Source: Opisthocomus hoazin (lineage: Eukaryota > Chordata > Aves > Opisthocomiformes > Opisthocomidae). Taken from it: 64,000 nt of DNA. Positions 1 to 64,000 of this stretch are shown piece by piece. Below the pieces are notes generated by a model. That model saw nothing but the letters and a program-made list of their open reading frames with translations. It did not search any database and was not told where the DNA came from. The translations under genes were made by a program, and so were the position numbers. Each line of letters begins with the position of its first letter. Within the stretch, counting starts at the first letter, position 1. Location of the stretch: NCBI RefSeq assembly GCF_030867145.1, contig NC_134428.1:19385537-19449536 (forward strand). Direction: 5' to 3'.

Positions 1-643
1 CAGAGGTAAGGGAGAACAGTCTAGGGAAGAACTCTGGTATCTTGGAAGACTTCTTAACTGCCATGCCTTCAATATTTGGCAAGAACTACTTGACACACAA
101 GGCTAATGTGAATAAATGTCTTGATCTTTACATATATTAAAAAAATATTCTGTATACCTTAGGATTCCATCGACATCTTTGCTTCTGGTCGTGAAAGTGA
201 GCTGGAAAAGCAAATGGCCTTTCTGTCTGAGAGATACCATCACCTTGATGAAAAATATAGCAAAGTGATGCTTCTACTCCAGAACCTTCAAGATCAGGTT
301 GCCCAGAAAAGTGACAAAAGCGAAACATTGACGCTAATACGAAATATGATGGGTCAACATCCTCAAGATGCGAGACTGGAGCAAAAGGTAAGATAGTCAG
401 TTGTTGGTGCTTTTGGGTGGTGATCGACGTATCCTGTTTTAGTAATGCAGATTGCTAGCCATTTGATTCAGGCTTGCGTCCAATTTTGTGAGCAAAAGTG
501 ATTTGCAGCCTTTTCTGCGGGATCTAGAGTTGCAGATCCTCCAGAAGATCGCTCTCCATATGTCTGTGACAAGCCAAAAGCTAACATCTGCAGTAGTAAC
601 AAAGGCTGTGACTAATGCAGGGGTTCGTGGAATCACAGAAGCG

Positions 644-1185
644 GTGAGTGAGTTGAAGTTCTCGCAAGTTCAACTAAAACCGTCAGGAGTCCTTTTCTAG
701 GCATTTTTTGGAGCATCGCAGTCAATATAAACGTCAGTGACTTGAAGAGATGTTTAGAACATGAATTGAAATGGGGAGAACTACAGAAAATGCTTGATGA
801 AGCGTACGCTTACAGCATTGCTTGTTGCCTGTTGCGAATGTTGTTTTTTTTTTTCCAAAGTATGCTATCTTGAAAATTGCAGAATTCCCAAAAAAACAGC
901 TATACCAAAGCAATGCAGCTCAGGGTCTGGGGAAGGTGGGGGAAAGAATGCAACTTTTGAAGAAAGCACCAGTCAATATGCAGTATGAATTTGTATTTTA
1001 AGCCAAAAAACCATGCACTAAAAATGGCCTCTGTCTTGAGAGAGGCTTTCAAAGACTTGCGATGGAGTGCAGCATCTCAAAAAGATGCTTATTCTACATG
1101 TATACAGATGTGTATAGATCAATTACTTTATCAGTTGATATTATTAAATTCTTCCCTTCCTCCCCTTCTGTGTGTATATCTGTAG
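644..1185 (+). other. SUN1 intron (unit 1)
   Basis: Donor gtgagt, acceptor tctgtag. It contains a T-run near 840-854 and no recognisable exon or repeat. The equivalent stretch in each unit is the same. Confidence 0.8.
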
Positions 1186-1270
1186 CAAGTCCAGACTATT
1201 GTAAACAATGCCCTGAAACTTTTCTCTCAAGACAAGACTGGTATGGTGGATTTCGCCTTGGAATCTGGAG

Positions 1271-1619
1271 GTAAATAGTGGAGGAAACTCCACTTTCACG
1301 ATTCGTGTTATTTTATAGTATCTACTAAAAATGTCAGAAGATCTGCTTGCGTGGGGTGTACGCACCACTGAACTCGCTAGGGAAAATGTGTATGTTTTAG
1401 CCCTCTGAGGTGAAAAACCTTGAACATGCTGAAAAGAACACTGTACTTGATAGAAGCATTGTATCCCCAGCCAATGACTAGACTTGAACAGTATCTTTAC
1501 TAGTTGGTTTTGAGGAAAAGAACTGGTATGTTCACGAAGCTTTGTACAAATCTCTGGCTGAAAAGTCTTCAGGAAGAAATGAGTAATTATTTCGGCTAAC
1601 CTGATACCTCTTTTTTAAG
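1271..1619 (+). other. SUN1 intron (unit 1)
   Basis: Donor gtaaat, acceptor cctcttttttaag. Nothing else recognised. The minus-strand frame crossing its end is a shadow of the SUN exon. Confidence 0.8.
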
Positions 1620-1735
1620 GTGGCAGCATTCTGAGTGCTCGCTGTTCTGAAACCTATGACAGCAAAACAGCAGTGATCAGCCTCTTTGGAATTCCTCTGT
1701 GGTACCTCTCTCAGCCTCCAAGGGCGGTGATTCAG

Positions 1736-2222
1736 GTAATTAAAGGCCGAGTGAAGAAATTCAGCAATGTTATTTTGTGCTGAGGGGTTTGGATTGTTTC
1801 TTGGATGCTGGATGTTTCTGTCTGCAACACACTGTGGGGCACGGGTCCTTTGAACGATGTTCCCAAGAGTGCCATTCTTCTGGTAGTTCCTGGGCACTGC
1901 TCAAGTCGTCTTCTAGCAAAACAAAGACCCTGCTAGGAGGCTTGGGTGGTACACTGGACTTCTGCAGAGTGTGAGCACTGGGAAGGTTCCTGTTGTGAAG
2001 TAGTCTCCAGGCGGATCTTCAAAACGCTGCTGGGTGTTTGGGTGGATGTGCTGTCTCCCTGAAGGATGCTACCAAATAGATTATATTCTGCCACTTACTC
2101 TCTAAGACTGTCCCTAATAATTCAGAATTCGCCACAACTCTTTCTGGCAAAATGCTTGTGGCTGCAGGTTTTGTTGTTGCTGTTGTGTTCCATCCTGTTC
2201 TCTCCCCTTTCCTCCTGTCTAG
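1736..2222 (+). other. SUN1 intron (unit 1)
   Basis: Donor gtaatt, pyrimidine-rich acceptor cccctttcctcctgtctag. No repeat recognised. Confidence 0.8.
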
Positions 2223-2390
2223 CCGGACGTGTATCCAGGAAACTGCTGGGCTTTCAAAGGATCACAGGGGTATCTCGTAGTTCGACTTTCAAGGAAGATC
2301 TATCCGACTGCCTTTACGTTGGAACACATCCCAAAAGCACTTTCAGCAACAGGAGAGATCTCCAGTGCTCTGAGGAGCTTTGCAGTATAT

Positions 2391-3229
2391 GTAAGTCTGT
2401 CTGTGAACTTCAGAGGATATTTGTATGCATAAAGAATATTTGTGGCGCAGATCTTGGAAAATAAGGACTGAAGGGAGGACAGCTAAGGAGAGAAACTGCT
2501 TGCTTTTAAAATTGCTGTTTTTGTAATCAGCTTTGAGATTAGGAATAAGAAGTGTTGCAGCTAATTTTGAGGGAGCTGTTTCTTTTTTTCCTGCTTTATA
2601 CAGTAGTAAATATTTTTGGAGGGAGGTGACTGTTTTTGATTTGGTATCGTTCTTTCAGGCACTGGAACTGTTCCATCCTTCCACCACTCCTACTGCTTAC
2701 CCTCTCCCTCCCCAGTGTTGGCTTTGCATCTTGTCTGTGATGTGCCTTCAGTGTGTTTTAAATTGATTTTAACTAGCACCACAGCTGCTTAGGCAGGACT
2801 GCAGAACAGAAGACCACAGGCTACATCAGAGTGTAGCTGTGATCCCTGAGAACATTTGTCTAGCTCCATTAAATGCTGAAGCCGCCGTCTGCAAGCATCT
2901 GAATCTTGGCTTCCGTCTTGTTTGTGATGTTGCTGTTTTCTCATTCTTGTTTGTCCTGAGCAGTTTACATTGTCCACTGCGATCTTGGTTGTGCCATGGA
3001 AATGATGGGGTTTGACCATGAAAACAGCAACATACAAACATAGCACAGCTCTTTGCAGTTCAGGAAAGTCAAATGCAGAGCTGTGGCTGAAGAAGCATGA
3101 AGTTCCACGGGAAGTATTCTGATCTCGGTTTCAGAGACTTGCGTTGACAGGCAGTTAGGTAGGCATGCTTCTGGCTTTGGTTTGACTTGAAATGTGATGG
3201 AAGCAAACGTCTTTCTCCTGTTGTTGTAG
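2391..3229 (+). other. SUN1 intron (unit 1)
   Basis: Longest intron within the SUN domain (839 bp), donor gtaagt, acceptor ttgttgtag. Several short open frames on both strands have no recognisable protein similarity. Confidence 0.8.
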
Positions 3230-3322
3230 GGTCTAGATAATGAATATCAAGAAGGCGGCAAGCTTCTAGGACAGTATGTCTACGACCAAGACGGAGAACC
3301 ACTGCAGACCTTTCCAGTGATG

Positions 3323-3777
3323 GTAAGTCTGGATGAGAAGATTTCAAGTGTCAGAAGAAGCACACACATATTTTCTAGGGTAGTGCACAATGAGCAGTGA
3401 AGGAAAAAGGCTTCATTCTCTGTTGGGCACCGTAGAAACTGAGGTGGAAAGTAGCTACTGATCTGCCTCAAAACCTAAGGTTCGGATAGTTTAGAGGGGA
3501 GGAAAGTTTTGTGCCAGGTGGACACAAGTGGTGTGAAGATACCGAACGTATGAGGAGTCTGCTTCATGCTGCTTCTGACTCCCTTCACAAAAAAAACCCC
3601 AACAAACCGGTTGTAAGGCAAAGAAGGTTCTGTTCCAAGTGGCAGAAGGTTCCCAAGGCATCACTCAGTTGTTAATCAAAGTTGGTAGTTGCAGGAATGA
3701 AGGAAAGCGCCTTCAGTTGCACCTGTTTATACTCCAAACCGAACTCTGGTTTGTGTGTTTGTTTTTTCCTTCTGCAG
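3323..3777 (+). other. SUN1 intron (unit 1)
   Basis: Donor gtaagt, acceptor tttttccttctgcag. It contains a caaaaaaaacccc run near 3588-3600 and no repeat I recognise. Confidence 0.8.
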
Positions 3778-3984
3778 GAGAAAAGTGAAAACGCATTCCA
3801 AATAGTGGAACTGAGAGTGTTTTCTAACTGGGGACATCCGGAATATACCTGCCTTTATCGGTTCAGAGTGCATGGGAAACTTGCCGAATAATCTCCAGCA
3901 CTTCAGCTTGGACTGGTTTTACGGTTGTGCATTTTGTTCTCGATTTTTGTATATGCCGGAAAGCCTAGAAGACTGGAATCTTGC

Positions 3985-4665
3985 CTTTTTCTTCATGGAG
4001 GCAGTCGTGATGCGTGGGGCTGACTGCCTAGGTCTGGGCAAGCCCGTGCGTGGGCCTTCGTCCGCCTCGTCATTTGCCTGCCCCTCCGGTTCCATTGCCT
4101 CATACCTATTGCGTCAGGGCACCTGGTGTGGAGAGGGAGGCCAGGAGGGGATTCGCCTGCCGCCCCGAGCAGGGACCCGTTTCCATTCCCCGCTGTCTCT
4201 CAGGTGCTCTCCTTCAGCCTGGTGGCGAGAGGGCAGGGGATCTTCTGCTTCTTGCGGAACATCCATCCTGTGCGCTTGTTTCGGGGGTGGCAGGGCATGG
4301 CTCCACCAGTCTATTTCCCCCTCGCACTCCCTGATGCTCCTGAACCTTTCTGCCTCCTCTTTAAGCTCTGCCACCAGGACGAGCAGATCATCCACCTGGT
4401 CACAGCGCACGCAGGCATTCTGCCTGCTGCCCTCCCATACCAGTGACAGGCTCGGGCACTCCCTGCAGCCAGAGACCTGCACAGCTGCCTGTTTATGCGG
4501 GAGCTCTGTCTGGGTCGCCGTATTCCGCCTGGTGACGGCTTTCAGGCGAGTGGAGACCCTAGCTACTAGCTGAGCAAGTGATGACCACCGGCTGAATTTA
4601 CCCCGGTAGCTGTCCGAGCGTCGGGGCCCTGCCTGCGCCAGCTGCCGTGCCAACTGCCGTGCCAA
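3985..4665 (-). CDS. CR1 ORF1 N-terminal part, inverted, unit 1
   Basis: On the minus strand from the ATG at 4665 the frame encodes a basic N-terminus with a short ARQL repeat. A zinc-finger-like Cys pattern follows (CRECPSLSL, then CVRCDQVDDLL), then a coiled coil (LVAELKEEAERFRSIRECE) and a Pro-rich linker. This is the layout of CR1 ORF1 proteins. A TGA at 4114-4116 interrupts it where the family reads QVPLRNRYEAL, and homology runs on to about 3985. The GDSL esterase domain typical of CR1 ORF1 is missing. Confidence 0.6.
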
Positions 4666-4675
4666 TTGCTGTGGC
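4642..4675. repeat. 12-bp repeat inside the inverted CR1, long allele (unit 1)
   Basis: Two tandem ctgccgtgccaa units plus a partial, degenerate third. On the minus strand each unit adds four residues (ARQL-like) near the CR1 ORF1 start. Confidence 0.8.
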
Positions 4676-4948
4676 AGGCCCTGTTTGCCTGTCCTGGTGG
4701 CCGCACTGCGGGTCGCTCGTGCTCCCTCGGGGCTGCTTTTGTGAGGGGGGAGGGTGCCGCCGTCACTCTTGACCCCGCTCTTCTTTGGGGGAGGGTGGTT
4801 TGGGGGGGCACGCTCTCTCTCGCCAGGCGGCTGTCTCGGCTGTTGTGCCGCTGAGAAAAGGTTTCCCCGGTGCGATCACTCGCTCCGGAGCCCTTCACTG
4901 TGCGGTCTGTTCTTCTCTGCTGCCTCCAAACTGACAAGATGCTGTTGA

Positions 4949-6196
4949 GAGGATGCAGAGAAGGCAGAGCTACTGAATGCCTTCTTTGCTTCAGTCTTCA
5001 GTGCCAAGGCAGGCCCTCAGGAATCCCAGGCCCCGGAGGTAAGAGAGGAAGCCTACAGAGAGGATGACTTTCCCTTGGTCGAGGAGGACTGTGTGAGGGA
5101 TCGCTTAAGCGATCTGGACGTCCACAAATCCATGGGCCCCGATGGAATGCACCCACGAGTGCTGAGGGAGCTGGCGGATGTCATTGCTGAGCCACTCTCC
5201 ATCTTCTTTGAGAGGTCCTGGAGGACAGGAGAGGTGCCAGAGGACTGGAGAAAGGCCAGTGTCACTCCAGTCTTCAACAAGGGCAAGAAGGAGGACCCAG
5301 GGAACTACAGGCCGGTCAGCCTCACCTCCATCCCGGGAAAGGTGATGGAGCAGCTTATCCTGGAGGTCATCAACAAGCAAGTGGAAGAAAAGAAGGTTAT
5401 CAGGAGTAGTCAGCGTGGATTCACCAAGGGGAAATCATGCTTGACCAATCTGATAGCTTTCTACGATGACATGACTGGCCGGGTAGATGAAGGGAGAGCC
5501 ATAGATGTTATCTACCTAGACTTCAGCAAGGCTTTCGACACAGTCTCCCATAATATCGTCCTAGGGAAGCTCAGGAAGTATGGGCTGGATGAGTGGTCGG
5601 TGAGGTGGATTGAGAACTGGCTGAATGGCAGAACTCAGAGGGTTGTCATCAGCGGCGCTGAGTCTAGTTGGAGGCCGGTAACTAGTGGTGTCCCCCAGGG
5701 GTCAGTACTGGGCCCAGCCTTGTTCAACTTCTTCATCAATGACCTGGATGAAGAGTTAGAGTGTACCCTCAGCAAGTTTGCTGATGACACCAAACTGGGA
5801 GGAGTGGTAGATACACCAGCAGGCTGTGCTGCCATTCAGCGTGACCTGGACAGGCTGGAAAGTTGGGCAGAGAGGAACCTGATGAGGTTCAACAAAGGCA
5901 AATGCAGGGTCCTGCACATGGGGAGGAACAACCCCAGGCATCAGTACAGGCTTGGGGCGGACCTGCTGGAGAGCAGCTGTGCGGAGAGGGACCTGGGTGT
6001 CCTGGTGGACGACAAGTTAACCATGAGCCAGCAGTGTGCCCTGGCTGCCAAGAAGGCCAATGGCATTCTGGGATGCATCAAAAGGAGTGTGGCCAGCAGG
6101 TCGAGGAAGGTTCTCCTTCCCCTCTACACTGCCCTAGTGAGGCCTCTATCTAGAGTACTCTGTCCAGTTCTGGGCTCCCCAGTTCAAGAAAGATGA
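4949..6196 (+). CDS. CR1 ORF2 reverse transcriptase, 5'-truncated, unit 1
   Basis: Open from [17 protein letters not shown] through the RT domain. Counting from the TTG at 5075: [10 protein letters not shown] (residues 147-156), [11 protein letters not shown] (204-214) and FADD (235-238, the CR1 form of the YxDD catalytic box). The endonuclease domain is absent. The frame ends at TGA 6194-6196; the CR1 protein continues in another frame at 6234-6581 ([20 protein letters not shown] onward). One extra base near cctctatctagag, where CR1 normally reads RPHLEYC, explains the shift. It is shared by all units. Unit 1 alone has DDKLTM; the others have DDRLTM. Confidence 0.93.
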
Positions 6197-6662
6197 GGAG
6201 CTACTGGAGAGAGTCCAGCGGAGGGCTACAAGGATGGTGAGGGGACTGGAACATCTCTGCTATGAGGAGAGGCTGAGGGAGCTGGGCTTGTTCAGCCTGA
6301 AGAAGAGAAGGCTGCGAGGGGACCTAATAAATGCTTACAAATATCTGAAGGGTGGGTGTCAGGAGGATGGGGCCAAGCTCTTTTCAGTGGTGCCCAGTGA
6401 CAGGACAAGGGGCAATGAGCACAAACTGAAGCACAGGAAGTTCCGTCTGAATATGAGGAAGATTTTCTTCCCTCTGAGGGTGACGGAGCACTGGAACAGG
6501 CTGCCCAGGGAGGTTGTGGAGTCTCCTTCTCTGGAGATATTCAAGACCCGCCTGGACAAGGTCCTCTACAACCTACTGTAGGTGACCCTGCTCCGGCAGG
6601 AGGGTTGGGCTAGATGACCCACAGAGGTCCCTTCCAACCCCTACCATTCTGTGATTCTGTGA

Positions 6663-7160
6663 GATGTTTAAAGAAAAGAGTTTTAATTTTTGAAAGCGCG
6701 CGTAATGCTTGAAAGAAGAAATCAAAGTTTCTTTCCTGTATTTTTGATCACCTGCTGCAATCGCTACGCCAGTAAAACCCAAGGAGTGCCCCTTGCCCGA
6801 GGGGCAGACGCAGGGGCTTTGTTGCCAAATGCCTTCTCCCCCTTCCTCTCTCCCCCCGGCTGGGTCTCAGCGGTCTGCAATACCCTCTCCCCAGTTCGTG
6901 CCTGAGATGTTGGGGCTTGGGTTCATTCCGCTCTCTGAGCCCCCTTCCCTCAGCTGCGTCGATGGCGGCCGCGATGATGGCGGCGGAGCAGGAAGCCGTC
7001 AAAGGCGGCGGCAGGAACCGCGGCGGCGTGCAGCGCGTGGAGGGCAAGCTGCGCGCCAGCGTCGAGAAGGGCGACTGCTACGAGGCGCACCAGATGTACC
7101 GGACGCTCTTCCTCAGGTGGGGCCCGGCCCGCCGCCCTGCCCCTCCCCCCCCGGCCTTCC
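6663..7160 (+). promoter_or_regulatory. GET4 5' flank and CpG-rich start region
   Basis: Sequence between the CR1 tail and GET4 exon 1, then through the exon and the intron start. CpG density rises sharply from about 6950 to 7150 (cgtcgatggcggccgcg and onward), as at CpG-island promoters. No TATA box is obvious. It repeats at 18781-19278, 30896-31393, 43023-43520 and 55138-55635. It is the only promoter-like region I see per unit and lies upstream of the next SUN1 copy. Promoter activity is inferred. Confidence 0.5.
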
Positions 7161-7467
7161 AGAGCCTTCCCACGCACCCAGCGTAACCACATCTGTTTTG
7201 CTTTCCTGGAAGCTTCTCTTCTGATGCCATCAAATGACTATAACTTTTGTGTAAGGGAATGCTGAGACTTGGTACTGTGCCTTAGCTGTAGATGTTGATG
7301 AAAAGACTAAATCTACAAAATTCTGGTTGATGTTTTCTTTTCTGTACCGATATGTTCATCACTAGCAGCATCTGTCTGTTTTGTAGCAAAACAGTGCTGC
7401 TGATGTGTCCGTGCTGGGTTTGGAGTCTTTGGAGAAATCGGATGCAAAAGTAGCAGAGGACCTTTAG
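6962..7467 (+). pseudogene. GET4: GET4 5' fragment, unit 1 (exon 1 and one exon relic)
   Basis: GET4 is part of the BAG6-UBL4A-GET4 complex that hands tail-anchored proteins to the GET pathway. Exon 1 (6962-7116, ATG to donor gtgggg) encodes [16 protein letters not shown] then [20 protein letters not shown] and [13 protein letters not shown], almost as in human GET4. The block 7387-7467, between acceptor tctgttttgtag and gtgagg, encodes QNSAADVSVLGLESLEKSDA then KVAEDL and TAG, matching human QNSAADLSMLVLESLEKAE. The exon between them (YMSQSKH onward in human) is not found, nor are later exons, so no GET4 protein can be made. In vertebrates GET4 lies just downstream of SUN1 on the same strand, as here. 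Confidence 0.85.
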
Positions 7468-7683
7468 GTGAGGTGACTTTTGCACTCGCTTTGACGTTGC
7501 TCAGATGTGCTTTGAGTTGGAGACTGGTAACAACAGTCACTGTGCAACCTGAAATGCTTTTTGTATGCCCTCCCAGATGGCTAAGGGTTACCTTCGTCAT
7601 AGCAATGGACTGGGGGACAACTCGATTAGAGAATAGTGGGTTCCTGATAACTTTGTGGGCATGCTTAGAACAATTTTTCCTGT

Positions 7684-7926
7684 CAGATTGTGCCAGGGGA
7701 GGTTTAGAGGAGATACTGGGATAGATATCTTCACTGAAAGGGTTGTCAAGCATTGGCACAGGCTGCCCAGGGAAGCGGCTGAGTCGCCATCCCTGGAGGT
7801 ATTTAAAAGACTTGTAGATGTGGTGCTCAGGGACATGGTTTAGTGGTAGACTTGGCGGTGTTATCTTCATGGTTGGACTTGATGATCTTCAAGGTCTTTT
7901 CCAACCTAAATGATCCCGTGATTCTA
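7684..7926 (+). mobile_element. CR1 3'-end fragment at the GET4/SUN1 junction, unit 1
   Basis: A 5'-truncated CR1. One frame encodes FRGDTGIDIFTERVVKHWHR then LPREAAESPSLEVFKRLVD, the CR1 ORF2 C-terminus. It is followed by the typical 3' region (ggttggacttgatgatctt, ccaacctaaatgat) and one gtgattct. It is from a different CR1 subfamily than the composite element. It lies between the last GET4-like block and the first SUN1-like exon, where the duplication breakpoint should be. Confidence 0.88.
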
Positions 7927-8061
7927 CAATACAAATGACATTATTACTTTGTAATGTTCTGGGGTCTTTAACGCTTGTGTTTTTGTTTAGGATTTTGGGG
8001 AGAAGGAGCTGCTTTCATTGACAATATTGTGCTCAGCTCTTTTTTTTTATTATTTTTTTAG

Positions 8062-8292
8062 AAACAAAAGCCCCAGGAACGTTGGAAATAACGTGTGACA
8101 TTTCTGTACATCCCTGTGGCCCAAGAAGGGACAGACGCCTTAAGAAAGCTAGCCTATAACACTGGAGAAAAGCACCGGAGCGTTTAGATTCTTGGGTCAC
8201 AATGCTGGGTGGTTCTAGAAGCTGGTCTTCTGCTGCGCAGTGCCCTGTAGCAAGGAGCTCGGCTCAGCTACGCAGCAGTGTTTCCTTCGAGT
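8062..8292 (+). CDS. SUN1: Candidate SUN1 exon upstream of the transmembrane exons (copy B)
   Basis: This 231-nt block follows a strong acceptor (tattttttttag) and ends at a consensus donor (gtaagt at 8293). In copies C, E and F it is open in exactly the frame that joins the next exon (last base T plus GG gives Trp). The encoded sequence is basic and Ser/Trp-rich (RRDRRLKKASLEHWRKAPE, then SRSWSSAAQ). I cannot align it confidently to known SUN1, so its identity rests on splice signals, frame and position. In copies B and D the Glu codon after SerLeu is TAA. A Met codon follows the stop, in the stretch TMLGGS. Confidence 0.5.
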
Positions 8293-9265
8293 GTAAGTAT
8301 GAGGCTTCTGCTTGAGGCTAAACTTCTGTTTTAGTACGTTTCTTTCCTGCCGATTCCTCTGTTTAATCTGTTAGTGATTGCCTTGTGTTGCTGATTTGCC
8401 TTGATTGTAAGTTTTCCTGGGGGTTCTGAGAGAATCAAATGTCGAAGTGCGGAGTAGAGTTCCTGGGGTAATGATGGGAAGCTTGTCTGCCTGTAAACTT
8501 GCCTCTGTAGGATAAACCAGAGAGAAAGGGATGAAAGACAAAACCATTTTTTGATTTGTTCAGAGTTAAAGATTTGTAATGATTGAGAGATGAAGAAATC
8601 TTTTAAAAACACTTGTTTTTTTTTAAACTCCTGGTAGTTAAACTAGTGTAGCTAAAGTAGGGAGGTCTTGAAGTGTCTTCAAGTGGGGAAGTTGCTTCTG
8701 GGTTGGCGTGTATGAACGTGTGTCCTCATCTTCCCTCTTTCCCCATCCATGTTTCCGTTCTGCCCTCAGACGTGTGCACGTACTCACTCTTTTGTTTTAG
8801 ATGTCTGCCTGCTGGAAATTCACAGTCCAGTGAGTAAACTTGATTTACTGGTGTGGTCAGCATCAGGACGCGTTGCACAGTCAAGTGAATGTGCCAGGCA
8901 AACGTATATGTGATGCAGCACCGTAGATTGTATAGATGTAATTCTCTGTTGTCATCTGTGCATAGAGTACTGTATTTGAAGAATGGTAAACACGTAGCTT
9001 GTCTTTGCAAAGCCAAAGGAAAAGCTTTCTCTTGTTTGTGCGTAGCCAGAAGTGTGTTTCAACTTAACATACCTTCACCTGACAGTTTCAAATTCGTGGC
9101 ACTGCAGTGTTTCCTGAGGGGGTTTTTGTCTGTGGCTGGCTGGTTTGTTTTTGCAAGGAGGTACAAGTATGCTTTTCTGGAACCTACTTTTTTCGTTGAA
9201 GAGGAGAATACTTTACGTAGACAATACTCCAGGTGTTGTGTAGGAGAAGATCAACAAATGACTAT
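8293..9265 (+). other. SUN1 intron, first part (unit 1)
   Basis: Non-coding sequence between the candidate 5' exon and the short CR1 tail. A 29-bp block at 8801-8829 is flanked by tttgttttag and gtgagt, but including it would break the SUN1 frame, so I do not call it an exon. Confidence 0.65.
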
Positions 9266-9326
9266 ATCATAGAATCATAGAATCGTACGTTGGAAAAGAC
9301 CTCTAAGATCATCAAGTCCAACCGTC
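9266..9326 (-). mobile_element. Very short CR1 3' tail, reverse orientation, unit 1
   Basis: About 61 bp beginning atcatagaatcatagaatc and continuing ttggaaaagacctctaagat then catcaagtccaacc. This is the reverse complement of a CR1 3' end with its octamer repeats. The 9-bp sequence aatgactat directly flanks it on both sides (9257-9265 and 9327-9335), suggesting a target-site duplication. It lies in a SUN1 intron. Confidence 0.85.
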
Positions 9327-10506
9327 AATGACTATTTGTTTCCAGTCAGTGTGCCTGTGCCCTGGAGTTGTTTCAATCTCAGTAGAATGTGTTCGAAACT
9401 TTCAAATACCTGGCTCTTCAAACAGAATCTTAAAATACGGTAGTACCGAAGTAGTTACCAAGCAACAGAAACGGCATAAGCTTGTAATTAGCTGCTTTCA
9501 AGTCAGATGGGAGGTAAGAAAAGGTGCAGTTGTCATTCATATTTAGTTTGCTGCTCCCGTGGCAGAATGCTTTTCACTGTCTGTTACCCTGCTACATTGA
9601 CGTCTGAATGTATGGATCTGTTTCTGTTCATGTAGTGGACTGCAAAATGCATTCAATACCAATCATAAAGTGGCTTTTCTTTGCAGTATTAAAATCAGTG
9701 GGACTTTTAGTGGGACTTTTACTTGGAGTTCTTGTCAGATATCGTAGTTGATTGTGGCGCTTCCTTACTTTTGGGACCAATTTTTTTTTTTTCTCCCCCT
9801 TGAAGGTCTTGATGGTGAAGGCAACCCTAAATTTAACTATGGTTTCATTTTCTTTCCGAGTGCATTTTATTCCATGGTGACTAGCGATGGCGATACTGAT
9901 AGCAATGCACTAGAGGCTTTCGTACAAGCTTGGCACACTGCTTACCTATTAGGAAAAACAAGGTGTAGGGACAGCATACACCTTGTATGTTAGAAAGAAG
10001 AAGTCATATTGTTAATTGATTCCACTTTGGGGCAGTTGGTACACTTGACAGGTTGAAAAGCTGCCTTGAAAGGAAAGCAAGGTATGAGGTATTGGTGTGC
10101 AGAAGATTTGAATAAAGGGGTTTTAACATTTTATTTTTGTTCTAGTGAGAGTCAGTTTTTCCAGGAGTCTTCTAGAGGGATAGCATCTTCCCTGTGAGAT
10201 GAGCGTTCGCTAGCTTGAATGACAGAGGCATCAAGAATCTGTGGAGTGCCCTTTATTCAGCAAAGGAAAATGATTTGAGACACTTCAGTCACCAAGATGC
10301 TTTGCAAAATACTGGGTTGCTAGATCTACAGTCCCTCAGATGAAGCCAGACATATCTGCTAATCTAAAAATGTATGCGTTGGCTGTGCTCACGCATTTCT
10401 CTGCTCTGCAAAGCATTCTTGGCCACAGTTGCATGTCCCTCTGCTTGGTTCCTTTGAACATGTGCCGCAGTAATGACATTTCGCGCTACCACTTTTTGTC
10501 TTCTAG
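9327..10506 (+). other. SUN1 intron, second part (unit 1)
   Basis: Holds a short direct duplication, gtgggactttta twice near 9700-9722, a T-run near 9780-9792 and an AATAAA at about 10110. The 81-residue open frame at 9748-9993 has no recognisable similarity. Confidence 0.65.
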
Positions 10507-10600
10507 GGAGGGCAGCTTCTGGCATGTACAGGTTACTCAGAACTGGATGGTATCAACTTGCTACTCTGATGTCTTTTCTCAAGGTGTTTCTTCTAAAGAG
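10507..10600 (+). CDS. SUN1: SUN1 exon: start of the transmembrane region (copy B)
   Basis: Acceptor tttttgtcttctag, donor gtgtgt (gtgcgt in copies C, D and F). Read with the first two bases completing a codon, it encodes GWYQLATLMSFLKVFLLKR. This aligns with the human SUN1 segment I recall as GWYQLVTLISWLNVFLLTR, just before and into the inner-nuclear-membrane anchor. The longer open frame through this exon in another register is a shadow. Confidence 0.85.
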
Positions 10601-10712
10601 GTGTGTATCCTTTGAGAAAAGTGTTTTGTGAGCAAATGATTTACCCAGTTATAAAACAATACAAGAGGAGAAATGTGTTGTTTCATGTGAACTTTCCTCT
10701 TTCTTTCTCTAG

Positions 10713-10771
10713 ATGCCTTCCAAAGACCTACAAGCTGTTCCTGTTTCTTCTGCCGCTCCTGTTTCCACTAG
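10713..10771 (+). CDS. SUN1: SUN1 exon: hydrophobic membrane segment (copy B)
   Basis: 59 nt between a pyrimidine-rich acceptor (tttctttctctag) and donor gtacgt. It encodes CLPKTYKLFLFLLPLLFPL, a clear membrane-spanning segment matching the SUN1 CLRNICKFLVLLIPLF region. Phases fit both neighbours: AG plus A completes Arg, and the final G plus GT completes Gly. Confidence 0.88.
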
Positions 10772-11989
10772 GTACGTGAATCGCTTAGTTATACTACAGA
10801 CTGGTGTATGCTTACTGCAGCCGTTCCAAGAGAGCGTTTTTAGTTGAGCTCTCGGTTTATGAAGAAGACGCAGAAGCAAAAAAGAGCAAGTTTGTTTGTG
10901 ACTAGGGCAGCAATTCAAGCTTTCAAAGTACTGACAAGTCAGTAGCCTTCCCCTTGCCGTGAAAGGAATACCCTCAATTTAATTTCGTAGAGCTCTTTAG
11001 AAAGTGAGAGTGGGTGGGTAAATGCACTGAAGTCCTTTTTTCTTCACCTCCCTTGATAAGAATATCAGTGAGGTCACAAAGAGCAGGTTGTGTACCGATT
11101 GCTTTGATTGTTGTTAATCTCCGTAAAAGTGGGGTTAGGTTCTTTGAGCAACTCATCCAAAGTCTTTCCCTTGCTCTGGACCATCCTTGAGTTGCTTAAA
11201 ATACTGCTGTTTAGACTGGTTAGTTGACAGTATTCCAGGCCAGCTGTCTTCTTTGAAATAAACAAACTCAGTTTCGAACACTTGCTGAAAGTGGTGGGCT
11301 GTTTCTGAAAAGCAGGTTCATGTCTTCGCATGTCCTAAAAACTTTAGAAACTACTCTGGGGAGAAGATGAAGCTTTGCAGAAACTTACAGTCAGGATTGA
11401 AAATCCTCTGTACTAGGGAGAATAAGAAAGGAAGAACTTCCCTACCCTGTGTAGAAAGTGCTGCTACTTCTTGCTAAGACAGTGCAAAAACAAGCGTCAT
11501 GTTTGTGAACTGCGAGATTGCCTAATATCTAACAAAAGTTGGAAGAAACTTGGGCTTCCGTGGAAACAATGTGGTATGTAGTACGTAGGGTACAGGGCAA
11601 GATATTTTCCATGGAGATAAAAAGCAGTTTTTTACATCTGCCTTCAGTGAGCATGGCCTGTCTTAATTGGTAAATGAGATCTAGGTCCCAGGGACGCAGT
11701 AGTATGAGATTGAGGATATACCATGAGACATAAGCGCAAGCTGCCTGCCATACAACGGTGTGAGCGGTACTGATGGATGTTCCCCAACGTGCTTGAGTGC
11801 TTGACTTCACAGTTTGACAGCTGGCTCATACTGATTTTTGTTTAGACTGGAGTAGTGTGCGCTGTGTGACGTCTAGCTTGCAAACTTAAGGTAGCTTGTG
11901 TCACGAAGTAGGAAGACGACCTGTAGATCTAAGCAGTCTTCAGGGGGAATTCTCTTGAACACCCTTTTTGCCTTTTGTTTGTGATCTAG
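10772..11989 (+). other. SUN1 intron between membrane and luminal exons (unit 1)
   Basis: Donor gtacgt, acceptor gatctag. About 1.2 kb without a recognisable repeat or exon; the minus-strand open frames show no similarity I know. Confidence 0.75.
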
Positions 11990-12135
11990 GTATATGGTTC
12001 TGGGGGTTTGATGGCTGCTTCTCACTATTACCTTTGTTGAACTGGATCAAAATTGATAGAATACAGAGAACAGAGGACTCTCTCCGTGTTCGTGAACCGC
12101 AGGCTGATTCTTTGCACTCTGTGCAACCTCCAGAG
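11990..12135 (+). CDS. SUN1: SUN1 exon: start of the luminal region (copy B)
   Basis: 146 nt after acceptor gtttgtgatctag, ending at donor gtaagg. It encodes IWFWGFDGCFSLLPLLNW then a charged linker, RIQRTEDSLRVREPQ. The human counterpart has FFSFLPVLNW followed by HRTQRVDD. The last five bases correspond to positions 1-5 at the window start. Confidence 0.88.
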
Positions 12136-12292
12136 GTAAGGGAGAACAGTCTAGGGAAGAACTCTGGTATCTTGGAAGACTTCTTAACTGCCATGCCTTC
12201 AATATTTGGCAAGAACTACTTGACACACAAGGCTAATGTGAATAAATGTCTTGATCTTTACATATATTAAAAAAATATTCTGTATACCTTAG

Positions 12293-12517
12293 GATTCCAT
12301 CGACATCTTTGCTTCTGGTCGTGAAAGTGAGCTGGAAAAGCAAATGGCCTTTCTGTCTGAGAGATACCATCACCTTGATGAAAAATATAGCAAAGTGATG
12401 CTTCTACTCCAGAACCTTCAAGATCAGGTTGCCCAGAAAAGTGACAAAAGCGAAACATTGACGCTAATACGAAATATGATGGGTCAACATCCTCAAGATG
12501 TGAGACTGGAGCAAAAG
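12293..12517 (+). CDS. SUN1: SUN1 exon: luminal coiled coil 1 (copy B)
   Basis: 225 nt, phase 0 at both ends (donor gtaaga). It encodes 75 residues with heptad-like hydrophobic spacing, including LSERYHHLDEKYSKVMLLL and LQNLQDQVAQKSD. In SUN proteins this region trimerises and spans the perinuclear space. It ends QHPQDVRLEQK (DARLEQK in copy A). In known SUN1 further coiled-coil exons follow; none is present here. Confidence 0.85.
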
Positions 12518-12580
12518 GTAAGATAGTCAGTTGTTGGTGCTTTTGGGTGGTGATCGACGTATCCTGTTTTAGTAATGCAG

Positions 12581-12773
12581 ATTGCTAGCCATTTGATTCA
12601 GGCTTGCGTCCAATTTTGTGAGCAAAAGTGATTTGCAGCCTTTTCTGCGGGATCTAGAGTTGCAGATCCTCCAGAAGATCGCTCTCCATATGTCTGTGAC
12701 AAGCCAAAAGCTAACATCTGCAGTAGTAACAAAGGCTGTGACTAATGCAGGGGTTCGTGGAATCACAGAAGCG
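12581..12773 (+). CDS. SUN1: SUN1 exon with frame change, all copies (copy B)
   Basis: Acceptor tagtaatgcag at 12580, donor gtgagt. The first frame reads IASHLIQ, and a second frame then reads ASNFVSKSDLQPFLRDLELQI and on to GVRGITEA, matching human QRFSSQFVSKGDLQTMLRDL and GASGITEA. The exon is 193 nt, but its neighbours require a multiple of three, so two bases appear lost between about 12601 and 12606. The same bases occur in all six copies (451, 12581, 24697, 36812, 48939, 61054). The intron before it is only 63 bp. A cag at 12636-12638 could act as an in-frame internal acceptor, but its pyrimidine tract is poor. Confidence 0.75.
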
Positions 12774-13315
12774 GTGAGTGAGTTGAAGTTCTCGCAAGTT
12801 CAACTAAAACCGTCAGGAGTCCTTTTCTAGGCATTTTTTGGAGCATCGCAGTCAATATAAACGTCAGTGACTTGAAGAGATGTTTAGAACATGAATTGAA
12901 ATGGGGAGAACTACAGAAAATGCTTGATGAAGCGTACGCTTACAGCATTGCTTGTTGCCTGTTGCGAATGTTGTTTTTTTTTTTCCAAAGTATGCTATCT
13001 TGAAAATTGCAGAATTCCCAAAAAAACAGCTATACCAAAGCAATGCAGCTCAGGGTCTGGGGAAGGTGGGGGAAAGAATGCAACCTTTGAAGAAAGCACC
13101 AGTCAATATGCAGTATGAATTTGTATTTTAAGCCAAAAAACCATGCACTAAAAATGGCCTCTGTCTTGAGAGAGGCTTTCAAAGACTTGCGATGGAGTGC
13201 AGCATCTCAAAAAGATGCTTATTCTACATGTATACAGATGTGTATAGATCAATTACTTTATCAGTTGATATTATTAAATTCTTCCCTTTCTCCCCTTCTG
13301 TGTGTATATCTGTAG

Positions 13316-13400
13316 CAAGTCCAGACTATTGTAAACAATGCCCTGAAACTTTTCTCTCAAGACAAGACTGGTATGGTGGATTTCGCCTTGGAATCTGGAG
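13316..13400 (+). CDS. SUN1: SUN1 exon: helical stalk entering the SUN domain (copy B)
   Basis: 85 nt after acceptor tatatctgtag, donor gtaaat. It encodes QVQTIVNNALKLFSQDKTGM then VDFALESGG, the triple-helical lead-in and first strand of the SUN domain. This closely matches SUN1 QARAIVNSALKLYSQDKTGM. It ends in phase 1. Confidence 0.92.
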
Positions 13401-13749
13401 GTAAATAGTGGAGGAAACTCCACTTTCACGATTCGTGTTATTTTATAGTATCTACTAAAAATGTCGAAAGATCTGCTTGCGTGGGGTGTACGCACCACTG
13501 AACTCGCTAGGGAAAATGTGTATGTTTTAGCCCTCTGAGGTGAAAAACCTTGAACATGCTGAAAAGAACACTGTACTTGATAGAAGCATTGTATCCCCAG
13601 CCAATGACTAGACTTGAACAGTATCTTTACTAGTTGGTTTTGAGGAAAAGAACTGGTATGTTCACGAAGCTTTGTACAAATCTCTGGCTGAAAAGTCTTC
13701 AGGAAGAAATGAGTAATTATTTCGGCTAACCTGATACCTCTTTTTTAAG

Positions 13750-13865
13750 GTGGCAGCATTCTGAGTGCTCGCTGTTCTGAAACCTATGACAGCAAAACAG
13801 CAGTGATCAGCCTCTTTGGAATTCCTCTGTGGTACCTCTCTCAGCCTCCAAGGGCGGTGATTCAG
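13750..13865 (+). CDS. SUN1: SUN1 exon: SUN domain with KASH-lid region (copy B)
   Basis: 116 nt. It encodes SILSARCSETYDSKTAVISL then FGIPLWYLSQPPRAVIQ. This is the KASH-lid part of the domain; the Cys in RCSETY aligns with the SUN2 Cys that forms a disulfide with KASH peptides (family knowledge). Acceptor ttttttaag, donor gtaatt. Confidence 0.92.
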
Positions 13866-14352
13866 GTAATTAAAGGCCGAGTGAAGAAATTCAGCAATGT
13901 TATTTTGTGCTGAGGGGTTTGGATTGTTTCTTGGATGCTGGATGTTTCTGTCTGCAACACACTGTGGGGCACGGGTCCTTTGAACGATGTTCCCAAGAGT
14001 GCCATTCTTCTGGTAGTTCCTGGGCACTGCTCAAGTCGTCTTCTAGCAAAACAAAGACCCTGCTAGGAGGCTTGGGTGGTACACTGGACTTCTGCAGAGT
14101 GTGAGCACTGGGAAGGTTCCTGTTGTGAAGTAGTCTCCAGGCGGATCTTCAAAACGCTGCTGGCTGTTTGGGTGGATGTGCTGTCTCCCTGAAGGATGCT
14201 ACCAAATAGATTATATTCTGCCACTTACTCTCTAAGACTGTCCCTAATAATTCAGAATTCGCCACAACTCTTTCTGGCAAAATGCTTGTGGCTGCAGGTT
14301 TTGTTGTTGCTGTTGTGTTCCATCCTGTTCTCTCCCCTTTCCTCCTGTCTAG

Positions 14353-14520
14353 CCGGACGTGTATCCAGGAAACTGCTGGGCTTTCAAAGGATCACAGGGG
14401 TATCTCGTAGTTCGACTTTCAAGGAAGATCTATCCGACTGCCTTTACGTTGGAACACATCCCAAAAGCACTTTCAGCAACAGGAGAGATCTCCAGTGCTC
14501 TGAGGAGCTTTGCAGTATAT
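14353..14520 (+). CDS. SUN1: SUN1 exon: SUN domain core (copy B)
   Basis: 168 nt, 56 codons, phase 0 at both ends. It encodes PDVYPGNCWAFKGSQGYLVV then RLSRKIYPTAFTLEHIPKAL, the most conserved block of the SUN beta-sandwich. Acceptor cctcctgtctag, donor gtaagt. Confidence 0.94.
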
Positions 14521-15359
14521 GTAAGTCTGTCTGTGAACTTCAGAGGATATTTGTATGCATAAAGAATATTTGTGGCGCAGATCTTGGAAAATAAGGACTG
14601 AAGGGAGGACAGCTAAGGAGAGAAACTGCTTGCTTTTAAAATTGCTGTTTTTGTAATCAGCTTTGAGATTAGGAATAAGAAGTGTTGCAGCTAATTTTGA
14701 GGGAGCTGTTTCTTTTTTTCCTGCTTTATACAGTAGTAAATATTTTTGGAGGGAGGTGACTGTTTTTGATTTGGTATCGTTCTTTCAGGCACTGGAACTG
14801 TTCCATCCTTCCACCACTCCTACTGCTTACCCTCTCCCTCCCCAGTGTTGGCTTTGCATCTTGTCTGTGATGTGCCTTCAGTGTGTTTTAAATTGATTTT
14901 AACTAGCACCACAGCTGCTTAGGCAGGACTGCAGAACAGAAGACCACAGGCTACATCAGAGTGTAGCTGTGATCCCTGAGAACATTTGTCTAGCTCCATT
15001 AAATGCTGAAGCCGCCGTCTGCAAGCATCTGAATCTTGGCTTCCGTCTTGTTTGTGATGTTGCTGTTTTCTCATTCTTGTTTGTCCTGAGCAGTTTACAT
15101 TGTCCACTGCGATCTTGGTTGTGCCATGGAAATGATGGGGTTTGACCATGAAAACAGCAACATACAAACATAGCACAGCTCTTTGCAGTTCAGGAAAGTC
15201 AAATGCAGAGCTGTGGCTGAAGAAGCATGACGTTCCACGGGAAGTATTCTGACCTCGGTTTCAGAGACTTGCGTTGACAGGCAGTTAGGTAGGCATGCTT
15301 CTGGCTTTGGTTTGACTTGAAATGTGATGGAAGCAAACGTCTTTCTCCTGTTGTTGTAG

Positions 15360-15452
15360 GGTCTAGATAATGAATATCAAGAAGGCGGCAAGCTTCTAGG
15401 ACAGTATGTCTACGACCAAGACGGAGAACCACTGCAGACCTTTCCAGTGATG
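15360..15452 (+). CDS. SUN1: SUN1 exon: SUN domain (copy B)
   Basis: 93 nt, 31 codons, phase 0. It encodes GLDNEYQEGGKLLGQYVYDQ then DGEPLQTFPVM, matching SUN1 GLENEYQEEGQLLGQFTYDQ. Donor gtaagt. Confidence 0.94.
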
Positions 15453-15907
15453 GTAAGTCTGGATGAGAAGATTTCAAGTGTCAGAAGAAGCACACGCATA
15501 TTTTCTAGGGTAGTGCACAATGAGCAGTGAAGGAAAAAGGCTTCATTCTCTGTTGGGCACCGTAGAAACTGAGGTGGAAAGTAGCTACTGATCTGCCTCA
15601 AAACCTAAGGTTCGGATAGGTTAGAGGGGAGGAAAGTTTTGTGCCAGGTGGACACAAGTGGTGTGAAGATACCGAACGTATGAGGAGTCTGCTTCATGCT
15701 GCTTCTGACTCCCTTCACAAAAAAAACCCCAACAAACCGGTTGTAAGGCAAAGAAGGTTCTGTTCCAAGTGGCAGAAGGTTCCCAAGGCATCACTCAGTT
15801 GTTAATCAAAGTTGGTAGTTGCAGAAATGAAGGAAAGCGCCTTCAGTTGCACCTGTTTATACTCCAAACCGAACTCTGGTTTGTGTGTTTGTTTTTTCCT
15901 TCTGCAG

Positions 15908-16021
15908 GAGAAAAGTGAAAACGCATTCCAAATAGTGGAACTGAGAGTGTTTTCTAACTGGGGACATCCGGAATATACCTGCCTTTATCGGTTCAGAGTG
16001 CATGGGAAACTTGCCGAATAA
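15908..16021 (+). CDS. SUN1: SUN1 last coding exon: end of SUN domain (copy B)
   Basis: Encodes EKSENAFQIVELRVFSNWGH then PEYTCLYRFRVHGKLAE and a TAA stop. The NWGHPEYTCLYRFRVHG signature is the C-terminal strand region shared by SUN1 and SUN2; the residues just before it favour SUN1. The 3' untranslated sequence is interrupted by the CR1 insertion about 90 bases after the stop. I see no AATAAA between the stop and the CR1. Confidence 0.94.
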   Translation, partial: EKSENAFQIVELRVFSNWGHPEYTCLYRFRVHGKLAE

Positions 16022-16109
16022 TCTCCAGCACTTCAGCTTGGACTGGTTTTACGGTTGTGCATTTTGTTCTCGACTTTTGTATATGCCGGAAAGCCTAGAA
16101 GACTGGAAT

Positions 16110-18780
16110 CTTGCCTTTTTCTTCGTGGAGGCAGTCGTGATGCGTGGGGCTGACTGCCTAGGTCTGGGCAAGCCCGTGCGTGGGCCTTCGTCCGCCTCAT
16201 CATTTGCCTGCCCCTCCGGTTCCATTGCCTCATACCTATTGCGTCAGGGCACCTGGTGTGGAGAGGGAGGCCAGGAGGGGATTCGCCTGCCGCCCCGAGC
16301 AGGGACCCGTTTCCATTCCCCGCTGTCTCTCAGGTGCTCTCCTTCAGCCTGGTGGCGAGAGGGCAGGGGATCTTCTGCTTCTTGCGGAACATCCATCCTG
16401 TGCGCTTGTTTCGGGGGTGGCAGGGCATGGCTCCACCAGTCTATTTCCCCCTCGCACTCCCTGATGCTCCTGAACCTTTCTGCCTCCTCTTTAAGCTCTG
16501 CCACCAGGACGAGCAGATCATCCACCTGGTCACAGCGCACGCAGGCGTTCTGCCTGCTGCCCTCCCATACCAGTGACAGGCTCGGGCACTCCCTGCAGCC
16601 AGAGACCTGCACAGCTGCCTGTTTATGCGGGAGCTCTGTCTGGGTCGCCGTATTCCGCCTGGTGACGGCTTTCAGGCGAGTGGAGACCCTAGCTACCAGC
16701 TGAGCAAGTGATGACCACCGGCTGAATTTACCCCGGTAGCTGGCCGAGCCTCGGGGCCCTGCCTGCACCAGCTGCCGTGCCAACTGCCGTGGCAGGCCCT
16801 GTTTGCCCGTCCTGGTCGCCGCACTGCGGGTCGCTCGTGCTCCCTCGGGGCTGCTTTTGTGAGGGGGGAGGGTGCCGCCGTCACTCTTGACCCCGCTCTT
16901 CTTTGGGGGAGGGTGGTTTGGGGGGGCACGCTCTCTCTCGCCGGGCGGCTGTCTCGGCTGTTGTGCCGCTGAGAAAAGGTTTCCCCGGTGCGATCACTCG
17001 CTCCGGAGCCCTTCACTGTGCGGTCTGTTCTTCTCTGCTGCCTCCAAACTGACAAGATGCTGTTGAGAGGATGCAGAGAAGGCAGAGCTACTGAATGCCT
17101 TCTTTGCTTCAGTCTTCAGTGCCAAGGCAGGCCCTCAGGAATCCCAGGCCCCGGAGGTAAGAGAGGAAGCCTACAGAGAGGATGACTTTCCCTTGGTCGA
17201 GGAGGACTGTGTGAGGGATCGCTTAAGCGATCTGGACGTCCACAAATCCATGGGCCCCGATGGAATGCACCCACGAGTGCTGAGGGAGCTGGCGGATGTC
17301 ATTGCTGAGCCACTCTCCATCTTCTTTGAGAGGTCCTGGAGGACAGGAGAGGTGCCGGAGGACTGGAGAAAGGCCAGTGTCACTCCAGTCTTCAACAAGG
17401 GCAAGAAGGAGGACCCAGGGAACTACAGGCCGGTCAGCCTCACCTCCATCCCGGGAAAGGTGATGGAGCAGCTTATCCTGGAGGTCATCAACAAGCAAGT
17501 GGAAGAAAAGAAGGTTATCAGGAGTAGTCAGCGTGGATTCACCAAGGGGAAATCATGCTTGACCAATCTGATAGCTTTCTACGATGACATGACTGGCCGG
17601 GTAGATGAAGGGAGAGCCATAGATGTTATCTACCTAGACTTCAGCAAGGCTTTCGACACAGTCTCCCATAATATTGTCCTAGGGAAGCTCAGGAAGTATG
17701 GGCTGGATGAGTGGTCGGTGAGGTGGATTGAGAACTGGCTGAATGGCAGAACTCAGAGGGTTGTCATCAGCGGCGCTGAGTCTAGTTGGAGGCCGGTAAC
17801 TAGTGGTGTCCCCCAGGGGTCAGTACTGGGCCCAGCCTTGTTCAACTTCTTCATCAGTGACCTGGATGAAGAGTTAGAGTGTACCCTCAGCAAGTTTGCT
17901 GATGACACCAAACTGGGAGGAGTGGTAGATACACCAGCAGGCTGTGCTGCCATTCAGCGTGACCTGGACAGGCTGGAAAGTTGGGCAGAGAGGAACCTGA
18001 TGAGGTTCAACAAAGGCAAATGCAGGGTCCTGCACATGGGGAGGAACAACCCCAGGCATCAGTACAGGCTTGGGGCGGACCTGCTGGAGAGCAGCTGTGC
18101 GGAGAGGGACCTGGGTGTCCTGGTGGACGACAGGTTAACCATGAGCCAGCAGTGTGCCCTGGCTGCCAAGAAGGCCAATGGCATTCTGGGATGCATCAAA
18201 AGGAGTGTGGCCAGCAGGTCGAGGGAGGTTCTCCTTCCCCTCTACACTGCCCTAGTGAGGCCTCTATCTAGAGTACTCTGTCCAGTTCTGGGCTCCCCAG
18301 TTCAAGAAAGATGAGGAGCTACTGGAGAGAGTCCAGCGGAGGGCTACAAGGATGGTGAGGGGACTGGAACATCTCTGCTATGAGGAGAGGCTGAGGGAGC
18401 TGGGCTTGTTCAGCCTGAAGAAGAGAAGGCTGCGAGGGGACCTAATAAATGCTTACAAATATCTGAAGGGTGGGTGTCAGGAGGATGGGGCCAAGCTCTT
18501 TTCAGTGGTGCCCAGTGACAGGACAAGGGGCAATGAGCACAAACTGAAGCACAGGAAGTTCCGTCTGAATATGAGGAAGATTTTCTTCCCTCTGAGGGTG
18601 ACGGAGCACTGGAACAGGCTGCCCAGGGAGGTTGTGGAGTCTCCTTCTCTGGAGATATTCAAGACCCGCCTGGACAAGGTCCTCTACAACCTACTGTAGG
18701 TGACCCTGCTCCGGCAGGAGGGTTGGGCTAGATGACCCACAGAGGTCCCTTCCAACCCCTACCATTCTGTGATTCTGTGA
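16110..18780 (+). mobile_element. Composite CR1 LINE with inverted 5' part, unit 2
   Basis: Same structure. Inverted ORF1 open stretch 16244-16783 (minus); RT frame 17067-18314 with Ser in FFISDLDEE and Glu in SREVLL; continuation 18352-18699; 3' tail to 18780. Confidence 0.85.
16772..16793. repeat. 12-bp repeat, short allele (unit 2)
   Basis: One full ctgccgtgccaa plus a partial unit, 12 bp shorter than in unit 1. Confidence 0.8.
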
Positions 18781-19079
18781 GATGTTTAAAGAAAAGAGTT
18801 TTAATTTTTGAAAGCGCGCGTAATGCTTGAAAGAAGAAATCAAAGTTTCTTTCCTGTATTTTTGATCACCTGCTGCAATCGCTACGCCAGTAAAACCCAA
18901 GGAGTGCCCCTTGCCCGAGGGGCAGACGCAGGGGCTTTGTTGCCAAATGCCTTCTCCCCCTTCCTCTCTCCCCCCGGCTGGGTCTCAGCGGTCTGCAATA
19001 CCCTCTCCCCAGTTCGTGCCTGAGATGTTGGGGCTTGGGTTCATTCCGCTCTCTGAGCCCCCTTCCCTCAGCTGCGTCG

Positions 19080-19583
19080 ATGGCGGCCGCGATGATGGCA
19101 GCGGAGCAGGAAGCCGTCAAAGGCGGCGGCAGGAACCGCGGCGGCGTGCAGCGCGTGGAGGGCAAGCTGCGCGCCAGCGTCGAGAAGGGCGACTGCTACG
19201 AGGCGCACCAGATGTACCGGACGCTCTTCCTCAGGTGGGGCCCGGCCCGCCGCCCTGCCCCTCCCCCCCCGGCCTTCCAGAGCCTTCCCACGCACCCAGC
19301 GTAACCACATCTGTTTTGCTTTCCTGGAAGCTTCTCTTCTGATGCCATCAAATGACTATAACTTTTGTGTAAGGGAATGCTGAGACTTGGTACTGTGCCT
19401 TAGCTGTAGATGTTGATGAAAAGACTAAATCTACAAAATTCTGGTTGATGTTTTCTTTTCTGTACCGATATGTTCATCACTAGCAGCATCTGTCTGTTTT
19501 GTAGCAAAACAGTGCTGCTGATGTGTCCGTGCTGGGTTTGGAGTCTGGAGAAATCGGATGCAAAAGTAGCAGAGGACCTTTAG
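19080..19583 (+). pseudogene. GET4: GET4 5' fragment, unit 2
   Basis: Exon 1 at 19080-19234 with one synonymous change (GCA for GCG near 19099). The relic at 19505-19583 lacks two bases (gagtctggag for gagtctttggag), so the GET4 frame is lost after LES. Confidence 0.83.
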
Positions 19584-19799
19584 GTGAGGTGACTTTTGCA
19601 CTCGCTTTGACGTTGCTCAGATGTGCTTTGAGTTGGAGACTGGTAACAACAGTCACTGTGCAACCTGAAATGCTTTTTGTATGCCCTCCCAGATGGCTAA
19701 GGGTTACCTTCGTCATAGCAATGGACTGGGGGACAACTCGATTAGAGAATAGTGGGTTCCTGATAACTTTGTGGGCATGCTTAGAACAATTTTTCCTGT

Positions 19800-20042
19800 C
19801 AGATTGTGCCAGGGGAGGTTTAGAGGAGATACTGGGATAGATATCTTCACTGAAAGGGTTGTCAAGCATTGGCACAGGCTGCCCAGGGAAGCGGCTGAGT
19901 CGCCATCCCTGGAGGTATTTAAAAGACTTGTAGATGTGGTGCTCAGGGACATGGTTTAGTGGTAGACTTGGCGGTGTTATGTTCATGGTTGGACTTGATG
20001 ATCTTCAAGGTCTTTTCCAACCTAAATGATCCCGTGATTCTA
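19800..20042 (+). mobile_element. CR1 3'-end fragment, unit 2
   Basis: Same fragment. Units 2 to 5 read ttatgttcatgg where unit 1 reads ttatcttcatgg. Confidence 0.88.
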
Positions 20043-20177
20043 CAATACAAATGACATTATTACTTTGTAATGTTCTGGGGTCTTTAACGCTTGTGTTTTT
20101 GTTTAGGATTTTGGGGAGAAGGAGCTGCTTTCATTGACAATATTGTGCTCAGCTCTTTTTTTTTATTATTTTTTTAG

Positions 20178-23100
20178 AAACAAAAGCCCCAGGAACGTTG
20201 GAAATAACGTGTGACATCTGTGTACATCCCTGTGGCCCAAGAAGGGACAGACGCCTTAAGAAAGCTAGCCTAGAACACTGGAGAAAAGCACCGGAGCGTT
20301 TAGATTCTTGGGTCACAATGCTGGGTGGTTCTAGAAGCTGGTCTTCTGCTGCGCAGTGCCCTGTAGCAAGGAGCTCGGCTCAGCTACGCAGCAGTGTTTC
20401 CTTCGAGTGTAAGTATGAGGCTTCTGCTTGAGGCTAAACTTCTGTTTTAGTACGTTTCTTTCCTGCCGATTCCTCTGTTTAATCTGTTAGTGATTGCCTT
20501 GTGTTGCTGATTTGCCTTGATTGTAAGTTTTCCTGGGGGTTCTGAGAGGATCAAATGTCGAAGTGCGGAGTAGAGTTCCTGGGGTAATGATGGGAAGCTT
20601 GTCTGCCTGTAAACTTGCCTCTGTAGGATAAACCAGAGAGAAAGGGATGAAAGACAAAACCATTTTTTGATTTGTTCAGAGTTAAAGATTTGTAATGATT
20701 GAGAGATGAAGAAATCTTTTAAAAACACTTGTTTTTTTTTAAACTCCTGGTAGTTAAACTAGTGTAGCTAAAGTAGGGAGGTCTTGAAGTGTCTTCAAGT
20801 GGGGAAGTTGCTTCTGGGTTGGCGTGTATGAACGTGTGTCCTCATCTTCCCTCTTTCCCCATCCATGTTTCCGTTCTGCCCTCAGACGTGTGCACGTACT
20901 CACTCTTTTGTTTTAGATGTCTGCCTGCTGGAAATTCACAGTCCAGTGAGTAAACTTGATTTACTGGTGTGGTCAGCATCAGGACGCGTTGCACAGTCAA
21001 GTGAATGTGCCAGGCAAACGTATATGTGATGCAGCACCGTAGATTGTATAGATGTAATTCTCTGTTGTCATCTGTGCATAGAGTACTGTATTTGAAGAAT
21101 GGTAAACACGTAGCTTGTCTTTGCAAAGCCAAAGGAAAAGCTTTCTCTTGTTTGTGCGTAGCCAGAAGTGTGTTTCAACTTAACATACCTTCACCTGACA
21201 GTTTCAAATTCGTGGCACTGCAGTGTTTCCTGAGGGGGTTTTTGTCTGTGGCTGGCTGGTTTGTTTTTGCAAGGAGGTACAAGTATGCTTTTCTGGAACC
21301 TACTTTTTTCGTTGAAGAGGAGAATACTTTACGTAGACAATACTCCAGGTGTTGTGTAGGAGAAGATCAACAAATGACTATATCATAGAATCATAGAATC
21401 GTACGTTGGAAAAGACCTCTAAGATCATCAAGTCCAACCGTCAATGACTATTTGTTTCCAGTCAGTGTGCCTGTGCCCTGGAGTTGTTTCAATCTCAGTA
21501 GAATGTGTTCGAAACTTTCAAATACCTGGCTCTTCAAACAGAATCTTAAAATACGGTAGTACCGAAGTAGTTACCAAGCAACAGAAACGGCATAAGCTTG
21601 TAATTAGCTGCTTTCAAGTCAGATGGGAGGTAAGAAAAGGTGCAGTTGTCATTCATATTTAGTTTGCTGCTCCCGTGGCAGAATGCTTTTCACTGTCTGT
21701 TACCCTGCTACATTGACGTCTGAATGTATGGATCTGTTTCTGTTCATGTAGTGGACTGCAAAATGCATTCAATACCAATCATAAAGTGGCTTTTCTTTGC
21801 AGTATTAAAATCAGTGGGACTTTTAGTGGGACTTTTACTTGGAGTTCTTGTCAGATATCGTAGTTGATTGTGGCGCTTCCTTACTTTTGGGACCAATTTT
21901 TTTTTTTTCTCCCCCTTGAAGGTCTTGATGGTGAAGGCAACCCTAAATTTAACTATGGTTTCATTTTCTTTCCGAGTGCATTTTATTCCATGGTGACTAG
22001 CGATGGCGATACTGATAGCAATGCACTAGAGGCTTTCGTACAAGCTTGGCACACTGCTTACCTATTAGGAAAAACAAGGTGTAGGGACAGCATACACCTT
22101 GTATGTTAGAAAGAAGAAGTCATATTGTTAATTGATTCCACTTTGGGGCAGTTGGTACACTTGACAGGTTGAAAAGCTGCCTTGAAAGGAAAGCAAGGTA
22201 TGAGGTATTGGTGTGCAGAAGATTTGAATAAAGGGGTTTTAACATTTTATTTTTGTTCTAGTGAGAGTCAGTTTTTCCAGGAATCTTCTAGAGGGATAGC
22301 ATCTTCCCTGTGAGATGAGCGTTCGCTAGCTTGAATGACAGAGGCATCAAGAATCTGTGGAGTGCCCTTTATTCAGCAAAGGAAAATGATTTGAGACACT
22401 TCAGTCACCAAGATGCTTTGCAAAATACTGGGTTGCTAGATCTACAGTCCCTCAGATGAAGCCAGACATATCTGCTAATCTAAAAATGTATGCGTTGGCT
22501 GTGCTCACGCATTTCTCTGCTCTGCAAAGCATTCTTGGCCACAGTTGCACGTCCCTCTGCTTGGTTCCTTTGAACACGTGCCGCAGTAATGACATTTCGC
22601 GCTACCACTTTTTGTCTTCTAGGGAGGGCAGCTTCTGGCATGTACAGGTTACTCAGAACTGGATGGTATCAACTTGCTACTCTGATGTCTTTTCTCAAGG
22701 TGTTTCTTCTAAAGAGGTGCGTATCCTTTGAGAAAAGTGTTTTGTGAGCAAATGATTTACCCAGTTATAAAACAATACAAGAGGAGAAATGTGTTGTTTC
22801 ATGTGAACTTTCCTCTTTCTTTCTCTAGATGCCTTCCAAAGACCTACAAGCTGTTCCTGTTTCTTCTGCCGCTCCTGTTTCCACTAGGTACGTGAATCGC
22901 TTAGTTATACTACAGACCGGTGTATGCTTACTGCAGCCGTTCCAAGAGAGCGTTTTTAGTTGAGCTCTCGGTTTATGAAGAAGACGCAGAAGCAAAAAAG
23001 AGCAAGTTTGTTTGTGACTAGGGCAGCAATTCAAGCTTTCAAAGTACTGACAAGTCAGTAGCCTTCCCCTTGCCGTGAAAGGAATACCCTCAATTTAATT

Positions 23101-26100
23101 TCGTAGAGCTCTTTAGAAAGTGAGAGTGGGTGGGTAAATGCACTGAAGTCCTTTTTTCTTCACCTGCCTTGATAAGAATATCAGTGAGGTCACAAAGAGC
23201 AGGTTGTGTACCGATTGCTTTGATTGTTGTTAATCTCCGTAAAAGTGGGGTTAGGTTCTTTGAGCAACTCATCCAAAGTCTTTCCCTTGCTCTGGACCAT
23301 CCTTGAGTTGCTTAAAATACTGCTGTTTAGACTGGTTAGTTGACAGTATTCCAGGCCAGCTGTCTTCTTTGAAATAAACAAACTCAGTTTCGAACACTTG
23401 CTGAAAGTGGTGGGCTGTTTCTGAAAAGCAGGTTCATGTCTTCGCATGTCCTAAAAACTTTAGAAACTACTCTGGGGAGAAGATGAAGCTTTGCAGAAAC
23501 TTACAGTCAGGATTGAAAATCCTCTGTACTAGGGAGAATAAGAAAGGAAGAACTTCCCTACCCTGTGTAGAAAGTGCTGCTACTTCTTGCTAAGACAGTG
23601 CAAAAACAAGCGTCATGTTTGTGAACTGCGAGATTGCCTAATATCTAACAAAAGTTGGAAGAAACTTGGGCTTCCGTGGAAACAATGTGGTATGTAGTAC
23701 GTAGGGTACAGGGCAAGATATTTTCCATGGAGATAAAAAGCAGTTTTTTACATCTGCCTTCAGTGAGCATGGCCTGTCTTAATTGGTAAATGAGATCTAG
23801 GTCCCAGGGACGCAGTAGTATGAGATTGAGGATATACCATGAGACATAAGCGCAAGCTGCCTGCCATACAACGGTGTGAGCGGTACTGATGGATGTTCCC
23901 CAACGTGCTTGAGTGCTTGACTTCACAGTTTGACAGCTGGCTCATACTGATTTTTGTTTAGACTGGAGTAGTGTGCGCTGTGTGACGTCTAGCTTGCAAA
24001 CTTAAGGTAGCTTGTGTCACGAAGTAGGAAGACGACCTGTAGATCTAAGCAGTCTTCAGGGGGAATTCTCTTGAACACCCTTTTTGCCTTTTGTTTGTGA
24101 TCTAGGTATATGGTTCTGGGGGTTTGATGGCTGCTTCTCACTATTACCTTTGTTGAACTGGATCAAAATTGATAGAATACAGAGAACAGAGGACTCTCTC
24201 CGTGTTCGTGAACCGCAGGCTGATTCTTTGCACTCTGTGCAACCTCCAGAGGTAAGGGAGAACAGTCTAGGGAAGAACTCTGGTATCTTGGAAGACTTCT
24301 TAACTGCCATGCCTTCAATATTTGGCAAGAACTACTTGACACACAAGGCTAATGTGAATAAATGTCTTGATCTTTACATATATTAAAAAAATATTCTGTA
24401 TACCTTAGGATTCCATCGACATCTTTGCTTCTGGTCGTGAAAGTGAGCTGGAAAAGCAAATGGCCTTTCTGTCTGAGAGATACCATCACCTTGATGAAAA
24501 ATATAGCAAAGTGATGCTTCTACTCCAGAACCTTCAAGATCAGGTTGCCCAGAAAAGTGACAAAAGCGAAACATTGACGCTAATACGAAATATGATGGGT
24601 CAACATCCTCAAGATGTGAGACTGGAGCAAAAGGTAAGATAGTCAGTTGTTGGTGCTTTTGGGTGGTGATCGACGTATCCTGTTTTAGTAATGCAGATTG
24701 CTAGCCATTTGATTCAGGCTTGCGTCCAATTTTGTGAGCAAAAGTGATTTGCAGCCTTTTCTGCGGGATCTAGAGTTGCAGATCCTCCAGAAGATCGCTC
24801 TCCATATGTCTGTGACAAGCCAAAAGCTAACATCTGCAGTAGTAACAAAGGCTGTGACTAATGCAGGGGTTCGTGGAATCACAGAAGCGGTGAGTGAGTT
24901 GAAGTTCTCGCAAGTTCAACTAAAACCGTCAGGAGTCCTTTTCTAGGCATTTTTTGGAGCATCGCAGTCAATATAAACGTCAGTGACTTGAAGAGATGTT
25001 TAGAACATGAATTGAAATGGGGAGAACTACAGAAAATGCTTGATGAAGCGTACGCTTACAGCATTGCTTGTTGCCTGTTGCGAATGTTGTTTTTTTTTTT
25101 CCAAAGTATGCTATCTTGAAAATTGCAGAATTCCCAAAAAAACAGCTATACCAAAGCAATGCAGCTCAGGGTCTGGGGAAGGTGGGGGAAAGAATGCAAC
25201 CTTTGAAGAAAGCACCAGTCAATATGCAGTATGAATTTGTATTTTAAGCCAAAAAACCATGCACTAAAAATGGCCTCTGTCTTGAGAGAGGCTTTCAAAG
25301 ACTTGCGATGGAGTGCAGCATCTCAAAAAGATGCTTATTCTACATGTATACAGATGTGTATAGATCAATTACTTTATCAGTTGATATTATTAAATTCTTC
25401 CCTTTCTCCCCTTCTGTGTGTATATCTGTAGCAAGTCCAGACTATTGTAAACAATGCCCTGAAACTTTTCTCTCAAGACAAGACTGGTATGGTGGATTTC
25501 GCCTTGGAATCTGGAGGTAAATAGTGGAGGAAACTCCACTTTCACGATTCGTGTTATTTTATAGTATCTACTAAAAATGTCGAAAGATCTGCTTGCGTGG
25601 GGTGTACGCACCACTGAACTCGCTAGGGAAAATGTGTATGTTTTAGCCCTCTGAGGTGAAAAACCTTGAACATGCTGAAAAGAACACTGTACTTGATAGA
25701 AGCATTGTATCCCCAGCCAATGACTAGACTTGAACAGTATCTTTACTAGTTGGTTTTGAGGAAAAGAACTGGTATGTTCACGAAGCTTTGTACAAATCTC
25801 TGGCTGAAAAGTCTTCAGGAAGAAATGAGTAATTATTTCGGCTAACCTGATACCTCTTTTTTAAGGTGGCAGCATTCTGAGTGCTCGCTGTTCTGAAACC
25901 TATGACAGCAAAACAGCAGTGATCAGCCTCTTTGGAATTCCTCTGTGGTACCTCTCTCAGCCTCCAAGGGCGGTGATTCAGGTAATTAAAGGCCGAGTGA
26001 AGAAATTCAGCAATGTTATTTTGTGCTGAGGGGTTTGGATTGTTTCTTGGATGCTGGATGTTTCTGTCTGCAACACACTGTGGGGCACGGGTCCTTTGAA

Positions 26101-28137
26101 CGATGTTCCCAAGAGTGCCATTCTTCTGGTAGTTCCTGGGCACTGCTCAAGTCGTCTTCTAGCAAAACAAAGACCCTGCTAGGAGGCTTGGGTGGTACAC
26201 TGGACTTCTGCAGAGTGTGAGCACTGGGAAGGTTCCTGTTGTGAAGTAGTCTCCAGGCGGATCTTCAAAACGCTGCTGGGTGTTTGGGTGGATGTGCTGT
26301 CTCCCTGAAGGATGCTACCAAATAGATTATATTCTGCCACTTACTCTCTAAGACTGTCCCTAATAATTCAGAATTCGCCACAACTCTTTCTGGCAAAATG
26401 CTTGTGGCTGCAGGTTTTGTTGTTGCTGTTGTGTTCCATCCTGTTCTCTCCCCTTTCCTCCTGTCTAGCCGGACGTGTATCCAGGAAACTGCTGGGCTTT
26501 CAAAGGATCACAGGGGTATCTCGTAGTTCGACTTTCAAGGAAGATCTATCCGACTGCCTTTACGTTGGAACACATCCCAAAAGCACTTTCAGCAACAGGA
26601 GAGATCTCCAGTGCTCTGAGGAGCTTTGCAGTATATGTAAGTCTGTCTGTGAACTTCAGAGGATATTTGTATGCATAAAGAATATTTGTGGCGCAGATCT
26701 TGGAAAATAAGGACTGAAGGGAGGACAGCTAAGGAGAGAAACTGCTTGCTTTTAAAATTGCTGTTTTTGTAATCAGCTTTGAGATTAGGAATAAGAAGTG
26801 TTGCAGCTAATTTTGAGGGAGCTGTTTCTTTTTTTCCTGCTTTATACAGTAGTAAATATTTTTGGAGGGAGGTGACTGTTTTTGATTTGGTATCGTTCTT
26901 TCAGGCACTGGAACTGTTCCATCCTTCCACCACTCCTACTGCTTACCCTCTCCCTCCCCAGTGTTGGCTTTGCATCTTGTCTGTGATGTGCCTTCAGTGT
27001 GTTTTAAATTGATTTTAACTAGCACCACAGCTGCTTAGGCAGGACTGCAGAACAGAAGACCACAGGCTACATCAGAGTGTAGCTGTGATCCCTGAGAACA
27101 TTTGTCTAGCTCCATTAAATGCTGAAGCCGCCGTCTGCAAGCATCTGAATCTTGGCTTCCGTCTTGTTTGTGATGTTGCTGTTTTCTCATTCTTGTTTGT
27201 CCTGAGCAGTTTACATTGTCCACTGCGATCTTGGTTGTGCCATGGAAATGATGGGGTTTGACCATGAAAACAGCAACATACAAACATAGCACAGCTCTTT
27301 GCAGTTCAGGAAAGTCAAATGCAGAGCTGTGGCTGAAGAAGCATGACGTTCCACGGGAAGTATTCTGACCTCGGTTTCAGAGACTTGCGTTGACAGGCAG
27401 TTAGGTAGGCATGCTTCTGGCTTTGGTTTGACTTGAAATGTGATGGAAGCAAACGTCTTTCTCCTGTTGTTGTAGGGTCTAGATAATGAATATCAAGAAG
27501 GCGGCAAGCTTCTAGGACAGTATGTCTACGACCAAGACGGAGAACCACTGCAGACCTTTCCAGTGATGGTAAGTCTGGATGAGAAGATTTCAAGTGTCAG
27601 AAGAAGCACACGCATATTTTCTAGGGTAGTGCACAATGAGCAGTGAAGGAAAAAGGCTTCATTCTCTGTTGGGCACCGTAGAAACTGAGGTGGAAAGTAG
27701 CTACTGATCTGCCTCAAAACCTAAGGTTCGGATAGTTTAGAGGGGAGGAAAGTTTTGTGCCAGGTGGACACAAGTGGTGTGAAGATACCGAACGTATGAG
27801 GAGTCTGCTTCATGCTGCTTCTGACTCCCTTCACAAAAAAAACCCCAACAAACCGGTTGTAAGGCAAAGAAGGTTCTGTTCCAAGTGGCAGAAGGTTCCC
27901 AAGGCATCACTCAGTTATTAATCAAAGTTGGTAGTTGCAGGAATGAAGGAAAGCGCCTTCAGTTGCACCTGTTTATACTCAAAACCGAACTCTGGTTTGT
28001 GTGTTTGTTTTTTCCTTCTGCAGGAGAAAAGTGAAAACGCATTCCAAATAGTGGAACTGAGAGTGTTTTCTAACTGGGGACATCCGGAATATACCTGCCT
28101 TTATCGGTTCAGAGTGCATGGGAAACTTGCCGAATAA
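20178..28137 (+). pseudogene. SUN1: SUN1-like copy C
   Basis: Exons: 20178-20408 (candidate), 22623-22716, 22829-22887, 24106-24251, 24409-24633, 24697-24889, 25432-25516, 25866-25981, 26469-26636, 27476-27568, 28024-28137. The candidate first exon is open here: GAA stands where copies B and D have TAA, and it alone reads ATC TGT (Ile-Cys) at 20216. Exon 24697-24889 has the same 193-nt length and frame change as the other copies. The SUN-domain exons encode the same protein as in copy A. Confidence 0.85.
21382..21442 (-). mobile_element. Short CR1 3' tail, unit 2
   Basis: Identical copy with the same flanking aatgactat repeats. Confidence 0.85.
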
Positions 28138-28225
28138 TCTCCAGCACTTCAGCTTGGACTGGTTTTACGGTTGTGCATTTTGTTCTCGACTTTTGTATAT
28201 GCCGGAAAGCCTAGAAGACTGGAAT

Positions 28226-30895
28226 CTTGCCTTTTTCTTCATGGAGGCAGTCGTGATGCGTGGGGCTGACTGCCTAGGTCTGGGCAAGCCCGTGCGTGGG
28301 CCTTCGTCCGCCTCGTCATTTGCCTGCCCCTCCGGTTCCATTGCCTCATACCTATTGCATCAGGGCACCTGGTGTGGAGAGGGAGGCCAGGAGGGGATTC
28401 GCCTGCCGCCCCGAGCAGGGACCCGTTTCCATTCCCCGCTGTCTCTCAGGTGCTCTCCTTCAGCCTGGTGGCGAGAGGGCAGGGGATCTTCTGCTTCTTG
28501 CGGAACATCCATCCTGTGCGCTTGTTTCGGGGGTGGCAGGGCATGGCTCCACCAGTCTATTTCCCCCTCGCACTCCCTGATGCTCCTGAACCTTTCTGCC
28601 TCCTCTTTAAGCTCTGCCACCAGGACGAGCAGATCATCCACCTGGTCACAGCGCACGCAGGCGTTCTGCCTGCTGCCCTCCCATACCAGTGACAGGCTCG
28701 GGCACTCCCTGCAGCCAGAGACCTGCACAGCTGCCTGTTTATGCGGGAGCTCTGTCTGGGTCGCCGTATTCCGCCTGGTGACGGCTTTCAGGCGAGTGGA
28801 GACCCTAGCTACTAGCTGAGCAAGTGATGACCACCGGCTGAATTTACCCCGGTAGCTGGCCGAGCCTCGGGGCCCTGCCTGCGCCAGCTGCCGTGCCAAC
28901 TGCTGTGGCAGGCCCTGTTTGCCTGTCCTGGTGGCCGCACTGCGGGTCGCTCGTGCTCCCTCGGGGAGCTTTTGTGAGGGGGGAGGGTGCCGCCGTCACT
29001 CTTGACCCCACTCTTCTTTGGGGGAGGGGGGTTTGGGGGGGCACGCTCTCTCTCGCCAGGCGGCTGTCTCGGCTGTTGTGCCGCTGAGAAAAGGTTTCCC
29101 CGGTGCGATCACTCGCTCCGGAGCCCTTCACTGTGCGGTCTGTTCTTCTCTGCTGCCTCCAAACTGACAAGATGCTGTTGAGAGGATGCAGAGAAGGCAG
29201 AGCTACTGAATGCCTTCTTTGCTTCAGTCTTCAGTGCCAAGGCAGGCCCTCAGGAATCCCAGGCCCCGGAGGTAAGAGAGGAAGCCTACAGAGAGGATGA
29301 CTTTCCCTTGGTCGAGGAGGACTGTGTGAGGGATCGCTTAAGCGATCTGGACGTCCACAAATCCATGGGCCCCGATGGAATGCACCCACGAGTGCTGAGG
29401 GAGCTGGCGGATGTCATTGCTGAGCCACTCTCCATCTTCTTTGAGAGGTCCTGGAGGACAGGAGAGGTGCCGGAGGACTGGAGAAAGGCCAGTGTCACTC
29501 CAGTCTTCAACAAGGGCAAGAAGGAGGACCCAGGGAACTACAGGCCGGTCAGCCTCACCTCCATCCCGGGAAAGGTGATGGAGCAGCTTATCCTGGAGGT
29601 CATCAACAAGCAAGTGGAAGAAAAGAAGGTTATCAGGAGTAGTCAGCGTGGATTCACCAAGGGGAAATCATGCTTGACCAATCTGATAGCTTTCTACGAT
29701 GACATGACTGGCCGGGTAGATGAAGGGAGAGCCATAGATGTTATCTACCTAGACTTCAGCAAGGCTTTCGACACAGTCTCCCATAATATCGTCCTAGGGA
29801 AGCTCAGGAAGTATGGGCTGGATGAGTGGTCGGTGAGGTGGATTGAGAACTGGCTGAATGGCAGAACTCAGAGGGTTGTCATCAGCGGCGCTGAGTCTAG
29901 TTGGAGGCCGGTAACTAGTGGTGTCCCCCAGGGGTCAGTACTGGGCCCAGCCTTGTTCAACTTCTTCATCAATGACCTGGATGAAGAGTTAGAGTGTACC
30001 CTCAGCAAGTTTGCTGATGACACCAAACTGGGAGGAGTGGTAGATACACCAGCAGGCTGTGCTGCCATTCAGCGTGACCTGGACAGGCTGGAAAGTTGGG
30101 CAGAGAGGAACCTGATGAGGTTCAACAAAGGCAAATGCAGGGTCCTGCACATGGGGAGGAACAACCCCAGGCATCAGTACAGGCTTGGGGCGGACCTGCT
30201 GGAGAGCAGCTGTGCGGAGAGGGACCTGGGTGTCCTGGTGGACGACAGGTTAACCATGAGCCAGCAGTGTGCCCTGGCTGCCAAGAAGGCCAATGGCATT
30301 CTGGGATGCATCAAAAGGAGTGTGGCCAGCAGGTCGAGGGAGGTTCTCCTTCCCCTCTACACTGCCCTAGTGAGGCCTCTATCTAGAGTACTCTGTCCAG
30401 TTCTGGGCTCCCCAGTTCAAGAAAGATGAGGAGCTACTGGAGAGAGTCCAGCGGAGGGCTACAAGGATGGTGAGGGGACTGGAACATCTCTGCTATGAGG
30501 AGAGGCTGAGGGAGCTGGGCTTGTTCAGCCTGAAGAAGAGAAGGCTGCGAGGGGACCTAATAAATGCTTACAAATATCTGAAGGGTGGGTGTCAGGAGGA
30601 TGGGGCCAAGCTCTTTTCAGTGGTGCCCAGTGACAGGACAAGGGGCAATGAGCACAAACTGAAGCACAGGAAGTTCCGTCTGAATATGAGGAAGATTTTC
30701 TTCCCTCTGAGGGTGACGGAGCACTGGAACAGGCTGCCCAGGGAGGTTGTGGAGTCTCCTTCTCTGGAGATATTCAAGACCCGCCTGGACAAGGTCCTCT
30801 ACAACCTACTGTAGGTGACCCTGCTCCGGCAGGAGGGTTGGGCTAGATGACCCACAGAGGTCCCTTCCAACCCCTACCATTCTGTGATTCTGTGA
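28226..30895 (+). mobile_element. Composite CR1 LINE with inverted 5' part, unit 3
   Basis: Inverted ORF1 open stretch 28360-28899 (minus); RT frame 29182-30429 with Asn in FFINDLDEE; continuation 30467-30814. The GC-rich 5' part is one base shorter than in units 1 and 2 (cggggagctttt). Confidence 0.85.
28888..28909. repeat. 12-bp repeat, short allele (unit 3)
   Basis: One full unit followed by ctgctgtggc, so its last partial unit differs by one base from that in unit 2. Confidence 0.8.
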
Positions 30896-31194
30896 GATGT
30901 TTAAAGAAAAGAGTTTTAATTTTTGAAAGCGCGCGTAATGCTTGAAAGAAGAAATCAAAGTTTCTTTCCTGTATTTTTGATCACCTGCTGCAATCGCTAC
31001 GCCAGTAAAACCCAAGGAGTGCCCCTTGCCCGAGGGGCAGACGCAGGGGCTTTGTTGCCAAATGCCTTCTCCCCCTTCCTCTCTCCCCCCGGCTGGGTCT
31101 CAGCGGTCTGCAATACCCTCTCCCCAGTTCGTGCCTGAGATGTTGGGGCTTGGGTTCATTCCGCTCTCTGAGCCCCCTTCCCTCAGCTGCGTCG

Positions 31195-31698
31195 ATGGCG
31201 GCCGCGATGATGGCGGCGGAGCAGGAAGCCGTCAAAGGCGGCGGCAGGAACCGCGGCGGCGTGCAGCGCGTGGAGGGCAAGCTGCGCGCCAGCGTCGAGA
31301 AGGGCGACTGCTACGAGGCGCACCAGATGTACCGGACGCTCTTCCTCAGGTGGGGCCCGGCCCGCCGCCCTGCCCCTCCCCCCCCGGCCTTCCAGAGCCT
31401 TCCCACGCACCCAGCGTAACCACATCTGTTTTGCTTTCCTGGAAGCTTCTCTTCTGATGCCATCAAATGACTATAACTTTTGTGTAAGGGAATGTTGAGA
31501 CTTGGTACTGTGCCTTAGCTGTAGATGTTGATGAAAAGACTAAATCTACAAAATTCTGGTTGATGTTTTCTTTTCTGTACCGATATGTTCATCACTAGCA
31601 GCATCTGTCTGTTTTGTAGCAAAACAGTGCTGCTGATGTGTCCGTGCTGGGTTTGGAGTCTGGAGAAATCGGATGCAAAAGTAGCAGAGGACCTTTAG
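31195..31698 (+). pseudogene. GET4: GET4 5' fragment, unit 3
   Basis: Exon 1 at 31195-31349 is intact. The relic at 31620-31698 has the two-base loss also seen in units 2, 4 and 5. Confidence 0.83.
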
Positions 31699-31914
31699 GT
31701 GAGGTGACTTTTGCACTCGCTTTGACGTTGCTCAGATGTGCTTTGAGTTGGAGACTGGTAACAACAGTCACTGTGCAACCTGAAATGCTTTTTGTATGCC
31801 CTCCCAGATGGCTAAGGGTTACCTTCGTCATAGCAATGGACTGGGGAACAACTCGATTAGAGAATAGTGGGTTCCTGATAACTTTGTGGGCATGCTTAGA
31901 ACAATTTTTCCTGT

Positions 31915-32157
31915 CAGATTGTGCCAGGGGAGGTTTAGAGGAGATACTGGGATAGATATCTTCACTGAAAGGGTTGTCAAGCATTGGCACAGGCTGCCCA
32001 GGGAAGCGGCTGAGTCGCCATCCCTGGAGGTATTTAAAAGACTTGTAGATGTGGTGCTCAGGGACATGGTTTAGTGGTAGACTTGGCGGTGTTATGTTCA
32101 TGGTTGGACTTGATGATCTTCAAGGTCTTTTCCAACCTAAATGATCCCGTGATTCTA
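31915..32157 (+). mobile_element. CR1 3'-end fragment, unit 3
   Basis: Same fragment at the same junction; I see no internal difference from unit 2. Confidence 0.88.
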
Positions 32158-32292
32158 CAATACAAATGACATTATTACTTTGTAATGTTCTGGGGTCTTT
32201 AACGCTTGTGTTTTTGTTTAGGATTTTGGGGAGAAGGAGCTGCTTTCATTGACAATATTGTGCTCAGCTCTTTTTTTTTATTATTTTTTTAG

Positions 32293-35200
32293 AAACAAAA
32301 GCCCCAGGAACGTTGGAAATAACGTGTGACATCTCTGTACATCCCTGTGGCCCAAGAAGGGACAGACGCCTTAAGAAAGCTAGCCTATAACACTGGAGAA
32401 AAGCACCGGAGCGTTTAGATTCTTGGGTCACAATGCTGGGTGGTTCTAGAAGCTGGTCTTCTGCTGCGCAGTGCCCTGTAGCAAGGAGCTCGGCTCAGCT
32501 ACGCAGCAGTGTTTCCTTCGAGTGTAAGTATGAGGCTTCTGCTTGAGGCTAAACTTCTGTTTTAGTACGTTTCTTTCCTGCCGATTCCTCTGTTTAATCT
32601 GTTAGTGATTGCCTTGTGTTGCTGATTTGCCTTGATTGTAAGTTTTCCTGGGGGTTCTGAGAGAATCAAATGTCGAAGTGCGGAGTAGAGTTCCTGGGGT
32701 AATGATGGGAAGCTTGTCTGCCTGTAAACTTGCCTCTGTAGGATAAACCAGAGAGAAAGGGATGAAAGACAAAACCATTTTTTGATTTGTTCAGAGTTAA
32801 AGATTTGTAATGATTGAGAGATGAAGAAATCTTTTAAAAACACTTGTTTTTTTTTAAACTCCTGGTAGTTAAACTAGTGTAGCTAAAGTAGGGAGGTCTT
32901 GAAGTGTCTTCAAGTGGGGAAGTTGCTTCTGGGTTGGCGTGTATGAACGTGTGTCCTCATCTTCCCTCTTTCCCCATCCATGTTTCCGTTCTGCCCTCAG
33001 ACGTGTGCACGTACTCACTCTTTTGTTTTAGATGTCTGCCTGCTGGAAATTCACAGTCCAGTGAGTAAACTTGATTTACTGGTGTGGTCAGCATCAGGAC
33101 GCGTTGCACAGTCAAGTGAATGTGCCAGGCAAACGTATATGTGATGCAGCACCGTAGATTGTATAGATGTAATTCTCTGTTGTCATCTGTGCATAGAGTA
33201 CTGTATTTGAAGAATGGTAAACACGTAGCTTGTCTTTGCAAAGCCAAAGGAAAAGCTTTCTCTTGTTTGTGCGTAGCCAGAAGTGTGTTTCAACTTAACA
33301 TACCTTCACCTGACAGTTTCAAATTCGTGGCACTGCAGTGTTTCCTGAGGGGGTTTTTGTCTGTGGCTGGCTGGTTTGTTTTTGCAAGGAGGTACAAGTA
33401 TGCTTTTCTGGAACCTACTTTTTTCGTTGAAGAGGAGAATACTTTACGTAGACAATACTCCAGGTGTTGTGTAGGAGAAGATCAACAAATGACTATATCA
33501 TAGAATCATAGAATCGTACGTTGGAAAAGACCTCTAAGATCATCAAGTCCAACCGTCAATGACTATTTGTTTCCAGTCAGTGTGCCTGTGCCCTGGAGTT
33601 GTTTCAATCTCAGTAGAATGTGTTCGAAACTTTCAAATACCTGGCTCTTCAAACAGAATCTTAAAATACGGTAGTACCGAAGTAGTTACCAAGCAACAGA
33701 AACGGCATAAGCTTGTAATTAGCTGCTTTCAAGTCAGATGGGAGGTAAGAAAAGGTGCAGTTGTCATTCATATTTAGTTTGCTGCTCCCGTGGCAGAATG
33801 CTTTTCACTGTCTGTTACCCTACTACATTGACGTCTGAATGTATGGATCTGTTTCTGTTCATGTAGTGGACTGCAAAATGCATTCAATACCAATCATAAA
33901 GTGGCTTTTCTTTGCAGTATTAAAATCAGTGGGACTTTTAGTGGGACTTTTACTTGGAGTTCTTGTCAGATATCGTAGTTGATTGTGGCGCTTCCTTACT
34001 TTTGGGACCAATTTTTTTTTTTTCTCCCCCTTGAAGGTCTTGATGGTGAAGGCAACCCTAAATTTAACTATGGTTTCATTTTCTTTCCGAGTGCATTTTA
34101 TTCCATGGTGACTAGCGATGGCGATACTGATAGCAATGCACTAGAGGCTTTCGTACAAGCTTGGCACACTGCTTACCTATTAGGAAAAACAAGGTGTAGG
34201 GACAGCATACACCTTGTATGTTAGAAAGAAGTCGTCATATTGTTAATTGATTCCACTTTGGGGCAGTTGGTACACTTGACAGGTTGAAAAGCTGCCTTGA
34301 AAGGAAAGCAAGGTATGAGGTATTGGTGTGCAGAAGATTTGAATAAAGGGGTTTTAACATTTTATTTTTGTTCTAGTGAGAGTCAGTTTTTCCAGGAGTC
34401 TTCTAGAGGGATAGCATCTTCCCTGTGAGATGAGCGTTCGCTAGCTTGAATGACAGAGGCATCAAGAATCTGTGGAGTGCCCTTTATTCAGCAAAGGAAA
34501 ATGATTTGAGACACTTCAGTCACCAAGATGCTTTGCAAAATACTGGGTTGCTAGATCTACAGTCCCTCAGATGAAGCCAGACATATCTGCTAATCTAAAA
34601 ATGTATGCGTTGGCTGTGCTCACGCATTTCTCTGCTCTGCAAAGCATTCTTGGCCACAGTTGCATGTCCCTCTGCTTGGTTCCTTTGAACACGTGCCGCA
34701 GTAATGACATTTCGCGCTACCACTTTTTGTCTTCTAGGGAGGGCAGCTTCTGGCATGTACAGGTTACTCAGAACTGGATGGTATCAACTTGCTACTCTGA
34801 TGTCTTTTCTCAAGGTGTTTCTTCTAAAGAGGTGCGTATCCTTTGAGAAAAGTGTTTTGTGAGCAAATGATTTACCCAGTTATAAAACAATACAAGAGGA
34901 GAAATGTGTTGTTTCATGTGAACTTTCCTCTTTCTTTCTCTAGATGCCTTCCAAAGACCTACAAGCTGTTCCTGTTTCTTCTGCCGCTCCTGTTTCCACT
35001 AGGTACGTGAATCGCTTAGTTATACTACAGACCGGTGTATGCTTACTGCAGCCGTTCCAAGAGAGCGTTTTTAGTTGAGCTCTCGGTTTATGAAGAAGAC
35101 GCAGAAGCAAAAAAGAGCAAGTTTGTTTGTGACTAGGGCAGCAATTCAAGCTTTCAAAGTACTGACAAGTCAGTAGCCTTCCCCTTGCCGTGAAAGGAAT

Positions 35201-38200
35201 ACCCTCAATTTAATTTCGTAGAGCTCTTTAGAAAGTGAGAGTGGGTGGGTAAATGCACTGAAGTCCTTTTTTCTTCACCTCCCTTGATAAGAATATCAGT
35301 GAGGTCACAAAGAGCAGGTTGTGTACCGATTGCTTTGATTGTTGTTAATCTCCGTAAAAGTGGGGTTAGGTTCTTTGAGCAACTCATCCAAAGTCTTTCC
35401 CTTGCTCTGGACCATCCTTGAGTTGCTTAAAATACTGCTGTTTAGACTGGTTAGTTGACAGTATTCCAGGCCAGCTGTCTTCTTTGAAATAAACAAACTC
35501 AGTTTCGAACACTTGCTGAAAGTGGTGGGCTGTTTCTGAAAAGCAGGTTCATGTCTTCGCATGTCCTAAAAACTTTAGAAACTACTCTGGGGAGAAGATG
35601 AAGCTTTGCAGAAACTTACAGTCAGGATTGAAAATCCTCTGTACTAGGGAGAATAAGAAAGGAAGAACTTCCCTACCCTGTGTAGAAAGTGCTGCTACTT
35701 CTTGCTAAGACAGTGCAAAAACAAGCGTCATGTTTGTGAACTGCGAGATTGCCTAATATCTAACAAAAGTTGGAAGAAACTTGGGCTTCTGTGGAAACAA
35801 TGTGGTATGTAGTACGTAGGGTACAGGGCAAGATATTTTCCATGGAGATAAAAAGCAGTTTTTTACATCTGCCTTCAGTGAGCATGGCCTGTCTTAATTG
35901 GTAAATGAGATCTAGGTCCCAGGGACGCAGTAGTATGAGATTGAGGATATACCATGAGACATAAGCGCAAGCTGCCTGCCATACAACGGTGTGAGCGGTA
36001 CTGATGGATGTTCCCCAACGTGCTTGAGTGCTTGACTTCACAGTTTGACAGCTGGCTCATACTGATTTTTGTTTAGACTGGAGTAGTGTGCGCTGTGTGA
36101 CGTCTAGCTTGCAAACTTAAGGTAGCTTGTGTCACGAAGTAGGAAGACGACCTGTAGATCTAAGCAGTCTTCAGGGGGAATTCTCTTGAACACCCTTTTT
36201 GCCTTTTGTTTGTGATCTAGGTATATGGTTCTGGGGGTTTGATGGCTGCTTCTCACTATTACCTTTGTTGAACTGGATCAAAATTGATAGAATACAGAGA
36301 ACAGAGGACTCTCTCCGTGTTCGTGAACCGCAGGCTGATTCTTTGCACTCTGTGCAACCTCCAGAGGTAAGGGAGAACAGTCTAGGGAAGAACTCTGGTA
36401 TCTTGGAAGACTTCTTAACTGCCATGCCTTCAATATTTGGCAAGAACTACTTGACACACAAGGCTAATGTGAATAAATGTCTTGATCTTTACATATATTA
36501 AAAAAATATTCTGTATACCTTAGGATTCCATCGACATCTTTGCTTCTGGTCGTGAAAGTGAGCTGGAAAAGCAAATGGCCTTTCTGTCTGAGAGATACCA
36601 TCACCTTGATGAAAAATATAGCAAAGTGATGCTTCTACTCCAGAACCTTCAAGATCAGGTTGCCCAGAAAAGTGACAAAAGCGAAACATTGACGCTAATA
36701 CGAAATATGATGGGTCAACATCCTCAAGATGTGAGACTGGAGCAAAAGGTAAGATAGTCAGTTGTTGGTGCTTTTGGGTGGTGATCGACGTATCCTGTTT
36801 TAGTAATGCAGATTGCTAGCCATTTGATTCAGGCTTGCGTCCAATTTTGTGAGCAAAAGTGATTTGCAGCCTTTTCTGCGGGATCTAGAGTTGCAGATCC
36901 TCCAGAAGATCGCTCTCCATATGTCTGTGACAAGCCAAAAGCTAACATCTGCAGTAGTAACAAAGGCTGTGACTAATGCAGGGGTTCGTGGAATCACAGA
37001 AGCGGTGAGTGAGTTGAAGTTCTCGCAAGTTCAACTAAAACCGTCAGGAGTCCTTTTCTAGGCATTTTTTGGAGCATCGCAGTCAATATAAACGTCAGTG
37101 ACTTGAAGAGATGTTTAGAACATGAATTGAAATGGGGAGAACTACAGAAAATGCTTGATGAAGCGTACGCTTACAGCATTGCTTGTTGCCTGTTGCGAAT
37201 GTTGTTTTTTTTTTTCCAAAGTATGCTATCTTGAAAATTGCAGAATTCCCAAAAAAACAGCTATACCAAAGCAATGCAGCTCAGGGTCTGGGGAAGGTGG
37301 GGGAAAGAATGCAACTTTTGAAGAAAGCACCAGTCAATATGCAGTATGAATTTGTATTTTAAGCCAAAAAACCATGCACTAAAAATGGCCTCTGTCTTGA
37401 GAGAGGCTTTCAAAGACTTGCGATGGAGTGCAGCATCTCAAAAAGATGCTTATTCTACATGTATACAGATGTGTATAGATCAATTACTTTATCAGTTGAT
37501 ATTATTAAATTCTTCCCTTTCTCCCCTTCTGTGTGTATATCTGTAGCAAGTCCAGACTATTGTAAACAATGCCCTGAAACTTTTCTCTCAAGACAAGACT
37601 GGTATGGTGGATTTCGCCTTGGAATCTGGAGGTAAATAGTGGAGGAAACTCCACTTTCACGATTCGTGTTATTTTATAGTATCTACTAAAAATGTCGAAA
37701 GATCTGCTTGCGTGGGGTGTACGCACCACTGAACTCGCTAGGGAAAATGTGTATGTTTTAGCCCTCTGAGGTGAAAAACCTTGAACATGCTGAAAAGAAC
37801 ACTGTACTTGATAGAAGCATTGTATCCCCAGCCAATGACTAGACTTGAACAGTATCTTTACTAGTTGGTTTTGAGGAAAAGAACTGGTATGTTCACGAAG
37901 CTTTGTACAAATCTCTGGCTGAAAAGTCTTCAGGAAGAAATGAGTAATTATTTCGGCTAACCTGATACCTCTTTTTTAAGGTGGCAGCATTCTGAGTGCT
38001 CGCTGTTCTGAAACCTATGACAGCAAAACAGCAGTGATCAGCCTCTTTGGAATTCCTCTGTGGTACCTCTCTCAGCCTCCAAGGGCGGTGATTCAGGTAA
38101 TTAAAGGCCGAGTGAAGAAATTCAGCAATGTTATTTTGTGCTGAGGGGTTTGGATTGTTTCTTGGATGCTGGATGTTTCTGTCTGCAACACACTGTGGGG

Positions 38201-40252
38201 CACGGGTCCTTTGAACGATGTTCCCAAGAGTGCCATTCTTCTGGTAGTTCCTGGGCACTGCTCAAGTCGTCTTCTAGCAAAACAAAGACCCTGCTAGGAG
38301 GCTTGGGTGGTACACTGGACTTCTGCAGAGTGTGAGCACTGGGAAGGTTCCTGTTGTGAAGTAGTCTCCAGGCGGATCTTCAAAACGCTGCTGGCTGTTT
38401 GGGTGGATGTGCTGTCTCCCTGAAGGATGCTACCAAATAGATTATATTCTGCCACTTACTCTCTAAGACTGTCCCTAATAATTCAGAATTCGCCACAACT
38501 CTTTCTGGCAAAATGCTTGTGGCTGCAGGTTTTGTTGTTGCTGTTGTGTTCCATCCTGTTCTCTCCCCTTTCCTCCTGTCTAGCCGGACGTGTATCCAGG
38601 AAACTGCTGGGCTTTCAAAGGATCACAGGGGTATCTCGTAGTTCGACTTTCAAGGAAGATCTATCCGACTGCCTTTACGTTGGAACACATCCCAAAAGCA
38701 CTTTCAGCAACAGGAGAGATCTCCAGTGCTCTGAGGAGCTTTGCAGTATATGTAAGTCTGTCTGTGAACTTCAGAGGATATTTGTATGCATAAAGAATAT
38801 TTGTGGCGCAGATCTTGGAAAATAAGGACTGAAGGGAGGACAGCTAAGGAGAGAAACTGCTTGCTTTTAAAATTGCTGTTTTTGTAATCAGCTTTGAGAT
38901 TAGGAATAAGAAGTGTTGCAGCTAATTTTGAGGGAGCTGTTTCTTTTTTTCCTGCTTTATACAGTAGTAAATATTTTTGGAGGGAGGTGACTGTTTTTGA
39001 TTTGGTATCGTTCTTTCAGGCACTGGAACTGTTCCATCCTTCCACCACTCCTACTGCTTACCCTCTCCCTCCCCAGTGTTGGCTTTGCATCTTGTCTGTG
39101 ATGTGCCTTCAGTGTGTTTTAAATTGATTTTAACTAGCACCACAGCTGCTTAGGCAGGACTGCAGAACAGAAGACCACAGGCTACATCAGAGTGTAGCTG
39201 TGATCCCTGAGAACATTTGTCTAGCTCCATTAAATGCTGAAGCCGCCGTCTGCAAGCATCTGAATCTTGGCTTCCGTCTTGTTTGTGATGTTGCTGTTTT
39301 CTCATTCTTGTTTGTCCTGAGCAGTTTACATTGTCCACTGCGATCTTGGTTGTGCCATGGAAATGATGGGGTTTGACCATGAAAACAGCAACATACAAAC
39401 ATAGCACAGCTCTTTGCAGTTCAGGAAAGTCAAATGCAGAGCTGTGGCTGAAGAAGCATGAAGTTCCACAGGAAGTATTCTGACCTCGGTTTCAGAGACT
39501 TGCGTTGACAGGCAGTTAGGTAGGCATGCTTCTGGCTTTGGTTTGACTTGAAATGTGATGGAAGCAAACGTCTTTCTCCTGTTGTTCTAGGGTCTAGATA
39601 ATGAATATCAAGAAGGCGGCAAGCTTCTAGGACAGTATGTCTACGACCAAGACGGAGAACCACTGCAGACCTTTCCAGTGATGGTAAGTCTGGATGAGAA
39701 GATTTCAAGTGTCAGAAGAAGCACACGCATATTTTCTAGGGTAGTGCACAATGAGCAGTGAAGGAAAAAGGCTTCATTCTCTGTTGGGCACCGTAGAAAC
39801 TGAGGTGGAAAGTAGCTACTGATCTGCCTCAAAACCTAAGGTTCGGATAGTTTAGAGGGGAGGAAAGTTTTGTGCCAGGTGGACACAAGTGGTGTGAAGA
39901 TACCGAACGTATGAGGAGTCTGCTTCATGCTGCTTCTGACTCCCTTCACAAAAAAAACCCCAACAAACCGGTTGTAAGGCAAAGAAGGTTCTGTTCCAAG
40001 TGGCAGAAGGTTCCCAAGGCATCACTCAGTTGTTAATCAAAGTTGGTAGTTGCAGGAATGAAGGAAAGCACCTTCAGTTGCACCTGTTTATACTCCAAAC
40101 CGAACTCTGGTTTGTGTGTTTGTTTTTTCCTTCTGCAGGAGAAAAGTGAAAACGCATTCCAAATAGTGGAACTGAGAGTGTTTTCTAACTGGGGACATCC
40201 GGAATATACCTGCCTTTATCGGTTCAGAGTGCATGGGAAACTTGCCGAATAA
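32293..40252 (+). pseudogene. SUN1: SUN1-like copy D
   Basis: Exons: 32293-32523 (candidate, with in-frame TAA at 32387-32389), 34738-34831, 34944-35002, 36221-36366, 36524-36748, 36812-37004, 37547-37631, 37981-38096, 38584-38751, 39591-39683, 40139-40252. The intron before exon 39591 ends ttctag here and in copy E, ttgtag in the others; both are usable acceptors. It has the same internal frame change as its sisters and an intact SUN domain. Confidence 0.85.
33497..33557 (-). mobile_element. Short CR1 3' tail, unit 3
   Basis: Identical copy with the same flanking repeats. Confidence 0.85.
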
Positions 40253-40340
40253 TCTCCAGCACTTCAGCTTGGACTGGTTTTACGGTTGTGCATTTTGTTC
40301 TCGATTTTTGTATATGCCGGAAAGCCTAGAAGACTGGAAT

Positions 40341-43022
40341 CTTGCCTTTTTCTTCATGGAGGCAGTCGTGATGCGTGGGGCTGACTGCCTAGGTCTGGGC
40401 AAGCCCGTGCGTGGGCCTTCGTCCGCCTCGTCATTTGCCTGCCCCTCCGGTTCCATTGCCTCATACCTATTGCGTCAGGGCACCTGGTGTGGAGAGGGAG
40501 GCCAGGAGGGGATTCGCCTGCCGCCCCGAGCAGGGACCCGTTTCCATTCCCCGCTGTCTCTCAGGTGCTCTCCTTCAGCCTGGTGGCGAGAGGGCAGGGG
40601 ATCTTCTGCTTCTTGCGGAACATCCATCCTCTGCGCTTGTTTCGGGGGTGGCAGGGCATGGCTCCACCAGTCTATTTCCCCCTCGCACTCCCTGATGCTC
40701 CTGAACCTTTCTGCCTCCTCTTTAAGCTCTGCCACCAGGACGAGCAGATCATCCACCTGGTCACAGCGCACGCAGGCATTCTGCCTGCTGCCCTCCCATA
40801 CCAGTGACAGGCTCGGGCACTCCCTGCAGCCAGAGACCTGCACAGCTGCCTGTTTATGCGGGAGCTCTGTCTGGGTCGCCGTATTCCGCCTGGTGACGGC
40901 TTTCAGGCGAGTGGAGACCCTAGCTACCAGCTGAGCAAGTGATGACCACCGGCTGAATTTACCCCGGTAGCTGGCCGAGCGTCGGGGCCCTGCCTGCGCC
41001 AGCTGCCGTGCCAACTGCCGTGCCAATTGCTGTGGCAGGCCCTGTTTGCCTGTCCTGGTGGCCGCACTGCGGGTCGCTCGTGCTCCCTCGGGGAGCTTTT
41101 GTGAGGGGGGAGGGTGCCGCCGTCACTCTTGACCCCACTCTTCTTTGGGGGAGGGGGGTTTGGGGGGGCACGCTCTCTCTCGCCAGGCGGCTGTCTCGGC
41201 TGTTGTGCCGCTGAGAAAAGGTTTCCCCGGTGCGATCACTCGCTCCGGAGCCCTTCACTGTGCGGTCTGTTCTTCTCTGCTGCCTCCAAACTGACAAGAT
41301 GCTGTTGAGAGGATGCAGAGAAGGCAGAGCTACTGAATGCCTTCTTTGCTTCAGTCTTCAGTGCCAAGGCAGGCCCTCAGGAATCCCAGGCCCCGGAGGT
41401 AAGAGAGGAAGCCTACAGAGAGGATGACTTTCCCTTGGTCGAGGAGGACTGTGTGAGGGATCGCTTAAGCGATCTGGACGTCCACAAATCCATGGGCCCC
41501 GATGGAATGCACCCACGAGTGCTGAGGGAGCTGGCGGATGTCATTGCTGAGCCACTCTCCATCTTCTTTGAGAGGTCCTGGAGGACAGGAGAGGTGCCGG
41601 AGGACTGGAGAAAGGCCAGTGTCACTCCAGTCTTCAACAAGGGCAAGAAGGAGGACCCAGGGAACTACAGGCCGGTGAGCCTCACCTCCATCCCGGGAAA
41701 GGTGATGGAGCAGCTTATCCTGGAGGTCATCAACAAGCAAGTGGAAGAAAAGAAGGTTATCAGGAGTAGTCAGCGTGGATTCACCAAGGGGAAATCATGC
41801 TTGACCAATCTGATAGCTTTCTACGATGACATGACTGGCCGGGTAGATGAAGGGAGAGCCATAGATGTTATCTACCTAGACTTCAGCAAGGCTTTCGACA
41901 CAGTCTCCCATAATATCGTCCTAGGGAAGCTCAGGAAGTATGGGCTGGATGAGTGGTCGGTGAGGTGGATTGAGAACTGGCTGAATGGCAGAACTCAGAG
42001 GGTTGTCATCAGCGGCGCTGAGTCTAGTTGGAGGCCGGTAACTAGTGGTGTCCCCCAGGGGTCAGTACTGGGCCCAGCCTTGTTCAACTTCTTCATCAAT
42101 GACCTGGATGAAGAGTTAGAGTGTACCCTCAGCAAGTTTGCTGATGACACCAAACTGGGAGGAGTGGTAGATACACCAGCAGGCTGTGCTGCCATTCAGC
42201 GTGACCTGGACAGGCTGGAAAGTTGGGCAGAGAGGAACCTGATGAGGTTCAACAAAGGCAAATGCAGGGTCCTGCACATGGGGAGGAACAACCCCAGGCA
42301 TCAGTACAGGCTTGGGGCGGACCTGCTGGAGAGCAGCTGTGCGGAGAGGGACCTGGGTGTCCTGGTGGACGACAGGTTAACCATGAGCCAGCAGTGTGCC
42401 CTGGCTGCCAAGAAGGCCAATGGCATTCTGGGATGCATCAAAAGGAGTGTGGCCAGCAGGTCGAGGGAGGTTCTCCTTCCCCTCTACACTGCCCTAGTGA
42501 GGCCTCTATCTAGAGTACTCTGTCCAGTTCTGGGCTCCCCAGTTCAAGAAAGATGAGGAGCTACTGGAGAGAGTCCAGCGGAGGGCTACAAGGATGGTGA
42601 GGGGACTGGAACATCTCTGCTATGAGGAGAGGCTGAGGGAGCTGGGCTTGTTCAGCCTGAAGAAGAGAAGGCTGCGAGGGGACCTAATAAATGCTTACAA
42701 ATATCTGAAGGGTGGGTGTCAGGAGGATGGGGCCAAGCTCTTTTCAGTGGTGCCCAGTGACAGGACAAGGGGCAATGAGCACAAACTGAAGCACAGGAAG
42801 TTCCGTCTGAATATGAGGAAGATTTTCTTCCCTCTGAGGGTGACGGAGCACTGGAACAGGCTGCCCAGGGAGGTTGTGGAGTCTCCTTCTCTGGAGATAT
42901 TCAAGACCCGCCTGGACAAGGTCCTCTACAACCTACTGTAGGTGACCCTGCTCCGGCAGGAGGGTTGGGCTAGATGACCCACAGAGGTCCCTTCCAACCC
43001 CTACCATTCTGTGATTCTGTGA
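40341..43022 (+). mobile_element. Composite CR1 LINE with inverted 5' part, unit 4
   Basis: Inverted ORF1 open stretch 40475-41026 (minus), with the longer ARQL repeat as in unit 1; RT frame 41309-42556; continuation 42594-42941. Confidence 0.85.
41003..41036. repeat. 12-bp repeat, long allele (unit 4)
   Basis: Same long form as unit 1, although the surrounding variants resemble units 3 and 5. Confidence 0.8.
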
Positions 43023-43321
43023 GATGTTTAAAGAAAAGAGTTTTAATTTTTGAAAGCGCGCGTAATGCTTGAAAGAAGAAATCAAAGTTTCTTTCCTGTA
43101 TTTTTGATCACCTGCTGCAATCGCTACGCCAGTAAAACCCAAGGAGTGCCCCTTGCCTGAGGGGCAGACGCAGGGGCTTTGTTGCCAAATGCCTTCTCCC
43201 CCTTCCTCTCTCCCCCCGGCTGGGTCTCAGCGGTCTGCAATACCCTCTCCCCAGTTCGTGCCTGAGATGTTGGGGCTTGGGTTCATTCCGCTCTCTGAGC
43301 CCCCTTCCCTCAGCTGCGTCG

Positions 43322-43825
43322 ATGGCGGCCGCGATGATGGCGGCGGAGCAGGAAGCCGTCAAAGGCGGCGGCAGGAACCGCGGCGGCGTGCAGCGCGTGG
43401 AGGGCAAGCTGCGCGCCAGCGTCGAGAAGGGCGACTGCTACGAGGCGCACCAGATGTACCGGACGCTCTTCCTCAGGTGGGGCCCGGCCCGCCGCCCTGC
43501 CTCTCCCCCCCCGGCCTTCCAGAGCCTTCCCACGCACCCAGCGTAACCACATCTGTTTTGCTTTCCTGGAAGCTTCTCTTCTGATGCCATCAAATGACTA
43601 TAACTTTTGTGTAAGGGAATGTTGAGACTTGGTACTGTGCCTTAGCTGTAGATGTTGATGAAAAGACTAAATCTACAAAATTCTGGTTGATGTTTTCTTT
43701 TCTGTACCGATATGTTCATCACTAGCAGCATCTGTCTGTTTTGTAGCAAAACAGTGCTGCTGATGTGTCCGTGCTGGGTTTGGAGTCTGGAGAAATCGGA
43801 TGCAAAAGTAGCAGAGGACCTTTAG
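43322..43825 (+). pseudogene. GET4: GET4 5' fragment, unit 4
   Basis: Exon 1 at 43322-43476 is intact. The relic at 43747-43825 has the two-base loss. One C to T change lies just after the donor in the GC-rich intron start (43501). Confidence 0.83.
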
Positions 43826-44041
43826 GTGAGGTGACTTTTGCACTCGCTTTGACGTTGCTCAGATGTGCTTTGAGTTGGAGACTGGTAACAACAGTCACTG
43901 TGCAACCTGAAATGCTTTTTGTATGCCCTCCCAGATGGCTAAGGGTTACCTTCGTCATAGCAATGGACTGGGGGACAACTCGATTAGAGAATAGTGGGTT
44001 CCTGATAACTTTGTGGGCATGCTTAGAACAATTTTTCCTGT

Positions 44042-44284
44042 CAGATTGTGCCAGGGGAGGTTTAGAGGAGATACTGGGATAGATATCTTCACTGAAAGGG
44101 TTGTCAAGCATTGGCACAGGCTGCCCAGGGAAGCGGCTGAGTCGCCATCCCTGGAGGTATTTAAAAGACTTGTAGATGTGGTGCTCAGGGACATGGTTTA
44201 GTGGTAGACTTGGCGGTGTTATGTTCATGGTTGGACTTGATGATCTTCAAGGTCTTTTCCAACCTAAATGATCCCGTGATTCTA
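44042..44284 (+). mobile_element. CR1 3'-end fragment, unit 4
   Basis: Same fragment at the same junction. Confidence 0.88.
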
Positions 44285-44419
44285 CAATACAAATGACATT
44301 ATTACTTTGTAATGTTCTGGGGTCTTTAACGCTTGTGTTTTTGTTTAGGATTTTGGGGAGAAGGAGCTGCTTTCATTGACAATATTGTGCTCAGCTCTTT
44401 TTTTTTATTATTTTTTTAG

Positions 44420-47400
44420 AAACAAAAGCCCCAGGAACGTTGGAAATAACGTGTGACATCTCTGTACATCCCTGTGGCCCAAGAAGGGACAGACGCCTTA
44501 AGAAAGCTAGCCTAGAACACTGGAGAAAAGCACCGGAGCGTTTAGATTCTTGGGTCACAATGCTGGGTGGTTCTAGAAGCTGGTCTTCTGCTGCGCAGTG
44601 CCCTGTAGCAAGGAGCTCGGCTCAGCTACGCAGCAGTGTTTCCTTCGAGTGTAAGTATGAGGCTTCTGCTTGAGGCTAAACTTCTGTTTTAGTACGTTTC
44701 TTTCCTGCCGATTCCTCTGTTTAATCTGTTAGTGATTGCCTTGTGTTGCTGATTTGCCTTGATTGTAAGTTTTCCTGGGGGTTCTGAGAGAATCAAATGT
44801 CGAAGTGCGGAGTAGAGTTCCTGGGGTAATGATGGGAAGCTTGTCTGCCTGTAAACTTGCCTCTGTAGGATAAACCAGAGAGAAAGGGATGAAAGACAAA
44901 ACCATTTTTTGATTTGTTCAGAGTTAAAGATTTGTAATGATTGAGAGATGAAGAAATCTTTTAAAAACACTTGTTTTTTTTTAAACTCCTGGTAGTTAAA
45001 CTAGTGTAGCTAAAGTAGGGAGGTCTTGAAGTGTCTTCAAGTGGGGAAGTTGCTTCTGGGTTGGCGTGTATGAACGTGTGTCCTCATCTTCCCTCTTTCC
45101 CCATCCATGTTTCCGTTCTGCCCTCAGACGTGTGCACGTACTCACTCTTTTGTTTTAGATGTCTGCCTGCTGGAAATTCACAGTCCAGTGAGTAAACTTG
45201 ATTTACTGGTGTGGTCAGCATCAGGACGCGTTGCACAGTCAAGTGAATGTGCCAGGCAAACGTATATGTGATGCAGCACCGTAGATTGTATAGATGTAAT
45301 TCTCTGTTGTCATCTGTGCATAGAGTACTGTATTTGAAGAATGGTAAACACGTAGCTTGTCTTTGCAAAGCCAAAGGAAAAGCTTTCTCTTGTTTGTGCG
45401 TAGCCAGAAGTGTGTTTCAACTTAACATACCTTCACCTGACAGTTTCAAATTCGTGGCACTGCAGTGTTTCCTGAGGGGGTTTTTGTCTGTGGCTGGCTG
45501 GTTTGTTTTTGCAAGGAGGTACAAGTATGCTTTTCTGGAACCTACTTTTTTCGTTGAAGAGGAGAATACTTTACGTAGACAATACTCCAGGTGTTGTGTA
45601 GGAGAAGATCAACAAATGACTATATCATAGAATCATAGAATCGTACGTTGGAAAAGACCTCTAAGATCATCAAGTCCAACCGTCAATGACTATTTGTTTC
45701 CAGTCAGTGTGCCTGTGCCCTGGAGTTGTTTCAATCTCAGTAGAATGTGTTCGAAACTTTCAAATACCTGGCTCTTCAAACAGAATCTTAAAATACGGTA
45801 GTACCGAAGTAGTTACCAAGCAACAGAAACGGCATAAGCTTGTAATTAGCTGCTTTCAAGTCAGATGGGAGGTAAGAAAAGGTGCAGTTGTCATTCATAT
45901 TTAGTTTGCTGCTCCCGTGGCAGAATGCTTTTCACTGTCTGTTACCCTACTACATTGACGTCTGAATGTATGGATCTGTTTCTGTTCATGTAGTGGACTG
46001 CAAAATGCATTCAATACCAATCATAAAGTGGCTTTTCTTTGCAGTATTAAAATCAGTGGGACTTTTAGTGGGACTTTTACTTGGAGTTCTTGTCAGATAT
46101 CGTAGTTGATTGTGGCGCTTCCTTACTTTTGGGACCAATTTTTTTTTTTTCTCCCCCTTGAAGGTCTTGATGGTGAAGGCAACCCTAAATTTAACTATGG
46201 TTTCATTTTCTTTCCGAGTGCATTTTATTCCATGGTGACTAGCGATGGCGATACTGATAGCAATGCACTAGAGGCTTTCGTACAAGCTTGGCACACTGCT
46301 TACCTATTAGGAAAAACAAGGTGTAGGGACAGCATACACCTTGTATGTTAGAAAGAAGTCGTCATATTGTTAATTGATTCCACTTTGGGGCAGTTGGTAC
46401 ACTTGACAGGTTGAAAAGCTGCCTTGAAAGGAAAGCAAGGTATGAGGTATTGGTGTGCAGAAGATTTGAATAAAGGGGTTTTAACATTTTATTTTTGTTC
46501 TAGTGAGAGTCAGTTTTTCCAGGAGTCTTCTAGAGGGATAGCATCTTCCCTGTGAGATGAGCGTTCGCTAGCTTGAATGACAGAGGCATCAAGAATCTGT
46601 GGAGTGCCCTTTATTCAGCAAAGGAAAATGATTTGAGACACTTCAGTCACCAAGATGCTTTGCAAAATACTGGGTTGCTAGATCTACAGTCCCTCAGATG
46701 AAGCCAGACATATCTGCTAATCTAAAAATGTATGCGTTGGCTGTGCTCACGCATTTCTCTGCTCTGCAAAGCATTCTTGGCCACAGTTGCATGTCCCTCT
46801 GCTTGGTTCCTTTGAACACGTGCCGCAGTAATGACATTTCGCGCTACCACTTTTTGTCTTCTAGGGAGGGCAGCTTCTGGCATGTACAGGTTACTCAGAA
46901 CTGGATGGTATCAACTTGCTACTCTGATGTCTTTTCTCAAGGTGTTTCTTCTAAAGAGGTGTGTATCCTTTGAGAAAAGTGTTTTGTGAGCAAATGATTT
47001 ACCCAGTTATAAAACAATACAAGAGGAGAAATGTGTTGTTTCATGTGAACTTTCCTCTCTCTTTCTCTAGATGCCTTCCAAAGACCTACAAGCTGTTCCT
47101 GTTTCTTCTGCCGCTCCTGTTTCCACTAGGTACGTGAATCGCTTAGTTATACTACAGACCGGTGTATGCTTACTGCAGCCGTTCCAAGAGAGCGTTTTTA
47201 GTTGAGCTCTCGGTTTATGAAGAAGACGCAGAAGCAAAAAAGAGCAAGTTTGTTTGTGACTAGGGCAGCAATTCAAGCTTTCAAAGTACTGACAAGTCAG
47301 TAGCCTTCCCCTTGCCGTGAAAGGAATACCCTCAATTTAATTTCGTAGAGCTCTTTAGAAAGTGAGAGTGGGTGCGTAAATGCACTGAAGTCCTTTTTTC

Positions 47401-50400
47401 TTCACCTGCCTTGATAAGAATATCAGTGAGGTCACAAAGAGCAGGTTGTGTACCGATTGCTTTGATTGTTGTTAATCTCTGTAAAAGTGGGGTTAGGTTC
47501 TTTGAGCAACTCATCCAAAGTCTTTCCCTTGCTCTGGACCATCCTTGAGTTGCTTAAAATACTGCTGTTTAGACTGGTTAGTTGACAGTATTCCAGGCCA
47601 GCTGTCTTCTTTGAAATAAACAAACTCAGTTTCGAACACTTGCTGGAAGTGGTGGGCTGTTTCTGAAAAGCAGGTTCATGTCTTCGCATGTCCTAAAAAC
47701 TTTAGAAACTACTCTGGGGAGAAGATGAAGCTTTGCAGAAACTTACAGTCAGGATTGAAAATCCTCTGTACTAGGGAGAATAAGAAAGGAAGAACTTCCC
47801 TACCCTGTGTAGAAAGTGCTGCTACTTCTTGCTAAGACAGTGCAAAAACAAGCGTCATGTTTGTGAACTGCGAGATTGCCTAATATCTAACAAAAGTTGG
47901 AAGAAACTTGGGCTTCCGTGGAAACAATGTGGTATGTAGTACGTAGGGTACAGGGCAAGATATTTTCCATGGAGATAAAAAGCAGTTTTTTACATCTGCC
48001 TTCAGTGAGCATGGCCTGTCTTAATTGGTAAATGAGATCTAGGTCCCAGGGACGCAGTAGTATGAGATTGAGGATATACCATGAGACATAAGCGCAAGCT
48101 GCCTGCCATACAACGGTGTGAGCGGTACTGATGGATGTTCCCCAACGTGCTTGAGTGCTTGACTTCACAGTTTGACAGCTGGCTCATACTGATTTTTGTT
48201 TAGACTGGAGTAGTGTGCGCTGTGTGACGTCTAGCTTGCAAACTTAAGGTAGCTTGTGTCACGAAGTAGGAAGACGACCTGTAGATCTAAGCAGTCTTCA
48301 GGGGGAATTCTCTTGAACACCCTTTTTGCCTTTTGTTTGTGATCTAGGTATATGGTTCTGGGGGTTTGATGGCTGCTTCTCACTATTACCTTTGTTGAAC
48401 TGGATCAAAATTGATAGAATACAGAGAACAGAGGACTCTCTCCGTGTTCGTGAACCGCAGGCTGATTCTTTGCACTCTGTGCAACCTCCAGAGGTAAGGG
48501 AGAACAGTCTAGGGAAGAACTCTGGTATCTTGGAAGACTTCTTAACTGCCATGCCTTCAATATTTGGCAAGAACTACTTGACACACAAGGCTAATGTGAA
48601 TAAATGTCTTGATCTTTACATATATTAAAAAAATATTCTGTATACCTTAGGATTCCATCGACATCTTTGCTTCTGGTCGTGAAAGTGAGCTGGAAAAGCA
48701 AATGGCCTTTCTGTCTGAGAGATACCATCACCTTGATGAAAAATATAGCAAAGTGATGCTTCTACTCCAGAACCTTCAAGATCAGGTTGCCCAGAAAAGT
48801 GACAAAAGCGAAACATTGACGCTAATACGAAATATGATGGGTCAACATCCTCAAGATGTGAGACTGGAGCAAAAGGTAAGATAGTCAGTTGTTGGTGCTT
48901 TTGGGTGGTGATCGACGTATCCTGTTTTAGTAATGCAGATTGCTAGCCATTTGATTCAGGCTTGCGTCCAATTTTGTGAGCAAAAGTGATTTGCAGCCTT
49001 TTCTGCGGGATCTAGAGTTGCAGATCCTCCAGAAGATCGCTCTCCATATGTCTGTGACAAGCCAAAAGCTAACATCTGCAGTAGTAACAAAGGCTGTGAC
49101 TAATGCAGGGGTTCGTGGAATCACAGAAGCGGTGAGTGAGTTGAAGTTCTCGCAAGTTCAACTAAAACCGTCAGGAGTCCTTTTCTAGGCATTTTTTGGA
49201 GCATCGCAGTCAATATAAACGTCAGTGACTTGAAGAGATGTTTAGAACATGAATTGAAATGGGGAGAACTACAGAAAATGCTTGATGAAGCGTACGCTTA
49301 CAGCATTGCTTGTTGCCTGTTGCGAATGTTGTTTTTTTTTTTCCAAAGTATGCTATCTTGAAAATTGCAGAATTCCCAAAAAAACAGCTATACCAAAGCA
49401 ATGCAGCTCAGGGTCTGGGGAAGGTGGGGGAAAGAATGCAACTTTTGAAGAAAGCACCAGTCAATATGCAGTATGAATTTGTATTTTAAGCCAAAAAACC
49501 ATGCACTAAAAATGGCCTCTGTCTTGAGAGAGGCTTTCAAAGACTTGCGATGGAGTGCAGCATCTCAAAAAGATGCTTATTCTACATGTATACAGATGTG
49601 TATAGATCAATTACTTTATCAGTTGATATTATTAAATTCTTCCCTTTCTCCCCTTCTGTGTGTATATCTGTAGCAAGTCCAGACTATTGTAAACAATGCC
49701 CTGAAACTTTTCTCTCAAGACAAGACTGGTATGGTGGATTTCGCCTTGGAATCTGGAGGTAAATAGTGGAGGAAACTCCACTTTCACGATTCGTGTTATT
49801 TTATAGTATCTACTAAAAATGTCGAAAGATCTGCTTGCGTGGGGTGTACGCACCACTGAACTCGCTAGGGAAAATGTGTATGTTTTAGCCCTCTGAGGTG
49901 AAAAACCTTGAACATGCTGAAAAGAACACTGTACTTGATAGAAGCATTGTATCCCCAGCCAATGACTAGACTTGAACAGTATCTTTACTAGTTGGTTTTG
50001 AGGAAAAGAACTGGTATGTTCACGAAGCTTTGTACAAATCTCTGGCTGAAAAGTCTTCAGGAAGAAATGAGTAATTATTTCGGCTAACCTGATACCTCTT
50101 TTTTAAGGTGGCAGCATTCTGAGTGCTCGCTGTTCTGAAACCTATGACAGCAAAACAGCAGTGATCAGCCTCTTTGGAATTCCTCTGTGGTACCTCTCTC
50201 AGCCTCCAAGGGCGGTGATTCAGGTAATTAAAGGCCGAGTGAAGAAATTCAGCAATGTTATTTTGTGCTGAGGGGTTTGGATTGTTTCTTGGATGCTGGA
50301 TGTTTCTGTCTGCAACACACTGTGGGGCACGGGTCCTTTGAACGATGTTCCCAAGAGTGCCATTCTTCTGGTAGTTCCTGGGCACTGCTCAAGTCGTCTT

Positions 50401-52379
50401 CTAGCAAAACAAAGACCCTGCTAGGAGGCTTGGGTGGTACACTGGACTTCTGCAGAGTGTGAGCACTGGGAAGGTTCCTGTTGTGAAGTAGTCTCCAGGC
50501 GGATCTTCAAAACGCTGCTGGCTGTTTGGGTGGATGTGCTGTCTCCCTGAAGGATGCTACCAAATAGATTATATTCTGCCACTTACTCTCTAAGACTGTC
50601 CCTAATAATTCAGAATTCGCCACAACTCTTTCTGGCAAAATGCTTGTGGCTGCAGGTTTTGTTGTTGCTGTTGTGTTCCATCCTGTTCTCTCCCCTTTCC
50701 TCCTGTCTAGCCGGACGTGTATCCAGGAAACTGCTGGGCTTTCAAAGGATCACAGGGGTATCTCGTAGTTCGACTTTCAAGGAAGATCTATCCGACTGCC
50801 TTTACGTTGGAACACATCCCAAAAGCACTTTCAGCAACAGGAGAGATCTCCAGTGCTCTGAGGAGCTTTGCAGTATATGTAAGTCTGTCTGTGAACTTCA
50901 GAGGATATTTGTATGCATAAAGAATATTTGTGGCGCAGATCTTGGAAAATAAGGACTGAAGGGAGGACAGCTAAGGAGAGAAACTGCTTGCTTTTAAAAT
51001 TGCTGTTTTTGTAATCAGCTTTGAGATTAGGAATAAGAAGTGTTGCAGCTAATTTTGAGGGAGCTGTTTCTTTTTTTCCTGCTTTATACAGTAGTAAATA
51101 TTTTTGGAGGGAGGTGACTGTTTTTGATTTGGTATCGTTCTTTCAGGCACTGGAACTGTTCCATCCTTCCACCACTCCTACTGCTTACCCTCTCCCTCCC
51201 CAGTGTTGGCTTTGCATCTTGTCTGTGATGTGCCTTCAGTGTGTTTTAAATTGATTTTAACTAGCACCACAGCTGCTTAGGCAGGACTGCAGAACAGAAG
51301 ACCACAGGCTACATCAGAGTGTAGCTGTGATCCCTGAGAACATTTGTCTAGCTCCATTAAATGCTGAAGCCGCCGTCTGCAAGCATCTGAATCTTGGCTT
51401 CCGTCTTGTTTGTGATGTTGCTGTTTTCTCATTCTTGTTTGTCCTGAGCAGTTTACATTGTCCACTGCGATCTTGGTTGTGCCATGGAAATGATGGGGTT
51501 TGACCATGAAAACAGCAACATACAAACATAGCACAGCTCTTTGCAGTTCAGGAAAGTCAAATGCAGAGCTGTGGCTGAAGAAGCATGAAGTTCCACAGGA
51601 AGTATTCTGACCTCGGTTTCAGAGACTTGCGTTGACAGGCAGTTAGGTAGGCATGCTTCTGGCTTTGGTTTGACTTGAAATGTGATGGAAGCAAACGTCT
51701 TTCTCCTGTTGTTCTAGGGTCTAGATAATGAATATCAAGAAGGCGGCAAGCTTCTAGGACAGTATGTCTACGACCAAGACGGAGAACCACTGCAGACCTT
51801 TCCAGTGATGGTAAGTCTGGATGAGAAGATTTCAAGTGTCAGAAGAAGCACACGCATATTTTCTAGGGTAGTGCACAATGAGCAGTGAAGGAAAAAGGCT
51901 TCATTCTCTGTTGGGCACCGTAGAAACTGAGGTGGAAAGTAGCTACTGATCTGCCTCAAAACCTAAGGTTCGGATAGTTTAGAGGGGAGGAAAGTTTTGT
52001 GCCAGGTGGACACAAGTGGTGTGAAGATACCGAACGTATGAGGAGTCTGCTTCATGCTGCTTCTGACTCCCTTCACAAAAAAAACCCCAACAAACCGGTT
52101 GTAAGGCAAAGAAGGTTCTGTTCCAAGTGGCAGAAGGTTCCCAAGGCATCACTCAGTTGTTAATCAAAGTTGGTAGTTGCAGGAATGAAGGAAAGCACCT
52201 TCAGTTGCACCTGTTTATACTCCAAACCGAACTCTGGTTTGTGTGTTTGTTTTTTCCTTCTGCAGGAGAAAAGTGAAAACGCATTCCAAATAGTGGAACT
52301 GAGAGTGTTTTCTAACTGGGGACATCCGGAATATACCTGCCTTTATCGGTTCAGAGTGCATGGGAAACTTGCCGAATAA
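44420..52379 (+). pseudogene. SUN1: SUN1-like copy E
   Basis: Exons: 44420-44650 (candidate, open), 46865-46958, 47071-47129, 48348-48493, 48651-48875, 48939-49131, 49674-49758, 50108-50223, 50711-50878, 51718-51810, 52266-52379. With copies C and F it has an open candidate 5' exon. The pyrimidine tract before exon 47071 has one T to C change (cctctctctttctctag). Confidence 0.85.
45624..45684 (-). mobile_element. Short CR1 3' tail, unit 4
   Basis: Identical copy with the same flanking repeats. Confidence 0.85.
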
Positions 52380-52467
52380 TCTCCAGCACTTCAGCTTGGA
52401 CTGGTTTTACGGTTGTGCATTTTGTTCTCGATTTTTGTATATGCCGGAAAGCCTAGAAGACTGGAAT

Positions 52468-55137
52468 CTTGCCTTTTTCTTCATGGAGGCAGTCGTGATG
52501 CGTGGGGCTGACTGCCTAGGTCTGGGCAAGCCCGTGCGTGGGCCTTCGTCCGCCTCGTCATTTGCCTGCCCCTCCGGTTCCATTGCCTCATACCTATTGC
52601 GTCAGGGCACCTGGTGTGGAGAGGGAGGCCAGGAGGGGATTCGCCTGCCGCCCCGAGCAGGGACCCGTTTCCATTCCCCGCTGTCTCTCAGGTGCTCTCC
52701 TTCAGCCTGGTGGCGAGAGGGCAGGGGATCTTCTGCTTCTTGCGGAACATCCATCCTCTGCGCTTGTTTCGGGGGTGGCAGGGCATGGCTCCACCAGTCT
52801 ATTTCCCCCTCGCACTCCCTGATGCTCCTGAACCTTTCTGCCTCCTCTTTAAGCTCTGCCACCAGGACGAGCAGATCATCCACCTGGTCACAGCGCACGC
52901 AGGCGTTCTGCCTGCTGCCCTCCCATACCAGTGACAGGCTCGGGCACTCCCTGCAGCCAGAGACCTGCACAGCTGCCTGTTTATGCGGGAGCTCTGTCTG
53001 GGTCGCCGTATTCCGCCTGGTGACGGCTTTCAGGCGAGTGGAGACCCTAGCTACCAGCTGAGCAAGTGATGACCACCGGCTGAATTTACCCCGGTAGCTG
53101 GCCGAGCGTCGGGGCCCTGCCTGCGCCAACTGCCGTGCCAACTGCCGTGGCAGGCCCTGTTTGCCTGTCCTGGTGGCCGCACTGCGGGTCGCTCGTGCTC
53201 CCTCGGGGAGCTTTTGTGAGGGGGGAGGGTGCCGCCGTCACTCTTGACCCCACTCTTCTTTGGGGGAGGGGGGTTTGGGGGGGCACGCTCTCTCTCGCCA
53301 GGCGGCTGTCTCGGCTGTTGTGCCGCTGAGAAAAGGTTTCCCCGGTGCGATCACTCGCTCCGGAGCCCTTCACTGTGCGGTCTGTTCTTCTCTGCTGCCT
53401 CCAAACTGACAAGATGCTGTTGAGAGGATGCAGAGAAGGCAGAGCTACTGAATGCCTTCTTTGCTTCAGTCTTCAGTGCCAAGGCAGGCCCTCAGGAATC
53501 CCAGGCCCCGGAGGTAAGAGAGGAAGCCTACAGAGAGGATGACTTTCCCTTGGTCGAGGAGGACTGTGTGAGGGATCGCTTAAGCGATCTGGACGTCCAC
53601 AAATCCATGGGCCCCGATGGAATGCACCCACGAGTGCTGAGGGAGCTGGCGGATGTCATTGCTGAGCCACTCTCCATCTTCTTTGAGAGGTCCTGGAGGA
53701 CAGGAGAGGTGCCGGAGGACTGGAGAAAGGCCAGTGTCACTCCAGTCTTCAACAAGGGCAAGAAGGAGGACCCAGGGAACTACAGGCCGGTCAGCCTCAC
53801 CTCCATCCCGGGAAAGGTGATGGAGCAGCTTATCCTGGAGGTCATCAACAAGCAAGTGGAAGAAAAGAAGGTTATCAGGAGTAGTCAGCGTGGATTCACC
53901 AAGGGGAAATCATGCTTGACCAATCTGATAGCTTTCTACGATGACATGACTGGCCGGGTAGATGAAGGGAGAGCCATAGATGTTATCTACCTAGACTTCA
54001 GCAAGGCTTTCGACACAGTCTCCCATAATATTGTCCTAGGGAAGCTCAGGAAGTATGGGCTGGATGAGTGGTCGGTGAGGTGGATTGAGAACTGGCTGAA
54101 TGGCAGAACTCAGAGGGTTGTCATCAGTGGCGCTGAGTCTAGTTGGAGGCCGGTAACTAGTGGTGTCCCCCAGGGGTCAGTACTGGGCCCAGCCTTGTTC
54201 AACTTCTTCATCAGTGACCTGGATGAAGAGTTAGAGTGTACCCTCAGCAAGTTTGCTGATGACACCAAACTGGGAGGAGTGGTAGATACACCAGCAGGCT
54301 GTGCTGCCATTCAGCGTGACCTGGACAGGCTGGAAAGTTGGGCAGAGAGGAACCTGATGAGGTTCAACAAAGGCAAATGCAGGGTCCTGCACATGGGGAG
54401 GAACAACCCCAGGCATCAGTACAGGCTTGGGGCGGACCTGCTGGAGAGCAGCTGTGCGGAGAGGGACCTGGGTGTCCTGGTGGACGACAGGTTAACCATG
54501 AGCCAGCAGTGTGCCCTGGCTGCCAAGAAGGCCAATGGCATTCTGGGATGCATCAAAAGGAGTGTGGCCAGCAGGTCGAGGAAGGTTCTCCTTCCCCTCT
54601 ACACTGCCCTAGTGAGGCCTCTATCTAGAGTACTCTGTCCAGTTCTGGGCTCCCCAGTTCAAGAAAGATGAGGAGCTACTGGAGAGAGTCCAGCGGAGGG
54701 CTACAAGGATGGTGAGGGGACTGGAACATCTCTGCTATGAGGAGAGGCTGAGGGAGCTGGGCTTGTTCAGCCTGAAGAAGAGAAGGCTGCGAGGGGACCT
54801 AATAAATGCTTACAAATATCTGAAGGGTGGGTGTCAGGAGGATGGGGCCAAGCTCTTTTCAGTGGTGCCCAGTGACAGGACAAGGGGCAATGAGCACAAA
54901 CTGAAGCACAGGAAGTTCCGTCTGAATATGAGGAAGATTTTCTTCCCTCTGAGGGTGACGGAGCACTGGAACAGGCTGCCCAGGGAGGTTGTGGAGTCTC
55001 CTTCTCTGGAGATATTCAAGACCCGCCTGGACAAGGTCCTCTACAACCTACTGTAGGTGACCCTGCTCCGGCAGGAGGGTTGGGCTAGATGACCCACAGA
55101 GGTCCCTTCCAACCCCTACCATTCTGTGATTCTGTGA
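52468..55137 (+). mobile_element. Composite CR1 LINE with inverted 5' part, unit 5
   Basis: Inverted ORF1 open stretch 52602-53141 (minus); RT frame 53424-54671 with Ser in FFISDLDEE (as unit 2) and Lys in SRKVLL (as unit 1); continuation 54709-55056. Confidence 0.85.
53130..53151. repeat. 12-bp repeat, short allele (unit 5)
   Basis: Short form; the preceding triplet reads caa instead of cag. Confidence 0.8.
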
Positions 55138-55436
55138 GATGTTTAAAGAAAAGAGTTTTAATTTTTGAAAGCGCGCGTAATGCTTGAAAGAAGAAATCAA
55201 AGTTTCTTTCCTGTATTTTTGATCACCTGCTGCAATCGCTACGCCAGTAAAACCCAAGGAGTGCCCCTTGCCCGAGGGGCAGACGCAGGGGCTTTGTTGC
55301 CAAATGCCTTCTCCCCCTTCCTCTCTCCCCCCGGCTGGGTCTCAGCGGTCTGCAATACCCTCTCCCCAGTTCGTGCCTGAGATGTTGGGGCTTGGGTTCA
55401 TTCCGCTCTCTGAGCCCCCTTCCCTCAGCTGCGTCG

Positions 55437-55940
55437 ATGGCGGCCGCGATGATGGCGGCGGAGCAGGAAGCCGTCAAAGGCGGCGGCAGGAACCGCGGCG
55501 GCGTGCAGCGCGTGGAGGGCAAGCTGCGCGCCAGCGTCGAGAAGGGCGACTGCTACGAGGCGCACCAGATGTACCGGACGCTCTTCCTCAGGTGGGGCCC
55601 GGCCCGCCGCCCTGCCCCTCCCCCCCCGGCCTTCCAGAGCCTTCCCACGCACCCAGCGTAACCACATCTGTTTTGCTTTCCTGGAAGCTTCTCTTCTGAT
55701 GCCATCAAATGACTATAACTTTTGTGTAAGGGAATGCTGAGACTTGGTACTGTGCCTTAGCTGTAGATGTTGATGAAAAGACTAAATCTACAAAATTCTG
55801 GTTGATGTTTTCTTTTCTGTACCGATATGTTCATCACTAGCAGCATCTGTCTGTTTTGTAGCAAAACAGTGCTGCTGATGTGTCCGTGCTGGGTTTGGAG
55901 TCTGGAGAAATCGGATGCAAAAGTAGCAGAGGACCTTTAG
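55437..55940 (+). pseudogene. GET4: GET4 5' fragment, unit 5
   Basis: Exon 1 at 55437-55591 is intact. The relic at 55862-55940 has the two-base loss. Confidence 0.83.
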
Positions 55941-56156
55941 GTGAGGTGACTTTTGCACTCGCTTTGACGTTGCTCAGATGTGCTTTGAGTTGGAGACTGG
56001 TAACAACAGTCACTGTGCAACCTGAAATGCTTTTTGTATGCCCTCCCAGATGGCTAAGGGTTACCTTCGTCATAGCAATGGACTGGGGGACAACTCGATT
56101 AGAGAATAGTGGGTTCCTGATAACTTTGTGGGCATGCTTAGAACAATTTTTCCTGT

Positions 56157-56399
56157 CAGATTGTGCCAGGGGAGGTTTAGAGGAGATACTGGGATAGATA
56201 TCTTCACTGAAAGGGTTGTCAAGCATTGGCACAGGCTGCCCAGGGAAGCGGCTGAGTCGCCATCCCTGGAGGTATTTAAAAGACTTGTAGATGTGGTGCT
56301 CAGGGACATGGTTTAGTGGTAGACTTGGCGGTGTTATGTTCATGGTTGGACTTGATGATCTTCAAGGTCTTTTCCAACCTAAATGATCCCGTGATTCTA
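56157..56399 (+). mobile_element. CR1 3'-end fragment, unit 5
   Basis: Same fragment at the same junction. Confidence 0.88.
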
Positions 56400-57738
56400 C
56401 AATACAAATGACATTATTACTTTGTAATGTTCTGGGGTCTTTAACGCTTGTGTTTTTGTTTAGGATTTTGGGGAGAAGGAGCTGCTTTCATTGACAATAT
56501 TGTGCTCAGCTCTTTTTTTTTATTATTTTTTTAGAAACAAAAGCCCCAGGAACGTTGGAAATAACGTGTGACATCTCTGTACATCCCTGTGGCCCAAGAA
56601 GGGACAGACGCCTTAAGAAAGCTAGCCTAGAACACTGGAGAAAAGCACCGGAGCGTTTAGATTCTTGGGTCACAATGCTGGGTGGTTCTAGAAGCTGGTC
56701 TTCTGCTGCGCAGTGCCCTGTAGCAAGGAGCTCGGCTCAGCTACGCAGCAGTGTTTCCTTCGAGTGTAAGTATGAGGCTTCTGCTTGAGGCTAAACTTCT
56801 GTTTTAGTACGTTTCTTTCCTGCCGATTCCTCTGTTTAATCTGTTAGTGATTGCCTTGTGTTGCTGATTTGCCTTGATTGTAAGTTTTCCTGGGGGTTCT
56901 GAGAGAATCAAATGTCGAAGTGCGGAGTAGAGTTCCTGGGGTAATGATGGGAAGCTTGTCTGCCTGTAAACTTGCCTCTGTAGGATAAACCAGAGAGAAA
57001 GGGATGAAAGACAAAACCATTTTTTGATTTGTTCAGAGTTAAAGATTTGTAATGATTGAGAGATGAAGAAATCTTTTAAAAACACTTGTTTTTTTTTAAA
57101 CTCCTGGTAGTTAAACTAGTGTAGCTAAAGTAGGGAGGTCTTGAAGTGTCTTCAAGTGGGGAAGTTGCTTCTGGGTTGGCGTGTATGAACGTGTGTCCTC
57201 ATCTTCCCTCTTTCCCCATCCATGTTTCCGTTCTGCCCTCAGACGTGTGCACGTACTCACTCTTTTGTTTTAGATGTCTGCCTGCTGGAAATTCACAGTC
57301 CAGTGAGTAAACTTGATTTACTGGTGTGGTCAGCATCAGGACGCGTTGCACAGTCAAGTGAATGTGCCAGGCAAACGTATATGTGATGCAGCACCGTAGA
57401 TTGTATAGATGTAATTCTCTGTTGTCATCTGTGCATAGAGTACTGTATTTGAAGAATGGTAAACACGTAGCTTGTCTTTGCAAAGCCAAAGGAAAAGCTT
57501 TCTCTTGTTTGTGCGTAGCCAGAAGTGTGTTTCAACTTAACATACCTTCACCTGACAGTTTCAAATTCGTGGCACTGCAGTGTTTCCTGAGGGGGTTTTT
57601 GTCTGTGGCTGGCTGGTTTGTTTTTGCAAGGAGGTACAAGTATGCTTTTCTGGAACCTACTTTTTTCGTTGAAGAGGAGAATACTTTACGTAGACAATAC
57701 TCCAGGTGTTGTGTAGGAGAAGATCAACAAATGACTAT

Positions 57739-57799
57739 ATCATAGAATCATAGAATCGTACGTTGGAAAAGACCTCTAAGATCATCAAGTCCAACCGTC
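57739..57799 (-). mobile_element. Short CR1 3' tail, unit 5
   Basis: Identical copy with the same flanking repeats. Confidence 0.85.
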
Positions 57800-60603
57800 A
57801 ATGACTATTTGTTTCCAGTCAGTGTGCCTGTGCCCTGGAGTTGTTTCAATCTCAGTAGAATGTGTTCGAAACTTTCAAATACCTGGCTCTTCAAACAGAA
57901 TCTTAAAATACGGTAGTACCGAAGTAGTTACCAAGCAACAGAAACGGCATAAGCTTGTAATTAGCTGCTTTCAAGTCAGATGGGAGGTAAGAAAAGGTGC
58001 AGTTGTCATTCATATTTAGTTTGCTGCTCCCGTGGCAGAATGCTTTTCACTGTCTGTTACCCTACTACATTGACGTCTGAATGTATGGATCTGTTTCTGT
58101 TCATGTAGTGGACTGCAAAATGCATTCAATACCAATCATAAAGTGGCTTTTCTTTGCAGTATTAAAATCAGTGGGACTTTTAGTGGGACTTTTACTTGGA
58201 GTTCTTGTCAGATATCGTAGTTGATTGTGGCGCTTCCTTACTTTTGGGACCAATTTTTTTTTTTTCTCCCCCTTGAAGGTCTTGATGGTGAAGGCAACCC
58301 TAAATTTAACTATGGTTTCATTTTCTTTCCGAGTGCATTTTATTCCATGGTGACTAGCGATGGCGATACTGATAGCAATGCACTAGAGGCTTTCGTACAA
58401 GCTTGGCACACTGCTTACCTATTAGGAAAAACAAGGTGTAGGGACAGCATACACCTTGTATGTTAGAAAGAAGAAGTCATATTGTTAATTGATTCCACTT
58501 TGGGGCAGTTGGTACACTTGACAGGTTGAAAAGCTGCCTTGAAAGGAAAGCAAGGTATGAGGTATTGGTGTGCAGAAGATTTGAATAAAGGGGTTTTAAC
58601 ATTTTATTTTTGTTCTAGTGAGAGTCAGTTTTTCCAGGAGTCTTCTAGAGGGATAGCATCTTCCCTGTGAGATGAGCGTTCGCTAGCTTGAATGACAGAG
58701 GCATCAAGAATCTGTGGAGTGCCCTTTATTCAGCAAAGGAAAATGATTTGAGACACTTCAGTCACCAAGATGCTTTGCAAAATACTGGGTTGCTAGATCT
58801 ACAGTCCCTCAGATGAAGCCAGACATATCTGCTAATCTAAAAATGTATGCGTTGGCTGTGCTCACGCATTTCTCTGCTCTGCAAAGCATTCTTGGCCACA
58901 GTTGCATGTCCCTCTGCTTGGTTCCTTTGAACACGTGCCGCAGTAATGACATTTCGCGCTACCACTTTTTGTCTTCTAGGGAGGGCAGCTTCTGGCATGT
59001 ACAGGTTACTCAGAACTGGATGGTATCAACTTGCTACTCTGATGTCTTTTCTCAAGGTGTTTCTTCTAAAGAGGTGCGTATCCTTTGAGAAAAGTGTTTT
59101 GTGAGCAAATGATTTACCCAGTTATAAAACAATACAAGAGGAGAAATGTGTTGTTTCATGTGAACTTTCCTCTTTCTTTCTCTAGATGCCTTCCAAAGAC
59201 CTACAAGCTGTTCCTGTTTCTTCTGCCGCTCCTGTTTCCACTAGGTACGTGAATCGCTTAGTTATACTACAGACCGGTGTATGCTTACTGCAGCCGTTCC
59301 AAGAGAGCGTTTTTAGTTGAGCTCTCGGTTTATGAAGAAGACGCAGAAGCAAAAAAGAGCAAGTTTGTTTGTGACTAGGGCAGCAATTCAAGCTTTCAAA
59401 GTACTGACAAGTCAGTAGCCTTCCCCTTGCCGTGAAAGGAATACCCTCAATTTAATTTCGTAGAGCTCTTTAGAAAGTGAGAGTGGGTGCGTAAATGCAC
59501 TGAAGTCCTTTTTTCTTCACCTGCCTTGATAAGAATATCAGTGAGGTCACAAAGAGCAGGTTGTGTACCGATTGCTTTGATTGTTGTTAATCTCCGTAAA
59601 AGTGGGGTTAGGTTCTTTGAGCAACTCATCCAAAGTCTTTCCCTTGCTCTGGACCATCCTTGAGTTGCTTAAAATACTGCTGTTTAGACTGGTTAGTTGA
59701 CAGTATTCCAGGCCAGCTGTCTTCTTTGAAATAAACAAACTCAGTTTCGAACACTTGCTGAAAGTGGTGGGCTGTTTCTGAAAAGCAGGTTCATGTCTTC
59801 GCATGTCCTAAAAACTTTAGAAACTACTCTGGGGAGAAGATGAAGCTTTGCAGAAACTTACAGTCAGGATTGAAAATCCTCTGTACTAGGGAGAATAAGA
59901 AAGGAAGAACTTCCCTACCCTGTGTAGAAAGTGCTGCTACTTCTTGCTAAGACAGTGCAAAAACAAGCGTCATGTTTGTGAACTGCGAGATTGCCTAATA
60001 TCTAACAAAAGTTGGAAGAAACTTGGGCTTCTGTGGAAACAATGTGGTATGTAGTACGTAGGGTACAGGGCAAGATATTTTCCATGGAGATAAAAAGCAG
60101 TTTTTTACATCTGCCTTCAGTGAGCATGGCCTGTCTTAATTGGTAAATGAGATCTAGGTCCCAGGGACGCAGTAGTATGAGATTGAGGATATACCATGAG
60201 ACATAAGCGCAAGCTGCCTGCCATACAACGGTGTGAGCGGTACTGATGGATGTTCCCCAACGTGCTTGAGTGCTTGACTTCACAGTTTGACAGCTGGCTC
60301 ATACTGATTTTTGTTTAGACTGGAGTAGTGTGCGCTGTGTGACGTCTAGCTTGCAAACTTAAGGTAGCTTGTGTCACGAAGTAGGAAGACGACCTGTAGA
60401 TCTAAGCAGTCTTCAGGGGGAATTCTCTTGAACACCCTTTTTGCCTTTTGTTTGTGATCTAGGTATATGGTTCTGGGGGTTTGATGGCTGCTTCTCACTA
60501 TTACCTTTGTTGAACTGGATCAAAATTGATAGAATACAGAGAACAGAGGACTCTCTCCGTGTTCGTGAACCGCAGGCTGATTCTTTGCACTCTGTGCAAC
60601 CTC

Positions 60604-63600
60604 CAGAGGTAAGGGAGAACAGTCTAGGGAAGAACTCTGGTATCTTGGAAGACTTCTTAACTGCCATGCCTTCAATATTTGGCAAGAACTACTTGACACA
60701 CAAGGCTAATGTGAATAAATGTCTTGATCTTTACATATATTAAAAAAATATTCTGTATACCTTAGGATTCCATCGACATCTTTGCTTCTGGTCGTGAAAG
60801 TGAGCTGGAAAAGCAAATGGCCTTTCTGTCTGAGAGATACCATCACCTTGATGAAAAATATAGCAAAGTGATGCTTCTACTCCAGAACCTTCAAGATCAG
60901 GTTGCCCAGAAAAGTGACAAAAGCGAAACATTGACGCTAATACGAAATATGATGGGTCAACATCCTCAAGATGTGAGACTGGAGCAAAAGGTAAGATAGT
61001 CAGTTGTTGGTGCTTTTGGGTGGTGATCGACGTATCCTGTTTTAGTAATGCAGATTGCTAGCCATTTGATTCAGGCTTGCGTCCAATTTTGTGAGCAAAA
61101 GTGATTTGCAGCCTTTTCTGCGGGATCTAGAGTTGCAGATCCTCCAGAAGATCGCTCTCCATATGTCTGTGACAAGCCAAAAGCTAACATCTGCAGTAGT
61201 AACAAAGGCTGTGACTAATGCAGGGGTTCGTGGAATCACAGAAGCGGTGAGTGAGTTGAAGTTCTCGCAAGTTCAACTAAAACCGTCAGGAGTCCTTTTC
61301 TAGGCATTTTTTGGAGCATCGCAGTCAATATAAACGTCAGTGACTTGAAGAGATGTTTAGAACATGAATTGAAATGGGGAGAACTACAGAAAATGCTTGA
61401 TGAAGTGTACGCTTACAGCATTGCTTGTTGCCTGTTGCGAATGTTGTTTTTTTTTTTCCAAAGTATGCTATCTTGAAAATTGCAGAATTCCCAAAAAAAC
61501 AGCTATACCAAAGCAATGCAGCTCAGGGTCTGGGGAAGGTGGGGGAAAGAATGCAACCTTTGAAGAAAGCACCAGTCAATATGCAGTATGAATTTGTATT
61601 TTAAGCCAAAAAACCATGCACTAAAAATGGCCTCTGTCTTGAGAGAGGCTTTCAAAGACTTGCGATGGAGTGCAGCATCTCAAAAAGATGCTTATTCTAC
61701 ATGTATACAGATGTGTATAGATCAATTACTTTATCAGTTGATATTATTAAATTCTTCCCTTTCTCCCCTTCTGTGTGTATATCTGTAGCAAGTCCAGACT
61801 ATTGTAAACAATGCCCTGAAACTTTTCTCTCAAGACAAGACTGGTATGGTGGATTTCGCCTTGGAATCTGGAGGTAAATAGTGGAGGAAACTCCACTTTC
61901 ACGATTCGTGTTATTTTATAGTATCTACTAAAAATGTCGAAAGATCTGCTTGCGTGGGGTGTACGCACCACTGAACTCGCTAGGGAAAATGTGTATGTTT
62001 TAGCCCTCTGAGGTGAAAAACCTTGAACATGCTGAAAAGAACACTGTACTTGATAGAAGCATTGTATCCCCAGCCAATGACTAGACTTGAACAGTATCTT
62101 TACTAGTTGGTTTTGAGGAAAAGAACTGGTATGTTCACGAAGCTTTGTACAAATCTCTGGCTGAAAAGTCTTCAGGAAGAAATGAGTAATTATTTCGGCT
62201 AACCTGATACCTCTTTTTTAAGGTGGCAGCATTCTGAGTGCTCGCTGTTCTGAAACCTATGACAGCAAAACAGCAGTGATCAGCCTCTTTGGAATTCCTC
62301 TGTGGTACCTCTCTCAGCCTCCAAGGGCGGTGATTCAGGTAATTAAAGGCCGAGTGAAGAAATTCAGCAATGTTATTTTGTGCTGAGGGGTTTGGATTGT
62401 TTCTTGGATGCTGGATGTTTCTGTCTGCAACACACTGTGGGGCACGGGTCCTTTGAACGATGTTCCCAAGAGTGCCATTCTTCTGGTAGTTCCTGGGCAC
62501 TGCTCAAGTCGTCTTCTAGCAAAACAAAGACCCTGCTAGGAGGCTTGGGTGGTACACTGGACTTCTGCAGAGTGTGAGCACTGGGAAGGTTCCTGTTGTG
62601 AAGTAGTCTCCAGGCGGATCTTCAAAACGCTGCTGGCTGTTTGGGTGGATGTGCTGTCTCCCTGAAGGATGCTACCAAATAGATTATATTCTGCCACTTA
62701 CTCTCTAAGACTGTCCCTAATAATTCAGAATTCGCCACAACTCTTTCTGGCAAAATGCTTGTGGCTGCAGGTTTTGTTGTTGCTGTTGTGTTCCATCCTG
62801 TTCTCTCCCCTTTCCTCCTGTCTAGCCGGACGTGTATCCAGGAAACTGCTGGGCTTTCAAAGGATCACAGGGGTATCTCGTAGTTCGACTTTCAAGGAAG
62901 ATCTATCCGACTGCCTTTACGTTGGAACACATCCCAAAAGCACTTTCAGCAACAGGAGAGATCTCCAGTGCTCTGAGGAGCTTTGCAGTATATGTAAGTC
63001 TGTCTGTGAACTTCAGAGGATATTTGTATGCATAAAGAATATTTGTGGCGCAGATCTTGGAAAATAAGGACTGAAGGGAGGACAGCTAAGGAGAGAAACT
63101 GCTTGCTTTTAAAATTGCTGTTTTTGTAATCAGCTTTGAGATTAGGAATAAGAAGTGTTGCAGCTAATTTTGAGGGAGCTGTTTCTTTTTTTCCTGCTTT
63201 ATACAGTAGTAAATATTTTTGGAGGGAGGTGACTGTTTTTGATTTGGTATCGTTCTTTCAGGCACTGGAACTGTTCCATCCTTCCACCACTCCTACTGCT
63301 TACCCTCTCCCTCCCCAGTGTTGGCTTTGCATCTTGTCTGTGATGTGCCTTCAGTGTGTTTTAAATTGATTTTAACTAGCACCACAGCTGCTTAGGCAGG
63401 ACTGCAGAACAGAAGACCACAGGCTACATCAGAGTGTAGCTGTGATCCCTGAGAACATTTGTCTAGCTCCATTAAATGCTGAAGCCGCCGTCTGCAAGCA
63501 TCTGAATCTTGGCTTCCGTCTTGTTTGTGATGTTGCTGTTTTCTCATTCTTGTTTGTCCTGAGCAGTTTACATTGTACACTGCGATCTTGGTTGTGCCAT

Positions 63601-64000
63601 GGAAATGATGGGGTTTGACCGTGAAAACAGCAACATACAAACATAGCACAGCTCTTTGCAGTTCAGGAAAGTCAAATGCAGAGCTGTGGCTGAAGAAGCA
63701 TGAAGTTCCACGGGAAGTATTCTGACCTCGGTTTCAGAGACTTGCGTTGACAGGCAGTTAGGTAGGCATGCTTCTGGCTTTGGTTTGACTTGAAATGTGA
63801 TGGAAGCAAACGTCTTTCTCCTGTTGTTGTAGGGTCTAGATAATGAATATCAAGAAGGCGGCAAGCTTCTAGGACAGTATGTCTACGACCAAGACGGAGA
63901 ACCACTGCAGACCTTTCCAGTGATGGTAAGTCTGGATGAGAAGATTTCAAGTGTCAGAAGAAGCACACGCATATTTTCTAGGGTAGTGCACAATGAGCAG
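60604..64000 (+). repeat. Tandem array unit 6 (partial, cut by window end)
   Basis: First 3397 bases of a sixth unit, ending in the SUN1 intron before the last coding exon. No sign of array end or unique flank. Private changes include GTG for GCG near 61406 and gtacactg for gtccactg near 63575. Confidence 0.97.

Follow-up and report, generated by a model that had tools for sequence, protein, structure and literature searches.

The 64,000-nt stretch of Opisthocomus hoazin DNA analyzed here (hereafter the window; C15:19,385,537–19,449,536, with C15 denoting contig NC_134428.1) falls within the homogeneous core of an array of about 440 kb (~C15:19.294–19.733 Mb), in which multi-kb units stand head-to-tail in tens of copies at a single locus, as in a macrosatellite. 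With the parental SUN1 and GET4 located at its edges, the array sits between these two neighboring genes. We consider it most probable (roughly 0.76) that the array is a young macrosatellite-like repeat of gene fragments, and that its units are mostly neutral and not working genes.

Tandem Array Between SUN1 and GET4

Self-BLAST of the window found direct repeats at 12131, 24247, 36362, 48489, and 60604 (counted from base 1), with identities of 99.69, 99.67, 99.73, 99.67, and 99.68% by offset (alignments of 3.4-51.9 kb with 0-5 gap openings). This periodicity cannot be chance. An earlier note on this DNA had described tandem units of ~12.1 kb at these positions, and the same five offsets were recovered at 99.67–99.73% identity; its description of a tandemly amplified SUN1-GET4 segment was also borne out, as the matches confirmed the content of SUN domain and GET4 exon 1. 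A 12-bp minisatellite around 4637-4673 accounts for most of the differences in unit length (Table 1), and a 2-bp indel at 7428, inside a piece resembling GET4 exon 3, also alters the length. Among eight core units (five in the window and three to its left), further indels of 1, 1, and 8 bp were found at 1311, 4733, and 6645.

The assembly searched has 1.48 Gb in 415 contigs, and the sequence was read for C15:19.2000-19.4495 Mb, for 19.700-19.750 Mb, and for three 6-kb loci within 19.4495–19.700 Mb. Feather-type keratin genes abound in this assembly (of 314 candidates, 150 were scored and each passed the cut-off, compared with 0 of 14 control genomes), in keeping with a bird, although keratins of related type are also found in other sauropsids. 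When window positions 1–3000 were used as the query against this genome, 38 matches were found on C15 (19,286,797 to 19,732,375; three are pieces of the parental SUN1) and a single match was found elsewhere (C8, 71%). The match starts are spaced by ~12.1 kb over 13 steps from 19,349,148 to 19,523,086, one step of 16.3 kb included. The spacing is 14.7 and 23.3 kb to the left of this core and 17.2, 17.5, 6.2–6.3 kb, and longer to its right. Identity to the query is 99–100% for core copies and 94–99% for flank copies, and the array as a whole is a mosaic with heterogeneous unit classes outside the core. Because the core is homogeneous and the flanks are diverged and variable in spacing, we read the array as expanding and homogenizing in its center. 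The continuation of the array beyond the window, the mixture of units, the two parents at the flanks, and the derivation of the core units by deletion had all gone unseen in the earlier note.

The parental genes were searched with human SUN1 and GET4 protein sequences as probes. The SUN1 exon numbers used below (S1–S18) are our own, with S5 taken from a weak match. The parental SUN1 lies at the left edge on the + strand, with the ATG exon at 19,271,294 and the end of the last exon at ~19,293,948; no stop was found in its exons among the matches listed, and judged by these exon-by-exon matches the gene is apparently intact. GET4 lies at the right edge, also on the + strand (exon matches at 19,733,331-19,744,571). 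Its matches cover the human protein except for approximately residues 25–50, a part hidden by a gap of 68 N in exon 1. This gap is outside the array and is the single run of N in the two long stretches read, the left of which (249.5 kb) has zero N.

Composition of the Core Unit

Table 1. Repeat units of the window, and features of the core unit in the coordinates of unit 1; the other units repeat this anatomy.
Feature	Position	Strand	Remarks
Repeat unit 1, core type	1..12130	+	12,130 bp, self-BLAST
Repeat unit 2	12131..24246	+	12,116 bp, self-BLAST
Repeat unit 3	24247..36361	+	12,115 bp, self-BLAST
Repeat unit 4	36362..48488	+	12,127 bp, self-BLAST
Repeat unit 5	48489..60603	+	12,115 bp, self-BLAST
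Repeat unit 6, incomplete at window end	60604..64000	+	self-BLAST
SUN1 exon S10, coiled-coil region	163..387	+	
SUN1 exon S13, 3' part	472..643	+	true acceptor and S11-S12 gone at 475/471 deletion junction
SUN1 exon S14	1186..1270	+	
SUN1 exon S15	1620..1735	+	
SUN1 exon S16, SUN domain	2223..2390	+	
SUN1 exon S17, SUN domain	3230..3322	+	
SUN1 exon S18, last	3778..3891	+	includes stop codon
LINE fragment, presumably CR1 type	4949..6660	+	reverse transcriptase PF00078, 3.1e-33
GET4 exon 1	6962..7116	+	51 codons, phase 2 end, CpG observed/expected 1.24
GET4 exon-3-like piece with indels	7387..7467	+	GET4 exon 2 deleted before it
Joint	7597..7764	+	GET4 intron 3 to ~7684, ~80 bp CR1-like tail, SUN1 intron 1 from 7764
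SUN1 exon S7, membrane-region exon	10507..10600	+	
SUN1 exon S8, hydrophobic	10713..10771	+	phase 2 start
SUN1 exon S9	11990..12135	+	spans unit boundary

The joined SUN-domain exons of unit 1 match PF07738 (5.2e-46), the best match of its SUN exons among solved structures is SUN1 (6r15, 1.5e-101), and GET4 exon 1 aligns to the human GET4 probe. Each core unit is nevertheless incomplete with respect to both parents. SUN1 S1–S6, S11, S12, and the start of S13 are absent, as is GET4 exon 2. SUN1 exon 1 was found only at 19,271,294 among the matches listed. The units lack the start exon and the nucleoplasmic N-terminal exons, and each core unit has GET4 exon 1 and the exon-3-like piece in place of the full GET4 exon set. 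Intact SUN1 copies in the core were considered and rejected, as the matches of unit 1 to the parental SUN1 begin in intron 1 (19,275,363) and exon 2 is absent. The earlier note had spoken of the amplification of a LINC-complex gene segment; given the loss of SUN1 exon 1, the N-terminal exons, GET4 exon 2, and the DNA just ahead of the GET4 start, the core units are not intact LINC-complex genes.

Immediately ahead of the GET4 start codon, the core units have 4 nt in place of the 229 nt (79% GC) of GET4 itself, so ~225 bp has been lost; the right-edge copy and a truncated exon-1 piece on the left are likewise short. CpG observed/expected is 0.44 over the mostly CpG-poor unit, as opposed to the high value of GET4 exon 1. 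The exon-3-like piece retains AG and GT in all eight core units, and its length of 79 nt in seven of them, 81 nt in the remaining one (unit 1), and 83 nt in the right-edge copy, compared with 82 nt in GET4, indicates that the piece is drifting. Searches for other elements gave no Rfam match at the gathering score in window positions 1–13000 and no tRNA gene in the whole 64-kb window, and a 253-aa antisense frame had just a Pfam match below the curated cut-off.

Joint, CR1 Insertion, and Flanking Units

The joint is common to the core and right-edge units and connects GET4 intron 3 (19,738,194) to SUN1 intron 1 (19,275,363). A comparison of the parental sides, 1.4 kb at each breakpoint, detected no homology, and founding by recombination between like repeats was rejected for this reason. 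The same lack of detected homology suggests that the founding duplication may have arisen via end-joining or replication slippage. With SUN1 and GET4 at either side of the array on one strand, tandem copying of the stretch between them puts the start of GET4 ahead of the tail of SUN1. Only in this plain sense of an interval copied between same-strand parents is the unit chimeric, as had been proposed. No full GET4 exon 1 is present in the left-flank units.

The CR1 fragment is carried by the core and right-edge units, and a clean empty site for it is seen both upstream of GET4 and in one left-flank copy. This absence places the insertion after the first duplication. The left-flank units (~19.296–19.349 Mb) jump from unit position 4893 to 11195 and carry SUN1 exon 2. 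The first full GET4 exon 1 in the array is at 19,356,116; the truncated exon-1 piece mentioned above lies near 19,295,868, is joined to 11599, and is altered around the start codon. These left-flank units could represent deletion forms, or they could stem from separate duplications. That they carry other joints and no full GET4 exon 1 weighs slightly against the explanation that we favor for the array.

Copy Numbers, Exchange, and Age

All exon counts given here are lower bounds. SUN1 exon S16 was found in at least 32 places on C15, namely, the parental gene and at least 31 array copies, which are all on the + strand; three of these 31 have a stop codon, and the SUN domain exon is free of stops in the other 28. 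Off C15, the matches of S16 are distant (C8, 68%; C300, two at 50%; C9, 46% with one stop). S7 occurs in at least 29 places (the parental and one partial copy included), with no stop in any of the 29. GET4 exon 1 has at least 21 array copies in addition to GET4 itself; none of the 21 contains a stop, and the encoded protein is identical to the query in 18. SUN1 exon 2 was found in at least 14 places (the parental and two partial copies included), and none is located between 19,341,000 and 19,532,309, so the 12.1-kb core is without this exon.

The eight core units have 95 variable sites in ~12.1 kb, besides the indels. Among the 1035 pairs formed by 46 informative sites, 421 failed the four-gamete test, and divergence rises moderately with the spacing between units (Mantel r 0.47, p 0.018). 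Exchange among units, i.e., concerted evolution, is evident.

Compared in 300-bp bins, the SUN1-derived parts of the core, introns included, are 0-11% diverged from the parental SUN1. The divergence is 0–3% from position 571 to the end of the SUN1 part and 1.7–11% elsewhere, and the low 3' values hint that the parental 3' exons took part in conversion. Assuming a neutral rate of ~2e-9 per site per year, divergence of 2–3% would correspond very roughly to ~5–7 million years and that of 0.3% to <1 million years.

Coding Potential and Selection

Across the eight core units, 7 variable sites fall in the 1508 exonic nt, compared, as a plain count, with 11.8 expected from the 95 sites in ~12.1 kb. 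The earlier statement that introns and exons are conserved alike thus holds roughly, with a small deficit in the exons. For S14–S18 (573 nt, 18 copies, of which three are incomplete), we counted 24 nonsynonymous and 4 synonymous distinct changes relative to the parental gene. The neutral expectation is 2.5-3.3 to 1, and the nonsynonymous excess over this ratio falls short of significance (one-sided p 0.07–0.20). From the 24:4 count, purifying selection is not seen. In the same 18 copies, S16 has a stop in two and the SUN exons have a 1-base indel in one. For S7–S10, the window differs from the parental gene at 13 nt in codons with changed amino acids and at 5 nt in silent ones. Selection on protein was weighed and, with these counts (7 vs. 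11.8 sites, 24:4, and 13:5), not accepted. The high similarity of the units had been attributed to recent amplification or exchange and not to selection on protein, and the 24:4 count and the failures of the four-gamete test agree with this view.

Open reading frames across units can nevertheless be traced. Phase 2 is the end phase shared by GET4 exon 1, SUN1 exon 1, and S7. Joining GET4 exon 1 to S8 yields a 386-aa frame that is open in all seven core junctions tested, but only when the exon-3-like piece and S7, both of which have intact splice sites, are skipped. An alternative path from an ATG in S7 is open for 360 aa, again in 7/7 core junctions, and both paths omit the truncated S13. Inclusion of the exon-3-like piece together with S7 ends the GET4 frame at codon 74–78 in all seven core junctions, and inclusion of the truncated S13 stops the fusion frame at codon 205. 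The longer units allow an in-phase junction between GET4 exon 1 and SUN1 exon 2, but likewise only with the exon-3-like piece left out.

Origin of the Array and Alternative Explanations

In the sequence of events that we favor, the stretch between SUN1 intron 1 and GET4 intron 3 would first have been duplicated in tandem, perhaps by one of the mechanisms named above. The units would then have been multiplied and homogenized by unequal crossing-over and gene conversion, and a 12.1-kb deletion form would have taken over the center, with older and longer units left at the sides. The units would make no required protein, the functions of SUN1 and GET4 being carried by the edge genes, and it is possible that some units are transcribed. 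The stop-free GET4 exon 1 and S7, the protein-level identity of exon 1 in 18 of the 21 copies, its high CpG content, the open fusion frame, and the deficit of exonic variable sites count against a neutral reading. The state of GET4 exon 1 could reflect a used, unmethylated promoter, but the truncated exon-1 piece at the left edge is altered around the start codon, and youth and exchange can explain all of these features.

It is unlikely, in our estimate, that the array encodes short chimeric membrane SUN proteins, perhaps used in the germ line, in which the start and 51-aa nuclear-side tail from GET4 exon 1 would be spliced in phase to S8 in the core units or to SUN1 exon 2 in the longer units. 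The shared phase 2 ends, the 386-aa frame open at 7/7 junctions, and a GET4 exon 1 that has kept its CpG content with no stop in 21 array copies speak for such proteins. Against them, AG and GT are preserved at the exon-3-like piece in 8/8 core units and its inclusion with S7 closes the frame, a spliced-in S13 introduces a stop, the ~225 bp directly before the start codon is lost, and purifying selection is not seen. An extended form of this idea, which we regard as still more doubtful, is a young gene family whose chimeric SUN proteins would have a GET4-derived N-terminus. The products would have 386 aa in the core units; in the longer right-side units they would be almost the full SUN1, with its first exon exchanged. 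They would perhaps act in the germ line, in which SUN1 tethers telomeres, and copy number could then have an effect on meiosis.

That the array is largely an assembly artefact, produced by an assembly path that ran several times through one real unit or a few, or by mis-joined haplotypes, has a similarly low probability. The 68-N run in the right-edge GET4 exon 1 points in this direction; the 95 differing sites and indels across eight units, the several unit classes with a more diverged flank, and the left stretch free of N over 249.5 kb point away from it. In the assembled sequence, private and shared variants, length classes, the clean CR1 empty site, the position of the single 68-N run outside the array, and the confinement of matches of window positions 1–3000 to C15, apart from the 71% match on C8, lessen this concern but do not close it. 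The least probable reading is that the array is kept for regulatory RNA or special chromatin, a role proposed for DXZ4 and other human macrosatellites, and not for protein; this reading partly overlaps with the neutral macrosatellite-like one. The feature in its favor is the CpG-rich GET4 exon-1 piece, found in 21 array copies within a mostly CpG-poor unit.

Under the neutral macrosatellite-like reading, the locus offers a readable case of macrosatellite birth, with the parents, the joint, the CR1 insertion and its empty site, the intermediates, and the homogenized core all at one place. It is also a warning for annotation, as fragments with open SUN-domain exons could inflate SUN1 counts in the genome. 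Should any unit be expressed, the resulting truncated SUN protein might disturb LINC complexes.

Comparison With Known Arrays

Human macrosatellites and gene-family arrays, such as RS447/USP17L, DXZ4, and TBC1D3, have multi-kb units in many copies with exchange among the copies. The hoazin array involves other genes, and we do not claim shared sequence with these loci. It differs from single-copy SUN1 and GET4 in that the core units lack the N-terminal exons and part of the coiled-coil exons of SUN1 as well as GET4 exon 2.

We found no report of a SUN1 array among the titles and opening abstracts listed, in a searched literature that is poor in subscription journals. The portion of PMC9974502 consulted does not mention SUN1 or GET4, and in the consulted portion of PMC10687773, SUN1 appears as a mammalian meiotic protein only. 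The earlier view that a SUN1 array is undescribed in birds is in line with this search. We read the array as a macrosatellite with gene-bearing units, a type already known from birds (HINT1W and OR29G), for which no report was found at this locus.

According to the portion of PMC9974502 consulted, testis amplicons on chicken dot chromosomes include OR29G with 386 intact copies. These resemble the hoazin array as amplified gene-bearing repeats in an avian genome; they are located in pericentromeric heterochromatin, with testis expression for many of them (PMC9974502). The same portion describes the chicken HINT1W array on the W chromosome, with a 5,648-bp unit in 52 tandem copies (PMC9974502). 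It is likewise a multi-kb gene-bearing head-to-tail array in a bird, but its unit contains the complete gene and is located on W, whereas the hoazin units consist of broken pieces of two genes, located on a 26.8-Mb contig between their parents.

SUN1 and GET4 exons in and beside the array

Roughly 10 clustered substitutions separate the array copies of SUN1 exon S10 (our numbering; coiled-coil region) from the apparently intact parental gene at the left edge of the array, all within ~48 nt at the exon's 3' end. The cluster is common to 12 of 12 array copies among the matches listed, which lie in the left part of the array. Human SUN1 appears to stand nearer to the array form than to the parental form, and therefore the changed copy may be the parental gene rather than the array.

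Of 21 array copies of GET4 exon 1 (window 6962-7116), 18 encode exactly the query protein, among them those at 19,588,101 and 19,646,765, around which the array matches window 1-3000 at just 97-98%. The N run inside exon 1 of GET4 itself, at the right edge of the array, is the only one in the two joined stretches (C15:19.2000-19.4495 and 19.700-19.750 Mb).

Coordinates of features in and beside the array (C15, contig NC_134428.1) and on other contigs of the same genome
Feature	Location	Strand	Remark
S10 substitution cluster	window 340-387; parental C15:19286958 onward		array vs parental SUN1
68-N run	C15:19733406-19733473		inside GET4 exon 1
12-bp minisatellite	window 4637-4673		copy number varies among units
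Antisense open frame	window 4117-4875	-	253 aa
SUN-domain exon match	C300:3004-3171	+	50%
SUN-domain exon match	C300:13330-13497	-	50%
Feather-keratin cluster	C3:1.26-1.69 Mb	both	dense
Feather-keratin cluster	C26:7.4-8.2 Mb	both	dense
Feather-keratin cluster	C30:3.1-3.3 Mb	both	dense

Other sequence features

Elsewhere in the genome, the two SUN-domain exon matches share one contig in opposed orientations and are possibly a duplicated other SUN gene. Within the feather-keratin clusters on three contigs, equal scores were frequent.

Within the array, most of the difference in unit length is due to minisatellite copy number. The antisense frame may resemble bird CR1 ORF1, but a Pfam search with it gave nothing better than a match below the cut-off.
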